Source of the DNA: Lachnospiraceae bacterium
GTDB lineage: Bacteria; Bacillota; Clostridia; Lachnospirales; Lachnospiraceae
Assembly: GCA_016282915.1 (NCBI GenBank)
Contig: JAEELW010000039.1
Coordinates: 1 to 56,787 of the forward strand
Direction: 5' to 3'
DNA: 56,787 nt
In this document: piece by piece, positions 1 through 56,787 of the stretch
How the letters are laid out: each line of letters opens with the position of its first letter
How positions within the stretch are numbered: position 1 is the first letter of the stretch
Notes under the pieces: model-generated
The model's database searches: none
What the model was told of the DNA's origin: nothing
The model's input: the letters and a program-made list of their open reading frames with translations, nothing else
Translations under genes and position numbers: made by a program

Positions 1-204
1 GTTCAGAACCGTCTGGAGCACACCATCAAGAACCTGGACAACATCACTGAGAATACCACCGCAGCAGAGAGCCAGATCCGTGATACCGATATGGCAACCG
101 AGATGGTTTCCTACTCGAACAACCAGATCCTTGCTCAGGCAGGTACTTCCATGCTGGCACAGGCCAATCAGTCCAATCAGGGTGTACTGTCCATCCTTGG
201 ATAA
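1..204 (+). CDS. hag: Flagellin, C-terminal end (partial)
   Basis: This is the last 67 codons of a flagellin; the 5' end lies outside the window. The translated tail ([15 protein letters not shown], then [17 protein letters not shown], then [18 protein letters not shown]) is the conserved C-terminal D0/D1 helix of flagellins, which packs inside the filament core. It ends in the usual QGVLSILG-like terminus. The gene is followed by a strong terminator, so it is probably the last gene of its transcript. The glycan genes that begin just downstream make this flagellin a candidate acceptor for their product; that link is an inference from position only. Confidence 0.95.
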
Positions 205-230
205 GCACTCAAAACGTAAAACTACTACCA

Positions 231-258
231 GAAAGGCCACCCGAAAGGGTGGCCTTTT
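231..258 (+). terminator. Rho-independent terminator of the flagellin gene
   Basis: A perfect 10-bp stem (AAGGCCACCC at 233-242 with GGGTGGCCTT at 247-256) is closed by a GAAA tetraloop and runs into a short T tract. It lies 28 bp after the flagellin stop codon. Confidence 0.93.
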
Positions 259-281
259 ACATAGTTAAAAAAGAAAAGGTA

Positions 282-1262
282 TCAGGCTAGGGGATCTGTC
301 CCGGCAGTGGTATTGTCCCAACTTTCCAGATAGCCGCCGCCCGCTTCTTCCTGGGCGATCTGCAGCATCTGCCGTGCAGAGAGTTTTTTCTGATATTCGG
401 GATTGTCAAAAAGACCGCCGTTTCCGGGCTTGATGGAGTGGTGCTTTTCGAAAGAGATGGCGTCGAAATCCTTCCCCAGCCATTCATAATCACGTTCGCA
501 GATCGTGGCAGGGTCAAAAAACTCTCCGCCGAGACGGAAGGAGTGCCATTCGCGGATGCGGTAACGCATCGGATCGTTCAGAGCCATAAAGCTTCCATAA
601 GTCTCGAATTCCGAAAAGGCACTGAGATGAAGGCGGGCCGGATCGATGGCGTGGATGATCTTTTCCCAAAAGCGGTCTCCGGGAAGAGCAGAGTTGGATT
701 CTATGGCCCGGATCAGTTTTTTTACACTTTCTGAGTGAAAGAGCATATGTTCTGAAATAAAGGAAGAGCGGACGAGCTTCTTTAGTCCCGGGAGGAGTTT
801 CTCCATAGTCCGGAAATACTCTTCGTGATACTCATTTTTGTTATCAAAATAGGGATTCCCGTTCGCACTGAATATATTCAGCGGCCGGCAGGGGATGGTG
901 TCTCCGTCCCAGACCAGATAATACTCGTCTTTACATTTTTCGCCCAGACAGAATTTTAGAAACTGCTGATAATACCAGCCGACTCCTGCCCGGGGGACAG
1001 GATCTCCCTGCAGAAGATCACACATATGGGCGTTGACCGCTTCGTGGACGCGGTCAAAAGGAAGCAGCTCATTTTCGTCGAGAAAAGAGACGCGATCTCC
1101 GAGACCGGCCGCGTCGACAAGAGTCCTGAGTTCACTGCTGCCGGTAAAGATCAGTTTTCCGTTTGTGATATAACGCAGAAGTACCGGATACTGTTTCTGT
1201 ACCCGTACAAAGTCCCGTGGTGTGATGATGATGTAGGTATCGAATTGTTCTGATGCTTTCAT
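282..1262 (-). CDS. DUF6492 family glycosyltransferase-like protein
   Basis: The 326-aa protein begins MKASEQFDTYIIITPRDF. It carries a GT-A-like pattern: an early TPRDF strand, a FLDENELLPF stretch, and VWDGDTIPCRP around residues 118-128, a DxD-type motif. This fits the DUF6492 family found in surface polysaccharide loci. The activity is therefore inferred: sugar transfer onto a surface or flagellar glycan in the cytoplasm. It is the only glycan gene of the left block on the minus strand and is divergent from the gene at 1380. No good ribosome binding site precedes the ATG at 1262. A TGcTACAAT extended -10 ends 6 nt upstream of it, so the mRNA may be leaderless or the true start may lie further inside. 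Confidence 0.72.
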   Translation of the reverse strand: MKASEQFDTYIIITPRDFVRVQKQYPVLLRYITNGKLIFTGSSELRTLVDAAGLGDRVSFLDENELLPFDRVHEAVNAHMCDLLQGDPVPRAGVGWYYQQFLKFCLGEKCKDEYYLVWDGDTIPCRPLNIFSANGNPYFDNKNEYHEEYFRTMEKLLPGLKKLVRSSFISEHMLFHSESVKKLIRAIESNSALPGDRFWEKIIHAIDPARLHLSAFSEFETYGSFMALNDPMRYRIREWHSFRLGGEFFDPATICERDYEWLGKDFDAISFEKHHSIKPGNGGLFDNPEYQKKLSARQMLQIAQEEAGGGYLESWDNTTAGTDPLA

Positions 1263-1268
1263 GACGCT

Positions 1269-1301
1269 ATTGTAGCATAATCTGCCATTTCGTGCTACAA
1301 T
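1269..1301. promoter_or_regulatory. Symmetric divergent promoter / inverted repeat
   Basis: A perfect 9-bp inverted repeat, ATTGTAGCA (1269-1277) and TGCTACAAT (1293-1301), is separated by 15 bp. Each arm read outward is TGcTACAAT, an extended -10 element, so the site can fire in both directions. The plus start point would be near 1308, giving a 72-nt leader for the gene at 1380. The minus start point would be near 1262, exactly at the ATG of the minus gene. No consensus -35 is seen for either. The repeat could instead, or also, be a regulator site. Confidence 0.5.
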
Positions 1302-1379
1302 AAAGAATCAGATGCAGAGGGATCCTTACAGGCTGAACATCTGCAGATTTAGGAACATGGCGGGATAACGGGACGATTT

Positions 1380-2570
1380 ATGAAGATACTTCTGATGGAC
1401 TGGCCGGGCTTCGGCTGTGAAACGATAAAAAAGCTCCTTCCGCAGACTGGCGTGGAAACGGAGGTCTTTGCATTTCCCTCCAATGATGCGGAAGTGCGCA
1501 ACGGGGAAGAACTGGGAGTAAAGATCGCCCAAAAGATCCTGGACTGTGACCCGGACGCGCTGTTTTCGTTCAATTATTTTCCGGTGATCGCGACGGCGGC
1601 CCATGCCTGCCGGAAGAAGTACATTTCCTGGGTCTATGATTCGCCGGCATCCCTGCTCTATTCCATGACGGTTTTCTTTCCTGAGAATCACATCTTTCAT
1701 TTTGATTCCGCTGAAGCCGGGCGTATGCGCCGGGAAGGCGTTGAGCATGCATATTATCTGCCGCTCGCCGCCAATACGGAGGAATATGACCTCATGATTC
1801 CCACGGCTTCGCAGCGGGATAAATACCGGGCGGATATCGCGATGATCGGCTCCATGTACCGGGAAGAGCGTTTCCGTATCTTCCGGAAATATGAGAATTT
1901 TGATGATTATACGAAAGGCTATCTCGAAGGCCTGATCCGTGCCCAGGAGGAGCTCTACGGCGTGAATATCCTGGAAGGGGCACTGAATGATGAGATCATG
2001 GAACGCATCATGAAGACGGTACCGCTGACAGAAGAACACGGCGATTCCTACGAGACCGCCGCCTGGACTTTTGCCAATTACTATCTGGCTATGCAGGTGA
2101 CGACCAGGGAACGGGAGCATGTACTGAACGCGCTGGCGGATCATTATGAGACGGTGGTTTATACGCCGGGGGCCACGCCCTATCTGCCGAAGGTGAAGAA
2201 TCGCGGCAGTCTGGATTATTACAGGGAGGCTCCGCTGGCTATGAAGTGCGCCCGCATCAATCTGAACATTACACTTCGAAGCATTAAGAACGGGATACCG
2301 CTGCGGATCATGGATATCCTGGGCTGCGGCGGCTTCCTGCTGAGCAATTACCAGACGGATCTGGCTGCGGAATTTGTGCCGGGCGAGGATTTTGTCTATT
2401 ATGAGAGCATTGAGGATGCCGTGGAAAAAGCGGGCTATTATCTTGCGCACGAAGAGGAACGGGCAGCCATCGCGCAAAACGGCTATCGGAAAGTAAAGGA
2501 GCTGCACAGCTTCCGGGTGAAGACGGAGCAGATCCTTGAGACTGTATTCGGGGAGGGGGCGTTCCGGTGA
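1380..2570 (+). CDS. CgeB/DUF3880-type glycosyltransferase
   Basis: This 396-aa GT-B-like protein starts MKILLMDWPGFGCETIKKLL. The N-terminal half contains FSFNYFPVIATAAHACRKKYISWVYDSP, the pattern of DUF3880 domains. The C-terminal half (about 245-390) contains a spore-maturation CgeB-like region: INLNITLRSIKNGIPLRIMDILGCGGFLLSNYQTDL, then FVPGEDFVYYES. This arrangement is usual in cytoplasmic glycosyltransferases of Clostridia that build surface or flagellar glycans. It is the first gene of the left plus-strand block, followed 32 bp later by a ligase-like membrane protein. Its ribosome binding site is weak (GGGA). The gene at 44946 has a related C-terminal architecture. The sugar donor and acceptor cannot be read from sequence. 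Confidence 0.8.
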   Translation: MKILLMDWPGFGCETIKKLLPQTGVETEVFAFPSNDAEVRNGEELGVKIAQKILDCDPDALFSFNYFPVIATAAHACRKKYISWVYDSPASLLYSMTVFFPENHIFHFDSAEAGRMRREGVEHAYYLPLAANTEEYDLMIPTASQRDKYRADIAMIGSMYREERFRIFRKYENFDDYTKGYLEGLIRAQEELYGVNILEGALNDEIMERIMKTVPLTEEHGDSYETAAWTFANYYLAMQVTTREREHVLNALADHYETVVYTPGATPYLPKVKNRGSLDYYREAPLAMKCARINLNITLRSIKNGIPLRIMDILGCGGFLLSNYQTDLAAEFVPGEDFVYYESIEDAVEKAGYYLAHEEERAAIAQNGYRKVKELHSFRVKTEQILETVFGEGAFR

Positions 2571-2602
2571 ACTGCCGGAAAAGCGCCGGGATCACGTAAA
2601 AA

Positions 2603-4438
2603 ATGAGCAAGAAAACGAAAACAGCATCAAAACGAAAACAGAGCGTCAGCGTATCCAAGCTTCTGGCGGATTATTTTGTCCAGGGATTACTGATGGTCTT
2701 TGTCTTTTTTATCCTCTGCCTTTATCCGCTCATGTTTCATGACAAGTATTTTGACATGGGCGCTGCAAAATATAAGATCTTTCTGATCGGCAGCAGCATC
2801 GGTCTTTCCCTGATCACGTTTTTCTCCATATGGTGGCTGGCGGTTTCGGCGAAAAAGGAGCTCTTCATCCGTGAACACCGGGGCATTTCCTCCACGGATA
2901 TCGCGGCATTGGCCTTCCTGCTTCTGAGCGTCCTGTCCTTTCTGTTCTCTGCAGACTGGGATATGGCATTCTGGGGCTATGATAAATGGAACATGGGTCT
3001 TTTAAGCCAGATCTTCTTTATCCTGATCTATTATTATGTATCGCGTTTCTGGCAGGACAAAGGGATCACCATGCCGGCGGCGCTCGTCGCTGCGGCCATC
3101 TGTTATCAGATCGGCATATGGCAGCGTTTCGGTTTCAATCCCCTGGGGATGTATGACGGCGTGGGTGAGAAGGATATCGCCAAGTTTCTCTCCACCCTGG
3201 GACAGACCTCCTGGTATTCTTCGTACGCCGTACTGATCATACCTTTCGGGATGTATCTGTACTGGAAGACGGAAAACAGGACGGCGCGTATTCTGGCGGG
3301 CTTGTTTGTATGCCTGGGCTACGGGATGCTCTGTACCACAAACAGTGACAGTGCGTATGTAGCCGTGGTGCTGATCCTAATGGTATTCTTCCGCTATTCA
3401 CTGGAAAGCAACGAGCGGCTGGCACGTTTTCTGGAACTGGTCTTTCTGGCTTTTCTCTCTTTCCGCGTGATCCACTGGATGCGTGCCCTGCTGGCCTGGG
3501 AGAAGCAGATGGCGGCGGAGCATCCCTCTTTTGGAGAAGCGATCGCATTCCTGCTGCCGGAGAGGACCCAGCGCTACGTGGAAGGGGAAGAGCGTATCAC
3601 ACAGTTCGTGACAGGATCTCCCGTGATGCTGGTGGGGCTGATCCTGTCTGCCGCTGCGTGCATCGGCTGGCGGCTCTATCTGAAGCGGAAGAAGGAGAAA
3701 AAGGAAGAAGCGTTTGAGATCAGCCGTATCGCTAAGCCGGTCTGGAGAGTGACCGTATCAGCCGCAGTGCTGGTGATCTGGCTGGTATTGCTGCTCACGA
3801 TCCTCGTTTCGAAGGAATATTTCCGGGAGGATGCGATCAAAGAGGAGCTGTCGGTACAGATCACGGATAAGGATCTGTTGAAAGAGGCAGCCGCGCAGCA
3901 GGCGGAGCAGAGTGCGGAAGGCGTGGGACGTTTCCTGCGGGACAGCGGGCTCTATGAAGTGAATTTCTTCCGTTTCAATAATGCCTGGGGCAATCACCGC
4001 GGATTTAACTGGAGAGCGGCGATGGTAGCGCTTTCCAGGGCGAGCCTTAAGGATATGCTCATCGGGGTGGGCCCGGACTGCTTTGCCCTGTCCATGGATA
4101 AGTATTATGAAAAAGAGGTGGCAAGCTACTGGCATGGACTGCAGCTGGCCTGCGCCCATAATGAGTGGCTGAACATGCTCGTTACCGAGGGGATACTGGG
4201 TCTGGCGGCCTATGTGGCGATCTTTATCACGATGTTCATACAGGCGGCGCGCAGGGCGAAGGAATGCCCGATGTACGTTCCGTGTATGGGGGCCATCGTG
4301 GCTTATATGGGACATAATATCTTCTGTTATCAGCAATGCATCTGTACGCCGGTGATCTTTGTGATCCTGGGAATGGCGGGACGTATGCTGCGCGATCATC
4401 AATTCCGGGGCGGAGAGCAGGAGGGGATGATCCTTTAG
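2603..4438 (+). CDS. O-antigen ligase/polymerase-like membrane protein
   Basis: This 611-aa polytopic membrane protein has a short basic N-terminus (MSKKTKTASKRKQ) followed by about ten or more hydrophobic segments. A long extracytoplasmic region lies near residues 415-510. The motif AHNEWLNMLVTEGILGLAAYVAIF near residue 520 is the signature of the Wzy_C/O-antigen ligase (WaaL/PglL-like) superfamily, in which the loop before it acts on lipid-linked glycans. It would act at the outer face of the membrane, joining or polymerising glycan units. In a Gram-positive cell this could be polymerisation, wall attachment or protein O-glycosylation. It sits between two glycosyltransferase genes in the same direction. 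Confidence 0.8.
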   Translation: MSKKTKTASKRKQSVSVSKLLADYFVQGLLMVFVFFILCLYPLMFHDKYFDMGAAKYKIFLIGSSIGLSLITFFSIWWLAVSAKKELFIREHRGISSTDIAALAFLLLSVLSFLFSADWDMAFWGYDKWNMGLLSQIFFILIYYYVSRFWQDKGITMPAALVAAAICYQIGIWQRFGFNPLGMYDGVGEKDIAKFLSTLGQTSWYSSYAVLIIPFGMYLYWKTENRTARILAGLFVCLGYGMLCTTNSDSAYVAVVLILMVFFRYSLESNERLARFLELVFLAFLSFRVIHWMRALLAWEKQMAAEHPSFGEAIAFLLPERTQRYVEGEERITQFVTGSPVMLVGLILSAAACIGWRLYLKRKKEKKEEAFEISRIAKPVWRVTVSAAVLVIWLVLLLTILVSKEYFREDAIKEELSVQITDKDLLKEAAAQQAEQSAEGVGRFLRDSGLYEVNFFRFNNAWGNHRGFNWRAAMVALSRASLKDMLIGVGPDCFALSMDKYYEKEVASYWHGLQLACAHNEWLNMLVTEGILGLAAYVAIFITMFIQAARRAKECPMYVPCMGAIVAYMGHNIFCYQQCICTPVIFVILGMAGRMLRDHQFRGGEQEGMIL

Positions 4439-4545
4439 CCGAAACGCGGGATAAGCAGGAAGCCGGGAAGCAGTATACCGGGATCTTCGAAAAGTGAGTA
4501 AAGCTCCTGATGGGAGCAGCAATGCAGAGGGGAAATGGGGGAAAC

Positions 4546-5589
4546 ATGATCACAGTCAGTTTATGCATGATCGTGAAAAATGAGGAAGCGGTGCTGAAAC
4601 GCTGTCTGGATTCCTTTGCCCCGCTGGCGGACGAGATCGTGATCGTGGATACCGGCTCGACCGATGCCACCAAAGATATCGCCGCAGGCTATACGGATCA
4701 GCTTTATGATTTTGCCTGGACGGGAGATTTCTCCGAAGCCAGGAATTTTGCCTTTTCCAAATGCAGCTGTGAATATATCTATTCCGCGGACGCCGACGAG
4801 ATGATCGATGAGGAAAACGCGGAGCGTTTCCGGGCGTTGAAGGAAGCGATGGATCCCACCGTGGAAATGGTACAGATGTGGTATATCAACCGGCATAAAT
4901 TCCGTACCACGGAAAATTACGAACGCGATCTGCGGCCGAAGCTTTTCAAACGTCTGCGCAGTTTCGTCTGGATCGATCCCGTGCATGAGAGCGTACGCCT
5001 GGATCCCCTGGTCTTTGATTCCGAGATCGAGATCCTGCATCTGCCGGAGAGCGTCCATGCGGGACGGGACTTCGGTATCTTTGAAAAACAGATCCGGCAG
5101 AACGGAAAGCTTTCCGGAAAGCTTAAGCATATGTATGCGCAGGAACTGCTGCTGGCCGGGGAAGATAAGGATCTGGCGGCGGCCGCTTCGTATTTTGCAC
5201 AGCTTCTGCAGGAGGGGGAGGAAGGCGACGGACGGACGGAGTGCTACTGCATCCTGGCCAGGGAGGCAAGGCTTGCGGGAAAGACGGACGCTTTCTTCAA
5301 ATGGTGTCTTAAGAATATTAGTATAAAACCCTGCTCCGAGATCTGCTGTGAACTGGGACAGTACTATTTTGACCATAAGGATACGGAGGAAGCCAGCATC
5401 TGGTTTATCAACGCACTTCAGGAAACGGAGCCGGTGCTCATGGCGGATGCCGGTGAGCGCATCCCGCTGGAAATGCTGGCGCACTGTTATGAGCGCCTGG
5501 CGGCGGAGCATCCGCAGCTGCGGGATCAGTGCCTGAACCTGGCGGCGGAGTACAAGATCCGACTGAATGAGAGAGGATATAAGGGATGA
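4546..5589 (+). CDS. Family 2 glycosyltransferase with TPR-like C-terminus
   Basis: The 347-aa protein begins MITVSLCMIVKNEEAVLKRCLDSF. IVIVDTGSTDAT and a YSADADEMID DxD motif (about residues 78-87) identify a GT2, GT-A fold enzyme of the SunS/TPR-containing type. The C-terminal half (about 190-345) is helical with degenerate TPR-like repeats. An in-frame ATG exists upstream at 4510, but the start at 4546 is preceded by a GGGGAAATGGGGG purine run and begins exactly at the conserved domain. The stop overlaps the next start by 4 nt (ATGA at 5586), implying translational coupling with the radical SAM gene. Enzymes of this subfamily often glycosylate proteins or build short glycans. Confidence 0.85.
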   Translation: MITVSLCMIVKNEEAVLKRCLDSFAPLADEIVIVDTGSTDATKDIAAGYTDQLYDFAWTGDFSEARNFAFSKCSCEYIYSADADEMIDEENAERFRALKEAMDPTVEMVQMWYINRHKFRTTENYERDLRPKLFKRLRSFVWIDPVHESVRLDPLVFDSEIEILHLPESVHAGRDFGIFEKQIRQNGKLSGKLKHMYAQELLLAGEDKDLAAAASYFAQLLQEGEEGDGRTECYCILAREARLAGKTDAFFKWCLKNISIKPCSEICCELGQYYFDHKDTEEASIWFINALQETEPVLMADAGERIPLEMLAHCYERLAAEHPQLRDQCLNLAAEYKIRLNERGYKG

Positions 5590-6698
5590 GAGCTGCACTG
5601 TACGGAAAAGGCGCTTTGATACGAAAGACCTATGAGTATCTGGAACGCTCCGGCGTGGAGAACCTGGGGGTGCTGGAGGACCGCGTGGAGGACCTGGTGC
5701 TTTCGGAGGGCTATCCCGGTGCGAGGCAGGCGGATGAGTCGACTATGGATCCGGACGATGCCGTGATACTGGTGGCTGAGAATGCCTGGCTTTCATTTGC
5801 CGTTAAGCGGCTCTGTGCCGCGGGTTTTGAGCGCATCTGCTATCTTCCGTACTACTATGAGGAAGAAGGATACGAGATCTCGGACGACAGCTTTGTGTGG
5901 ATCGATCCGACGCTGCCGCGTCTAGAATATATCGAATATCATGTGGCCTGGAACTGTAATCTGAAATGCAAGGGCTGCACGCATTTTTCCAATATTCTGG
6001 AGAAGGAGATCTTTGGGGATTTTGATCAGTTCTGTAAGGATCTGCAGAGACTGCAGGAGCTGTTCTGGGGGATCTACAAGATACGCCTGATGGGCGGAGA
6101 ACCGCTTCTGAATCCACAGCTGGCACATTTTGTGGCGGCGGCGCGTTCGGCTTTTCCGGATGCGGATATAAGAGTGGTCAGTAACGGGCTGCTGCTCCGT
6201 GAGGATATGGAGGATGTGCTGGATACCATGGCGGCCTGCGACGCCGGCTTTGATGTGAGCATGTATCCGCCGACACGGCATGCGATCTCCGGGATGGATA
6301 AGATCTGCCGAAAGCACGGCGTGAAGCTTTTTGTTACACCGGAAGTGAATGAATTCCGGGCATTTCTTGACTTTGACGGCGCGCAGAAGCCGGAGGAAGT
6401 CTATGCATCCTGCCCGGCGAGACATTGTGCATTCCTGGGGGCAGGGGTGATCTCGACCTGCTCCATGCCGCAGCTCATTCCGATCCTGAATGAACGGTAT
6501 TCCTGCGGCATCCCGGTGGATCCGGGGGATATCATTGATCTGTATGAGGAAGGGTTGGACGGAGAAGAGCTGCTGAAACGTCTGCGCAGGCCCATGGCTT
6601 TCTGCCGCTTCTGTGCAAAGGAGCAAAGGAGCTTTCCCTGGGAGCCCGCAGGACCGGGGAAGGCGGTATTGGCGGACTGGAGTGTATATGGGGAGTGA
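5586..6698 (+). CDS. Radical SAM protein with N-terminal Rossmann-like region and C-terminal Cys cluster
   Basis: This 370-aa protein has the radical SAM iron-sulfur motif CNLKCKGC (C124, C128, C131) and the SAM-binding MGGEPLL at about 169-175. Residues 1-95 precede the barrel and start MRAALYGKGALIRKTYEYL, resembling a degenerate form of the Rossmann-like module found in many proteins of this window. The C-terminus has further cysteines (CPARHC, CSMPQ, CRFC) that could bind an auxiliary cluster as in SPASM/twitch proteins. It is translationally coupled to the upstream GT2 gene and lies 3 bp before the DUF4422 gene. The substrate is unknown; a sugar or glycan-precursor modification is the contextual guess. 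The long open frame on the opposite strand here is not believed. Confidence 0.85.
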   Translation: MRAALYGKGALIRKTYEYLERSGVENLGVLEDRVEDLVLSEGYPGARQADESTMDPDDAVILVAENAWLSFAVKRLCAAGFERICYLPYYYEEEGYEISDDSFVWIDPTLPRLEYIEYHVAWNCNLKCKGCTHFSNILEKEIFGDFDQFCKDLQRLQELFWGIYKIRLMGGEPLLNPQLAHFVAAARSAFPDADIRVVSNGLLLREDMEDVLDTMAACDAGFDVSMYPPTRHAISGMDKICRKHGVKLFVTPEVNEFRAFLDFDGAQKPEEVYASCPARHCAFLGAGVISTCSMPQLIPILNERYSCGIPVDPGDIIDLYEEGLDGEELLKRLRRPMAFCRFCAKEQRSFPWEPAGPGKAVLADWSVYGE

Positions 6699-6701
6699 GC
6701 G

Positions 6702-7679
6702 ATGAAAACAACGATCTATGTCTGTACCCACAAAAAAGCGGCATTTCCATCGGACCCTGTGTACAGGCCCATCCATGTAGGGCGGGCGCTTTCGCAGGAT
6801 CTGGGCTATCCGGGGGATGACAGCGGTGATAATATCTCGGAGCTCAATCCGCTGTTTGTAGAGCTGACGGGGATGTACTGGGCGTGGAAAAACGATGCGG
6901 ACAGCGATGCGATCGGTTTCTGCCATTACCGGCGCTATTTCTTTCGGGATGGAAAACTGCTTTCCGGAGCGGATTATGAAGAGATCCTGAAAGATCATGA
7001 TATGATCGCTTCCGATATCTCCGAGGGTGAGGACAACTGTCGGGAGCGCTTTGCGGAGGCGTTCAACGGGAAAGATCTGGAAGCGATGGAGCGTTCCGTG
7101 AAGAAGCTGTATCCGGAGTATTCGGAGGCTTTTGCGCAGGCCTTTGATGCAAAAGGCGGCTATTCCGGCAATATGATCGTCATGCCCCGGAAGATGTTTC
7201 ATGAGTATTGCGAATGGCTTTTTTCGATCCTTTTTGATGCTTCCGGGGAGATCGATACGAGCGCCTATAACGGCTATCAGAAAAAGGTCTTCGGTCTGCT
7301 GGGAGAGAATATGCCCCGGGTGTGGGCACTGCATCACGGCCTGAAGGTCTATGAGTGTCCTATAGCTTACAGTGATGAAAAGGCGGAAACAAAGGAACTG
7401 AAGCTTGCTCTGAAGGTACTGGTAAAGCAGCATAAGATCGCGGAAGCCCGGGAGCTTTTCTACGGGGTGACGAAGCAGCGGCCGGATGTGATGCTGCCTG
7501 CTTCGGACATCAGCGGTGAACTGCGCCTGATCGAGCAGCTGCTCTACATCATTGCGGGGGAAGGCGATAAAGAAGGAGGGCTTTTGAGCCGTTCGGATGA
7601 CCTGGAGGAGCTGCTGGGATATTATCGCGGGCTGGGCGGAAGCATAGAAGCGTATAAACGCGCAGTGGGGCTTAAGTGA
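6702..7679 (+). CDS. DUF4422 glycosyltransferase-like protein
   Basis: The 325-aa protein opens MKTTIYVCTHKKAAF. It has the DUF4422 hallmarks DNISELNPLFVELTGMYWAWKN and IGFCHYRRYFF, followed by SDISEGEDNCRERF and GYSGNMIVMPRKMFHEYCEWLF. DUF4422 proteins are a GT-A-like family from exopolysaccharide and LPS loci. The C-terminal about 90 residues are extra and helical. It is the last gene of the left block: a non-coding gap of about 220 bp with a promoter-like element separates it from the LoaP gene. No hairpin terminator is visible after its stop. Confidence 0.85.
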   Translation: MKTTIYVCTHKKAAFPSDPVYRPIHVGRALSQDLGYPGDDSGDNISELNPLFVELTGMYWAWKNDADSDAIGFCHYRRYFFRDGKLLSGADYEEILKDHDMIASDISEGEDNCRERFAEAFNGKDLEAMERSVKKLYPEYSEAFAQAFDAKGGYSGNMIVMPRKMFHEYCEWLFSILFDASGEIDTSAYNGYQKKVFGLLGENMPRVWALHHGLKVYECPIAYSDEKAETKELKLALKVLVKQHKIAEARELFYGVTKQRPDVMLPASDISGELRLIEQLLYIIAGEGDKEGGLLSRSDDLEELLGYYRGLGGSIEAYKRAVGLK

Positions 7680-7734
7680 AATACCACTTATTGTTTTGCT
7701 TTTGTGAGCCGATATATAAGGATAAGGTTTATTA

Positions 7735-7777
7735 TGTGCAGGCTGCACAGAGTGCATGATAAACTGTCTGATATGAT
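7735..7777 (+). promoter_or_regulatory. Promoter-like element with palindrome upstream of the LoaP gene
   Basis: A perfect palindrome TGTGCAGGCTGCACA (7735-7749, 7-bp arms around a single G) sits where an upstream or -35-region operator would lie. A TGaTATGAT extended -10 element at 7769-7777 follows, with no consensus -35. Transcription would start near 7784 and give a leader of about 117 nt before the LoaP start at 7901. The palindrome could be a repressor or activator site. Confidence 0.45.
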
Positions 7778-7900
7778 AGAAGAAATACAATGCAAGTGTT
7801 TGTGCCGCTGGCAATACGCCTGCCTGTATGGAGCATAAGGATGGCTGCTGCCCACGAAGAGCGGGGATGGCGAAGCGCGGCCGGAAACAGGAGCAGGACG

Positions 7901-8671
7901 ATGTGGTACGTGATACAGACTAGATGCGGCTTTGAGGATGAACTGGCGGAAAGACTGAAAAAGAAGCTTAAGGCAGAGGATTGCCGTGAATGCTTCTCGC
8001 CGGTCTTTGAAGATGTGAAACGGACGGGAGGGGAAAGCCGGATCAGCAGAAAACGGCTATTTCCCGGCTATGTGCTGATCGATACGGAAAAACCGGAGGA
8101 AGTGTACGAGATGCTCCGGACAGTGGGTGAGTTTACAAGGCTGCTTGGAAGTGAGAAGGATCCGGAAGAAGATATGCTCTTTATCCCTGTGAGCGAGGAA
8201 GATTGCCTGTTTCTGCAAAGTATATTAAGTGAAGGAGTGATGCGGGTGAGCTTCGTTGAAAAGGTGAAGGGAACGCAGACCGGACGCATCATCGGGCCAT
8301 TGGCACGGTACGGGAACCATATTACGAAGCTGGAATTTCGTAAGCGATGGGCCATCGTGGAAGCAGAAATCTTCGGAAAACACAGAAAGATCAAATTCGG
8401 GCTCTGGACCGATGAAGATGAAAAGATCCCCTGGATCGAGGCACGGCGGAAAGATACAAGCATGCCGGCGGAATATCTGCTTGTGGAAACAGATATCGGT
8501 ATCCATCCGGGAGACAGGGTAAGAGATATCTCGGGGATCTACGGTGATGAGATCTTTCTTGTGGAAGAAGTGAATCCCCTGCAGCGTACGATACGCACAA
8601 AGGCTATGATATTCGGAGAGCTGCGGCCCATAAGGCTGTCGGCGGACCAGGTAGAGAAAATACAGGAATAA
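7901..8671 (+). CDS. loaP: NusG paralogue, LoaP-type transcription antiterminator
   Basis: The 256-aa protein starts MWYVIQTRCGFEDELAERLKK. It has an NGN domain with the RLFPGYVLI motif (52-60), as in specialised NusG factors. A KOW-like segment at about 128-170 (GRIIGPLARYGNHITKLEF) is typical of LoaP. The extra tail from about 190 (IHPGDRVRDISGIYGDEIF) looks like a second KOW, making it longer than usual LoaP proteins (about 170-180 aa). An in-frame upstream ATG at 7790 is rejected because an AGGAG site lies 7 nt before 7901, where family homology starts. LoaP-type factors travel with RNA polymerase and suppress termination in long biosynthetic operons. Heading a run of about 28 kb without visible terminators fits this role. 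A housekeeping NusG is encoded at 49771. Confidence 0.83.
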   Translation: MWYVIQTRCGFEDELAERLKKKLKAEDCRECFSPVFEDVKRTGGESRISRKRLFPGYVLIDTEKPEEVYEMLRTVGEFTRLLGSEKDPEEDMLFIPVSEEDCLFLQSILSEGVMRVSFVEKVKGTQTGRIIGPLARYGNHITKLEFRKRWAIVEAEIFGKHRKIKFGLWTDEDEKIPWIEARRKDTSMPAEYLLVETDIGIHPGDRVRDISGIYGDEIFLVEEVNPLQRTIRTKAMIFGELRPIRLSADQVEKIQE

Positions 8672-8688
8672 AACGGAGAAAACGATAA

Positions 8689-10047
8689 TTGAAAAAAGTG
8701 ATCACATACGGCTCTTTTGATCTGTTTCATGAGGGCCATTATCAGATCCTGAAAAAAGCAAAAGCGCTGGGTGACCACCTGACAGTGGGGGTGACGACCG
8801 AGCATTACGACCAGATGAGAGGGAAGCTGAATCTGGTGGATCCCATCATGACCAGGATCGAGAACGTCCGGAAGACCGGTTTCGCGGATGTGATCATCGT
8901 GGAGGATCACGAAGGGCAGAAGATTGAGGACATACAGCGTTATGGGATCGATATCTTTACCCTGGGCAGTGACTGGGCAGGGCGTTTTGACTATCTGAAG
9001 CAGTATTGCGAGGTGGTATACCTTCCCAGAACAGCCGGGATTTCGTCCACGGAGCTGCGGGATAAGCTTCATAATGTGGTACGGATCGGGATCATCGGTA
9101 CCGGGCGCATCGCGCCACGTTTCTTAAAGGAGACCAGTTACGTTTCGGGTATCGAGGTGGTAAGTGCATTTAATCCGGAAAGGGACAGTGCGCGGACATT
9201 TGAGGAAACATACCAGATACAGACCGGCTCGGAGGATTTTGACCGCTTCCTCGAAGGAACAGATGCGGTATATGTGGCATCCCCGAATGAGACACACAGT
9301 GATTATGTACGGAAAGCACTTTCTGCCGGAAAACATGTTCTGTGTGAGAAGCCCATGACCTTTACCTATGCCGAAGCGGTGGAGCTCTATCAGCTGGCCA
9401 GGAAGCAGGGTGTCACGTTGATGGAAGGCATCCGGACGGCTTATCTTCCGGGCTTTATCCACCTTCTTTCCACCGCGAAGGATGGGACGATCGGCGAGAT
9501 CTGTGATGTCGAAGCCTGTTTTACCCGTATCGGTGCACCGGGATCCCGGGAGATGACGGATGCGCGTTATAGCGGCGCCTTTCTGGAATACGGCAGTTAC
9601 ACAATGCTACCGATCATCAAGCTTTTAGGCTGGGATTACGAGGATTTCCGGCTCGAAAGCATTTACGGAAAAGACGGGATCGATATCTTTACCAAGGTGC
9701 AGTTTTCCTATAAGAACCGCCTTGCTACCGCAAAATGCGGAGCGGGCGTTAAATCCGAAGGCGAGCTGGTGATCGCCGGGACAAAGGGGTATATCATTGC
9801 CAAATCCCCCTGGTGGCTTACCAGGGAGTTTTCGGTGCGTTATGAGGATCCGGGACGGATCGAGCGGCATGAGTTCGCTTTCAGTGGTGAGGATGGTTTC
9901 CGTTATGAGATCGCTGAATTCATCTCCAAGATCAACGGAACCGGCGGTAAGGATTATAAACTTACGGCCGAAGAGTCCATTGCCATGGCGGATGTGGTGG
10001 AGAGATTCATGAAAAAAAGACAGGAGTACCGGAAGAAGCTCGGATGA
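8689..10047 (+). CDS. Fused cytidylyltransferase and Gfo/Idh/MocA oxidoreductase
   Basis: This 452-aa bifunctional protein has a TTG start with GGAG 10 nt upstream. Residues 1-128 are a TagD/GCT-type nucleotidyltransferase with HEGH at 14-17 and RTAGISST at 114-121. Residues about 131-452 are a Gfo/Idh/MocA NAD(P)-dependent oxidoreductase: the GTGRIA dinucleotide motif at 137-142 and the catalytic-type EKP at 220-222. The joint suggests one protein that reduces (or oxidises) a sugar or polyol phosphate and activates it as a CDP derivative. This is the same logic as the ribitol enzymes TarJ/TarI and Bcs1, but built from unrelated domain families. That role is inferred; the substrate is unknown. 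It overlaps the next oxidoreductase gene by 4 nt (ATGA). Confidence 0.85.
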   Translation: MKKVITYGSFDLFHEGHYQILKKAKALGDHLTVGVTTEHYDQMRGKLNLVDPIMTRIENVRKTGFADVIIVEDHEGQKIEDIQRYGIDIFTLGSDWAGRFDYLKQYCEVVYLPRTAGISSTELRDKLHNVVRIGIIGTGRIAPRFLKETSYVSGIEVVSAFNPERDSARTFEETYQIQTGSEDFDRFLEGTDAVYVASPNETHSDYVRKALSAGKHVLCEKPMTFTYAEAVELYQLARKQGVTLMEGIRTAYLPGFIHLLSTAKDGTIGEICDVEACFTRIGAPGSREMTDARYSGAFLEYGSYTMLPIIKLLGWDYEDFRLESIYGKDGIDIFTKVQFSYKNRLATAKCGAGVKSEGELVIAGTKGYIIAKSPWWLTREFSVRYEDPGRIERHEFAFSGEDGFRYEIAEFISKINGTGGKDYKLTAEESIAMADVVERFMKKRQEYRKKLG

Positions 10048-11015
10048 AGATCGGGATCATCGGGACTGGAAGAATCGCAAAACGTTTTATTCCGGAGGCG
10101 CTCTGTGTGGAGGGCGCAGATTTATCCGCTGTTTATAATCCCCATGAGGGAAGTACGGAGCGATTTGTAAAGGAGACCGGAGCGCCACTGGCGGTTGCTA
10201 AAGAACTTTCCGGGCTATTTGAACTTTCCGATGCAGTATACATTGCATCACCCCATGAAAGCCATTATGAATATATCATGGCAGCACTGAAGGCGGGAAA
10301 ACATGTCCTCTGTGAAAAGCCCATGACACTCAACAGCGCACAGGCACAGGAATGCTTTTCCCTGGCGGAGGAGCGAAGTCTGGTGCTGATGGAAGGCATA
10401 AAGACCGCATACTGCCCGGGCTATAAGAAAGTTCTGGAACTGGCTACAAGTGGCATGATCGGTGAGATCCGTTATATTGACAGTTGCTTTTCCAAGCTGG
10501 AAAAGACGGATCGAAGGGAACTGACAGACCGAAGCTATGGCGGAAGCTTTACGGAACTGGGGAGTTATGCGCTACTCCCGATACTGGATCTTTTGGGCAG
10601 CTGCTATGAAAACCTTCGTTTTTCACGTATTGATAACGCGTTAGGGATCGATATCTTCACAAAGCTGGAATTGGATTATCCCGGGAGAATGGCTACGGCT
10701 GTCTGCGGGCTGGGAGTGAAAGCCGAGGGAAGGCTTTTGATCGGCGGAACGAGAGGCTTCATCCGGGTGGAGGCTCCCTGGTGGAAGACCGGGCGTATCG
10801 GAGTGCATTTCGAGGATCCTTCCGCGACGCAGTACTATGAAGAGCCTTATGAAGGTGACGGGCTGCGTTATGAGATCGGCGAATTCATGACGAAGATCCG
10901 GGAAAAAAGAGAGAATAAGGCAAAGTATCGTTCCATCTGTATGGCTGATCTGATGGAACGTTTTTTGTCGTATAGGGGTGGAATGCACATGGAAGGAAGG
11001 CAGAATAATGAATAA
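10044..11015 (+). CDS. Gfo/Idh/MocA family oxidoreductase
   Basis: The 323-aa protein starts MKIGIIGTGRIAKRF, with the GTGRIA nucleotide motif at 7-12 and EKP at 91-93. It is a clear paralogue of the second half of the preceding fusion protein: both share KHVLCEKPMT, LMEGI+TAY, a GSY-LLPI stretch and the GIDIFTK segment. Tandem duplication followed by loss or gain of the cytidylyltransferase domain is the simplest history. The pair may work on successive oxidation states of one sugar, or as a hetero-oligomer. It is coupled to the upstream gene by a 4-nt overlap and overlaps the LicD start by 8 nt. The substrate is not predictable. Confidence 0.87.
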   Translation: MKIGIIGTGRIAKRFIPEALCVEGADLSAVYNPHEGSTERFVKETGAPLAVAKELSGLFELSDAVYIASPHESHYEYIMAALKAGKHVLCEKPMTLNSAQAQECFSLAEERSLVLMEGIKTAYCPGYKKVLELATSGMIGEIRYIDSCFSKLEKTDRRELTDRSYGGSFTELGSYALLPILDLLGSCYENLRFSRIDNALGIDIFTKLELDYPGRMATAVCGLGVKAEGRLLIGGTRGFIRVEAPWWKTGRIGVHFEDPSATQYYEEPYEGDGLRYEIGEFMTKIREKRENKAKYRSICMADLMERFLSYRGGMHMEGRQNNE

Positions 11016-12834
11016 ACCGTCCTTTTCTCCGGAATATTTTTATGACGAGGTAAGGGAAGGTTTCTATGTGCCGGAGATGATGAAACGATTCTGGGGGGCA
11101 CAGCTGGTGGTGCTCTATGAGATCGTAAAGATCTGTGAGAGGCATGATATTGCCTGGTATGCGGATATGGGAACCCTTTTGGGAGCAGTGCGCCATAAAG
11201 GTTATATCCCCTGGGATGATGATCTGGATATCTCCATGAAGCGGGAAGACTGGGACCGCTTCTTTGCGGTGGCGAAGGAAGAATTGCCGGAAACATATTG
11301 CGTATTATCGGTCAAAACGGAAAAGGAGTATGATCTGGCATTGGGACGGATCACGAATTCCCGTGGGATCAATACGAGTGAAGAACATCTGAAACGGTAC
11401 TGTGGCTGTCCCTATGTGGCCGGGGTTGATATTTATCCCATCGACCGGATCTATAAAGATCCGGAGAAGGAAAAGGACCGCCTTCGGCGGGTGAAAGAGA
11501 TTCAAAAGGCATTAGAGAATATAGCGGCCCATGGTGTGCAGGCGGAATCCTCACGTAAAATACTGGCGGGGATCGAACGGGATAATCATCTGATACTCCA
11601 CCGGAAAGGGGATCTGCGAAAAGAACTGATACTTCTTTTCGATCAGATCTGTATGGAATGCCGTGATCCGGATTTTGATGAAGTGGCCTTTATGGGAGCC
11701 TGGCTTATTGGTAATTGGGCTAATTGCCCCAGGCGGATCTATGAAGAACGGATCGAGGTCCCCTTTGAGAATAATACATTTATGATAAGTAAATGCTATG
11801 ATGAAGTACTGAGCATTTATTATCATGATTATATGACGATACGCAAAGGCGGCGGGGTGCATGATTATCCGGCATATGCCGAGCAGGAACGCATTTTGAA
11901 AGAACACCTCGGGCATAATCCGTATCGTTATACGTTCCGACCGGGGGATCTGTCCGTAAAGCGGCGGGAAAAGACTTTCCGGGAAAAGTGTGACGAGAAC
12001 ATCGAACTTTTACAGGAAGCTCTGCCGCAGATCGGGCGGCTGGAAACGGAAGAGGATCTTGAGAATGCATCTATGCTTTTGGAATCCGCGCAGAGTGTGG
12101 CAATCATGGTCGGAACCATGCTGGAGGGGAAATACGGAGACGACTGTCAAGCTGTGAGGGCTTTGGAAGAATATTGTGAACTGCTGTATCAGGCGGCTAT
12201 GGAATGGACGGAGGATACGGCAGCGGATTTGCAGGCCGGTGTGGATCGGATCAGGGAGAGCATCACAGTGCTGCTTGAGGGACAAAAGCGGGAGATCGTT
12301 TTTCTGCCCTGCAGGGAAAGCTGGTGGGATACGATGAAGCCTCTGTATGAAAAGATGTGTGCCGATCCCGAAAATAATGTGCATGTGATGCCAATCCCGT
12401 TTTTTGACTGTGATCCCTGTGGCGGGATTGGACAGAGTCATAATGAAGAGAGCGCTTTTTGTACGCTTTACGGATATACGAAAACAGCAGAGTATGAGCT
12501 GGCCAAAAAACACCCGGAAGTGATCGTAATTCAGCTGCCCTTTGATGCTTTCAGTACTGCAATGAGGGTTTCGGAAGAGTATTACGGCGACCGGCTCCTC
12601 AAGGCCTGTGATGAGCTGTGGTACATCCCCTGTTTTTCCCCGGATGCGCCAATATCTGCGGATGATAAGGCAGTGAAAACGATCCTGCTTCTGGCAGAGC
12701 AGCCGGCTGTGATCAATGCGGATAAGGTGCTGCTGCATGATGAGAGAGTAAGGGAGTGTTATATTGAAAGACTTACTGAGCTGGCCGGAGAAAACAGCAG
12801 GGAATACTGGGAACAAAAGATAGTAGTTTTATGA
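11008..12834 (+). CDS. LicD family phosphotransferase fused to a TagF-like C-terminal domain
   Basis: This is a 608-aa protein. Residues about 25-300 are a LicD/nucleotidyltransferase-fold domain with GTLLGAVRH at 55-63 and WDDDLD at 69-74, the metal-binding pattern. LicD enzymes move phosphocholine or another phospho-alcohol from a CDP donor onto a glycan. A helical linker (about 330-425) leads to a C-terminal domain (about 430-608: IVFLPCRESWWDTMKPLYEK, MPIPFFDCDP, EVIVIQLPFD). This resembles the N-terminal half of CDP-glycerol glycerophosphotransferases as found in many Lachnospiraceae proteins. I chose the start at 11008 because GGAAGGAAGG precedes it; an in-frame ATG at 10978 lies inside the preceding gene. 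A longer paralogue is at 33519 and a short one at 51858. It is probably the transferase for the CDP product made by the genes just upstream. Confidence 0.83.
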   Translation: MNKPSFSPEYFYDEVREGFYVPEMMKRFWGAQLVVLYEIVKICERHDIAWYADMGTLLGAVRHKGYIPWDDDLDISMKREDWDRFFAVAKEELPETYCVLSVKTEKEYDLALGRITNSRGINTSEEHLKRYCGCPYVAGVDIYPIDRIYKDPEKEKDRLRRVKEIQKALENIAAHGVQAESSRKILAGIERDNHLILHRKGDLRKELILLFDQICMECRDPDFDEVAFMGAWLIGNWANCPRRIYEERIEVPFENNTFMISKCYDEVLSIYYHDYMTIRKGGGVHDYPAYAEQERILKEHLGHNPYRYTFRPGDLSVKRREKTFREKCDENIELLQEALPQIGRLETEEDLENASMLLESAQSVAIMVGTMLEGKYGDDCQAVRALEEYCELLYQAAMEWTEDTAADLQAGVDRIRESITVLLEGQKREIVFLPCRESWWDTMKPLYEKMCADPENNVHVMPIPFFDCDPCGGIGQSHNEESAFCTLYGYTKTAEYELAKKHPEVIVIQLPFDAFSTAMRVSEEYYGDRLLKACDELWYIPCFSPDAPISADDKAVKTILLLAEQPAVINADKVLLHDERVRECYIERLTELAGENSREYWEQKIVVL

Positions 12835-12846
12835 AGGAGTAAAGGG

Positions 12847-13608
12847 ATGAAGATCTGGGCACACAGGGGATGCAGTCAGAATTATCCGGAAAATACGATT
12901 ACTTCTTTTGAAAAAGCGGTGAATATCCCGGGATTAACGGGAATCGAATTGGATATTCAGTTGAGCTCCGACGGGGAATTGATGGTGATCCATGATGAAC
13001 GAGTGGATCGAACCACAGACGGTATCGGTAATGTGCGGGATATGAGCTTAAGTGAACTGAGAAGTCTGCATATATATAACGGTTCTGACGCGGCCGAAAA
13101 AATCCCCACCATGCGGGAAGTGATGGATCTGCTGAAGCCGGCGTTGCAGAAGGGCTTTCGTCTGAACATTGAAATAAAAACAGGTGTTTACCCTTATCCG
13201 GGGATAGAAGAAAAGATCGTGGATCTGGTAAAGAAATATGATGTGGCAGAGGCAATCGTGTATTCGAGTTTTTATGCGGAATCCCTGGTAAGACTGCAGC
13301 AGCTGGTGCCGGATGCAGAGATTGGTATGCTGGACAGCAAAGTATCCGACTGTTTATATAAGGCTATGGCGTTGGAAAACCTATTTTATGCCGGACAGGA
13401 ATCTACTACCCGGCTTGCCCTGCATCCGGGAGGGTATGGTATGGACATTGCTCCGGAACGCTTTTCGGGACGTACGGTACGGGCCTGGTTTGGCGGCCAT
13501 CTCTATCCGGAAAAGCCTACCGGCGGAAAGATGGATCTGGAAAAGCTGGCAAATAAGGGCGTAACGGATGTGTTTTTGAATGAGCCGGAGAGGTATCTCG
13601 GGGAATAA
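12847..13608 (+). CDS. Glycerophosphodiester phosphodiesterase family protein
   Basis: The 253-aa protein is of usual size for a GDPD TIM barrel. The active-site signature is intact: HRG at 6-8, PENT at 14-17, E34/D36 and HD at 49-50, with EIKT further on. No signal peptide or membrane segment is seen, so it should be cytoplasmic. The family splits glycerophosphodiesters to glycerol-3-phosphate and an alcohol. Between LicD and the TagD/TagF-like genes it may supply glycerol-3-phosphate or recycle phosphodiester side products. GDPD-like domains can also remove or exchange phospho-substituents. It starts 12 bp after the LicD stop with AAGGAGTAAAGGG as ribosome site. Confidence 0.88.
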   Translation: MKIWAHRGCSQNYPENTITSFEKAVNIPGLTGIELDIQLSSDGELMVIHDERVDRTTDGIGNVRDMSLSELRSLHIYNGSDAAEKIPTMREVMDLLKPALQKGFRLNIEIKTGVYPYPGIEEKIVDLVKKYDVAEAIVYSSFYAESLVRLQQLVPDAEIGMLDSKVSDCLYKAMALENLFYAGQESTTRLALHPGGYGMDIAPERFSGRTVRAWFGGHLYPEKPTGGKMDLEKLANKGVTDVFLNEPERYLGE

Positions 13609-13720
13609 AGCGTATCCGTCCAGAGTATATCTATGAATGACTGCTTTTGATTTGGGACGTAGCGGTAGACTTTATGATTGGTATTAAGGTGAAAAGGTGT
13701 TGACAGAGGGACAATAAGGA

Positions 13721-14164
13721 TTGAAAAAGTATAAATTAGGATATACACAGGGCGTATTTGACATGTTTCATATCGGACACCTTGCGATCATCAATCGTGC
13801 GGCAGATATGTGCGAGAAGCTGATCGTAGGTGTTAATTCTGATGCATTGGTGCAGGAATATAAAAATAAGACTCCGGTAATCGGTGAAGAAGATCGTGCA
13901 GAAATTGTTCGGAACCTTAAGAAAGTGTATACAGCGGAGATAGTATCAACTCTGGATAAACTTGAATTATGGAATAAGTATAATTTTGATGCAGTGTTTA
14001 TTGGCGATGACTGGAAGGGAAATGAACGCTGGTTGCAGACGGAAAAAGTATTGGCAGAGGTGGGGGTGCAGGTGGTGTATCTGCCACATACGGAGGGGAT
14101 TTCATCTACAACGTTGCGCGTAGAAATACCGATGCGGGCAGAGGATCATAATTCGGAAGTATGA
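13721..14164 (+). CDS. TagD-like glycerol-3-phosphate cytidylyltransferase
   Basis: The 147-aa protein has a TTG start with a GAGGG site about 10 nt upstream. It is the size of a stand-alone TagD/GCT enzyme, with HIGH at 17-20 (in GVFDMFHIGHL) and EGISST at 125-130, the two nucleotide-binding signatures. The family makes CDP-glycerol from CTP and glycerol-3-phosphate, though relatives use other phospho-alcohols. The immediately following TagF-like gene overlaps by 4 nt (ATGA). That makes a donor-transferase pair, so CDP-glycerol is the best guess for the product. From this gene onward the base composition drops visibly towards AT. Confidence 0.85.
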   Translation: MKKYKLGYTQGVFDMFHIGHLAIINRAADMCEKLIVGVNSDALVQEYKNKTPVIGEEDRAEIVRNLKKVYTAEIVSTLDKLELWNKYNFDAVFIGDDWKGNERWLQTEKVLAEVGVQVVYLPHTEGISSTTLRVEIPMRAEDHNSEV

Positions 14165-15348
14165 ATCAGGAAGAACGGTATATTCGGAAAAGAAAAAGAA
14201 AGGCAAAAAGGCTAAGTGCTCTTTTTTTATTGATGCGGGTGTTTCCAATAAAAAAGAAGAAGATTACTTTTGCCGCTTTTGAGGGGGATGGGGGATTCGG
14301 ATGTAACCCTCGATATATTGCGGAAGAATTACACAAAAGGAATCCTTCTCTTGAAATGGTTTGGCTTACCCATGATATTTCCAGGCCTTTTCCTAATTAT
14401 ATACGATTGGTAAAAGATACGCCGTTTAATACGGCCTTTCATTTATCAACAGCCAAAGTATGGATTGATAATTACAGAAAACCATACGGGACATTAAAGC
14501 GTAAAGGACAGTTATACATTCAGACCTGGCATGCTACCATAGGTTTTAAAGCAGTTGGTCTTTTCAGAGGAGATGCATTTCCAAAGATTGCCAGGATCGT
14601 AAGTGAATGGGATTCGGCACTAATCGATTATTGTTTATCAAATTCGAAATACTGTGATGATGTCTATCCGAAAAAGCTGTTATATGATGGGCCGACACTG
14701 AGAGTGGGATCCCCGAGAGTCGATCCACTTATCAATGAAAGAAAAAAACTACACGACAATATCAGAAAAGAGTTAGGGTTGGATCAGGATGTAAAATTGC
14801 TTTTATTTGCACCTACATTCAGGAGTGGAAACCAACAGGGAAAAAGGGAAGTCACAGCCGAGACTCCACAGATAGATTTTGACCAATTACTAGAGGCTCT
14901 TGCGGAACGTTTTGAAGGTGAGTGGAGAGTATTATTAAGACTACACCCCACATTGGCTGCACGGTTGGATGAAATGCCACTAATAAAGAAGAATCCACGA
15001 CTTATTGATGTGAGTGGGTTACCGGATATGAGTCAGATTCTCGGAGGATGTGAGATGCTTATAACAGACTACAGCAGCTGTGCTTTTGATGCGGCGTTTG
15101 CACATATTCCCGTACTTCTTTATGCTGATGATGTACAGGAGTATATTAATGAACGTGGAAAGTTTATGTGGAGTAGGGAAGAGCTGCCGTTTGAATTGGC
15201 TGAGGATAGTACATCTCTGATAGAAAATGTTAAAGTCTTTGACAATGAACGGTATAATGCCGCAGTTGATGTTTTTATGAAAAATAATGAAGTGGTAGAA
15301 AATGGAGAAGCCTGTAAACGGGTAGCGGAATTTATACTGAGAGAATAA
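14161..15348 (+). CDS. CDP-glycerol glycerophosphotransferase family protein (TagB/TagF-like)
   Basis: The 395-aa protein has a very basic N-terminus (RKRKRKAKR), useful for binding the membrane face. Diagnostic patterns are QTWHATIGFKAVGL, FAPTFRSG, LRLHPT and MLITDYSSCAFDAAFAHIPVLLY, typical of the GT-B Glyphos_transf family. It would transfer glycerol-phosphate (or another CDP-alcohol) onto a glycan at the cytoplasmic side of the membrane. It is translationally coupled to the TagD-like gene. A single catalytic domain of this length fits a TagB-like primase or a single-residue transferase as well as a polymerase. C. difficile flagellin modification loci use a TagF-like protein in a similar way, so teichoic acid synthesis is not the only possible role. 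Confidence 0.87.
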   Translation: MNQEERYIRKRKRKAKRLSALFLLMRVFPIKKKKITFAAFEGDGGFGCNPRYIAEELHKRNPSLEMVWLTHDISRPFPNYIRLVKDTPFNTAFHLSTAKVWIDNYRKPYGTLKRKGQLYIQTWHATIGFKAVGLFRGDAFPKIARIVSEWDSALIDYCLSNSKYCDDVYPKKLLYDGPTLRVGSPRVDPLINERKKLHDNIRKELGLDQDVKLLLFAPTFRSGNQQGKREVTAETPQIDFDQLLEALAERFEGEWRVLLRLHPTLAARLDEMPLIKKNPRLIDVSGLPDMSQILGGCEMLITDYSSCAFDAAFAHIPVLLYADDVQEYINERGKFMWSREELPFELAEDSTSLIENVKVFDNERYNAAVDVFMKNNEVVENGEACKRVAEFILRE

Positions 15349-15428
15349 AGAGTTTTCATGACGTAAGGAAAAAGAAAATGGTAGAGTTTGAATAATGATC
15401 AAAATAGGATTTTGCATAAGCGTCTCAA

Positions 15429-16592
15429 ATGAAAACAATAGGAAATAATAAAAAAATCAGGATATTACAATTCTCCCTAGCCAAGTCAATGGGGGGGCGA
15501 TCAAGATATCTTCTGGATTTATGGAAATGGATAGATAGATCCAAATTTCAAATGGATTTTGTGACTTTTTGTCATGAAAAACTGAATATAGAAGACAAGT
15601 TGGAAGAAGAAGGATGTGTTGTTTATCACTTGCCATGTTATCCTAAAGAGGATATGCGACTATTTGAAACGGCGTGGAATCATGTCTTGGATAATGGATA
15701 TGATTTGGTTCATATTGGAACATCTCATTGGGATGGTTTTGAAATTGAAGAAATAACGTATAAACGAGGAATAAAAATAGTAGTTCATTCGCATACTACA
15801 ACATATTCGAGATGGACATCGGACGCAAATCGTATAGTTGGTATAGATCTGCACAATAGACTAAAAGAAAACATAGATATTGGGAAGATAGATGGATTTT
15901 GGGCTTGCTCAAAAGAAGCGGCAAATTGGCTTTATGGGCAAAGAATAAATGAAAATGCTATATTTGTGACTTATCCATGCATAGAGGCGGATAGATACTC
16001 GTTTGATAGTACAAAGAGAGATAGATTAAGAAAAGATATATTAATAGATAAAAATACATATGTGATTGGAACTATTGGGCGATTGGTAGCGATTAAGAAT
16101 CAGGAATTTCTGATAAGGTTATTTTCAAAGTATTCCCAGATAGAGAAAAATACAGTACTTATTATTGTGGGGGGGGGAGAATGTGAAGAAAAACTACGGA
16201 GAATTGCAATCGAACTGGGAATATATAATAAGTGTAGGTTTGTAGGAGCTGTTGATGATCCCGTTCCCTATTATATGGCGATGGATGTATTTCTTCTTAC
16301 GTCATTCCATGAGGGTTTTCCTAGAGTGGTTATGGAAGCGGTAGCCTCAGGTCTTGATGTCATTTGTTCAAAGGGTATACCGAAAGAAATAGAAAAATGT
16401 GAGAGAGTGAGGCGTATTGCACTAGATGAAGATGCTTTTTGTGCAGAACTAAAGAAAAAACAATATGTGGAAAATGAAGAAAGAGGAAGAGGGGTAGAAA
16501 GAATAAAAGCTAATGGGTTGGATATTACAAGAGAGATTAAGAGAATAGAAAAAGAGTACTATAGGGTATTGGATAAGCAATGGGAAGAATGA
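15429..16592 (+). CDS. Family 4 glycosyltransferase (GT-B)
   Basis: The 387-aa protein starts MKTIGNNKKIRILQFSLAKSMGG. It has GT4 features: GGRSRYLLDLW near the N-terminus, IGTIGRLVAIKNQEFLI at about 215, IIVGGGECEEKLR, and the donor-site LLTSFHEGFPRVVMEAVASGLDV near 290. It resembles EpsF-type capsular transferases. The gene is strongly AT-rich but carries two unusual G tracts: G7 at 15491 and G9 at 16169, the latter coding for the conserved GGG loop. A slip in either would shift the frame. The start lacks a good ribosome binding site. The stop overlaps the next likely start by 4 nt. Confidence 0.86.
   Translation: MKTIGNNKKIRILQFSLAKSMGGRSRYLLDLWKWIDRSKFQMDFVTFCHEKLNIEDKLEEEGCVVYHLPCYPKEDMRLFETAWNHVLDNGYDLVHIGTSHWDGFEIEEITYKRGIKIVVHSHTTTYSRWTSDANRIVGIDLHNRLKENIDIGKIDGFWACSKEAANWLYGQRINENAIFVTYPCIEADRYSFDSTKRDRLRKDILIDKNTYVIGTIGRLVAIKNQEFLIRLFSKYSQIEKNTVLIIVGGGECEEKLRRIAIELGIYNKCRFVGAVDDPVPYYMAMDVFLLTSFHEGFPRVVMEAVASGLDVICSKGIPKEIEKCERVRRIALDEDAFCAELKKKQYVENEERGRGVERIKANGLDITREIKRIEKEYYRVLDKQWEE
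16169..16177 (+). repeat. G9 homopolymer tract inside a glycosyltransferase gene
   Basis: Nine consecutive G residues lie in an otherwise AT-rich gene, encoding part of the IIVGGGE loop. Tracts of this length are prone to slipped-strand change, which would switch the gene off or on. A G7 tract at 15491-15497 is in the same gene. Confidence 0.7.
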
Positions 16593-17446
16593 AAACAAAT
16601 CATTGGCAAATTGCATGGAAGAGGAAGTCTGAAGGAAGTTACCACTTGATAGAAAACCCAAAGTGGGGGTGGTGCGCAGATCCTTTTCTTGTAGAATATG
16701 AGGATGAACTATATCTGTTTGCTGAGATTTTTTTATTCAAATCGGAACGCAATGGGGTAATAGCATATTGCAAGTTTGATGGGAACGGTTGGGAGGATTG
16801 GGTTGTTACGATGGATAAACCTTGGCATCTTTCCTATCCAAATGTATGGGTGGAAAATGGAAAACTCTTTATGTGTCCTGAGTCATATCAACTGGAAGAG
16901 GTAAGTGTATATGAATTATTGGCATTACCTAACGTATGGAAAAAGATTAAGACGATAATATCTAATGTGACATATTGTGATACTACATTTTTAGATACCG
17001 AAGATGAGGGAAAGTATATGTTCACATTTGAAAGAGATAATACGAAAAAGACAAGCGGTAAAGGGATTGTATATGAAATAATAGATGGGAGCTTAGGGAG
17101 AAAACAGATTTTTTCTGAGGATTTAATGGGAAATCGATGTGGCGGGAATCTGATACGTAATGGTGAACGATGGATTCGAGTTGCACAAAATAGTGAGAAG
17201 GGTTATGGATGTGAATTGGTGTTTTATGAGATTGATGGATTGTTCCCGATATATAAAGAGCATGAGGTGAAACGGATTCGACCTCAGGATATCAAAGTAG
17301 AAGGTAGAAACAACTATATTGGAATACATACATATAATACATTGGGAGACATAGAAGTTATTGATTTGAAGTATTCATGTTTTTTTGTAGAAGAATATAT
17401 TGCGAGGAAACGTGTGCGCCGAGTTTTTGTTGATAAATATTTGTAA
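16589..17446 (+). CDS. Glucosamine inositolphosphorylceramide transferase-type N-domain protein (beta-propeller-like)
   Basis: The protein of about 285 aa starts MKTNHWQIAWKRK. Motifs include WGWCADPFLVEYEDELYLFAE, PNVWVENGKLFMCPES, FLDTEDEGKYMFTFERD and GGNLIRNGERWIRVAQ. This pattern belongs to the five-blade propeller-like domain that Pfam-type resources label after the plant GIPC transferase. In bacteria it appears in surface glycan clusters, alone or next to formyltransferase domains. Its catalytic role is not established; sugar binding or hydrolase-like handling of glycan is possible. Two starts are possible (16580 and 16589); the second gives the common ATGA overlap with the preceding stop. 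Confidence 0.68.
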   Translation: MKTNHWQIAWKRKSEGSYHLIENPKWGWCADPFLVEYEDELYLFAEIFLFKSERNGVIAYCKFDGNGWEDWVVTMDKPWHLSYPNVWVENGKLFMCPESYQLEEVSVYELLALPNVWKKIKTIISNVTYCDTTFLDTEDEGKYMFTFERDNTKKTSGKGIVYEIIDGSLGRKQIFSEDLMGNRCGGNLIRNGERWIRVAQNSEKGYGCELVFYEIDGLFPIYKEHEVKRIRPQDIKVEGRNNYIGIHTYNTLGDIEVIDLKYSCFFVEEYIARKRVRRVFVDKYL

Positions 17447-17457
17447 GAGGTTGATGT

Positions 17458-18525
17458 ATGGACGTTATTGTATTTGGAACGGGAAGATATTATAAAACAA
17501 AAAAAATAAGTATAGCTGAAAAATATAATATATTGGGTTTTATTGACAATTCTCAGAAGCCGGGAGAAGAAGGGGTATGTGATGGAAAAAGAATGTTAAA
17601 TCCAAGAGATGTTATGGAATATGCGGATGTGCCCATTTTTTTGATGTCAGCGAAATACATGGAAATGTATGAGCAATTGATGGCTCTTGGTGTGGCCAGT
17701 GAAAGAGTGTTATTTGGTATTAATCTGAAACCAGCCTATGATCCTTTTGAAAAAATGATAGAAGAAAATAATGGTAGAATTGTAGTGAGGGAGGGGGCAG
17801 TATCGTTGGAAATAGGAGACAGAGTATATCGGTGTCAAACATCAAAAGAAATGGAAAATATAGTTAGAACTATATATAGAGAGAGTAAACCGGTGATTCA
17901 GATGATACAAAATCTTCCATTGGCGCCTATAAGTAGAAGGTATGGACGTGAACATGGAACACCTGTAGATAGATACTATATTGAGAAATTTCTGGAGTAC
18001 AATAGAGAGAAAGTGCAGGGGATAGTGGCGGAGTTTGCAGATGATTCATATACGAGACGTTATGGAAAGAAAATTATCGAAAACTATATATATCATGTGA
18101 ATGGATGGGGGGAAAATACTAAGAAATTAAATCTTGTGACGGGAGAAGGCGTAGAGGAAGAGATTCTGGATTGCTTAATATGTACGCAGACCATTCAATT
18201 TATATATGAGATAGACACGGCAGTTTACAACATAGTAAAAATGTTGAAAAAGGGTGGATGTGCACTTATTACGGTGCATGGGATAGCACAGATTTCTATG
18301 TATGATTATAATATCTGGGGGGAGTATTGGAGATTTACGAAGAAAACTTTTGATGAGTTGGTTGGAAGTTTTGATATAGGAGGATATGATATACATTCAT
18401 ATGGGAATGTAAAGACTGCAACTGCTATGTTATATGGAGTGGTGGTGGAAGATCTCGAAGAAAAAGATTTTGAATATGATGATGAACAATATCCAGTAGT
18501 TTTGACATTGAAAATAATTAAGTGA
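17458..18525 (+). CDS. Rossmann-module protein with C-terminal methyltransferase-like domain
   Basis: The 355-aa protein has two parts. Residues 1-100 (MDVIVFGTGRYYKTKKISIAEKY, ILGFIDNSQKPGE) are the small Rossmann-like module that recurs in this locus. Residues about 205-350 look like a class I SAM methyltransferase C-terminal half: LDCLICTQTIQFIYEIDTAVYNI, MLKKGGCALITVHG, WGEYWRFTKKTFDELV. A classical GxGxG SAM-binding loop is not evident before it, so the methyltransferase call is moderate. It probably acts on a sugar of the glycan. AGAGG precedes the ATG. The gene is AT-rich like its neighbours. Confidence 0.65.
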   Translation: MDVIVFGTGRYYKTKKISIAEKYNILGFIDNSQKPGEEGVCDGKRMLNPRDVMEYADVPIFLMSAKYMEMYEQLMALGVASERVLFGINLKPAYDPFEKMIEENNGRIVVREGAVSLEIGDRVYRCQTSKEMENIVRTIYRESKPVIQMIQNLPLAPISRRYGREHGTPVDRYYIEKFLEYNREKVQGIVAEFADDSYTRRYGKKIIENYIYHVNGWGENTKKLNLVTGEGVEEEILDCLICTQTIQFIYEIDTAVYNIVKMLKKGGCALITVHGIAQISMYDYNIWGEYWRFTKKTFDELVGSFDIGGYDIHSYGNVKTATAMLYGVVVEDLEEKDFEYDDEQYPVVLTLKIIK

Positions 18526-18557
18526 GATAGTATTGACAAAAAGAAAGGAAATACTAT

Positions 18558-20090
18558 ATGGATTGTCCAAAAGTATATGCAATATATCTTCCTCAATTTC
18601 ATCGGACATTGCATAATGATCAATGGTGGGGAGAAGGTTTTACTGATTGGGAAGCCGTAAAAAAGGCAGTTCCGTTATTTGAAGGACATGAACAGCCGAA
18701 AATTCCTAAAGGGCGGCATTATTATAATCTTCTTGAAAAGAAAGAAATGGAAATGCAGGCGACTACCGCAAATAAATACGGTATAGATGGTTTTATTTTT
18801 TACCATTATTTTTTTGGAGATGGAAGAATGGAACTTGAAAAGCCGGCAGAAAACCTTTTGGGGTGGAAAGATATAGATATGCCATTTTGCTTTAGTTGGG
18901 CAAATCAGTCGTGGATACGTACGTGGAGTAAGATTTCGGGGAATGTGTGGGGGGAGAAATTCGAGAATAAAAAAAATGACGATGATAACGGAATGCTTGT
19001 TGAACAAGAATATGGCGGAGAAAACGAATGGGAGAAGCATTTTGATTATCTTCTCCCATTTTTTTTAGATAAAAGGTATATTAGAATAAACGGTTGCCCG
19101 GTTTTTATCTTTTATAGTCCAATAAATATTGGATGCATAAAAGAGATGATGGGGTGTTGGAGAAAAAGAGCAGTGTCAAGCGGGCTGAAGGGGTTATATT
19201 TGATTGGATACAATTCATTTACAAATGATGTGGGTTTTGATGCACTAATGATGAGTGAGCCAACTTTCAGTATTCGTAAATTGCATAAGTATGGCAGTGT
19301 AGAAGTGAAAAATGGAGTGAGATGCATAGATTTTAACGAATTCATAGAAAATTCTATTGCGACAACTCCGGCTCGAGGGAATAAAACTTACTTTACATGC
19401 GCGTGTGGATATGACACTACTCCAAGGAGAGGGGCAAATGGTGAGTGTATTATAAATAGAACACCAAAGCTGTTTGAAAAATACATGACAGAAATTCTTC
19501 AAAAATCTGTATATCATGATAATGCATTTGTAGCTGTAAATGCATGGAATGAATGGGGAGAGGGGATGTATTTGGAACCTGATGAGGACGATGGGTATGC
19601 TTATTTGGAGGCTATTAGAGATGCGAAAAAATGTATATCTAAAATGAAAGCAGAGGATGTGGAAGAAATAAAAAAAACAATCATGCATAAATATGGAGCG
19701 AGAGAGAATGAACAGGAGTTCTTGCTTGGAAAATTTCAGTATTATTACAAAGTGTGTTCAAAATGGATTGATGTGCTAAATGACAAGGGAAATATATTTA
19801 GTGAGGATTTGATAGAGAAAAATATACATAGTGTCGCAATATATGGATTTGCCGATTTGGGACATAAACTTCTCGAACAGTTAAGGAAAGAGAAAATTAA
19901 AGTTGAATATGCCATAGATCAATATGTTGGAAGTATCAACGGTGATATCATCGTATATCGTCCCGAAGAAGAGCTTCCTATAGTAGATGCTATAATAATA
20001 ACCGCATATGAACCGGATGATATAAAACAGGTATTGCGAAGGAAGGTAGATTGTCCATTGTTTTCCATAAGAGAATTGCTGAAAGCATAG
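18558..20090 (+). CDS. WbsX-like (GH99-related) protein with C-terminal Rossmann module
   Basis: The 510-aa protein begins with the WbsX signature: VYAIYLPQFHRTLHNDQWWGEGFTDW and FCFSWANQSW, then VAVNAWNEWGEGMYLEPD near residue 335. WbsX domains adopt a GH99-like barrel and are common in O-antigen and rhamnan loci, usually called glycosyltransferases, although hydrolase or transglycosylase action is not excluded. From about residue 410 the protein adds the recurring module (VAIYGFADLGHKLLEQL). AAAGGAAATACT precedes the ATG. It lies in a run of AT-rich co-directional genes. Confidence 0.83.
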   Translation: MDCPKVYAIYLPQFHRTLHNDQWWGEGFTDWEAVKKAVPLFEGHEQPKIPKGRHYYNLLEKKEMEMQATTANKYGIDGFIFYHYFFGDGRMELEKPAENLLGWKDIDMPFCFSWANQSWIRTWSKISGNVWGEKFENKKNDDDNGMLVEQEYGGENEWEKHFDYLLPFFLDKRYIRINGCPVFIFYSPINIGCIKEMMGCWRKRAVSSGLKGLYLIGYNSFTNDVGFDALMMSEPTFSIRKLHKYGSVEVKNGVRCIDFNEFIENSIATTPARGNKTYFTCACGYDTTPRRGANGECIINRTPKLFEKYMTEILQKSVYHDNAFVAVNAWNEWGEGMYLEPDEDDGYAYLEAIRDAKKCISKMKAEDVEEIKKTIMHKYGARENEQEFLLGKFQYYYKVCSKWIDVLNDKGNIFSEDLIEKNIHSVAIYGFADLGHKLLEQLRKEKIKVEYAIDQYVGSINGDIIVYRPEEELPIVDAIIITAYEPDDIKQVLRRKVDCPLFSIRELLKA

Positions 20091-20132
20091 TAGAAAGAAT
20101 ATATATTGAGATACTTTTGAAAGGGTGAAAAT

Positions 20133-21161
20133 ATGGATATTACAACTAAATTACAACGAGATAATCCGAAACTATTAGAGTTCTGTAATAAACATAATAA
20201 GATCTATTTATATGGGGCTGGAATAGTCGGGAGTATAATAATAGATTTTTTGCATTCATGTGAGATTTTTCCAGTCGCATTTATTACATCAAAGATTGAA
20301 GGTGAACAGATATTATATAAGAATATACCCGTTATTAGTGTTGATTCTCTTCAAGCTGGATCGGGGGAGGGTATAGTTGTCACTACTAGTGATAAGTATT
20401 GGGATCAGATTTTAGAGACTATAGAGAAAAAAGGTGTCTTTTCTCGGACAGATGTTTTTATAGTTCGAGATTATATTTCCGGTTCATCGAAATATGACTA
20501 TATTGGGACGGAGAAAAATGGGCCGTTTTTTAGTAAATACACTTTTTTAGATGATTTAGGCAGGACTGAGGGGACAGATAAGAACGCTGATTATCATAAT
20601 TATTTGCATATTTATGAATTTTTCCTCAAAGATTTAAAAGATAAAAATGTTTTACTTCTGGAATTAGGCGTTTTTCATGGAGAAAGCTTAAGAATGTGGA
20701 AGAAGTATTTTAGCCGAGGGAGAATAATAGGGGTTGATATTGATAAAAACTGTCAACAGTATAAAGAGGAAAGGATAGAGATTATTACAGGAGATTTGTC
20801 AGAAATAAGTACATATGAAGGGTTGAGAGAACTCGAGGCAAAGATAATCATTGACGATGCACTACATGCATGGAGTCATCAGATTAAGGCTTTTACGGAA
20901 CTGTTTCCGGCTATGCCATCTGGTGGAGTATATATTATGGAAGATATAGGGACAAGCTTTAGGAATTATAAGAATTCCATATATGCAGATCTGAGGGTAA
21001 GTGCATATGAGTTTATGGAAGCTATTTGCGAATTGACCGCGGGGCATGATTTGGCTATTCATGACCAGTTAATAGAATGTAAAGAAGAGATGGAGGCAAT
21101 TGCTATGCAGATAGATATGATTTCATTTATATATGGAAGCTGCATAGTTATTAAAAAGTAA
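20133..21161 (+). CDS. Rossmann module fused to class I SAM methyltransferase
   Basis: The 342-aa protein has the recurring module at about 20-120 (KIYLYGAGIVGSIIIDFL). A methyltransferase domain follows: ADYHNYLHIYEFFLK, LLLELGVFHGESLRMWKKYF with the SAM loop, IIGVDIDKN, IIIDDALHAWSHQIKAFTELF and GGVYIMEDIG. This resembles the sugar O-methyltransferases related to tetracenomycin/rhamnose methyltransferases and cephalosporin-hydroxylase-like proteins (Methyltransf_24 type). It probably O-methylates a sugar in the glycan. AAAGGGTGA precedes the ATG. Confidence 0.8.
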   Translation: MDITTKLQRDNPKLLEFCNKHNKIYLYGAGIVGSIIIDFLHSCEIFPVAFITSKIEGEQILYKNIPVISVDSLQAGSGEGIVVTTSDKYWDQILETIEKKGVFSRTDVFIVRDYISGSSKYDYIGTEKNGPFFSKYTFLDDLGRTEGTDKNADYHNYLHIYEFFLKDLKDKNVLLLELGVFHGESLRMWKKYFSRGRIIGVDIDKNCQQYKEERIEIITGDLSEISTYEGLRELEAKIIIDDALHAWSHQIKAFTELFPAMPSGGVYIMEDIGTSFRNYKNSIYADLRVSAYEFMEAICELTAGHDLAIHDQLIECKEEMEAIAMQIDMISFIYGSCIVIKK

Positions 21162-21240
21162 AGAGCATGATGTAAGTCTTTTTTCAAATTGGATAAATAT
21201 ATGAGCTTTTTTATGTGTTTGTACTACTAGTGGGAATTAA

Positions 21241-22596
21241 ATGATAAAAGAAAATGAAGAAGAAAACAAAATTAAAGTAAGCATAATTATTCCTATATAT
21301 AATATGCAAAAATATGTGTTGAATAGTATAATGAGTGCTTTGAAACAAAGCATTCAAGATATAGAGGTGATTTGTGTTGATGATGGATCAACGGATGAGA
21401 GTTCTCTGATCGTTATGAAAATAAGCGAGACTGATTCTCGAGTAAAATACGTGTATCAGGAGAATCAGGGGGCAGGAGCATCTAGAAATCTTGGGATTTG
21501 CAGAGCACATGGAAAGTATGTTATGTTCCTTGATCCGGATGATATGTTTGATTCTGAACGAGTTGTAGAGATGTTATATTTGGCGTGTGAAAAACATAAT
21601 GTGTTAATTGCCGGAGGATATCACTATGAGGTTTATGACGGAGAGGAGAATTGTAAAATCCCTATATTTCCGAAACTTAATAGTGTTATGGAGAAAGAAA
21701 TAGAGGATAGTGCAGATGATGGAGTGCAAATTGCTTTTGAACAATTTCAAGGGGGGTGCTATCATTGGGATTATATATATAATAAATCTTTTTTGCTAGA
21801 AAACAAGATTAAGTATCCGGATTATAAAAGAAATCAGGATCTTCCGTTTTGGGCTTTGGCTTTTTGGAAATCCAAGCAAATTTATTACGTACATATACCC
21901 ATCGTAGATTACAGAAGAAATGACCCTATTAAGAATCAAAAAGTCAGAAATAATTTCTCTGATATTTTGAGAGGATACAGAGATGTATTGCGCATTGCTA
22001 TTAAAGGTAAAAATGTATACTTGACTCAAAGAATTGCAAATACATTAAACTATAGTAGTAGGAATAGTATAATAAGTAATCTAGATGTAGAATCATTAAG
22101 CATTTTACTTGATATATATACAGTTATACAAGACAGTTGTATTCATGTGGAATTATCTATACTAAATGATATTTGTAATTATTCGAGAAAGGGAATGCGA
22201 TATAAGGATGATATGCGCTATATAGAGACGGAATCAATTAAAAATAGATTAATTAAGATTTACGAGAACAGATTAAGTATAAAACAATTCTTTGAAAGTA
22301 AAGGAATAAAACAATTGATTATATATGGTATGGGGAATAGGGGGCTATATTTATACGATATACTAACGAATGAAGGTATACAAAACATTTGCTGTATGGA
22401 TAAGGAACTAGAACGAATTGGTACCCATAAAGTGTTAAAGCCCGGTGATGATCTTTCAAAATATGGGGAAAAAGTAGCTATACTAGTGTCGCTATCTGCG
22501 GGTAATGAAATATATACTATGTTAAGCGGTATTTATCCGAAAATAAAGATATTTTTAATTGAAGATGTGTTGAATAGCATGATTCTTGAGGTATAA
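21241..22596 (+). CDS. Family 2 glycosyltransferase with C-terminal Rossmann module
   Basis: The 451-aa protein has GT2 motifs at the N-terminus: VSIIIPIYNMQKYV, EVICVDDGSTDES, GAGASRNLG and MFLDPDDMFD (the DxD site). From about residue 350 comes the recurring module (QLIIYGMGNRGLYLYDIL, CCMDKELERIG). The enzyme should add one sugar to a growing glycan from a nucleotide sugar in the cytoplasm. Two more GT2 proteins of the same GT2-plus-module design are at 25188 and 26330. This gene is strongly AT-rich. Confidence 0.86.
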   Translation: MIKENEEENKIKVSIIIPIYNMQKYVLNSIMSALKQSIQDIEVICVDDGSTDESSLIVMKISETDSRVKYVYQENQGAGASRNLGICRAHGKYVMFLDPDDMFDSERVVEMLYLACEKHNVLIAGGYHYEVYDGEENCKIPIFPKLNSVMEKEIEDSADDGVQIAFEQFQGGCYHWDYIYNKSFLLENKIKYPDYKRNQDLPFWALAFWKSKQIYYVHIPIVDYRRNDPIKNQKVRNNFSDILRGYRDVLRIAIKGKNVYLTQRIANTLNYSSRNSIISNLDVESLSILLDIYTVIQDSCIHVELSILNDICNYSRKGMRYKDDMRYIETESIKNRLIKIYENRLSIKQFFESKGIKQLIIYGMGNRGLYLYDILTNEGIQNICCMDKELERIGTHKVLKPGDDLSKYGEKVAILVSLSAGNEIYTMLSGIYPKIKIFLIEDVLNSMILEV

Positions 22597-22606
22597 GGGG
22601 AAGAAT

Positions 22607-23626
22607 ATGACACGTATTATATATGGAACTGGGAAATATGGGATTAAACTATATGATTTTTTTAGGCGGATTGGAGCTGCTGTGGATTATTTTGCACAAA
22701 CGAATGCGCCAATGGAAAAGTATATAGAAGGAATTCCAGTTGTCACATTAGATGATATTGCAAAAATGGAAGATGAATGTATCATCTGTTTAGCAATAAA
22801 GAGTAAGGAGATCACTACAGGAATAATAAGAGATATTCAAAAAATCAACAATAGATCGTTATATGTTTATAATCTTGGTGATTTTTTGACAGAGAATCCT
22901 GTAGTTGCTCATGTGAATTATACTGGGATTCGAAGGTGTTATATTTGTAACAATTCATTTGATCATTTCAAGAGTGGAGGAATAGATGCGGATTTATTTA
23001 AAAAGTATAAGATTATAGGCGGGGGGTATAGAGACGAGTGTATATGTCCATTTTGCGGATCAATGGACCGAGAAAGATGGTTGTTTTATGTGATGAAAGA
23101 GATTTTACACATTGACACGTTTAGAGGGAGAATTCTTCATTTTGCACCGGAATTGTCCATTAAACGAATGATAGAATCGAATTTGGAAGTAGATTATTAT
23201 ACGGGTGATGTTCTGACGGGGAAAGCGATGCATGTTACAGATATTACAAATATGCAGCAATATGGTGATGGAGTTTTTGATTATGTTATAAGCAATCATG
23301 TGTTGGAACATGTTACGATGGAAGAAAAGGCGGTTCATGAAGTTAAACGTGTTTTGAAACAAAGTGGAAAGTGGGTATTTTCTTTTCCTATATGCACCGA
23401 TATGGAGGAAACTTTTGAGGATAAAACAATAGTCGAAGCTGCTGATAGAATGAAATTGTTTGGTCAGGAAGATCATGTTAGATTATATGGAAAAGATTAT
23501 AAAGAGAGATTTGAAGGATATGGATTGAAGATTAAACAATATAGTCCCCAAGATTTGCTGGATGATGATCGAATCAAAAAATGGGGATTAATAAAAAACG
23601 ATGTTATACTTGTAGCAGAGAAATAA
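22607..23626 (+). CDS. Rossmann module fused to Zn-ribbon class I methyltransferase
   Basis: The 339-aa protein starts MTRIIYGTGKYGIKLYDFF, placing the recurring module at residues 1-100. A Cys pair (CYIC) and a second pair (CPFC), separated by about 35 residues, form a likely zinc ribbon. A methyltransferase domain follows: GRILHFAPELSIKRMI, YTGDVLTGKAMHVTDIT, GVFDYVISNHVLEHV, EVKRVLKQSGKWVFSFP. This is a known arrangement for sugar-modifying SAM methyltransferases. The start at 22607 is chosen over 22586 because AAGGGGAAG precedes it and 22586 lies inside the upstream gene. Confidence 0.82.
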   Translation: MTRIIYGTGKYGIKLYDFFRRIGAAVDYFAQTNAPMEKYIEGIPVVTLDDIAKMEDECIICLAIKSKEITTGIIRDIQKINNRSLYVYNLGDFLTENPVVAHVNYTGIRRCYICNNSFDHFKSGGIDADLFKKYKIIGGGYRDECICPFCGSMDRERWLFYVMKEILHIDTFRGRILHFAPELSIKRMIESNLEVDYYTGDVLTGKAMHVTDITNMQQYGDGVFDYVISNHVLEHVTMEEKAVHEVKRVLKQSGKWVFSFPICTDMEETFEDKTIVEAADRMKLFGQEDHVRLYGKDYKERFEGYGLKIKQYSPQDLLDDDRIKKWGLIKNDVILVAEK

Positions 23627-23710
23627 TATGAATGTATTATATACATTTGGAAGTATTTGTTCATGGGCGTAGAAAAAAAAGGAACTGAAGAAGGGGGAGG
23701 AATGGATAAT

Positions 23711-25174
23711 ATGAATAAATCGAGTATTTTCCTTTTTGGAGCCGGACGAAAATGCATGGAGTCATTGGAGATAATTAAGAAACATTATCATGTAATTGCT
23801 ATTGCAGATAATGATAGACAGAAATGGGGGGGATCGATACAGGGAATTCCTATTGTGATGCCGGAAGCACTGAAAAACCATGACGAAAAGGTTGCGATTA
23901 CTGCGGGAATTGGAAACTATGCGGAGATGGTTACTCAATTATTAAAAACGGGAATATCGAGTGAGAGAATATACTATCTGGAGGTAGATCGGTATAGCCA
24001 GGATATTTGTATGCTTTCAGTTGACGGTGAAAGAAAGGGCGAGATAGATTTATCTTTAGAATATTTTGATCTTTTAGGGGGAGAAGATGATTCCGGTGAA
24101 GGGGTTCTTTTATTCTGTAGTTTTTACTCGGCATATCCAATAAAACTTATACGAAATATAAAAAGAAGATTTCCAGATGAAATTATCTCTTTAGTTACGA
24201 ACGATACAAAATATAAAGAGGATCTAAAGGGATTGGTGGAGCATATATATTGCTATAATACTGTTGAAGAGTTGACACATATTTTGGATGCATTGCCGCA
24301 TTATAGAGTTTTTCAGACATTATGGGTAGAAAGTATATGGGCCTTTTTTAGTAAGAAAATGCGTAAGAAATGCGAGCGCTTAAATTTATTCATTGGGGGA
24401 AGCGATTATTACAGAGCAAGTCCGGGGAAATTGGAGTTTAAAAGACGACTGATAGAGGTGGCTGATATAATTGGTATAGAAACAGAGACCGTTCGTGATG
24501 ATTTTATACATACATATCCTGAAGCAAAAGACAAAATTGCGATGTTACGATACGGGTTGGAATATATTGAGAAAGAAGAATATATGCCGCCATTAGATGA
24601 AAGATTTTGTCACTGGGGTATTCCCGAAGGGAAAATGGTTTTTACATGTGCGCATAATGCAGTACGGGCACAAAGGCATATTGAAATGATCAGAGCACTG
24701 AATAAAATGCCGGATTCGATATTAGATAAGTCTTTTTTTGTTTTTCCAATGACATATGGGGATAGTAATGGTTCATATATTGATGAGGTAGAAAAGGAGC
24801 TTGAGCAAACAAATCTGAATTATAAGATTTATCGTGAATATATGGATAGTTCTGAATTTGCTGATCTCATCTCGCTTTCTGATCTGTATATTCATGTACA
24901 AACAACGGATACCTTAAGCACCACAATGTTGGAAGAACTGTATAAAGGTGCTGTTGCTGTAATGGGTTCATGGTTTCCTTATGATGCTCTGGAACAGCGC
25001 GGAATCTTTTATGTGAAGGTTGATAGCATTGATGAACTTACGGAGACCGTTACGGATGTTGTGGAACACTATGCGGAGTATAAAGAAAAATGTGCAAATA
25101 ATCGTAAGATCATTCATGAGATGAGTTCATGGGATAATATGTCTAAAGAATGGATGAAAGCTTGGACTCTATAA
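23711..25174 (+). CDS. Rossmann module fused to a GT-B glycosyltransferase-like protein
   Basis: The protein of about 487 aa starts MNKSSIFLFGAGRKCMESLE, the recurring module, with IAIADNDRQKWGGSIQGIPIV. The rest looks like a GT-B transferase of the Fuc4NAc-transferase/TDP-sugar type: FCSFYSAYPIKLIRNIKRRFP, LFIGGSDYYRAS, VFTCAHNAVRAQRHIEMI, then DLYIHVQTTDTLSTTMLEEL with GAVAVMGSWFPYDA near the C-terminus. The start was chosen because GGGGGAGG lies 10 nt before 23711; ATG at 23702 and TTG at 23657 are in frame and less well placed. The donor and acceptor are unknown. Confidence 0.75.
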   Translation: MNKSSIFLFGAGRKCMESLEIIKKHYHVIAIADNDRQKWGGSIQGIPIVMPEALKNHDEKVAITAGIGNYAEMVTQLLKTGISSERIYYLEVDRYSQDICMLSVDGERKGEIDLSLEYFDLLGGEDDSGEGVLLFCSFYSAYPIKLIRNIKRRFPDEIISLVTNDTKYKEDLKGLVEHIYCYNTVEELTHILDALPHYRVFQTLWVESIWAFFSKKMRKKCERLNLFIGGSDYYRASPGKLEFKRRLIEVADIIGIETETVRDDFIHTYPEAKDKIAMLRYGLEYIEKEEYMPPLDERFCHWGIPEGKMVFTCAHNAVRAQRHIEMIRALNKMPDSILDKSFFVFPMTYGDSNGSYIDEVEKELEQTNLNYKIYREYMDSSEFADLISLSDLYIHVQTTDTLSTTMLEELYKGAVAVMGSWFPYDALEQRGIFYVKVDSIDELTETVTDVVEHYAEYKEKCANNRKIIHEMSSWDNMSKEWMKAWTL

Positions 25175-25187
25175 GGATGCAACATAT

Positions 25188-26363
25188 ATGCGTAGATCAA
25201 ATAGTTTGATTTCGGTTTTAGTAGCGGTATACAATATAAAAGAATACGTTGAAGACTGCATAAAGAGTATTTGTGATCAGTCATATACTGAATTGGAAAT
25301 AATCATTATAGATGATGGGTCAACAGATGGAAGCGAACGTGTATGTGATCGATTGGCGGAGACGGATGATAGAATTGCAGTTTATCATAAGAGTAATGGT
25401 GGACTGGTATCAGCACGAAAATATGCCATGGAAAGAGCGCATGGAGAGTACCTTCTAACCGTAGATGGAGATGATTGTATTAAGCCGGATATGATAGAAC
25501 ATATGTATATGCGGATAAAGGAAACCGATGCTGATGTTGTGCAGTGCGGATACGGGAGCAATCTGTTGACAGAATATGTTTATCCGGATTTTACAATAAA
25601 GGTCTCGGATGATAGCAGGACGGATATTGTAAAAAAGTGGTTGATGCAGGAACCGATATTTGACAGTCAGGTTGTTACAAAACTGTGCAAAAGAGACTTC
25701 CTGAGGGATACTTATGCAAGCGTGCCCGATGAATGCAGCTACAGTGAAGACTGGATTTGGTTTGTCGAATGCGTAAAAAAAGCGTCAATTATTTCATCTC
25801 TTTCTGAAGTCTTCTATGAATACACTATTCGGGAGGGGTCTTTAAGCCATCAAACAGAATATGGTATATCATATTTAATTGATAATGATAGGATGATGAA
25901 CCTTCTTTATTGTCGTATTAAAGAGTATTTTCCGGCATTAGATGACGAATCATTGAAAAGGTGGTATTTGAAGCGTAGAACTGATACATTAAGGACGGTT
26001 TGTAAAAAAGAGTATAATACTGAGATATATCGTTATTCGGGTGATCTTGTGTCGTGCTTGAATGGGAAACGGGTAGCAATTTACGGAGCAGGCGTGATGG
26101 GAGGGGCATTAATTGAGGAGTTGCCCAAATATGAAGATATATCTGTCGTGGCCTGGTTCGATCGGGAAGCAGGATCGAAACAAAGCAATTATAGAAGTGT
26201 GTTGTTCCCGGAAAAAATAAGAGCAATCGATTTTGATAAGCTTGTGATCGCTATTGCTGATGAAAACAGGGCGTATAAAACTGCGCTGGAGATATCGGAA
26301 GAATATGATATTCCTATGGAGAAGATTATATGGAAGTACAGTCGAAAGATGACGCTTTTTTAG
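25188..26363 (+). CDS. Family 2 glycosyltransferase with C-terminal Rossmann module
   Basis: The 391-aa protein has the GT2 signature ISVLVAVYNIKEYVEDCI, EIIIIDDGSTDGSE, GGLVSARKYAMERAHG and LTVDGDDCIK. The C-terminal part from about residue 285 is the recurring module (KRVAIYGAGVMGGALIEEL, VVAWFDREAG). AAGGATGCAAC precedes the ATG. The next gene starts 34 bp before its stop in another frame, so the two are probably coupled. Confidence 0.87.
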   Translation: MRRSNSLISVLVAVYNIKEYVEDCIKSICDQSYTELEIIIIDDGSTDGSERVCDRLAETDDRIAVYHKSNGGLVSARKYAMERAHGEYLLTVDGDDCIKPDMIEHMYMRIKETDADVVQCGYGSNLLTEYVYPDFTIKVSDDSRTDIVKKWLMQEPIFDSQVVTKLCKRDFLRDTYASVPDECSYSEDWIWFVECVKKASIISSLSEVFYEYTIREGSLSHQTEYGISYLIDNDRMMNLLYCRIKEYFPALDDESLKRWYLKRRTDTLRTVCKKEYNTEIYRYSGDLVSCLNGKRVAIYGAGVMGGALIEELPKYEDISVVAWFDREAGSKQSNYRSVLFPEKIRAIDFDKLVIAIADENRAYKTALEISEEYDIPMEKIIWKYSRKMTLF

Positions 26364-27703
26364 AATTGTCAATTATTGTTCCTGTATACAATGTATCAAG
26401 ATATCTGCCGGAGTGCCTTGACTCGTTGATACACCAGAATGTTAAGAACGTTGAGTTTATCTGTATTGATGACGGGTCAACAGATGATTCTTTATCTATT
26501 CTTAAAGAGTATTCATTTCGGGATCCCCGATTTAAAGTGATCAGCAAAGAGAACGAAGGATATGGAAAGACAATGAATTTGGGCTTGGATCAGGCCAAAG
26601 GGAAATATATAGGTGTACTGGAAAGCGATGATGTTGTTTCTGATAATGCGTATTCGCTGTTATTGGAAGTGGCTGAAGAAAGCGACGCAGATATTGTAAA
26701 AGGAAATATACGATTCCTTAGCCAAGAGGGTTGTATGGAGGTGGAAACGTATCGAGGGTTTCCATATCGCAAACTGATTGATCCGCAAAACCAGCTTTCT
26801 ATCTTAACAGCAGGAATTAGTTATTGGAGCGGTATATATAAACGTGAATTCCTAGAAGAGAACAGGATACGCTTTCATGAGACACCCGGGGCATCGTATC
26901 AGGACTATTCCTTTTATTATCTGGCGGTAATGTGCACTGAGAAAATGGAACTAATTGAGGATTATATAGTTAATTATCGTGTTGATAATACAGCTTCATC
27001 TGTTCATGATCCGAATAAGGTTTTCGTTATATGTGAGGAATGTGATCATTTGCGAAAAGAAATGGATGTACGAAAACTGGCGGAGGTATATTATGATATT
27101 GAACCACTTCTTCGTTTTGAGGCATATGAATGGAACTATAAAAGATTGTTGGAATACTATAAATATCCATTCATGGAACGGTTTAAAAAAGAGTTTTCGG
27201 CATTATTGCATGACGGGAGAATAGTTCGATCTTTATGGGATGAGGATTCATATCGAAGACTGGAAATGCTGCTGGATGATCCTTTTTCCTATTATCAGAA
27301 ATTTGCGAGGATCCAATTTGATGATATGCTGGATGAATATCATAGAAAGCTTTTTAGATATAGTAGAAAGGGTATAATCGAGGGCTTGATTGGTGAGGGG
27401 GGGATATACATTTTTGGCGCCGGAAAGACAGGAGCGCTTGTGTTTAAACTGCTCGAGAATAATGGTATGAATGCTGCTGATGATATAAAAGGATTTCTTG
27501 TATCCGGTAAAAAAGAAGATGAGTCTTGTTTTATAGGATTGCAGGTATTTGAGGTTACAGAGCTTCCTGGAAGTGAACGTGATAGATTGGTGATCATCGC
27601 GGTGGGGAAGAATAATCGTGAAATGGTCAAACTGATATTGAAGGAAAATGACTATGAAAATGTCGTGATAGCAGATGATTTTTTCTATGAAGTTTTCAGG
27701 TAA
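26330..27703 (+). CDS. Family 2 glycosyltransferase with C-terminal Rossmann module
   Basis: The 457-aa protein has GT2 motifs LSIIVPVYNVSRYLPECLDSL, EFICIDDGSTDDSL, GYGKTMNLGLDQAKG and GVLESDDVVSD; the metal site is ESDD. Residues about 350-457 carry the recurring module (GGIYIFGAGKTGALVFKLL). It overlaps the preceding gene by 34 nt; GGAGAAG sits just before the ATG within that gene. A G7 tract at 27397-27403 codes for the glycines just before the module. Confidence 0.86.
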   Translation: MEVQSKDDAFLELSIIVPVYNVSRYLPECLDSLIHQNVKNVEFICIDDGSTDDSLSILKEYSFRDPRFKVISKENEGYGKTMNLGLDQAKGKYIGVLESDDVVSDNAYSLLLEVAEESDADIVKGNIRFLSQEGCMEVETYRGFPYRKLIDPQNQLSILTAGISYWSGIYKREFLEENRIRFHETPGASYQDYSFYYLAVMCTEKMELIEDYIVNYRVDNTASSVHDPNKVFVICEECDHLRKEMDVRKLAEVYYDIEPLLRFEAYEWNYKRLLEYYKYPFMERFKKEFSALLHDGRIVRSLWDEDSYRRLEMLLDDPFSYYQKFARIQFDDMLDEYHRKLFRYSRKGIIEGLIGEGGIYIFGAGKTGALVFKLLENNGMNAADDIKGFLVSGKKEDESCFIGLQVFEVTELPGSERDRLVIIAVGKNNREMVKLILKENDYENVVIADDFFYEVFR

Positions 27704-27728
27704 AGCTGGTTTAGAGAATGGTAATTGT

Positions 27729-30164
27729 ATGGCTGAGATGAATGGATGGAACATTAAAAACAAGACAAAAGAAAGCTTTTTTGTTGAATTCCCCAAAGCT
27801 ATTCTAGGATGGTATGCTCTTCCGCAAAACGGGAGGGCTCTTTTTGTATCTGGGGGAGCGCCGGAAGGAGAAGTGCTGTCTGAGGTTCTGGCAGATGAAG
27901 GATTGCAGGTTGATATTAAGACTCTTGAAGAGGTGGAGAAAAGCTGTTCACCTGAATGGAAATACGACACTGTGGTAGGTTTTGGTATCATCGAAAGATC
28001 GCCTGATCCTGTTTTAATGCTTAAAAAGCTGTTCGATTATTTATCAGATAAAGGGCATATGCTGATCGCAGTGGACAACAGAATAGGGATAAGGTATTTT
28101 TGTGGGGATAAGGATGCCTTTACAGATCAGGTCTTTGATGGGATAGACAATTACAGAGTATACAATAGTGGTTTTGGCGGGAAAAAACAGCGCGCATATG
28201 CAAAGGCTGAGTATGCCGAGATGATGGAAGCGGCGGGATTTATGAAACGGAGGTTTTATACTGCTGTTCCGAATATCGAAAATCCAAGGCTTCTTTATGC
28301 GGAGGATGTGCTTCCTAAAGAGAAACTGGAGCATCGGATTTATCCGGAATACAGGAATCCGGGGACTGTATTTCTTGAGGAAGAGATACTTTATGATACG
28401 CTCATCAAAAATGGTTTGTTCCATCCTATGGGAAATGGGTATCTTATCGAATGTACGAAAAACGGAAGCTTGGCTAATGTTGAGATGGTTACATCCTCTT
28501 TGGACAGAGGGCCTGCTTATTCTATGTATACCATTATACGAAGAGATGGAAAAGTGGAGAAACGTCCGGCATATTTGGAGGGCGTATCACGTCTGAAAGA
28601 GTTTGAAGCAAATAATCAGTATCTCAATGAACATGGAGTTAAGACTATACAGGGAGCGGTTGAAGACGGCGCATTTGTTATGCCTTATGTGGATGGCCAG
28701 GATACAAATGATTTCTTTCGAAAGCTTTTTTGGCTGGATCGAGAGGCTTTTGAAAAGGCGTTGGACAGATGGATGAATCTGATTGAAGACTCCTCGGAAC
28801 ATGTTCCATATAATAAAGTGGATTGGGAGAATTTTGAGCCATGGATGGAAAAGCGCAAGGAGGATGATCCATTCAGAGATAAGTGGAGAAAACTGGCTTT
28901 TGGATCGGATGAAGACCAGCGTAATATTGGCTCTATTCTTGCACGCGGATTTATTGATCTTGCAAGTATTAATTGTCTGGTGGATAGGGGAGAGTTTGTT
29001 TTCTTTGATCAGGAATTTGTGCTTGATAATCTTCCGGCTAATGCTATTAAGATTCGGACAATAGATTTTATCTATGAACCTGAAATGGACAAGTTATGCC
29101 CCAGGGAGTACTACTATGCAAGATATCACCTTAAGGAACACGCCGTGATATGGCGGCGATTCGCGGATGAGTTTATCAGAAAGCTTCGTAATCTGGATGC
29201 GCAAAAACAGTATCTTTTGAAAGTTACCAGAAACGGTCAGACTGCGGCTATAAATCGTAATCGTATAAATTTTCCTGGGAAGGAATATAACAGCGTCATC
29301 GGAGATATATTTGCCGACCTGTCGGGGAAAAAGCTTTATGTATTTGGTTCGGGTAACTATGCCGGATCGTTTTTTTCAAGGTATGGAGCATACCTTCATA
29401 TCGAGAGGATACTTGATAATGATCGGCAGAAGCATGGAAAGCAACTACACGGCATTACGATATGTGGAATGGATGCGCTAAAGGTTGAGGATCCTGCAAG
29501 AACAAAAGTGTTTATATGTATGAAGTTTTATCAGGAGGTAATGCAGGATTTAAAGAAGATAGGTTTTACAGATGTAGGAGTCTTCAATCCGGATGCCATA
29601 TACCCGACTGCGCCCGGACGGGAACATATGGAAAGCGTTCGGAATGAGCAGAAAGAAACAAGTGTACAAGGAAAAGAGCCTGAAGCGCAGATTTCGTTTG
29701 ATGCTAAAGGTGAAAGGTCTAAGAAGTATAAGGTTGGATATATTTCCGGGGTCTTTGATCTATTTCATATTGGTCATGTGAATCTATTCCGCCGTGCAAA
29801 GGAACTGTGTGAATATCTTATTGTTGGTGTGGTTACTGATGAGCAGGTTATGAATGGAAAGAGGACATTGCCACACATCCCATTCGAACAGCGAATAGAA
29901 ATTGTCAGAGCCTGCAGATATGTGGATGAGGCTGTTAGGATACCTCCGGAGGCGGCTGATACACAGGAAGCTTATATGCGATACCATTTTGATGTACAGT
30001 TTTCAGGCAGTGATTATGAGAACGACCCATTCTGGCTTTCTTGTCGGGACTGGCTTCGGAGTAAAGGCGCGGATTTTGTGTTTTTTCCCTATACAAAGGA
30101 GACCAGTACTACGGCAATCAAGCAGGAGCTTAAATCAAAAGAGGAGAATGAGTGTTCCTCTTGA
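27729..30164 (+). CDS. Four-domain protein: methyltransferase, kinase-like, Rossmann module, cytidylyltransferase
   Basis: This is a protein of about 811 aa. Residues about 1-230 are SAM-methyltransferase-like (RALFVSGGAPEGEVLSEVL, MLIAVDNRIGIRYFCGD). Residues about 235-470 resemble an aminoglycoside/LPS-kinase-type fold: FVMPYVDGQDTNDFF as a hinge, and a degenerate catalytic pattern DLASINCLVDRGEFVFFDQE with D, N and D in kinase-like spacing. Around 535-630 is the recurring module (KKLYVFGSGNYAGSFFSRY, RILDNDRQKHGK). Residues 666-811 are a TagD-type cytidylyltransferase with HIGH at 680-683 and KETSTT near the end. Methyltransferase plus kinase recalls WbdD, which caps O-polysaccharide with a methyl phosphate, but the cytidylyltransferase addition is unusual. 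In-frame ATGs at 27675 and 27687 lie inside the previous gene; 27729 is preferred but lacks a strong ribosome site. Confidence 0.78.
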   Translation: MAEMNGWNIKNKTKESFFVEFPKAILGWYALPQNGRALFVSGGAPEGEVLSEVLADEGLQVDIKTLEEVEKSCSPEWKYDTVVGFGIIERSPDPVLMLKKLFDYLSDKGHMLIAVDNRIGIRYFCGDKDAFTDQVFDGIDNYRVYNSGFGGKKQRAYAKAEYAEMMEAAGFMKRRFYTAVPNIENPRLLYAEDVLPKEKLEHRIYPEYRNPGTVFLEEEILYDTLIKNGLFHPMGNGYLIECTKNGSLANVEMVTSSLDRGPAYSMYTIIRRDGKVEKRPAYLEGVSRLKEFEANNQYLNEHGVKTIQGAVEDGAFVMPYVDGQDTNDFFRKLFWLDREAFEKALDRWMNLIEDSSEHVPYNKVDWENFEPWMEKRKEDDPFRDKWRKLAFGSDEDQRNIGSILARGFIDLASINCLVDRGEFVFFDQEFVLDNLPANAIKIRTIDFIYEPEMDKLCPREYYYARYHLKEHAVIWRRFADEFIRKLRNLDAQKQYLLKVTRNGQTAAINRNRINFPGKEYNSVIGDIFADLSGKKLYVFGSGNYAGSFFSRYGAYLHIERILDNDRQKHGKQLHGITICGMDALKVEDPARTKVFICMKFYQEVMQDLKKIGFTDVGVFNPDAIYPTAPGREHMESVRNEQKETSVQGKEPEAQISFDAKGERSKKYKVGYISGVFDLFHIGHVNLFRRAKELCEYLIVGVVTDEQVMNGKRTLPHIPFEQRIEIVRACRYVDEAVRIPPEAADTQEAYMRYHFDVQFSGSDYENDPFWLSCRDWLRSKGADFVFFPYTKETSTTAIKQELKSKEENECSS

Positions 30165-30198
30165 CACATATAAAAGATGGAATGAAAAGGAGAACTGA

Positions 30199-31503
30199 AT
30201 GAGACTGATCTGTGAATCAAGAGGAATAATCAATCGATTGAGACCCGGGGGAAGGATGCAAAACATTCTGGATTCCGGCTTTCAATATGGTGTACTCAGT
30301 GCAGCGGCCTTATGTGAGCCGCTTGAGTTTCGGAATATCAAAAGAAGGAATTTCATGCGAGAGTATGATGTATACTTTACGGAGCATCCCGAAAAGCTGA
30401 AGGCGGAAATGGAGGCAAGCATCATAAAGAATGCAAAAGAGCGGGGGTTTAAGCTGCCTATAGCCATGACGCCTTTAGTCTCGCATGAGGTAAAGGATGA
30501 TGAGGTTGATTCGAAAGTGTTGAAAAAGCTTTCGGAGGAAAGTCTGGAAGCGGCGATAGCAGCAGACTGTGAACGTATCATTGTCCATCCGATGTATATC
30601 GGAATAGACAGTAAGAAATTATGGGAAGAGAATAAGGAGTTTTATTTAATACTTGATAGAATTGCTGATGAAAAAGAAAGCAGTATAAGGATACTTCTGA
30701 TCAACAAAGGAAAGAATATCAACGGTCATCTGATTCGGGGAGTATGCGCGGAAGCGGAAGAAATGGTGCAGTGGGTGGATGAACTGAACCGTCTGGCAGG
30801 AAAGAAACGCTTCGCCTGTTGTTTTGATATCGGTACTGCCACGCTTTGCGGACAGAATCTGTTTGAGGCGATGGTTCCGTTGGGGGACCGGCTGGAGGCG
30901 GTGATCATCCGGGACTGTGACGGTGTGACGGATGTGGCGATGCTGTCATATACAGCCTGCGTCAAGGGGCAGCAGACGGACTGGCTGTATATGATCCGTG
31001 CACTGCGTAAGCTGGAATTTGACGGTGATCTGATCATGGATTTTTCCGACACATATAATGCGTTTCCGGATAGCTTAAGAAAAGCGTTATTATCCATGGC
31101 ATATGATGTGGGGAAGTTCCTGCTGTGGCATATCGACATGGAACGAATGGTGAAGAGTTATAGTAAGCGGGTTCTTTTTGGAGCCGGAAATATGTGCCGC
31201 GCATATATGAAAGACTACGGAAAAGAATATCCGCCTCTATATACCTGCGATAATAACAGTGCACGCTGGGGAGAGGAATTCTGCGGACTGACGATAGAGA
31301 ATCCGGAAAAGCTGAAAGAATTGCCGGAGGATGTGGCGATCTTTATCTGTAATATTTATTATGATGAGATAGAGGGGCAGTTACGGGAGATGAAACTGAA
31401 AAATCCGATCGAACGTTTTAGTGATGAGTACATGGCCACTTTTCATATGGAACGGCTGAAGATGGCAGCGGATCCGAATGCCGGAAAGGGGGCGAAGGCA
31501 TGA
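30199..31503 (+). CDS. Sugar-phosphate isomerase/epimerase-like TIM barrel with lost metal ligands and C-terminal Rossmann module
   Basis: The 434-aa protein has residues about 45-315 of the xylose-isomerase-like (AP endonuclease family 2) barrel type. Compared with its neighbour at 31500, expected metal ligands are changed: LLINKGKNI where MENL is expected, CFDIGTAT instead of CYDTGHGN, AVIIRDCDG instead of LHIHENDG, and MDFSDT instead of FETAP. It is probably not an active metal-dependent isomerase. Residues about 320-420 carry the recurring module (KRVLFGAGNMCRAYMKDY, YTCDNNSARWGEEF). It may regulate or pair with the intact barrel, with which it overlaps by 4 nt (ATGA). AAAAGGAGA precedes the ATG. 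Confidence 0.7.
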   Translation: MRLICESRGIINRLRPGGRMQNILDSGFQYGVLSAAALCEPLEFRNIKRRNFMREYDVYFTEHPEKLKAEMEASIIKNAKERGFKLPIAMTPLVSHEVKDDEVDSKVLKKLSEESLEAAIAADCERIIVHPMYIGIDSKKLWEENKEFYLILDRIADEKESSIRILLINKGKNINGHLIRGVCAEAEEMVQWVDELNRLAGKKRFACCFDIGTATLCGQNLFEAMVPLGDRLEAVIIRDCDGVTDVAMLSYTACVKGQQTDWLYMIRALRKLEFDGDLIMDFSDTYNAFPDSLRKALLSMAYDVGKFLLWHIDMERMVKSYSKRVLFGAGNMCRAYMKDYGKEYPPLYTCDNNSARWGEEFCGLTIENPEKLKELPEDVAIFICNIYYDEIEGQLREMKLKNPIERFSDEYMATFHMERLKMAADPNAGKGAKA

Positions 31504-32447
31504 GCTTGCGGATCGGAGTACAGAGCAAAAATGCAGTATTTGATGAGAGCCCGGCAGAGGGATTTGCCTTGCTGAAAGCCGCCGGTTTTGACTGCTGTGA
31601 TTTTTCTCTGAATAACTATCTGAAAAATACGGATCTGTATCAGGAAAAACTGAATCTTTTTTTTGATCAAAGTGTTTCGGAACTGGAAACATATTTTGCA
31701 CTACATAAAGAGGGTGCAAAGCAGGCAGGGATCTTTATCAACCAGATGCACATGCCCTATCCGACTTTTGTGCCGGGAGCCAAAAAAGAGGTGAATGATT
31801 ATCTCTGGAATGAGGTGGGGCCGAAAAGCATGGAGATCTGCCGTTTTTTGGAATGCCCCAATATAGTGATTCATGGTTTTAAGCTGGATCGTTATTACGG
31901 CAGTGAACAGGCAGAATGGGAAAAGACGGAAGAGTTCATTGAATCTCTTGCGCCTGTAGCAAAGGAATACGGGATCACGATCTGTATGGAAAATCTTTGG
32001 AATACCTTGGGAACACATAAGGTCGAAGGACCCGGATGCAATGCAGTGAAAGCGGTAAAGCGTATCGATTCGATCAATGAAAAATACGGAGCGGAAGTGC
32101 TGGGTTTCTGCTATGATACCGGTCATGGAAATCTGGTGGGGCTGGATCCCTATAAGTTCATAAGCACGTTGGGAAAGCGTCTGAAAGTGCTGCATATACA
32201 TGAAAATGATGGAGCCGAGGATCTGCATCAGCTGCCGTATACTTTTACCCGAACCAGAGAAAACACCAGTGTATTGGATTGGGATGGCGTACTCCGGGGG
32301 CTGAAAGATATAGGCTTTGACGGGGTGTTAAGTTTTGAGACAGCTCCTGTGCTGGATTGTTTTCCGAAAGAACTGAAAGCGGAGGCGCTGCATATGATCG
32401 CGGCGGTTGGCCGATATTTTTCTGCACAGATAGAGAATAACAGGTGA
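31500..32447 (+). CDS. Sugar phosphate isomerase/epimerase (xylose isomerase-like TIM barrel)
   Basis: The 315-aa protein is of usual length for this barrel. Expected metal-binding positions are present: ICMENLWN (Glu), GFCYDTGHGNL (Asp, His), VLHIHENDG (His) and LSFETAP (Glu). The family isomerises or epimerises sugars and sugar acids such as tagatose, xylulose or inosose derivatives. Here it may prepare the carbohydrate or polyol that is later activated with CTP. It is translationally coupled to the degenerate barrel protein upstream and followed 15 bp later by an FkbM methyltransferase gene. Confidence 0.83.
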   Translation: MSLRIGVQSKNAVFDESPAEGFALLKAAGFDCCDFSLNNYLKNTDLYQEKLNLFFDQSVSELETYFALHKEGAKQAGIFINQMHMPYPTFVPGAKKEVNDYLWNEVGPKSMEICRFLECPNIVIHGFKLDRYYGSEQAEWEKTEEFIESLAPVAKEYGITICMENLWNTLGTHKVEGPGCNAVKAVKRIDSINEKYGAEVLGFCYDTGHGNLVGLDPYKFISTLGKRLKVLHIHENDGAEDLHQLPYTFTRTRENTSVLDWDGVLRGLKDIGFDGVLSFETAPVLDCFPKELKAEALHMIAAVGRYFSAQIENNR

Positions 32448-32462
32448 AGTGAGGATGATCTC

Positions 32463-33506
32463 ATGGTAAAGGATTTTGAAATGACACGGGAGGTATACAG
32501 CCATCTTCAGGATGATCTTAGTCGTTTTATCTATGAAGGACGAGTGATGTATTGCCTGACAGGTGATATTTCCTATATGAATCGGGTGAGTAGATCTGTT
32601 CTGGATCGGGATCTGCTGGATGCTATGATGAAGGAATTAGCAAAGATCAGTGATCGCCTTATCGTACGGGGAGCCGGAAATGATTATTCCGTAATCCGGG
32701 AGTTGTATCCTGAATTCGATTTCAAATGTTTCTGCGATTATGATCCTACGAAGATCGGGCAACTGATCGACGGTAGGGAGGTGCTTTCACCGGAAGAATT
32801 CTACAGACAGTATGCGGATCATTATGTGCTGGTCAATTCGGCAGCGGCAAATGGGGAGATCATGGAAGAGTTAAAAGGACATGGTATCCCTGAAGAAAGG
32901 ATTTATAACCTGGCCAAGGCATATGAAGCTATCTGTGACCGGCAGTATTTTGAAAAAGAGATCCTACCGGTATGGGAAAATGAGGTTTTTATCGATGGCG
33001 GCTGTTATGATGGCAGGACGGTAAGGCAGTTTGTAAATTATTGTGATGGAAACTATAAGAAGATCTATTCTCTGGAACCGGATCCGGATAATTATGAAGT
33101 GGCAAAGACAGGATTTGAAAAAGAGCCGGTCAGGGATCTGGCTCTATTGAATAAGGGATTGTGGGATTGTAGTACCAGGCTTTCATTCTCGGGAGGGGCT
33201 TCTCAGGGAGCCAGGATCTCGGATGACGGTTCATTTACAATAGAAACGCTATCTGTTGATGAGCTGGCAGGGGAGGATAAGGTCACATTCATAAAAATGG
33301 ATGTAGAAGGTGCTGAGTATAAGGTTCTTTTGGGAGCTGAAAAGACGATACGGCGGGATCATCCGAAGCTGGCGATCAGTATTTACCATAAGCTTGAGGA
33401 TATCTTCGAACTGCCGGAACTGATCCTATCAATGCAGCAGGATTATCGTTTTTATCTGCGCCATTATCAGTTGGGACAGTACGAAACGGTGTTGTATGCA
33501 ATTTGA
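32463..33506 (+). CDS. Rossmann module fused to FkbM family methyltransferase
   Basis: The 347-aa protein has residues about 60-150 of the recurring module type (DRLIVRGAGNDYSVIRELY, CFCDYDPTKIGQ). From about 178 comes a FkbM domain: EVFIDGGCYDGRTVRQFV (SAM loop), YSLEPDPDNYEVA, ETLSVDEL and FIKMDVEGAEYKVLLGAE. FkbM enzymes O-methylate sugars and polyketides. It probably modifies the glycan or the phospho-polyol. GAGGATGATCTC precedes the ATG, and the LicD gene begins 12 bp after its stop. Confidence 0.85.
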   Translation: MVKDFEMTREVYSHLQDDLSRFIYEGRVMYCLTGDISYMNRVSRSVLDRDLLDAMMKELAKISDRLIVRGAGNDYSVIRELYPEFDFKCFCDYDPTKIGQLIDGREVLSPEEFYRQYADHYVLVNSAAANGEIMEELKGHGIPEERIYNLAKAYEAICDRQYFEKEILPVWENEVFIDGGCYDGRTVRQFVNYCDGNYKKIYSLEPDPDNYEVAKTGFEKEPVRDLALLNKGLWDCSTRLSFSGGASQGARISDDGSFTIETLSVDELAGEDKVTFIKMDVEGAEYKVLLGAEKTIRRDHPKLAISIYHKLEDIFELPELILSMQQDYRFYLRHYQLGQYETVLYAI

Positions 33507-33518
33507 GGATGACGAGAC

Positions 33519-35759
33519 ATGTCACGTTTTGAACCGACAGACAGCTTTTTTGAAGATGAGATACGGGAAGGCTTTTATATTCCAGCGGTGATGAAGAAGG
33601 CCTGGGGTGCGCAGCTGAGAGTGCTGAACGAGATCGATCGTGTATGCGTAGAACTGGGGATAAAGTATTTTGCTACCTGGGGGACCTTTCTTGGCGCGGT
33701 TCGTCACGGAGGCTATGTGCCTTGGGATGATGACCTGGATATCTGCATGCTGCGTGATGATTACGATCATTTTCTGGAGGAGGGTATTCCGTTATTATCG
33801 GAGGGATATACGGTTTATAATCACAAAAGCCGTGCAGATCACCTTATGTTTGTTGCAAATGTAGTAGCCAGAGAAAATATCTGTTTTGAAGAGGAATACC
33901 TGAAAGAATTCCATGGCTTTCCGTATATAGTGGGAGTGGATGTATTTCAGTTAGACTATATGTCACCGGATCCTAAAGAGCACCAATTATTCCGGCTGAG
34001 ATCGATGCTCGTACAAAAAGTGGCCGGTGATATTTTTCAGGGAAAGCTGGAAGGCAAGGATCTTAGAAATCAATTGAAGCAGCTGGAAGAGACTATCGGA
34101 ATACGGCTCCCGGATGGAATGGATCCGAATGAAGTAAGACGGATCCTGGATATAAAGACAGTGGAACTGTTTTCCTATTATGTCGGAAAAAAAGAACGGG
34201 CTGAAAAAATCGTGCAGATGATGCCCTGTGGTTTCTGGGATGATGATTTCTATATCCTGCCGGCGAAGTATTATAGGAAGCAGACAGAGATTCCCTTTGA
34301 AATGGGGAAGATGCCTGTACCATTATATTATGAACCCGCAGTCAGAAAGCATTATAGAGAGTATATGAAGGTCTATAAGGGCGGAGCGGCCCACAGTTAT
34401 CCCTATTTTGAGGCAATGAGGGAGGAAATGCAGGCGCTTTCGGGGAATGAACTGCCGGAATATCATGTGAATGTGGAAGCGTTGCCGGAACGGAGAACGG
34501 TCCTTGGAAGCGACACAGCGCATCCGGGAGAGTCTTACAGGGATGTTGTGAACGAATGTTTGGGAGAAATGGAAAGCCTGCAGGCAGAGCTGAAATCTTT
34601 GGTGAATACTATCGGTATCTGTGCGGAACTGCAACAGTTGGCAGTAGATCTGGGAACATATATGGAAGCCGTCAAGGGCGAAGGCTATGATATCGTAGGG
34701 ATACTTGAAAAATATTGTGAGGCGTTGTACGGATTTTCACAGGAGAATACGACGGAAGCTTTATCTGCTGTAAACGGGCTATTTCATGAGGCCTCTGAAA
34801 AGATCCGCGTGAGAAAGGAGATCCTGTTCCTGCCGTTTAAGGGGAAATACTGGAAAGCGTTTGAGACGGAATATAAAAAATGGGCAACTGATCTGAATGC
34901 AGATGTGTATGTGGTGCCGATCCCGTATTATTACAAAGATTATCTCGGACAGCTTTATGATATGCAATATGATTTTTCAGAGTATCCGGCAGATCTGCCG
35001 CGTATCCATTATGATGAATATGATCTCGCATTGCATCATCCGGACAGGATATATATACAGAATCCTTATGATCAATGGAATGAGATCACCTCGGTCCCGC
35101 CGGCATATTTCAGTGACAAGCTGCTGGCTTATACGGAACGTCTGATCTATATCCCCTGGTTTCGTACTTATGATTTTACCCGAGAGGATGGGCCGCAATA
35201 CTTTAACATGAAGTATTATTGTAACATGCCCGGGGTGATCAACGCGGATGAAGTGATCCTGCAATCGAGGATGATAAAGGATGCGTATATCGAAAAGCTT
35301 TGTGAATTTGTAGGAGAAGAGACAAGGGAGATCTGGGAGAAAAAACTCATGGTGGCGGATCCGGAACCCCGAAGCGGAGCCGGAAAAGAGCCGGATGAGA
35401 AGATATTATTATATTATCAGGATTTCAGTGATGTCCTTCTTTATGCAGAACAGTCCGTGGAAAAGTTGCAGGCAGCGGTAGAGCGGTTTAAAGGGCAGAA
35501 AGAGTATGAGAAAATGATCATACTGAAATCCGCACTGATCGATGAAGAACTAAAGAAACTTGAACCGGAACTGTATGAACATTATACCGAGGCGCTTGCT
35601 GCGGCGGCTTCCGTAGGGGCGGTGGAAGTGAGAAATGAGAGTACGACGAATCTTGCGGCGCTGGTGGAGGCTTGTTCAGCATTTTGCGGCGATGCCGGAA
35701 GGATTGCGCATATGTTTAACGTGGCTGGGAAGCCGGTAGAGATACAGGAATATGAGTGA
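33519..35759 (+). CDS. LicD family phosphotransferase fused to TagF-like domain and helical tail
   Basis: The 746-aa protein is a longer paralogue of the gene at 11008. The LicD domain has GTFLGAVRH at 55-63 and WDDDLD at 69-74. A helical linker (about 335-425) precedes the domain ILFLPFKGKYWKAFETEYK, VVPIPYYYKDY, RIYIQNPYDQWNE and VINADEVILQS (about 428-610), which resembles the N-terminal half of CDP-glycerol glycerophosphotransferases. A helical tail of about 130 residues is extra. It probably transfers a phospho-alcohol from a CDP donor to the glycan. The C-terminal domain may bind the donor or acceptor rather than catalyse. It is the last gene of the long plus-strand run and ends 13 bp from a convergent ATPase gene, with no clear terminator in between. 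Confidence 0.83.
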   Translation: MSRFEPTDSFFEDEIREGFYIPAVMKKAWGAQLRVLNEIDRVCVELGIKYFATWGTFLGAVRHGGYVPWDDDLDICMLRDDYDHFLEEGIPLLSEGYTVYNHKSRADHLMFVANVVARENICFEEEYLKEFHGFPYIVGVDVFQLDYMSPDPKEHQLFRLRSMLVQKVAGDIFQGKLEGKDLRNQLKQLEETIGIRLPDGMDPNEVRRILDIKTVELFSYYVGKKERAEKIVQMMPCGFWDDDFYILPAKYYRKQTEIPFEMGKMPVPLYYEPAVRKHYREYMKVYKGGAAHSYPYFEAMREEMQALSGNELPEYHVNVEALPERRTVLGSDTAHPGESYRDVVNECLGEMESLQAELKSLVNTIGICAELQQLAVDLGTYMEAVKGEGYDIVGILEKYCEALYGFSQENTTEALSAVNGLFHEASEKIRVRKEILFLPFKGKYWKAFETEYKKWATDLNADVYVVPIPYYYKDYLGQLYDMQYDFSEYPADLPRIHYDEYDLALHHPDRIYIQNPYDQWNEITSVPPAYFSDKLLAYTERLIYIPWFRTYDFTREDGPQYFNMKYYCNMPGVINADEVILQSRMIKDAYIEKLCEFVGEETREIWEKKLMVADPEPRSGAGKEPDEKILLYYQDFSDVLLYAEQSVEKLQAAVERFKGQKEYEKMIILKSALIDEELKKLEPELYEHYTEALAAAASVGAVEVRNESTTNLAALVEACSAFCGDAGRIAHMFNVAGKPVEIQEYE

Positions 35760-35772
35760 AAAAGTGTGTATC

Positions 35773-36804
35773 TTACTCCATTCGTATTCTGACGAAATCG
35801 TCCATGAGAGGCAGGACAGGTTTTAGATAGCCGTATTCACTTCCGTCAATGATCATTTTTTTCAGGAGACGGTCGCGGTAAGGGGCATATTTTTCATTAC
35901 TCCAGTTTAGCTTGTCTTTGATGTCTTTTGCCTTGCCGCTTTCCGATGTGATGATCGCATAAAGCAGTTTGCGGTCTTCACCGGAGAGCTCGGACCAGAT
36001 CTTGTCATAGACATAATCCTCCAGATATTGACGGTATTCCGGCAGAGCAGCGTTAAAGTCGCCCTGGTGACGATAGGTAAAATATCCTAAAACCTGGAAG
36101 GCAAAAGAATAACCTTTCGTGAGTGCGGCCATCTGTCTGGCGTCATTTTCAGATACACTCAGGTTTTTGGCATAGTTAGCCGCTATGGTGCTCAAGTTCA
36201 GCGAACGAAGACGTATTTCCGGAGCGCGATACAGGAAAGTCAGGTTTTTCTCATTTCGCAGATCGTTGATATTATCGTAAAGACCGGTCATTAGGAGAAA
36301 GATGGGGTAGTCTTCGCGAATCAGTATCTGGTATATACTGGCAAATTCACGCATGGTGTCATTTGAGATCACCTCATCGATGCATATAAGAAGTTTTTTG
36401 TCTCGTTTGGCATATTTTTCGAGAGCGCTCCTTATTGCCAGGGTGGGATTTTGAATTTTTATGGCACCGTTCAACTGAACACCAAAGCCAAGTAATGAAA
36501 AACCTCCGCCTTGTTTGAGAAGGTTTGCCAGGCGGTTTTCGTTGTATAAGGTTTGAGCCAGGGTCAGGAGCAGATCCTGGGAAGTACTCAATTCAACGCT
36601 TTCCCAATCATCCTTTTTTTGCAGATGTTTTCGGATTTCGGTCATCAATACGGTTTTTCCGCTGCCACGAACCCCGGTGATCAGGAAAGTCTGCTGATTT
36701 GGAGGTACATTCAAAAAGGCATCCAGCATTTCGTTTGTTTCGGTGAAACGAGGAATGTTTTGCAAGGGTTCTTTTCCGAAAGTGATCGTGTAAGGATTTC
36801 CCAT
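35773..36804 (-). CDS. AAA/STAND-like ATPase with C-terminal winged-helix region
   Basis: The 343-aa protein has Walker A GVRGSGKT at 44-51 and Walker B LLICIDEV at 138-145. A C-terminal wHTH-like part (KLLYAIITSESGKAKDIKDKL, YLKPVLPLMDDFVRIRM) follows. This is the layout of the archaeal-type ATPase (ORC/STAND-like) proteins that are common in Clostridia as isolated, mobile-looking genes. The function is unknown; DNA binding with ATP hydrolysis, or a role in defence or regulation, is possible. GGGAGG lies 6 nt before the ATG. Its promoter region is shared with the HTH-HipA gene and contains three direct repeats. Its strand and content differ from the glycan genes around it. Confidence 0.8.
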   Translation of the reverse strand: MGNPYTITFGKEPLQNIPRFTETNEMLDAFLNVPPNQQTFLITGVRGSGKTVLMTEIRKHLQKKDDWESVELSTSQDLLLTLAQTLYNENRLANLLKQGGGFSLLGFGVQLNGAIKIQNPTLAIRSALEKYAKRDKKLLICIDEVISNDTMREFASIYQILIREDYPIFLLMTGLYDNINDLRNEKNLTFLYRAPEIRLRSLNLSTIAANYAKNLSVSENDARQMAALTKGYSFAFQVLGYFTYRHQGDFNAALPEYRQYLEDYVYDKIWSELSGEDRKLLYAIITSESGKAKDIKDKLNWSNEKYAPYRDRLLKKMIIDGSEYGYLKPVLPLMDDFVRIRME

Positions 36805-36832
36805 GGTATACCTCCCGGTACGTAACTTGTTT

Positions 36833-36903
36833 ATTACTTTTTATTTGTTTTGGACCGCTTTATTACTTTTTATTAGTTTGAATTTATTTTATCACTTTTT
36901 ATT
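36833..36903. repeat. Three direct repeats at 29-bp spacing in a divergent promoter region
   Basis: ATTACTTTTTATT occurs at 36833-36845 and 36862-36874, and as ATCACTTTTTATT at 36891-36903. Starts are exactly 29 bp apart. On the minus strand they read AATAAAAAGTAAT and lie just upstream of the ATPase gene. They are likely binding sites for a regulator, perhaps one of the two divergent gene products. Confidence 0.75.
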
Positions 36904-36939
36904 ACTTTTGCAAGCACTGATTGTAAATAAAATAAAAAA

Positions 36940-36968
36940 TTGACAGCGATAAAAAAATCCTCTATACT
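36940..36968 (+). promoter_or_regulatory. Sigma-A promoter of the HTH-HipA-like gene
   Basis: TTGACA (36940-36945) and TATACT (36963-36968) are separated by exactly 17 bp, a near-consensus promoter. Transcription should begin near 36975, leaving only about 14 nt before the GTG start, which has GGAGGGG 5 nt upstream. Confidence 0.88.
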
Positions 36969-36988
36969 TGATAATTGGAGGGGATGGT

Positions 36989-38260
36989 GTGAAAAATTCG
37001 AGAAATGCGGGGAGAAAGGCCAGCCTGACAGCGGATCAGGTCAGAGCGCTTAAGCTACGGTGGGAAGCGGGTGAAAGCGTTTCTTCGCTTGCCAAAGAAT
37101 GCGGCATTTCCAGACAGGCCTTATATAAGCATTTAAGGGAAGATGGTTATACGCCGGTCAGGATCGAATATTGTGTAGATGGGGAATTGTCTACCGTGAT
37201 CGAAGCGGATTTCCGGCGGGAACGGATACATATAATCAATTATGCTGCGCAGTTGTCGAAGAGAGCTTTTGGTTTTGACGAAACACCGGATTGGGATGAT
37301 TTCCTGCAGTTTTTGGAACATGAATGCTTACGAAAAGCGGGAGCAGCAGAAAACGGAGTAAGGTTCCTTAGCGAGAATGGTAAATGTTTTCTTTTGCCGG
37401 ATGTGGAAGGTGAGTTTGACGGGATAAGCCTGCAGGTGCATGCCACTGATGGTACGGATGTTCCGGTATTTCATTTTTCCAAGGAAGATATGCTCCTGTA
37501 CAGGAGTGATACGGATGGATATCAGCTGAAAGGGCTGACGCCGGATCGCAGATATTTTGTCAAAGCCCAGGCGATCATGGCGGGGATAAAACTGAGAGAC
37601 TGGGCAGTGGAGATCATTGCAGCCGGCTTATGCAGACAATTTGCGATTCCCTATGTCGAACAGCGGCATTGCCGCTTTGTATACGGCCGGGAAATGTTGG
37701 ATGCCGTGTACTCGCCGAATTTTGAACTGGACGGATATACCTTTATCTCTTTTGAGAGTCTTTTGGAACGGAACCGCAGGGTTACAAAGGATGATGCCTT
37801 TATACGGATGGATGCCGTTTCCAAGCTGAAATGGTGTGCAGGGCAGCTGGCTGAGATAGCCGGACTTGAATACGACAGGACGGAAAAGTATATGCTCGAC
37901 CTGGCAGTTCTTGACTGTCTGGTGGGAAATGTGGACCGGCATACAAGAAATTTCGGCCTGTTTTACGATAATGATAAGGGACGCTATGAAGTGCCGCTGG
38001 TGTTTGACAGTGGTATGGGACTGTTTGAACACGATCATTTCCGGGACAGATACAAGGATTTTGATGAGGCGATGCGAAATGTATATGTTTCGCCCTATGG
38101 TGAGGACCCGTTTGAAATGCTGCAGCTGCTGGATCAGGAGTTTCATCTGAAGAACGTATATCCCGGAATTGAAGCGCCGGACTACAGGGATGTCCTGACA
38201 ACGCCGTTTGCGCTGGAATATGAAAAGAGGATGCGGGAAACATGGCAGAAGTTCGACTGA
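36989..38260 (+). CDS. HTH domain fused to HipA-like kinase
   Basis: The 423-aa protein has a GTG start. Residues about 10-55 form a resolvase/Hin-type helix-turn-helix (LTADQVRALKLRWEAGESV, SLAKECGISRQALYKHL). The C-terminal half resembles HipA/CtkA kinases: FVKAQAIMAG with a likely ATP-contact Lys192, the catalytic NVDRHTRNFG at 314-323 and the metal-binding VFDSG at 338-342. HipA toxins phosphorylate cellular proteins and are usually held by a separate HipB repressor. Here the DNA-binding part is on the same chain, so autoregulation is likely; the direct repeats upstream are candidate operators. A TTG start at 36968 is rejected because it overlaps the -10. It overlaps the next gene by 19 nt. 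Confidence 0.82.
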   Translation: MKNSRNAGRKASLTADQVRALKLRWEAGESVSSLAKECGISRQALYKHLREDGYTPVRIEYCVDGELSTVIEADFRRERIHIINYAAQLSKRAFGFDETPDWDDFLQFLEHECLRKAGAAENGVRFLSENGKCFLLPDVEGEFDGISLQVHATDGTDVPVFHFSKEDMLLYRSDTDGYQLKGLTPDRRYFVKAQAIMAGIKLRDWAVEIIAAGLCRQFAIPYVEQRHCRFVYGREMLDAVYSPNFELDGYTFISFESLLERNRRVTKDDAFIRMDAVSKLKWCAGQLAEIAGLEYDRTEKYMLDLAVLDCLVGNVDRHTRNFGLFYDNDKGRYEVPLVFDSGMGLFEHDHFRDRYKDFDEAMRNVYVSPYGEDPFEMLQLLDQEFHLKNVYPGIEAPDYRDVLTTPFALEYEKRMRETWQKFD

Positions 38261-38622
38261 TCAACAATCTGAAAGGTGTTCTGTATTACCTGGACACGCC
38301 CCTGCTTGACTTTGAGATAAAGGACAGGACTTTGGTCAGGGCGACAGACTTGAACAATGGGAAGTATTTTCCGCCGGAACTTGCGCTGTGGGGAGTCAGT
38401 TACGGGAATATCAATGCATTCTTTGAACGCCGGACCATGAAGGAAGGGTGCATGTTTTATCGGGAACACTTAAGGGCGATCGGAATGGAACGTTTTGATT
38501 TTGATACCTATATCCGGAAGAATAACGGTAACAATACGCTGGATAATTACTGGGTGAGATTCCCGGATTTCGGAGCAAGGTGCTTTAAGGATATCGTGGA
38601 GAAGAATTATGGGTTTATTTAA
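38242..38622 (+). CDS. Small protein of unknown function, partner of HipA-like kinase
   Basis: The 126-aa protein (MAEVRLINNLKGVLYYLD) is not recognised. It contains PPELALWGVSYGNINAFFE, RTMKEGCMFYREH and NTLDNYWVRF. It overlaps the kinase gene by 19 nt at the start and the next small gene by 14 nt at the end, so the three are translated as a unit. Position and size suggest a kinase partner: an antitoxin, a substrate, or an N-subdomain-like cofactor as in some split HipA systems. That is an inference from context. Confidence 0.6.
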   Translation: MAEVRLINNLKGVLYYLDTPLLDFEIKDRTLVRATDLNNGKYFPPELALWGVSYGNINAFFERRTMKEGCMFYREHLRAIGMERFDFDTYIRKNNGNNTLDNYWVRFPDFGARCFKDIVEKNYGFI

Positions 38623-38866
38623 TTTCAAGAGCAGAGAAGAAAAAGAGCTGGACGGACTGATCCAGAAGATGGAGATGAACCTTTCGAACAATTACAAGGA
38701 CAATGCCCAGTCGGATCTGAAAAAGCTGGAGGAGACCCTGGCGGAAATGAAGGCCGCAGGTACGCTCAAAGAGGCGGTCCTTGCAAAGTACGAGTCCGTT
38801 ATGGAGGATTACCGGCAGAGACTTAAAGGTTACAGTCACAAGGACCAGAAGCCCTACTGGCACTGA
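38609..38866 (+). CDS. Small helical protein of unknown function
   Basis: The 85-aa protein begins MGLFNFKSREEKELDGLIQK. It is rich in Lys and Glu and predicted to be almost wholly helical (LKKLEETLAEMKAAGTLKEAV), possibly a coiled coil. No domain is recognised. It overlaps the preceding gene by 14 nt and belongs to the HipA-like operon. Confidence 0.6.
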   Translation: MGLFNFKSREEKELDGLIQKMEMNLSNNYKDNAQSDLKKLEETLAEMKAAGTLKEAVLAKYESVMEDYRQRLKGYSHKDQKPYWH

Positions 38867-38934
38867 ATGGAGAGGTTTTTGACCGTGTCGTGGCAGAGTA
38901 CGGAAGGGGATCATTGAAATGAGGGAGCAGCAAT

Positions 38935-39207
38935 ATGCGATTCTGGTTTAAACTCTGGAAGGATGCACGTCTGAAGCGGGAGATCACAGTTGAACGCAAT
39001 GAGGAGGACAGCCGCACCCACAAGGTCTTTCATGCCCTGGAGGACGCGGCGCATGCCTTTGATCTGTCAGTCCCGATCTGGCTGGACAAGAATATCAAGG
39101 ATTTTAAGCGCGCTTCCCGCTGCCGTTTCACGCAGGACAGCTTTCTGGAGCCGCTGGATCATGACTATCTGGAAATGATCGTGCTGGAGGAAGATGAACT
39201 ACAGTAA
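38935..39207 (+). CDS. Small conserved-looking protein of unknown function
   Basis: The 90-aa protein (MRFWFKLWKDARLKREITVE) has an acidic C-terminus and a mid-section DLSVPIWLDKNIKDFKRASR. GAGGGAGCAGC lies before the ATG, a good ribosome site. I do not recognise the family. It ends just before the methyltransferase gene, whose likely start is 49 bp after its stop. It looks like the last gene of the HipA-like island. Confidence 0.6.
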   Translation: MRFWFKLWKDARLKREITVERNEEDSRTHKVFHALEDAAHAFDLSVPIWLDKNIKDFKRASRCRFTQDSFLEPLDHDYLEMIVLEEDELQ

Positions 39208-39256
39208 GATGAAAAGCTTATGCGGCTATTCATCCGGGACAAAGGAGATAAGAAAT

Positions 39257-40495
39257 ATGAACCTGATAAGCGAACGTTATCTGGATGACGGATGTGCGAC
39301 AATCGAACTGACGGAGTTGCAGAAAGAGCACATAAGGATCTTTACGGAAAAGTGCAGAAGCGGTGAATATCGTTTCAGAGACCGTGAATGCGAGTGTGGA
39401 CACGGTGATTTTGAAGTGATCGCAAAGAAAGACAGATACGGCATTCCAATGGATACGGTCATCTGCAAAAACTGCGGGCTGATCATGACTTCACCCTGTC
39501 TGGATGACAAAAGCAATAATGAGTTTTACGACAAGGATTATCCCTTGATATACAGAGCGGTGGAAAAGCCCTCGGAAGAACAGTTTCTTGAAGCACGGAA
39601 AGACGGTGATACTATTGTCGATTTTATCCGAAGGCATAAAGGTCCTCTTTCGGGTGAGGTTTTGGAAACGGGCTGTGCAGATGGAAGAAATATCATTGCT
39701 TTTAAGGAAAAAGGATACGATACACTGGGGCTCGATCTTTCGCACAGCTATGTTGAATTTGGAAGAAGCAAAGGACTTGATCTGTTTTGTTCGGACCTGT
39801 CTTCCTTTGATTTTGGGGACAGGCAATTCGATATCATCGTATTGAGCCATGTGTTGGAGCATTTTACGGACCTTGGAAAAGAGCTTGGGGTGATAAGAGG
39901 TCTGTTGAAGGATGAGGGTGTTTTGTATATCGCGCTTCCGGGTATTAAAAATCTGAGTTATGGGGCATACAGGGCAGATTTTCTGCAGATGCTTCAGAAT
40001 GCCCATATTTTCAATTTTTCAAAAAAGTCATTGTGCAGGGTCATGAAAAAGTATGGCTTTGAGAGTGTTTACTGCAATGAGGCGATCGCCGGAGTTTTCC
40101 GGAAATGTGAACCGGAGGAAAATGGGGAAAACGTCTATGAGGAAACGCTTGCCTATCTGAAGAGTATAGAAGCTGCAAAAGGAGACCTGAGGCTCCTGTG
40201 GCATAGCAGGGCGAACGATATCATTTCAAAATATGGCCCCGGTGAAGTGCTCCTGTATGGCGGAGCAGCGGAACTTGATGATTGCGTGCAAAACCTGAAG
40301 GATCTGGATTCGATCAAAGGCTTTTTTTATCCGGACCGGAAAACACCTGCACAGGTCATCGAATATATCCGGTCGGCGGGAGCAGGCTTGAAATGCCTTC
40401 TGGTCGCGGATATGGCGGATCTGAACCGGGTATATGATTTTGAGGAACTGTTTGATGAGCTGGATGTATATTCTCTTTACAGTGAAATCTACTAA
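39257..40495 (+). CDS. Zn-ribbon class I methyltransferase with C-terminal Rossmann-like region
   Basis: The 412-aa protein starts MNLISERYLDDGCATIELTE. A Cys-rich N-terminus (CECGHGDF, VICKNCGLIMTSP) is a zinc-binding segment. The methyltransferase core has EVLETGCADGRNIIAFKEKG (SAM loop), TLGLDLSHSYVEFG and FDIIVLSHVLEHF. From about residue 315 LLYGGAAELDDCVQNLK recalls the recurring Rossmann module in degenerate form. It probably methylates a sugar. The start is set by AAAGGAGAT 8 nt before 39257; an ATG at 39194 overlaps the upstream gene. Confidence 0.82.
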   Translation: MNLISERYLDDGCATIELTELQKEHIRIFTEKCRSGEYRFRDRECECGHGDFEVIAKKDRYGIPMDTVICKNCGLIMTSPCLDDKSNNEFYDKDYPLIYRAVEKPSEEQFLEARKDGDTIVDFIRRHKGPLSGEVLETGCADGRNIIAFKEKGYDTLGLDLSHSYVEFGRSKGLDLFCSDLSSFDFGDRQFDIIVLSHVLEHFTDLGKELGVIRGLLKDEGVLYIALPGIKNLSYGAYRADFLQMLQNAHIFNFSKKSLCRVMKKYGFESVYCNEAIAGVFRKCEPEENGENVYEETLAYLKSIEAAKGDLRLLWHSRANDIISKYGPGEVLLYGGAAELDDCVQNLKDLDSIKGFFYPDRKTPAQVIEYIRSAGAGLKCLLVADMADLNRVYDFEELFDELDVYSLYSEIY

Positions 40496-40519
40496 AAAAC
40501 AGTAAAAATCCGCTGTTTT
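40496..40519 (+). terminator. Weak terminator-like hairpin
   Basis: AAAACAG (40496-40502) pairs with CTGTTTT (40513-40519) with a 10-nt loop, directly after the methyltransferase stop. The stem is only 7 bp and AT-rich, so termination would be partial. A TTGACA at 40532-40537 follows but has no convincing -10 at the right distance. Confidence 0.4.
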
Positions 40520-40662
40520 CCCCTTGCAAACTTGACATAAAAGTGATAAACTTATCTTAACTATAAAAAGGATAGTGTACCCTATTATATCCGAAAAAAC
40601 GCATTCGCACAGGAAGCGATACGGGATATGATACGACGATCAGGGAAGAAAGGAGGGTACAT

Positions 40663-41967
40663 ATGGCTTCGATCAACAATGCTGCATTAAGCAACGTATA
40701 TAATTTCTATCAGGCCGATCTGTTACCCAGGTCTTCCAGCAATCGTTTTGATTCCCACAAGAAGAAGGACCTTCAGGACGTTTACAAATCGATCGTAAAG
40801 CTCAGTAAGGATGAGCCTGTTTTTCTTATGGACCGTTCCAGGGAAGTGGAGGAGTACACGATCCATATGAAGGAAAGTGCGCTTCTCTTCCGCAACCGCA
40901 TCGCATCCATCGGCGGTCTGGAGGAGGATACGATCTTTGATCAGAAGACGGCCTATTCTTCCGATCCGGATATCGCGGAGGTGCTGAGGCAGCCCGAGGG
41001 AGCGGAAGACACGGAAGCGGTTACGCTGCGGGTAAGCAGTCTGGCGACCCCGCAGGAAAACAGGGGGAAGTTCATTCCGGAGGATGAGATGGGCCTGCCG
41101 GTCGGCAGCTATTCCTTTGACTTGGCTACGCAGAATTCGAATTATGAACTGCAGTTTACGATCGGCGATAACGATACCAATAAGGACGTGCAGGGGAAGC
41201 TTGCCCGTCTGATCAATAACTTCAAGCTGGGGCTGAATGCCTCCGTGGAGGAAGACGGAGCCGGGAATACGGCGCTGATGATACGCTCGAAGAGCGTGGG
41301 TGACCGCGGCGTGGGCGGCGGACATTTTACGGTTTCGGATGAAAATACGAGCCAGCGCAGCGGCATCGTTGACTATCTGGGGATAAGGACACCGAGCAAA
41401 GAAGGTGCGGATGCGGTCTATTCCGTAAACGGAAAGACTTATACATCACCCTCCAACGATGTCGTATTGGAGCAGGGTTATGAACTGAAGCTGAAGAAAG
41501 CGGATCCCGGGCGGGATGTGACCGTCGGATACAAACCGGACCTGGAGAGCATGAAGGATAATATCATCTCTCTTGCGGGATCCTATAACGATTTTCTCAA
41601 AGCTACGGCGGAGTATATCGACCGACAGCCCAGAACGAGCATACTGGTAAACGAGATGAAGAGCGGCAGCGCTACCTATACGAAGCTTCTGCGGAATATG
41701 GGGGTGGAGCAGGCCGATGACGGAACGCTGAACATTGACGGGGAACGTCTGGCCGAGAGCTTAAAGACCGGCGATCCTGAGTCAGAGCTGGGCGTATTGA
41801 AAGATTTTACAAAGTTTGCCCTGCGGAGGGCAAACCAGATCCAGATCAATCCGATGGACTATGTGGATAAACGTATCGTGGCTTATAAGAATCCGACACA
41901 GCCGCATTATGCAAATCCTTATGTGACCAGCGCATACAGCGGCATGCTCTTTAACGGATACATGTAA
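40663..41967 (+). CDS. FliD-like flagellar filament cap protein
   Basis: The 434-aa protein has a pattern usual in Clostridia FliD-like proteins: VSSLATPQENRGKFIPEDEMGLPVG, YSFDLATQNSNYELQFTI, VQGKLARLINNFKLGLNASVEED, IVDYLGIRTPS and a helical C-terminus. FliD forms the cap that folds flagellin at the filament tip. It is a low-cysteine protein with no signal peptide, as expected for flagellar type III export. GAAAGGAGGG lies just before the ATG. It stands amid glycan genes, far from other flagellar genes in this window except the flagellin at the left edge. FliD versus another hook-associated-like protein is not fully resolved. Confidence 0.7.
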   Translation: MASINNAALSNVYNFYQADLLPRSSSNRFDSHKKKDLQDVYKSIVKLSKDEPVFLMDRSREVEEYTIHMKESALLFRNRIASIGGLEEDTIFDQKTAYSSDPDIAEVLRQPEGAEDTEAVTLRVSSLATPQENRGKFIPEDEMGLPVGSYSFDLATQNSNYELQFTIGDNDTNKDVQGKLARLINNFKLGLNASVEEDGAGNTALMIRSKSVGDRGVGGGHFTVSDENTSQRSGIVDYLGIRTPSKEGADAVYSVNGKTYTSPSNDVVLEQGYELKLKKADPGRDVTVGYKPDLESMKDNIISLAGSYNDFLKATAEYIDRQPRTSILVNEMKSGSATYTKLLRNMGVEQADDGTLNIDGERLAESLKTGDPESELGVLKDFTKFALRRANQIQINPMDYVDKRIVAYKNPTQPHYANPYVTSAYSGMLFNGYM

Positions 41968-41970
41968 GCG

Positions 41971-43641
41971 ATGCTGTCGGTATTGCTGATCTGGATATTT
42001 ATACTGATCACGACTTTTGTTCCGGGTTTTCTTATCGTCGGATTGTGCGGACGGAAAGAAGGCCTGGATCATTTCAAGCTGGAGGATATCTCCATATGCG
42101 GCCTGATGGCAGTGACCGTATATGGAGAATTTTTCAGCCTTTTTTCCGGCGTCGGGATCCTCTGCCGCATCCTGCTTCTGATCTTCTGTCTTGCGGCGGG
42201 CTTCCTTCTGCGAAAAAAAATAGGGGCTTATCTGAAAGAGCACAGGCCCGGAAAGCCTGCAGCGGCCGGGCTGGTCTTTCTGGTGCTGCTCATGGCTTAC
42301 GGCGGATCGCGCGGCTATTTCCACTTTGATTCGGACCTCTATCACGGGCAGTCCGTGCGCTGGATCGAGGAATACGGCGTGGTACCCGGGCTGGCAAACC
42401 TGCATGTGCGTCTGGCCTATAATTCGGCGGCTTTTGTGCTGACGGCCGTGTACAGTTTCGTTCAGGAAAGCGGACAATCCTATCATGCCGTCGCATCATT
42501 TCTGGCGCTGCTCGTCGGGATCGGCGCCTGCCGCTGTTTCCATATCCTGAAGGACCGCAGCCCCCGGGGGAGCGATCTGGCGCGCATCGCGACGCTTTAC
42601 TATATCTGCAATATCTTTGACGAGATGGTATCGCCGGCTTCGGACTATTTTGTCATGCTCCTTTTCTTCCATATCGTGACGGGGCTGCTGGAGCTTTATG
42701 AAAAGAAGGGAGCTTTGCGGAAGGAAGCGGGAAATTATGCGGTCTATGCTCTGCTGGCCGTCTTTGTCGTGACGGTCAAGCTCTCGGCAGCAGCAGCGGT
42801 GCTGGTGGTGCTGATCCCGCTGTATATGTTCTGGAAGGAAAGGCGCTTTCGGACGATCCTTCGATACGCACTCGGCAGTCTTGTGATCGCGCTGCCATTT
42901 ATGATCCGGAATTATATCCTTTCCGGGCGTATCCTTTATCCTTCGGCCTTTCCGGATATCTTCCATCCGGTCTGGAAAGTGAACGAGGGCATATCGGCGG
43001 GAGATACGGCCTATATCATCGGCTACGGGAAGGGCTTCACCACGGCGGAAGCTGCGGATTATCCCCTGCGGCAGTGGTTTCCGGTCTGGTGGGGACAGCT
43101 GGGAACGATGGAAAAACTGTTTTTTGCGGCAACGCTGGTCTCGGTGCTGGTATTGTTCGTTTCGCTTTTCCTGCGGAAAAAGGCGGTGATCCCGCATATC
43201 GTGGAGGGGACGGTATTGGCTTCGGTGCTTTTCTGGTTTGTTTCGGCGCCGCTGATCCGCTACGGTCTGGCTTTCCTGATCTGCTTTCCTTTCGTGATGC
43301 TTGGGGAGCTTCTGGAGATAAATAAAGAGAAGCATGAAGCATGGCAGAAGGGACGCTTTATCGGCTGTCTGCTGCTCCTTTCGCTTTTTCTGCTCTATAA
43401 GGGCGTGCAGCTGGGGAGGACGGTACTGCGGCAGATCGGTCAGCCATATTACCTGAGCCAGCAGGATTACGGACATTATGAAACGGAAGCGAATGTCGTG
43501 GACGGTACGACGATCTATACGCCGCTGGAGGGAAACCAGTGTGGTTATGAGGCCTTTCCTTCCGCGCCCGAGATCTTTGAGGGACTGCATCTTCTCGGGG
43601 ATGGTGTGGAGGATGGATTCTGTATCCGGGATGACTTGTAA
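41971..43641 (+). CDS. LIC_10190-type polytopic membrane protein (GT-C-like)
   Basis: This 556-aa integral membrane protein has about ten to twelve hydrophobic segments and a conserved FHFDSDLYHGQSVRWIEEYG, followed by LANLHVRLAYNSAAF, near residues 110-150. This pattern is typical of the LIC_10190 family found with glycan and flagellar genes. The acidic motif at the start of a large loop is GT-C-like, so the protein may use a polyprenyl-phosphate sugar outside the membrane; this is inferred. It starts 3 bp after the FliD-like stop, strongly suggesting co-transcription. Confidence 0.72.
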   Translation: MLSVLLIWIFILITTFVPGFLIVGLCGRKEGLDHFKLEDISICGLMAVTVYGEFFSLFSGVGILCRILLLIFCLAAGFLLRKKIGAYLKEHRPGKPAAAGLVFLVLLMAYGGSRGYFHFDSDLYHGQSVRWIEEYGVVPGLANLHVRLAYNSAAFVLTAVYSFVQESGQSYHAVASFLALLVGIGACRCFHILKDRSPRGSDLARIATLYYICNIFDEMVSPASDYFVMLLFFHIVTGLLELYEKKGALRKEAGNYAVYALLAVFVVTVKLSAAAAVLVVLIPLYMFWKERRFRTILRYALGSLVIALPFMIRNYILSGRILYPSAFPDIFHPVWKVNEGISAGDTAYIIGYGKGFTTAEAADYPLRQWFPVWWGQLGTMEKLFFAATLVSVLVLFVSLFLRKKAVIPHIVEGTVLASVLFWFVSAPLIRYGLAFLICFPFVMLGELLEINKEKHEAWQKGRFIGCLLLLSLFLLYKGVQLGRTVLRQIGQPYYLSQQDYGHYETEANVVDGTTIYTPLEGNQCGYEAFPSAPEIFEGLHLLGDGVEDGFCIRDDL

Positions 43642-43664
43642 TAAATTGTGATTCTGCGTATAAT
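43636..43664 (+). promoter_or_regulatory. Sigma-A promoter overlapping a stop codon
   Basis: TTGTAA (43636-43641) and TATAAT (43659-43664) are 17 bp apart. The -35 overlaps the TAA stop of the membrane protein gene. Transcription would begin near 43671 with a short leader that holds AGGGAGG for the TTG start at 43689. Confidence 0.7.
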
Positions 43665-43688
43665 AGGCAGGATAGGGAGGATCGTGAT

Positions 43689-44291
43689 TTGCTTTTACAG
43701 CCGACAGTCAATATAAGTGAATATTATGATGCGCAGGGCATGATCCCGCCTGCAGAGTGCGAGCGGCTGCGGGCAGATTCCGACGCCTGGTTTGAAGAGC
43801 TTGGAGAGATCCGCCGCAATGTGAGCGCGGGGGTCTGTTCCTATAAGGGGCGGATCAACGAAAAGCTGCAGGAGCGTACGGCGGAAGCTTATGAGGATAT
43901 CGTGGCTTTTCTCGGAGAGGAAAGCTATGCAAGCACGGCGCGTTATGACGATGAACTGATGATCTTTTCCTGTACGGGCACGATCTACCGCCTGGAAGAG
44001 GGCAGTGTGGAAAAGTGTATCTACGACCAGATCGAATATATTGAAGATTTTCTGGATCTTTATGCCGAAATGGGCTTTCTGTTCCGGCGTATCATTCAGA
44101 AGATGCCCTATGATGAGGGGCTGAACTTTATCGGCGAGAAAGGGATCTCGGTGTTTGCCATTGAGCAGATGCTGCAGGATATGCCCATCGGCGGGAAGGC
44201 AAAGATCGCGGGCTGCATCGCTTCGTATCTGGACAATATCGGGCGGGGAAAAGAAGCCGGATATCTGCGCAGTGTGATGGAGGTGCAGTGA
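43689..44291 (+). CDS. Protein of unknown function
   Basis: This 200-aa soluble protein (MLLQPTVNISEYYDAQGMIP) is not recognised. Features include FEELGEIRRNVSAGVCSYKG, RLEEGSVEKCIYDQIEYIED and FLFRRIIQKMPYDEGLNFIG. It is acidic and mostly helical. A TTG start is supported by AGGGAGG about 9 nt upstream and a near-consensus promoter. It heads a tight set of glycosyltransferase genes (next start 1 bp after its stop), so a regulatory or assembly role for them is possible. Confidence 0.6.
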   Translation: MLLQPTVNISEYYDAQGMIPPAECERLRADSDAWFEELGEIRRNVSAGVCSYKGRINEKLQERTAEAYEDIVAFLGEESYASTARYDDELMIFSCTGTIYRLEEGSVEKCIYDQIEYIEDFLDLYAEMGFLFRRIIQKMPYDEGLNFIGEKGISVFAIEQMLQDMPIGGKAKIAGCIASYLDNIGRGKEAGYLRSVMEVQ

Positions 44292-44292
44292 A

Positions 44293-44949
44293 ATGGATGA
44301 TAAGAAATTCTGTTTCATCATCTGCACCGAGCGGGAGATCTTTTACCGTGAGTGCGCTTATTATATAAGTTATCTGCGTATCCCCGATGGTTACAGGGCC
44401 GAGATACTGCCGATCCGTGATGCAAAGAGCATGGCGGCGGGCTACAATCTCGGAATGGGTGCGACGGATGCAAAATACAAGATCTACCTTCATCAGGACT
44501 GTTTCATTCTGAACCCGAATTTCCTGAACGATCTGCTGACGGTCTTTTCCATGGATGAAAGGATCGCCATGGTCGGAATGCAGGGCGTGCAGCGCATTTC
44601 GCCGGATGCCGTGGAATGGAACGTGGCGCCGGTGGGGCGGCTTTATGAAGAAAGCCAGGGTATGGCCGATTATGAGAGCTATGCTTTTCAGCCTTCCGAT
44701 GGCGTGACGGACTGCGATTATGTGCGGGGCTTTCTGATCGCGACCGCGCAGGATCTTCCCTGGAGAGAAGATCTTTTTGACGGCTGGAATTTCTACGATG
44801 CATCGCAGGGCTTTGAATTCCGTAAGGCCGGCTGGCGGGTGGTGGTACCCGGACAGCGTCTGCCCTGGTGTGCGCATGACGAGACGATCTTAAACCTCTG
44901 GACCTATGATAAATACCGGAGGATCTTTATCCGGGAGTATCTTCAGTGA
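44293..44949 (+). CDS. Glycosyltransferase-like protein (Glyco_tranf_2_5 type)
   Basis: The 218-aa protein begins MDDKKFCFIICTEREIFYRE. GYNLGMGATDAKYKIYLHQDCF gives the D-containing metal motif, and DCDYVRGFLIAT, FYDASQGFEFRKAGWRV and WCAHDE complete a compact GT-A-like domain of the type annotated Glyco_tranf_2_5. It probably transfers one sugar. Its stop overlaps the next GTG start (GTGA), giving coupling. Confidence 0.78.
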   Translation: MDDKKFCFIICTEREIFYRECAYYISYLRIPDGYRAEILPIRDAKSMAAGYNLGMGATDAKYKIYLHQDCFILNPNFLNDLLTVFSMDERIAMVGMQGVQRISPDAVEWNVAPVGRLYEESQGMADYESYAFQPSDGVTDCDYVRGFLIATAQDLPWREDLFDGWNFYDASQGFEFRKAGWRVVVPGQRLPWCAHDETILNLWTYDKYRRIFIREYLQ

Positions 44950-46370
44950 ACAGAAACGAGAATCCGGCGATCCCGGAAAGTCAGCAGGCCTATGAACTGG
45001 AATGCCGTATTGCGGCATGGGAGAGTGACTGGGAGCGGCTTCTTCAATGCAATGCGGACGGGACCGCGGACGAGAGGGGCTTCACGCTTGCCTATCTGCT
45101 TCGTTCCTCTATGCTCCGGCTGAAGGAACAGGGGATCCTGGATGATTTTTTCCCGCTTTTATGCAGTGAACTGCAAAAGCGAGGAGAGTACGATCTTTTT
45201 CAGCGGTATCTGGATCTTTTCCTGTCAGATGAAAAAGCATATGAAGCAGTGGCGGCTTATACGGCACCTTTTATCATCCTGAAAGGAGACCGCGCGTACA
45301 GCGATATCCTGGCGCAGTTTGCGGATGATCTGGCAGCGGCTCTGGAAGAGCTCGGAGAAGATGTGATCCGCATCGGCAGTGGCGGGGAAGACAAAAGACT
45401 GAAGCGGAACATGCTGTGTAAAGGCGTGGTGGGATTTCAGGCACCGGCATTAAAAAATGATTTTTTCCGTGCCCTGCACGGACCCAAATTCCAGTTCTGG
45501 TTTGATATCCCGTATTTTATCGGGGATGTATTGAAGGATCTTCCGGAAGATTATCATATATTGTGTCAGGACGCCGATCATGCGGCCTGTTTTCGGAAAT
45601 ATTTTGGAGCAAAAAATGCGATACAGTTCTTTCCCGGCGGATCCGGGGCGGACGATATCCATGGAGAGAGACCGATCGATCTGCTTTTTCTCGGGAACTG
45701 GTTCAGGGAAGATACGGAGAGCCTGAATGAGGAGGGGCGGGCGTTTTTTTCATTTCTTGTTTCCGGGCCGGACCGGAATTATGAAGAGGCTTTGCTGGAG
45801 TTTGAACCGGAACTGGCCGGGGGGCGGCCGGAAGCGGTACTGGCACGTTTACGGGAACTGAGGAATGCCTGCGCGGTGGCAAGAGGGTATTTCCGAAACG
45901 AGATCGTGAGAAGGTTTCTGGAAGCCGGGATGCGCGTGGATGTGTATGGGGACGGCTGGAACAGTTTTGAATTGAAGGGCAGGAGAAATCCGGCGGGACT
46001 TATCATTCATCCGCAGGTGCCGGCCGGAGCCGCAGCGGAAGTATACAAAAAAGCAAAGCTTTCGTTGAATATCATGAGCTGGCATAAAGCGGGGATGACG
46101 GAGCGCATTTCCAACAGTATGCTTGCCGGGGCGGTATGTATTTCGGACAGGACGCGTTTTCTGGAAGAGCATTTCCGGGACGGGGAGGAACTGATCCTGT
46201 TTCGGCTGAACGAGCTGGACAGTCTGCCGGCAAGAGCGGCTGCTCTGCTCGGGGATGATGCGCGGCGTGAACGGATCGCAACGGCGGCATATAAAAAGGC
46301 GGAAAAAGAATACAGCTGGAAAGCGAGAGCGGGTGAGCTGATCAGGCTGGCAGAGGGGGTAAAAAGGTGA
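44946..46370 (+). CDS. CgeB-like glycosyltransferase (GT-B)
   Basis: The 474-aa protein has a GTG start. The N-terminal about 120 residues are helical. The remainder is GT-B-like: FQFWFDIPYFIGDVLKDLP, LCQDADHAACFRKYFGA and LFLGNWFRE. The CgeB-type C-terminus follows: MRVDVYGDGWNSFE, LSLNIMSWHKAGMTERISNSMLAG and FRDGEELILFRLNEL. It resembles the gene at 1380 in its C-terminal half. It is coupled to its neighbours by GTGA-type overlaps on both sides. It probably builds the same surface or flagellar glycan. Confidence 0.82.
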   Translation: MNRNENPAIPESQQAYELECRIAAWESDWERLLQCNADGTADERGFTLAYLLRSSMLRLKEQGILDDFFPLLCSELQKRGEYDLFQRYLDLFLSDEKAYEAVAAYTAPFIILKGDRAYSDILAQFADDLAAALEELGEDVIRIGSGGEDKRLKRNMLCKGVVGFQAPALKNDFFRALHGPKFQFWFDIPYFIGDVLKDLPEDYHILCQDADHAACFRKYFGAKNAIQFFPGGSGADDIHGERPIDLLFLGNWFREDTESLNEEGRAFFSFLVSGPDRNYEEALLEFEPELAGGRPEAVLARLRELRNACAVARGYFRNEIVRRFLEAGMRVDVYGDGWNSFELKGRRNPAGLIIHPQVPAGAAAEVYKKAKLSLNIMSWHKAGMTERISNSMLAGAVCISDRTRFLEEHFRDGEELILFRLNELDSLPARAAALLGDDARRERIATAAYKKAEKEYSWKARAGELIRLAEGVKR

Positions 46371-47320
46371 TCGTTTGTATCGGCGTGATCAAAAATGCGG
46401 CGGATATTATCGAGAGTATGATCCGGGCGAATGCTTTATGGACAGACCGCTTCGTTTTTTATGACAACATGAGCACGGACAGAACGGCGGAGATCCTTTC
46501 GGCGCTGTGTGAGGAGGGTTTTTCGATAGAGCTTCTGCCGGATACGGAACAGGGACACCGGCAGAAAGAAAAGACGCTGAGACTTCTGCATTACGTGAAG
46601 GAAAAATATGATCCGGATTTTATCATGCCTCTGGATGATGATGAGATCCTGATCCCTGCGGATGGAAGCTCGTTTTCGGGGATGCGGGAAAATATCCTGG
46701 GACTGGATCCGGCGATGCTGTATTATATCAATTGGAGGAATTATATCCCGACGGAAGAGGATGAAGCGGAGGAACCCTGTGTTCCCAGACGGCTGCATTT
46801 CTGTTTTGATGATGAACCGGAGATGACAAAGAAGGTGCTGATCCCGGCGGCGCTGATCACGGAGGACTTCCGGATCGGCGATGGTAATCACTTTGCGGAC
46901 GGGAAAGGCATCCGTGGCAGGGTCTTGATGGAGGATCTGCGTATCGCGCATTTTCCGGTAAGGAGTCCGGAACAGATCGCTTCCAAAGCGGTTGTCGGCT
47001 GGATGAACATCCTGAGTATACCGGACAGGGCGGAAGGGCTGGCATATCATTGGGAGCGCATGTACGGCGTTGTAAAGAACGGCCGCCTGCCGTCTGTGGA
47101 CCTGATGCAGGCTATGTGCACCCTGTACCGGGAAAAACCGAATGACGAGGAACACCTGAATGTGATAAACAGACCGCTTCAGCTGCCGGAACAATGTTTC
47201 CGGCTGAAATATACCTCGGGAAATGAGATATGCCTGTTTAAGAATGTGTGTTGTGCGATGGAGGAGCTGGCGGCCAGATATGCGGAGCTGAAAAAGGAGA
47301 CGGGGAAAGATGGGATATAA
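46367..47320 (+). CDS. Glycosyltransferase family 2-like protein (Glyco_tranf_2_4 type)
   Basis: The 317-aa protein has a GTG start. Motifs are IVCIGVIKNAADIIESMI, FVFYDNMSTDRTAEIL, GHRQKEKTLRL and IMPLDDDEILI (metal site), which match the Glyco_tranf_2_4 group. It is the third of a run of overlapping glycosyltransferase genes, and the next gene begins 11 nt before its stop. The sugar is not predictable. Confidence 0.82.
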   Translation: MIVCIGVIKNAADIIESMIRANALWTDRFVFYDNMSTDRTAEILSALCEEGFSIELLPDTEQGHRQKEKTLRLLHYVKEKYDPDFIMPLDDDEILIPADGSSFSGMRENILGLDPAMLYYINWRNYIPTEEDEAEEPCVPRRLHFCFDDEPEMTKKVLIPAALITEDFRIGDGNHFADGKGIRGRVLMEDLRIAHFPVRSPEQIASKAVVGWMNILSIPDRAEGLAYHWERMYGVVKNGRLPSVDLMQAMCTLYREKPNDEEHLNVINRPLQLPEQCFRLKYTSGNEICLFKNVCCAMEELAARYAELKKETGKDGI

Positions 47321-48209
47321 GGTTGTGATCATGCTTCTCGGAAGCATCTATGAAAAATATGTCAATGCGGTCAAATACGAGGAGTTAAAGGGGAATATCG
47401 AAGTGCTTGCCGTTGGGGATATCGCTCCGTATTCCAGAACCCTGGACGGCTGGAGATTGTGTACAACGGATGAAGCGCTGGCCTGCGATTTTGATTATAT
47501 ACTCTTCTCCCAGGGGATCAGGGAAACGGAAGAGGCTGCGCGGACTTTTGCAAAGATCGGGATCGATGAGGAGCGGGTATTATCGCTTGAAGTTTTTGGC
47601 GCGGTCTGTTTTGATTTCAGGGATTATATCAGACTGCATCATGCAAAGCAGAGTATCATTTCGATCAATTGCTGGGGCGGCTTTACAAGCCATGCCCTGC
47701 GCATGAAATTTCGCTCGCCTTTTGTGAATCTTTTTATGAATGACAGTGATTATCTGAAACTGCTGCAGGATCTGCGGGGGTATATGGATAAAGTGCTTGT
47801 TGAGGATACGGATTCCGAAGAAGCGAAGAAACAGCCTTATCCTATGGCATTTTTGGGGGATATTCAGCTGCATCTGAACCATTATAAGACTTTTGCGGAA
47901 GCAAAGGAGTTGTGGGATAAAAGAAAAACACGGATCAACTGGGATAATCTTTTTGTGATGATGTATACGGTTCATGAGGAAAATGCCAGACTGTTTGACG
48001 AACTGCCTTATGAGCATAAAGTTCTTTTTACACCCTTTGATTTTGGGGTGGGCTGCCAGATCTGCCTGGAGGACTATAATGCCTGGATCGACAATATGGA
48101 GAAGGATTTCTGGAAAAGTGTGAACGGCGTGGCAAACGGAAAGCTTCAGTATTATAACCCGATAAAACTGCTGAATGGCGATGAGGATTTTTACAGGATC
48201 GTGAAATGA
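47310..48209 (+). CDS. DUF1919 exopolysaccharide protein with N-terminal Rossmann-like region
   Basis: In this 299-aa protein, residues about 95-299 match DUF1919: ISINCWGGFTSHALRMKFRSPFVNLF, YPMAFLGDIQLHLNHY and NWDNLFVMMYT. DUF1919 proteins sit in exopolysaccharide loci and are probably transferases acting on glycans. Residues 1-90 (VVIMLLGSIYEKYVNAV) may be a diverged form of the module recurrent in this window, but the glycine motif is weak. It overlaps both neighbours by a few bases. Confidence 0.78.
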   Translation: MGYKVVIMLLGSIYEKYVNAVKYEELKGNIEVLAVGDIAPYSRTLDGWRLCTTDEALACDFDYILFSQGIRETEEAARTFAKIGIDEERVLSLEVFGAVCFDFRDYIRLHHAKQSIISINCWGGFTSHALRMKFRSPFVNLFMNDSDYLKLLQDLRGYMDKVLVEDTDSEEAKKQPYPMAFLGDIQLHLNHYKTFAEAKELWDKRKTRINWDNLFVMMYTVHEENARLFDELPYEHKVLFTPFDFGVGCQICLEDYNAWIDNMEKDFWKSVNGVANGKLQYYNPIKLLNGDEDFYRIVK

Positions 48210-49240
48210 TGAAGATTTCGGTGATCATACCCTGCTATAATGTGGCAGCTTATATCGACCGCTGTTTACAGTCGGTAACGGAGCAGACGATGGGTGCGGA
48301 GGCACTGCAGATCATCTGTGTGGACGACTGTTCTTCCGATGATACGCTGACGAAGCTTAAAGAATGGGAAGCGCGTTTCCCCGAACAGATCCTGCTGATC
48401 GAAAGCGAAACAAACGGAAGGCAGGGGGCGGCGCGCAATATCGGCCTGTCCTATGCGGAGGCGTACTGGATCGCCTTCCTGGATTCGGATGACTGGCTGG
48501 AGCCGGATGCGCTGGAAAAGCTCTATGAAAAAGCGGAAGGCAGTGATCTCGATATGGTCATCGGGGACAGCATCCGGGATGCGTCTCCGGAAATAAGATA
48601 TCTTTCGCCCGGGGAAAAACAGAACGGGAAAAAAGATCACGTACTGGAGATCGCGGGGGTCGAACAGCGCAGGGAGCTGATCCGTTATAATATGATACGC
48701 TTCGTGGCCTGGGGGCGCCTTATCCGGAAAGCTTTCCTTACGGAAAATGCCATAGACTTTCCGGAGGGCCTGGCTTATGAGGATATTTATTGGGGAAGCC
48801 TGGTCAATTACTATGTAAAAAAGGTTTATTTTATCGAGGAAAGGCTGCATCATTATTATGTCAATGCGGATTCTACGATATTGAAGCCGGCGGATTACCA
48901 TGTTGACATGCTTACCGTCAATTCCCTCCTCTGGCGGGAAGTACACAGACGGGGGCTGGATGCGCAGTATCGTGACGAGATCGAAGCGGAGCTGATCTAC
49001 AGCGGGCTGCTGGCTTTTGTCAAGATCATCGCCCTGCGTTTTGAAACGCCGCCTTATTCCCTGTACCGTCTGCTCTGTGCATTTGCCCAGGAGCATCTGC
49101 CGGAGTATAAAGAGAATAAATACGTACGGAGCGCCGATTTTCCCGAGTTTCACAGGCTGATGCTGGACGCGCTCTATATGGATATGACAAAACGGGATTT
49201 TTATGATTTTATAGAAAATGTACGGAAGATCGGTTTGTAA
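48206..49240 (+). CDS. Family 2 glycosyltransferase
   Basis: The 344-aa protein starts MMKISVIIPCYNVAAYIDRCLQ. It has IICVDDCSSDDTL, GRQGAARNIGLSYAEA and IAFLDSDDWLEPDALEKL (DxD site), a clear GT2. It is the last gene of the glycan block before the ribosomal genes. A strong promoter for rpmG begins 45 bp after its stop, and no terminator hairpin is obvious between them. It adds a sugar to the glycan in the cytoplasm. Confidence 0.9.
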   Translation: MMKISVIIPCYNVAAYIDRCLQSVTEQTMGAEALQIICVDDCSSDDTLTKLKEWEARFPEQILLIESETNGRQGAARNIGLSYAEAYWIAFLDSDDWLEPDALEKLYEKAEGSDLDMVIGDSIRDASPEIRYLSPGEKQNGKKDHVLEIAGVEQRRELIRYNMIRFVAWGRLIRKAFLTENAIDFPEGLAYEDIYWGSLVNYYVKKVYFIEERLHHYYVNADSTILKPADYHVDMLTVNSLLWREVHRRGLDAQYRDEIEAELIYSGLLAFVKIIALRFETPPYSLYRLLCAFAQEHLPEYKENKYVRSADFPEFHRLMLDALYMDMTKRDFYDFIENVRKIGL

Positions 49241-49284
49241 ATAGGATGCCGCTATCGGATTACCGTTACGGCCGAAAAAAGTTG

Positions 49285-49313
49285 TTGACGAACGGACAGC
49301 CGTATGGTATAGT
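49285..49313 (+). promoter_or_regulatory. Sigma-A promoter of the rpmG-secE-nusG operon
   Basis: TTGACG (49285-49290) and TATAGT (49308-49313) are 17 bp apart, with TGg directly before the -10. The start would be near 49320. The leader up to rpmG is about 60 nt and includes a T-rich run near 49338. Confidence 0.9.
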
Positions 49314-49379
49314 AACCAAGCGAGTGCAATAAACTCTTTTTTTTGTGTTGTTTTGTAAAACGGATCGGAGGAAAGAAAG

Positions 49380-49529
49380 ATGCGTACTAGGATCACATTG
49401 GCATGCGAGACATGCAAGCGCCGGAATTACAACCTGACAAAGGACAAGAAGACCCATCCGGATCGTATGGAGACCAAGAAATATTGTAAGTTCTGCAAGG
49501 CGCATACCTTACATAAAGAGACCAAGTAA
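49380..49529 (+). CDS. rpmG: Ribosomal protein L33
   Basis: This 49-aa protein ([18 protein letters not shown], then [16 protein letters not shown]) has the two CxxC pairs of the zinc-binding form of L33. The gene was too short for simple ORF listing. GGAGGAAAG precedes the ATG. It lies before secE and nusG, the usual order in Firmicutes. Confidence 0.96.
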
Positions 49530-49546
49530 GGCAGGAGGGTGAGTCC

Positions 49547-49759
49547 ATGGCAAACACTGAAGGGAAAAAGGCAAAGAAGCCCAGCTTTATCAAAGGTGTA
49601 AAGACCGAGTATAAGAAGATCAGCTGGCCTGACAAATCCTCCCTTACCAAGCAGACCGTGGCCGTGGTCGTTGTGACCGGGATCATGTCTGTTCTGATCG
49701 TATTGTTCGATCTGCTGTTCAAGGGCGGTATCAACTGGCTCACAAATCTTAAGTTCTGA
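49547..49759 (+). CDS. secE: Preprotein translocase subunit SecE
   Basis: This 70-aa protein has a lysine-rich N-terminus, the conserved KKISWPDKSSLTKQT and one membrane segment (VAVVVVTGIMSVLIVLFDLLF). That is the minimal single-span SecE, which holds the SecYEG channel together. AGGAGGGTGAGTCC precedes the ATG. It lies 17 bp after rpmG and 11 bp before nusG. Confidence 0.96.
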   Translation: MANTEGKKAKKPSFIKGVKTEYKKISWPDKSSLTKQTVAVVVVTGIMSVLIVLFDLLFKGGINWLTNLKF

Positions 49760-49770
49760 CGAGGTACGAT

Positions 49771-50457
49771 ATGGCGGAGATAAAGGGTGCAAAGGTAAAA
49801 CGCACGGGTGAACTGGCCGCGATCCTGGCAGGGCCGGAGGAAGACAGTGAGATCTTAAAACCGGTCCGCAGCGTTTCGGAGGATGCGCAGAGTGCTCCTG
49901 CGGAAGAATATGATATCGGCCAGAGCGACAACAAGTCCGGCCGCGGCATGGGCTGGTATGTCGTGCATACCTATTCCGGATACGAGAAAAAGGTCAAGGT
50001 CAATATTGAAAAGGCGATCGAGAACCGTCACCTGGAGAGCAAGATCCTGGAAGTAAAGGTTCCGATGCAGGAAGTGACGGAGATCCGTTCCACCGGTAAG
50101 AAGAACGTGCAGAAAAAGGTTCTTCCCGGCTATGTGCTGATCCATATGGATGCGGATGACAACGATGCCTGGTATGTGGTACGGAATACCCGCGGCGTGA
50201 CCGGCTTCGTGGGACCCGGAAGCAAACCGGTGCCTCTGGATGAGTTCGAGATCGACAAGATCGATCAGGAGAAGATCGCCCGCGCCGAATTTGCGATCGG
50301 CGATACCATCATGGTCATCGACGGCGCCTGGAAGGATACCATCGGTAATGTATCCCGTATCGATGAGAATAAGCAGACGGTCACGATCCTGGTGGAGATG
50401 TTCGGACGCGAGACGCCTGTGGAGATTGCCTTCTATCAGGTCAAGAAAATAGATTGA
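49771..50457 (+). CDS. nusG: Transcription factor NusG (housekeeping)
   Basis: The 228-aa protein has an acidic N-terminal extension of about 55 residues. The NGN domain follows (MGWYVVHTYSGYEKKVKVNI, VLPGYVLIHMDADD, VRNTRGVTGFVGPGSKPVPL), then a KOW domain (GDTIMVIDGAWKDTIGNV). NusG binds RNA polymerase and modulates pausing and termination. The window also has the specialised paralogue LoaP at 7901, which would compete for the same polymerase site. ACGAGG precedes the ATG. Confidence 0.97.
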   Translation: MAEIKGAKVKRTGELAAILAGPEEDSEILKPVRSVSEDAQSAPAEEYDIGQSDNKSGRGMGWYVVHTYSGYEKKVKVNIEKAIENRHLESKILEVKVPMQEVTEIRSTGKKNVQKKVLPGYVLIHMDADDNDAWYVVRNTRGVTGFVGPGSKPVPLDEFEIDKIDQEKIARAEFAIGDTIMVIDGAWKDTIGNVSRIDENKQTVTILVEMFGRETPVEIAFYQVKKID

Positions 50458-50482
50458 TTCATTTGTTTAGTGAAGTTGCCTG

Positions 50483-50625
50483 CGCGGTATAAGCAGAGAA
50501 TATACCGCGGGGGCGGGCTCGGGAGTCCCGAGTTGTGCGGGATTCGATGAGTATCGATTTATGTCCCTTCGTGGGAGCGGAATCCGTGAGATTTCGCGAT
50601 ACTACCACTATCATATAAGGAGGAA
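50483..50625 (+). promoter_or_regulatory. Structured leader before rplK (possible L1/L11 control region)
   Basis: This 174-nt gap is highly structured. A perfect 9-bp stem CGCGGTATA/TATACCGCG lies at 50483-50509. A second stem CTCGGG/CCCGAG lies at 50518-50532, and a long-range pair GGATTC (about 50539) with GAATCC (about 50580) encloses smaller helices. L1 represses rplKA through a leader site in several bacteria; whether this is such a site is inferred. I see no T-tract terminator. Confidence 0.5.
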
Positions 50626-50631
50626 GCCAAA

Positions 50632-51057
50632 ATGGCAAAGAAAGTAACAGGCTACATCAAATTACAGATCCCGGCCGGCAAGGCAACACCTGCGCCTCCC
50701 GTGGGTCCTGCTCTTGGTCAGCACGGCGTGAACATCGTGGAATTCACGAAGCAGTTCAACGCACAGACCGCAGATAAGGGCGATCTGATCATCCCCGTGG
50801 TGATCACCGTTTATGCAGACCGCAGCTTCAGCTTCATTACGAAGACACCCCCTGCTCCGGTTCTGATCAAGAAGGCGTGCAACATTAAGAGCGCGTCCGC
50901 AACCCCGAACAAGACCAAGGTTGCTACGATCTCCAAGGACAAGATCAAAGAGATCGCCGAGCTGAAAATGCCGGATCTCAATGCAGCATCCCTGGAAGCA
51001 GCCATGTCCATGATCGCAGGCACCTGCCGCAGCATGGGCGTTACCGTGGAAGAGTAA
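50632..51057 (+). CDS. rplK: Ribosomal protein L11
   Basis: The 141-aa protein has the full L11 pattern: [40 protein letters not shown] and a C-terminal RNA-binding domain ending [12 protein letters not shown]. It binds 23S rRNA at the GTPase centre. TAAGGAGGAAGCC precedes the ATG. It is 14 bp from rplA. Confidence 0.98.
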
Positions 51058-51071
51058 GGAGGGGTTGAGAG

Positions 51072-51761
51072 ATGAAGCATGGTAAAAAGTATAATGAAGC
51101 GCTGAAGCAGTTTGACAGACTCAGCACCTACGAGCCGGATGAGGCTGTAGCGCTGGTAAAGAAGACTGCAACGGCAAAATTTGACGAGACGGTCGAGGTT
51201 CATATCCGTACCGGTTGTGACGGACGTCACGCCGAGCAGCAGATCCGCGGTGCGGTGGTGCTCCCCAACGGTACAGGTAAGACCGTACGTGTGCTCGTAT
51301 TTGCAAAAGGCGAGAAGATCTCTGAGGCAGAAGCAGCCGGAGCGGATCATGTGGGTGGCGAGGAGCTGATCCCCAAGATCCAGAACGAAGGCTGGCTCGA
51401 TTTCGACGTAGTGGTTGCAACCCCCGACATGATGGGCGTTGTGGGCCGCCTCGGTAAGGTGCTCGGTCCCAAAGGCCTGATGCCCAACCCCAAGGCCGGC
51501 ACGGTTACAATGGATGTGACCAAGGCCATCAACGATATCAAAGCCGGTAAGATCGAATATCGTCTGGACAAGAGCAACATCATCCACTGCCCGATCGGCA
51601 AGGCAAGCTTCACCGAGGAGCAGCTTTCCCAGAACCTTACGGCTCTGATGGAAGCCATCGTAAAAGCGAAGCCCAGTACACTGAAAGGACAGTATCTGCG
51701 CAGCGTGACCCTGGCAACGACCATGGGCCCCGGCGTGAAGATCAGCACCGCAAAGTATTGA
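51072..51761 (+). CDS. rplA: Ribosomal protein L1
   Basis: The 229-aa protein has typical L1 motifs: [35 protein letters not shown] and [15 protein letters not shown]. It forms the L1 stalk and is a candidate repressor of its own operon. In most bacteria rplJ follows directly. Here a strong terminator, a licD gene and a TagF-like gene separate them. Confidence 0.98.
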
Positions 51762-51776
51762 TCGCTGAAAATGCTG

Positions 51777-51806
51777 AAAGCCCCTGTGGAGACACAGGGG
51801 CTTTTT
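51777..51806 (+). terminator. Rho-independent terminator after rplA
   Basis: A perfect 12-bp stem AAAGCCCCTGTG (51777-51788) / CACAGGGGCTTT (51793-51804) with a GAGA loop is followed by more T. It ends the rplKA transcript before the inserted licD gene. Confidence 0.95.
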
Positions 51807-51857
51807 CTACAGCTTTGATGATCCCGGTATAAATGATTGGTATTTCTGGAGGAAGTC

Positions 51858-52796
51858 ATGGAATTCAAGGAAAACTTCTTTGAGGGTGAGACAAGAAACG
51901 GATTTTATATACGTCCTATGATGAAAAAGTATTGGGCAGCCGGTCTGGAAGTGCTGGAGGAAGTGGCAAAGCTCTGTAAAAAGCATGATATTCCCTGGTT
52001 TGCGGAATTTGGGACACTTTTGGGTGCGATCCGGGAGAAGGGCTTTATTGCCTGGGATGATGATATTGATATCTCGATGATGCGAAAAGACTATGAACGT
52101 TTCCGGCATTATGCGAAAACGGAACTGCCGGAAGGCTGGTTCTGTCTGAATGAGAGAGGGGATGTGCAGGGAGCACTGATCTGCCGTGTAGTTAATTCCC
52201 ATGTGATCTGTACGGATAAAAAGTTTCTGGAGAAGTTTCATTATTGCCCGTATATCAACGGGGTGGATGTTTTTGTGTATGACAACATCCCTGCGGAGCA
52301 GCCGGCCTTTGAACAGTATGTAAATCTGGTTCAGATCGCCTGGGGCCTGTCCCAGAATCTTGCGGAAAAATACGAAGATACAGATGATGAAGTGAAGGAT
52401 ATGATCGCCCAGATGGAGGAGATCAGCGGGGTTCATCTGGACAGGAACAAAGGCATGAAGAGTCAGCTGCTTACGCTGGCGGAGCATATATCTGCCATGT
52501 ATATGGATCAGGAAAGCGAAGGGGTAGCCGTGGCCTGTAAACTGCTGGAGAAGAAAAAGTATGTTTTCCGGAAAGAGTGGTTTGAAAAGACAGTCATGGC
52601 TGATTTTGAGGGGATGAAGCTTCCGGTTCCCGCCGATTATGACAAGGTGCTTCGCGTGTGGTACGGAGATAACTACATGACCCCGATCCGGGGAGCAGCG
52701 GGGCACAATTATCCTGTTTTTGCGAAACAGGAGGAATTGCTGTTTGAAGAATATGCCAAACGCGGCCTGGAGGTTCCCGAAATCTTTCGGGAATGA
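51858..52796 (+). CDS. LicD family phosphotransferase, short form
   Basis: The 312-aa protein has GTLLGAIRE at 52-60 and WDDDID at 66-71, the LicD metal motif. It lacks the TagF-like C-terminal domain of the paralogues at 11008 and 33519, so it has the plain LicD length. It should transfer a phospho-alcohol from a CDP donor to a glycan. The start at 51858 has GGAGG 5 nt upstream; a TTG at 51837 is in frame but unlikely. It lies between rplA and rplJ and is convergent, 11 bp stop to stop, with the TagF-like gene. A palindrome covers its last codons (52774-52793). Confidence 0.85.
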
Positions 52797-52807
52797 TAAG
52801 CGGCGGC

Positions 52808-54475
52808 TCAGTCAAACGGAAGCAGCCGGGGGCGGAGCTTCTTTTGCAGGAAGTCTGTTTTTTCCCCGTAGCCGGTAAAATAATCGATGGCATCCATGAT
52901 ATCGGAACATACGCTCCCGCCGGGGCCGAAGAGGGAGGCGCCTCTGCGGATATATTCGCTGCAGTCCAGTTCCCTGCTGAGTATTTTTTCGATATAGTCA
53001 CGGAGGAGGGCTTTTTCGCAGTGGACCGCATATTCCTCGGGGAATGATGCGAGCCTGGGCGGTGTACAGTCTGGGATATGCCAGTCTGTGACCGCGATGC
53101 CGGGTTTTCCGAAGAGCAGGCCTTCCAGCAGTACGTTTGATTCGTCGGAAACGATGATGTCACAGAGATCCAGAACCGTCATGATGCTTTCTTCCGCATC
53201 AATATAGTACAGATTCTCATATTTCCCCTCATGAAGGGCGTGCATCTCTTCGATATTCCGGATGACAAAAGCATAGGAAGGCGGCCAGTGCACATGTTTT
53301 ACCAGCAGATTGACCGGGAGTGAAGCCAAAGCTGTGATAAAATCATCTTCCTTTCCTTCGGTTTCCCAGGAAGGGGCATAGAGTATCGATCTGTCGTATC
53401 TGAGTCCCAGCGATCCGCGGAGCCTGTTCACATTATCCCTGTGTTCCTGTGAATACAGATCGTCGCATTTGGGATAGCCCAGGGAGTAGATGCCATGGCG
53501 GGGATTGGCATAGTACAGTGCACCGCAGCGCTGCCATCTTTCCGCCCAGGAGTCGCCCGGGAGTATTCCCAGATCAAAGTCCCCCCAGGGTTCCACTTCC
53601 CAGAGATTGGGCCAGTGGATATAATCCTGCAGCATATCGTGCAGAAGAACGACGGAGAATTTTGCGTTTTTGGGGTAGCAGACATGCTGGGAGTAGACGC
53701 CGATCTCGGATCTCTCATACATGTCTTCCGAAAAGCGGACTTTATAGCCGCGGCGTTCTGCCTCTTCCGCTATGGGGCGTATATTATAGTATTCTCCCTT
53801 GCAGGTACTGATAAAGCAGATCTCTTTTTTGACCGCGCCGGGAAGAAGCCGCGGCTTTTCGGCGGAAAAAGACCAATCCGCATACGCTTTTTTAAGAAGC
53901 TCCTCATCCGCACTTTTTCCGATGCGGACGGCAAGGATCGTATCCATATAATAGACGGACGCTGCGGAAAACAGAGCGCAGAGGATATCTTTCTCCGACG
54001 GAGTAAGGATGAGCTGCAGCAGTTCCTCCGGCCGGAGGGCGGTGAGCAGTTCCTTGCGGAAGAGGCAGCAGCTGCTGCTCCCGATAATGTTGACCTGCTT
54101 TTCCCTGACGATGCGGACGATATCGGAACCGGAACGGGTCTGCCCGAAGAGATCCGGAGCATAGGCGCGGTACGGGGGGGCGATCAGCCGGAAATGATCG
54201 TCGGCAAAGCGGTGGGTAGTGACAGCGATCCCCTCATCCGGATGTGCGGAGAGTGCCGAAGCCAGATTGGAAAGCATATCGCTGACACAGAGATAATCCG
54301 GATCGAAGATATAGACCAGACTGCTTTCGCTTTCTTTCAGATAGGAAAGGATCTCTCCGGCGTTGTCGTCCGCGGTGATACAGACGGATTCAACAGCTGC
54401 GGAATCATTATCATTAAGAAAAGCTTCAAATCGGCGGACATCGTTTGCTTTGTAGAATACGGATATCAGTTCCAT
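52808..54475 (-). CDS. CDP-glycerol glycerophosphotransferase-like protein with GT2-like N-terminus
   Basis: In this 555-aa protein, residues 1-200 (MELISVFYKANDVRRFEAFL, SSLVYIFDPDYLCVSDM, CCLFRKELL) resemble a GT-A/GT2-like region with a possible metal motif FDPD. From about 215 it follows the TagB/TagF pattern: EICFISTCKGEYYNIRPIAEE, FSVVLLHDMLQDYI, ILPGDSWAERWQ, SILYAPSWETEG, LLVKHVHWPPSYAF and DIIVSDESNVLLEGLLFGKP. It would transfer a polyol phosphate from CDP onto a glycan or lipid. The N-terminal region may add a sugar. It is the only minus-strand gene in the ribosomal region and faces licD; the two may form one transfer module. Confidence 0.8.
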   Translation of the reverse strand: MELISVFYKANDVRRFEAFLNDNDSAAVESVCITADDNAGEILSYLKESESSLVYIFDPDYLCVSDMLSNLASALSAHPDEGIAVTTHRFADDHFRLIAPPYRAYAPDLFGQTRSGSDIVRIVREKQVNIIGSSSCCLFRKELLTALRPEELLQLILTPSEKDILCALFSAASVYYMDTILAVRIGKSADEELLKKAYADWSFSAEKPRLLPGAVKKEICFISTCKGEYYNIRPIAEEAERRGYKVRFSEDMYERSEIGVYSQHVCYPKNAKFSVVLLHDMLQDYIHWPNLWEVEPWGDFDLGILPGDSWAERWQRCGALYYANPRHGIYSLGYPKCDDLYSQEHRDNVNRLRGSLGLRYDRSILYAPSWETEGKEDDFITALASLPVNLLVKHVHWPPSYAFVIRNIEEMHALHEGKYENLYYIDAEESIMTVLDLCDIIVSDESNVLLEGLLFGKPGIAVTDWHIPDCTPPRLASFPEEYAVHCEKALLRDYIEKILSRELDCSEYIRRGASLFGPGGSVCSDIMDAIDYFTGYGEKTDFLQKKLRPRLLPFD

Positions 54476-54554
54476 TTTTGCCTCCCGGAGTGATGGAAAT
54501 TTATATCTATATTATATTGCAGTATCGTGTGAGGTGGCAAGTTTTATATTTTTC

Positions 54555-54583
54555 TTGACATCGCGCCGGCTTTATGCTAATCT
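54555..54583 (+). promoter_or_regulatory. Sigma-A promoter of the rplJL operon
   Basis: TTGACA (54555-54560) and TAATCT (54578-54583) are 17 bp apart, with TGc just before the -10. Transcription should start near 54590. Confidence 0.9.
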
Positions 54584-54589
54584 ACACAA

Positions 54590-54714
54590 GGCTTCGAAAG
54601 AAGACCATGCCGAAGACAGCAGGTGCCGAAAGGCGTAACAGCACAAGCTTACCTGCCGAGGAGAGAAGTGAGTAGCTTTGATATTCCGTTCTCCGGCATA
54701 CCCGGAGATTTTTT
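54590..54714 (+). ncRNA. Ribosomal L10 leader with attenuator terminator
   Basis: This is the L10-leader element of Firmicutes. GACAGCAGGT (about 54616-54624) pairs with ACCTGCCGAGG (from 54651), with a GCC-GAAA-GGC hairpin between them and a CTTC-GAAA-GAAG hairpin before them. At 54690-54714 a 7-bp stem TCTCCGG/CCGGAGA with loop CATAC is followed by T6, an intrinsic terminator. In known cases L10 (with L7/L12) binds the leader and favours termination, repressing its own operon. Confidence 0.92.
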
Positions 54715-54747
54715 ATATCTCCAAAGAATCTATAAGGAGGTAAAGAG

Positions 54748-55320
54748 ATGGCAAAAGTAGAATTGAAGCAGCCGGTCGTAAACGAGATCGCGGAAGCGAT
54801 CAAGGATGCCCAGTCCGTAGTGCTGGTAGACCACCGTGGTCTGACCGTAGCCGAGGATACTGCGCTGCGCCGTCAGCTGCGTGAAGCGGGTGTGATCTAC
54901 AAGGTATACAAGAATACCATGATGCACTTTGCATTCAAGAACACGGACTGCGCACAGCTCGGCAAGTATCTGGAAGGCCCCAGCGCGCTGGTAGTATCCA
55001 AGACGGATGCGACGGCTCCGGCAAGAGAGATCGTGAATTTCGCGAAGAAAGCTCCCAAGCTGGAAGTGAAGGGCGGTATCGTGGAAGGTCAGCTGTATGA
55101 TGCGGCTGCACTGGAAGAGATCGCGAAGGTTCCTTCGAGAGAGGAGCTGCTCTCCCGCCTGCTTGGCAGCCTGCAGAGCCCGATCACCAATCTGGCCCGC
55201 GTACTGAACCAGATCGCGGAAAAGGGTGGCGCCGGCGCGGCAGCAGCGGAAGCTCCTGCCACAGAGGCACCCGCAGAAGAAGCTCCGGCAGCGGAAGCAC
55301 CTGCCGAGGCAGCAGAATGA
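54748..55320 (+). CDS. rplJ: Ribosomal protein L10
   Basis: In this 190-aa protein the conserved part has VELKQPVVNEIAEAIKDAQS, VVLVDHRGLTVAEDTALR, YKVYKNTMMHFAF and the C-terminal L7/L12-binding helix. It ends in an unusually long Ala/Glu/Pro-rich repeat (EAPATEAPAEEAPAAEAP) beyond the usual 165-175 aa. L10 anchors the L7/L12 stalk and represses this operon through the leader upstream. AAGGAGGT precedes the ATG. Confidence 0.97.
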   Translation: MAKVELKQPVVNEIAEAIKDAQSVVLVDHRGLTVAEDTALRRQLREAGVIYKVYKNTMMHFAFKNTDCAQLGKYLEGPSALVVSKTDATAPAREIVNFAKKAPKLEVKGGIVEGQLYDAAALEEIAKVPSREELLSRLLGSLQSPITNLARVLNQIAEKGGAGAAAAEAPATEAPAEEAPAAEAPAEAAE

Positions 55321-55352
55321 CAGTTGTTTATTGAGAATGGAGGAAAAAACAA

Positions 55353-55730
55353 ATGGCTAAGTTGACGAAAGAAGAGTTTATTGAAGCGATCAAGGAGCTG
55401 TCCGTACTGGAGCTGAACGAGCTGGTAAAGGCATGCGAGGAAGAGTTCGGTGTGAGCGCCGCTGCAGGTGTTGTTGTGGCTGCCGGCCCCGCTGCAGGTG
55501 CTGCTCCTGAGGAAGAGAAGACCGAGTTCGACGTTGAGCTGACCAGCTTCGGCGAGAAGAAGATGGACGTTATCAAGGTCATCCGCGGTATCACCGGCCT
55601 GGGCCTGAAAGAGTCCAAGGAACTGGTAGAGGGTGCTCCCAAGATGGTAAAGGAAGGCGCTTCCAAGGACGAAGCAAACGAGATCAAGGCAAAGCTCGAG
55701 GAAGTCGGCGCTACCGTTACCCTGAAGTAA
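55353..55730 (+). CDS. rplL: Ribosomal protein L7/L12
   Basis: The 125-aa protein has [20 protein letters not shown], the Ala-rich hinge ([19 protein letters not shown]) and the C-terminal factor-binding domain with KIDVIKVIR-like and [15 protein letters not shown] motifs. It forms the ribosome stalk that recruits translation factors. AATGGAGGAA precedes the ATG. Confidence 0.98.
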
Positions 55731-55744
55731 TTAAGCCTTTTGAG

Positions 55745-55766
55745 ATTGCTGCATGACCGCAGCAAT
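55745..55766 (+). promoter_or_regulatory. Hairpin after rplL, possible processing site
   Basis: A perfect 8-bp stem ATTGCTGC (55745-55752) / GCAGCAAT (55759-55766) with a 6-nt loop follows the rplL stop by 15 nt. There is no T tract, so an RNA processing or stability role is more likely than termination. Confidence 0.55.
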
Positions 55767-55783
55767 AAAGAGAAGCGTTGATG

Positions 55784-55811
55784 CCCCCGCTGTATCAGTG
55801 GGGGTATTTCT
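55784..55811 (+). terminator. Terminator after rplL
   Basis: CCCCCGCTG (55784-55792) pairs with CAGTGGGGG (55796-55804) with one G:U pair and a TAT loop, then TATTTCT. It should reduce or end read-through into rpoB, which has its own promoter. Confidence 0.8.
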
Positions 55812-55839
55812 ATGTTATGATGCAATACAGATTGCTTCG

Positions 55840-56040
55840 TTGCCTCGCAACTCCGCATCTACGCTTCGCTCCGGTCGGTGCCATACGTGTGCCACTGGCA
55901 CACGGCACCTTACGACCATTCGCAATCCGCAGAAATGCTTGTTGCACATGCATTTCGCTACTTGCTCATGGTCGTGCGGGACCCAAACTCATATGCCGGA
56001 TCATGCAAGCATGACCGTCATATGAATTTTTGTCCCTGTT
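55840..56040. repeat. Palindrome-rich element between rplL and rpoB
   Basis: Together with its surroundings this is the longest gene-free stretch in the window (55731-56198). A long imperfect hairpin at 55873-55917 is built of GGTC, GGTGCC, GTGTGCC and their complements around an ACT loop, with 4-nt bulges. Further small palindromes (CATATG twice, CATGC-AA-GCATG) lie near 55990-56020. Short open frames here look unconvincing as genes. It resembles a dispersed intergenic repeat, but copy number cannot be judged from one window. Confidence 0.5.
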
Positions 56041-56054
56041 GCATCAAAAAATCC

Positions 56055-56083
56055 TTGACTTAAATAAGGCTGTGTGCTATTCT
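56055..56083 (+). promoter_or_regulatory. Sigma-A promoter of rpoB
   Basis: TTGACT (56055-56060) and TATTCT (56078-56083) are 17 bp apart, with TGc just before the -10. The start would be near 56090, giving a leader of about 110 nt. Confidence 0.87.
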
Positions 56084-56100
56084 TTTATTCGTGTCGTTAT

Positions 56101-56126
56101 GCGTAGTGGGCATACTATGCTTTTTT
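56101..56126 (+). terminator. Terminator-like hairpin in the rpoB leader
   Basis: GCGTAGTG (56101-56108) pairs with TACTATGC (56113-56120), including two G:U pairs and a GGCA loop, followed directly by T6. It lies between the predicted rpoB promoter and the ATG, so it could act as an attenuator. Confidence 0.6.
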
Positions 56127-56198
56127 GTGCACCAAATAACGGCAGTATCTTCCAATTATTAACCAAACCATAAACAACATAACGGGGTGAGTGCAAGT

Positions 56199-56787
56199 AT
56201 GGAAAAGAACAGAATCCGTCCCATGATCACCGGAAACGGTATGCGTATGAGCTATTCCAGACGCCGTGAGGTGCTGGATATGCCCAACCTTATCGAAGTC
56301 CAGAAAAACTCCTACAAATGGTTCCTGGAGGAGGGCCTGAAGGAGGCGTTTGACGACATCTCGCCGATCACAGACTACGGCGGGCGTCTGAAGCTCGATT
56401 TTGTTGATTTTAAGCTGGACAAATCCGAGATCAAGCACAATATCAACGAATGCAAGGAAAGAGACCTGACGTATGAGGCGCCGCTGAAAGTAAAGGTGCG
56501 TCTGTACAATCAGGACAGGGATCAGATCCGCGAGCACGAGATCTTTATGGGGAACTTTCCGCTGATGACGGAAACGGGAACCTTCGTGATCAACGGCGCT
56601 GAACGTGTTATCGTCAGCCAGCTGGTCCGTTCGCCCGGCATTTATTACGGAATCACGCGTGATAAGAGCGGTAAGCAGCTCTTCTCGGCACAGGTGATCC
56701 CGAACCGCGGCGCGTGGCTGGAATACGAAACGGATTCCAATGATGTGTTCTATGTGCGTGTGGACCGTACCAGAAAGGTACCCATCA
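56199..56787 (+). CDS. rpoB: RNA polymerase beta subunit, N-terminal part (partial)
   Basis: The first 196 codons are present; the gene runs off the right edge. [20 protein letters not shown] is followed by the family signature [71 protein letters not shown] and [20 protein letters not shown], all RpoB protrusion and lobe motifs. GGGGTGAG precedes the ATG. It has its own promoter and a leader hairpin. Confidence 0.98.

Follow-up and report, generated by a model that had tools for sequence, protein, structure and literature searches.

What brings soluble glycan enzymes to lipid-linked intermediates and keeps them there, and by what means their flux is adjusted to nucleotide by-products, is to our knowledge an open question. 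The case described here comes from a surface-sugar cluster of a Lachnospiraceae bacterium. In the window, by which we mean the whole stretch of 56,787 nucleotides analysed here, the products of 11 of 12 consecutive genes (17458-33506) carry a homologous domain of about 95 residues, placed N-terminally, C-terminally or internally, and each of these eleven neighbouring genes encodes a different enzyme. What can one domain be doing in all of them? The sites, all on the forward strand and followed by leave-one-out E values unless stated otherwise, are these:

17458..17733, + strand: N-terminal module of the methyltransferase-like protein 17458-18525 (E 8.6e-6; partner domain Methyltransf_11, E 0.004, below cut-off)
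19824..20087, + strand: C-terminal module, of the stand-alone subtype, of the WbsX protein 18558-20090 (profile of outside stand-alone proteins, E 5.2e-28; WbsX E 8e-111)
20193..20477, + strand: N-terminal module of the Methyltransf_24-type methyltransferase 20133-21161 (E 1.7e-4; partner E 3.4e-6)
22306..22578, + strand: C-terminal module of the GT2 protein 21241-22596 (E 1e-6; GT2 E 3.3e-29)
22604..22894, + strand: N-terminal module of a methyltransferase, open frame 22586-23626 with its first ATG at 22607 (E 6.1e-7; Methyltransf_11 E 5.8e-10)
23717..23998, + strand: N-terminal module of a putative GT-B enzyme, open frame 23657-25174 (E 2.2e-17; partner weakly Glyco_transf_56, E 2e-4, below cut-off)
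26064..26357, + strand: C-terminal module of the GT2 protein 25188-26363 (E 3e-6; GT2 E 5e-33)
27398..27691, + strand: C-terminal module of the GT2 protein 26330-27703 (E 8.3e-5; GT2 E 2.9e-34)
29325..29609, + strand: internal module of the protein 27675-30164 (E 7.4e-9), between a methyltransferase-like N-part (Methyltransf_23 E 9e-4, below cut-off) and a cytidylyltransferase-like C-part (CTP_transf_like E 7.5e-16 at 690-817)
31159..31443, + strand: C-terminal module of the TIM-barrel protein 30199-31503 (E 5.6e-13; the barrel itself has no Pfam match)
31500..32447, + strand: module-free paralogue of the 30199 barrel, an internal control (AP_endonuc_2 E 7.1e-23)
32652..32933, + strand: N-terminal module of the FkbM methyltransferase 32463-33506 (E 7e-11; Methyltransf_21 E 8.4e-15)

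The first-pass annotation had described a recurring module at eleven strong sites, and a homologous segment is indeed found at every one of them. Leave-one-out HMMs recognise ten of the eleven (E 1.7e-4 to 2.2e-17, 14.9-57.5 bits), and each of the ten outscores all 200 shuffled versions of itself (best shuffles 2.7-11.7 bits), with the smallest gap, 14.9 vs 11.7 bits, at the 20133 module. The C-terminal module of 18558 is missed by this approach (E 1.7 at 1.5 bits, with its shuffles reaching up to 7.0 bits); we nevertheless count it as homologous, because it is linked through stand-alone relatives of other genomes, 36 of 37 of which are matched at E <= 1e-3 by an HMM of the ten other window modules, while the profile of those 37 proteins finds 18558 as listed. 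Two Rossmann-type domains of the same window, at 8689 and 10044 (Gfo/Idh-like by eye), are recognised by none of the leave-one-out HMMs, which indicates that the module is a family and not any Rossmann fold. The family belongs, as a single branch, to a large Rossmann superfamily, and profile searches that are cast widely bring in Rex-sized proteins too. Eleven of 13 own-genome matches at E <= 1e-3 fall within the 17458-33506 stretch, with a profile built from the same eleven modules that it finds. The module sequences are 10-25% identical to the first alignment row; a recent tandem duplication inside the locus was rejected on these identities and on the module tree. A pattern scan of viral contigs with 32463 gave three pattern matches and no relative among them.

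Three weaker sites had also been suspected, of which one stands, one probably does and one falls:

47310..47582, + strand: diverged module (C2185-like_N), N-terminal, of the DUF1919 protein 47310-48209 (module profile E 0.0048; Pfam C2185-like_N, PF22674, E 2.5e-6, passing its cut-off at 28.1 vs 27 bits; DUF1919 E 3e-49)
5586..5880, + strand: probable diverged module, N-terminal, of the radical SAM protein 5586-6698 (module profile E 0.013; Radical_SAM E 1.4e-8)

In a full-length homologue of the 5586 protein (L081:8427-9533) the corresponding position, at 3-83, is occupied by a clear module (E 2.2e-54), and the 5586 segment is probably a diverged member of the family. The C-terminal segment of 39194 was rejected as a member at a module profile E of 1.9.

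AlphaFold2 was applied to the module 23717..23998 and to one stand-alone protein. The module model is a five-stranded Rossmann-like fold (pLDDT 94.1) with an additional terminal strand at 98-103, in agreement with the fold first guessed from the letters, and its nearest structures are 2g6t, 3nkl, Rex and the WbaP accessory domain; as modelled, the fold itself is already known. The family has the features of the CoA_binding/PglD_N/CoA_binding_3 group, namely a Gly loop, an Asp after strand 2, a G-x-P-V-type turn and a Rossmann-like sheet, and the proposed PglD_N-type relationship is upheld by fold and by sequence, though the window modules stay below the PglD_N cut-off. Among 337 modules (354 matches, less 4 with too few profile positions, the remaining 350 merged where identical) all four Gly-loop/Asp positions are present in 62%, and for the eleven strong window modules the count is 5; the Asp is absent from 3 of 11 window modules and from 10 of 10 in partner cluster 5, and three of the four positions are invariant in the 37 enzyme-free proteins. 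The loop and the Asp are largely kept, enzyme-free copies included, and some copies may bind no nucleotide.

Could the modules simply be parts of their own catalytic domains? We rejected this, as the first-pass annotation had expected: the TIM-barrel protein 31500, next to 30199, is absent from the module matches and yet resembles its neighbour over 271 aa at 27% identity (residues 59-315 against 53-316), 48206 also has no module, and stand-alone proteins exist. It is well supported that every copy folds as a unit by itself and is an addition to an otherwise complete enzyme. The same evidence makes it very unlikely that the domain binds its enzyme's own nucleotide sugar or acceptor as a catalytic part differing from enzyme to enzyme. 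In PglD, VioB and PerB the module has this role, and both the PglD_N-type relatives and the conservation of partner labels on the tree speak for such a role; however, module-free paralogues and homologues (31500, 48206) and copies without any enzyme argue against it, and for the TIM barrel and the methyltransferases no use of a nucleotide sugar is expected.

Across our sample, the modules sit N-terminally, C-terminally and internally on many partner enzymes, which fall into 84 partner-sequence clusters of unrelated enzymes, and the suggested shuffling is supported; the partner domain searches used 56 of 57 representatives, the remaining one running off its contig. At least four copies, counted per genome and not per locus, occur in 27 of 150 family genomes, with a maximum of 19, often clustered, and the module is concentrated in glycan loci, as had been supposed. 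Single-match tallies (99 of 150 family genomes, 133 of 249 phylum genomes) also count open frames about 210-250 aa long, which by their size we take to be Rex; the tallies were set aside for this reason in favour of the count of at least four. Absences in VIA-align were not counted as evidence. The arrays leave some enzymes out: 20 of 83 GT2 proteins in 43 loci with at least four modules have none. Since L087 and L103 largely duplicate L072 and L080 (of 82 sampled 200-base words, 78 and 67 recur), they were left out of this count and of the short-protein hydropathy count and merged as loci in the within-array likeness and tree analyses, but still counted in the WbsX fusion/adjacency and homologue comparisons. 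A test on four genomes, which are few and come from related bacteria, turned up two GT2 matches without a module inside a three-module group of G125 (C1:1331726-1339642), and the result is 9 of 11 once groups of three count as arrays.

Within-array module likeness is 0.2063 vs 0.2031 expected, an excess of 0.003 reached by 15 of 500 permutations, and a locus-specific matching code in overall identity was rejected. In the tree (336 rows, another having been dropped for over 25 gaps, 94 rows of rare partner classes unlabelled) the partner label is conserved, which suggests that partner-specific module lineages are old. One could still suppose a promiscuous domain without shared function, spreading with glycan genes and retained by chance, for glycan loci shuffle fast and identities are as low as those given above, but this is extremely improbable given the conserved motif, the apparent age of the lineages and the clustering of the genes.

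In other genomes the same kind of loci also encode a separate protein of about 160 residues, consisting of an N-terminal helix, often hydrophobic, and the module, sometimes fused to WbsX or adjacent to it. It is clear in 7 of 150 family genomes, or 9 counting partial cases; in the window's own genome no stand-alone copy was found, the two matches to the stand-alone profile being the modules of 18558 and 21241, so this form is not a required hub. Seventeen of 46 short proteins stay below hydropathy 1.8, which makes membrane anchoring unsure for them. The existence of such a small separate protein means that the module may hold together or tune a whole team of enzymes. Among the matches listed in a search of open-access literature by titles and abstract starts, no paper on such module arrays was found, and the undescribed part appears to be the use of the domain, as many clustered copies on unrelated enzymes and as a stand-alone form.

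The first-pass annotation knew of no established role for the module, and here it has to be amended: for the related accessory domain of WbaP, dimerisation and a response to uridine nucleotides, including UMP, are reported (PMC10942596). The same authors propose feedback by side products of the pathway and extend the idea to PglF-like dehydratases (PMC10942596).

Our preferred reading, which we hold tentatively and with somewhat less than even confidence, is that the module is a mobile, free-standing, non-catalytic domain of the CoA_binding / PglD_N / CoA_binding_3 group, nucleotide-binding and serving association or regulation, which may co-assemble or co-regulate the enzymes of one glycan pathway. 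It would have been fused long ago, and repeatedly, to various enzymes of surface-glycan assembly, and the enzymes that bear it tend to gather in one operon-like block. In many copies the Gly loop and the Asp that follows strand 2 would bind a nucleotide, the likeliest ligand being a uridine nucleotide or one of the pathway's nucleotide sugars; this step is moderately supported by the motif and the relatives. Modules would bind one another or related domains borne by membrane proteins, the putative partners being the stand-alone helix-module protein where present, the large PGT and the PglF/CapD-type dehydratase. Soluble enzymes would in this way stay close to the lipid-linked glycan, with their activity or assembly following the nucleotide level; this association is a proposal that draws on WbaP and on the enzyme-free copies. 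Of the two guesses made at the outset, common ligand and docking, the evidence fits a mixture, with the motif largely kept and copies existing without an enzyme.

Each guess taken alone explains less. A pure regulatory sensor, in which each module would sense a common small molecule (UMP/UDP, a nucleotide sugar or NADH) and adjust the enzyme that carries it, in cis and without a scaffold, is a rather less likely possibility; the largely kept motif, the redox sensor Rex among the nearest sequence relatives and the side-product feedback proposed for WbaP and PglF-like dehydratases (PMC10942596) agree with it, but it leaves unexplained the enzyme-free copies with intact motif, the N-terminal, C-terminal and internal placement on many partners and the gathering of module bearers. 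Pure docking, where module-module contacts would build a multi-enzyme complex around a fossil nucleotide site, would account for the co-clustering of module genes, the stand-alone copy fused to or adjoining WbsX, the incomplete motif of some modules (6 of the window's 11) and the dimerising WbaP domain (PMC10942596); it is decidedly unlikely, since the Gly loop and Asp are overall too conserved for a fossil, three of four positions being invariant in the 37 enzyme-free proteins, and within-locus likeness is almost nil.

A stronger form of our preferred reading would be a general assembly-line system, hitherto undescribed, in which the soluble enzymes of one surface-glycan locus (glycosyltransferases, methyltransferases, epimerases, radical SAM) plug together, and also into module proteins of the membrane, by means of homotypic Rossmann modules gated by nucleotide, with the UMP/UDP or nucleotide-sugar level gating the complex and the shared WbaP/PglF domain as the membrane-bound member. 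We consider it doubtful, and the G125 group of three together with the 5 of 11 full motifs made us lower our estimates for it and for the preferred reading alike. The finding matters because a domain related to that of WbaP turns out to be attached to a much wider variety of glycan enzymes and also exists enzyme-free, a small object whose ligand and partners are directly testable. It would also allow annotators to unite as one module copies now unnamed or split over several partner-named Pfam families.

Among known systems, the uncharacterised C. acetobutylicum protein 2g6t, which we take to be CAC2185, namesake of C2185-like_N, is a structural neighbour, and the PF22674 model describes a narrow branch matched by one of the eleven strong window modules (E 0.086, below cut-off). 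The NAD(H)-binding domain of Rex aligns in Gly loop, Asp and G-x-P-V turn (profile E 6.5e-9), but Rex is a transcription regulator with a DNA-binding domain, and the Pfam searches of the window partners show no domain of that kind. Methyltransf_14 of sugar C-methyltransferases (4rv9, E 0.035) and the N-domain of the FkbM protein 2py6 (E 0.017) match weakly, each known with one kind of partner enzyme, unlike the module; one module, the first of L100:5543-7978, scores over the cut-off for Methyltransf_14. PglD_N (PF17836), the domain of the sugar N-acetyltransferases PglD, VioB and PerB, has been solved with sugar nucleotides according to the titles of structure entries; it weakly matches 3 of 11 window modules (best E 6e-4), finds nothing in the own genome above cut-off or at E <= 1e-3, and passes its cut-off on one outside module, the second of L070:9528-11216 (28.1 bits). 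It is joined to a hexapeptide transferase, whereas the window modules are not: Hexapep has no match at E <= 1 among the 11 window partners and matches 2 of 56 partner representatives.

The structural neighbour 3nkl, titled UDP-D-quinovosamine 4-dehydrogenase and presumably the N-domain of a PglF/CapD-type enzyme, belongs to a fixed context, unlike the module. PglF-type enzymes share the N-terminal domains of WbaP, a sharing by two unrelated enzymes that the WbaP authors find puzzling (PMC10942596). The WbaP accessory domain (PF13727, CoA_binding_3, of large phosphoglycosyl transferases) is a profile and structural relative of the same general fold; searched in the own genome at E <= 0.01, its profile finds only C120 and C173 and no window module. 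It is reported to homodimerise, by a beta-hairpin swap, and has a fixed position between a four-helix bundle and the catalytic core, whereas the window modules are single, borne by many enzymes, or elsewhere stand alone.

Eleven of twelve successive genes between 17458 and 33506, in a large glycan-gene region on contig JAEELW010000039.1 (C73) of a 3.85 Mb genome, encode proteins with a module of about 95 residues, placed at the N-terminus of five, at the C-terminus of five and inside one. It runs from a hydrophobic strand through, typically, [YF]G-x-G-x-x-[GASC] and, usually, an Asp ending the second strand to a turn of G-x-P-V type. One protein of the array joins several parts:

27675-30164: 829-residue protein with a methyltransferase-like part, a long unassigned middle part (kinase-like by eye, perhaps as in WbdD), the module and a cytidylyltransferase.

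The array (17458-33506) has a GC content of 38.6%, against 51.6% at 1-13600 and 51.7% at 40600-56787, and this dip, noted for 14000-33506, points to an acquired block. Within the cluster, a minus-strand ATPase and a HipA-like pair (by eye; 35773-38622) look like an insertion. Where the cluster begins there is a NusG-like protein (7790-8671, by eye), perhaps a specialised antitermination factor of the LoaP type; a second one at 49771 adjoins apparent L11 and L1 ribosomal genes (by eye). The glycan genes are closed by a FliD_C-like flagellar protein (40663-41967; PF07195, E 5e-9); the glycan may serve flagella.

Since the first segment is only 10-25% identical to the other ten, homology needed testing. 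HMMs built from ten segments were searched against the 168 window ORF products of at least 70 residues and 200 shuffles of the eleventh. They recovered ten of the eleven modules (E 1.7e-4 to 2.2e-17), all scoring above their own best shuffle, and left two other Rossmann-type domains of the window (8689, 10044) unmatched. The only module missed, at the C-terminus of 18558 (genes are named by start position), belongs to a subtype with relatives outside the window: a profile of 37 stand-alone relatives, which carry the module without an enzyme, matches 18558 at E 5.2e-28, and the window HMM that leaves 18558 out matches 36 of these 37 at E <= 1e-3. Genome-wide, the eleven-row profile gives 13 matches at E <= 1e-3, eleven being its own rows and two a TylF-type methyltransferase (contig C99) and a CapD-type dehydratase (C173). 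The first-pass annotation had also seen weaker forms at three sites; domain and profile matches place 47310 in the family, 5586 is probably a member, and membership of 39194 lacks support.

The module could have been an integral part of each catalytic domain. Directly after 30199 comes 31500, whose product is the same TIM barrel (identity 27% across 271 residues), and the alignment of the two reaches the last residue of 31500 but stops at residue 316 of 30199, immediately ahead of its module. GT2 proteins 48206 and 4510 of the same window are also module-free, and in other genomes the module is found alone; for these cases an integral part is therefore refuted.

At least four module matches (E <= 1e-4, counted per genome) occur in 27 of 150 same-family genomes, our own included, with a maximum of 19, and many of the places listed in this survey group on single contig stretches. 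Groups of five or six matches were found outside the family (G371:C13, G278:C4), in a sample mainly from one Bacillota family, single matches elsewhere being mixed with Rex-sized proteins. A first sample of 40 stretches, picked for module matches, gave together with the window 206 modules (91 N-terminal, 88 C-terminal, 9 internal, 18 short or alone); a second, of 38 loci (by record title 18 Lachnospiraceae and one Bacteroidales), gave 148, and the two samples together contain 337 distinct modules. The Bacteroidales locus (L110, isolate NALB_7861_11, in a metagenome bin so titled) has nine modules within 16 kb, either a cross-phylum transfer or a misassigned contig. Two proteins have two modules each: in L070:9528-11216 they are consecutive and the second exceeds the PglD_N cut-off, and in L100:5543-7978 the first exceeds that of Methyltransf_14.

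The partner remainders form 84 clusters, 42 of them singletons, which is not a number of enzyme families because phmmer single linkage may split distant relatives. Among 56 of 57 representatives from a previous, smaller clustering Pfam named methyltransferases, radical SAM, GT2, Glycos_transf_1, FkbM, epimerase, hexapeptide transferase, WbsX, RgpF and others. When 336 modules are placed on a FastTree, 71 changes of partner label are counted (50 shuffles average 153.6 and never fall below 148) and 290 changes of locus label (average 302.7, minimum 297). Modules thus tend to keep their partners, and the arrays did not arise through local duplication. Such fusions are probably old, and their bearers are found gathered in arrays.

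The gathering was followed on GT2 in four genomes (107 domain matches tallied by hand, a few ORFs having two), with arrays of at least four modules whose bounds were fixed by modules on other proteins. All nine matches inside arrays carry the module and one of 98 outside does, 2.6 kb from an array; a three-module group in genome G125 contains two module-free matches, and with such groups included the inside tally becomes 9 of 11. In a wider set of loci, selected for modules so that the figures are descriptive, 63 of 83 GT2 proteins have the module where a locus has at least four (43 loci), and 3 of 32 where it has one to three (34 loci). The rule is one of tendency and has exceptions.

A protein of some 160 residues is also encoded in many loci. 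Its N-terminal stretch is often hydrophobic and rich in Gly and Ala, and it further has a helix bearing a [YF]Y-x-x-L-N-x-W-L-like signature and a single module; 47 distinct ORFs across 39 loci fit this type. Pfam and NCBIfam have no model that names it, giving weak matches to NAD-binding and CoA-binding families and to Rex. AlphaFold2 predicts that the module comes after a helix spanning 2-55 (pLDDT 88.3, pTM 0.74). Over 19 residues a hydropathy of 1.8 is reached by 29 of 46 distinct short proteins versus 10 of 279 enzyme-linked ones, and 1.6 by 31 versus 28, so that hydropathy suggests a membrane anchor, less surely for proteins below threshold. Two stand-alone genes lie side by side in each of L103:7486-8474 and L111:3480-4509, and a second kind, of 105-117 residues without the hydrophobic stretch, occurs at L078:6028-6378, L074:3461-3814, L047:11394-11723 and L118:4294-4611.

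Six of 15 WbsX ORFs, the window's included, are fused to the stand-alone subtype lacking its N-terminal stretch. The other nine make seven cases, allowing for a locus fetched twice and a WbsX split over two ORFs: six have a stand-alone gene at a distance of 0-48 bases, and the seventh (L083:17414-18490) overlaps a short stretch-less module gene (16965-17420) by 7 bases. For five of these loci the adjacency is not independent, since the search that found them used the stand-alone protein; L080 and L083 were found otherwise. L110 and L111 have a fused WbsX plus a neighbouring stand-alone gene. Fusion in some loci and adjacency in others suggest that the two proteins work together. Our results support the family, the fold, the add-on nature, the clustering and the enzyme-free form of the module.

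Conservation of the motif among the 337 modules is 98.5% for its first Gly and 86% for each of its second Gly, its small third residue and its acidic residue (Asp or Glu; Asp itself in 287); 62% keep all four. The motif is at least equally strict without an attached enzyme: the first Gly and Asp are present in all 60 proteins shorter than 200 residues (contig-end fragments included) and all four positions in 78%, and the first Gly, third Gly and Asp are invariant in the 37 aligned stand-alone proteins. Five of the eleven window modules keep all four; 20133, 22586 and 26330 lack the Asp. All ten modules of partner cluster 5 have Val in its place and retain the first two Gly, so their ligand may have been changed or lost.

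We propose, by analogy with WbaP and EpsZ and with the fixed forms in the same genome, that the module would be a nucleotide-binding association domain, placing and tuning the enzymes of one pathway; its ligand, contacts, membrane recruitment and regulation we infer. Both fixed forms occur in the genome: C120 encodes a Bac_transf protein with PF13727, and C173 the CapD-type protein. Of the relatives that have been studied, the accessory domain of WbaP is the nearest; according to the WbaP study (eLife 2024, PMC10942596), it makes most inter-chain contacts of the dimer via a beta-hairpin swap. The same study reports UMP, UDP and UTP as ligands that potentially stabilise the domain in isolation, UDP-Gal as destabilising it, and UMP as an inhibitor of WbaP (apparent IC50 4.1 uM); its authors suggest feedback from pathway side products and call it puzzling that PglF-like dehydratases have these N-terminal domains too. 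For EpsZ, a large PGT with no hairpin in its domain, activation by a response regulator is proposed, through a direct interaction favouring the dimer (mBio 2025, PMC12802240).
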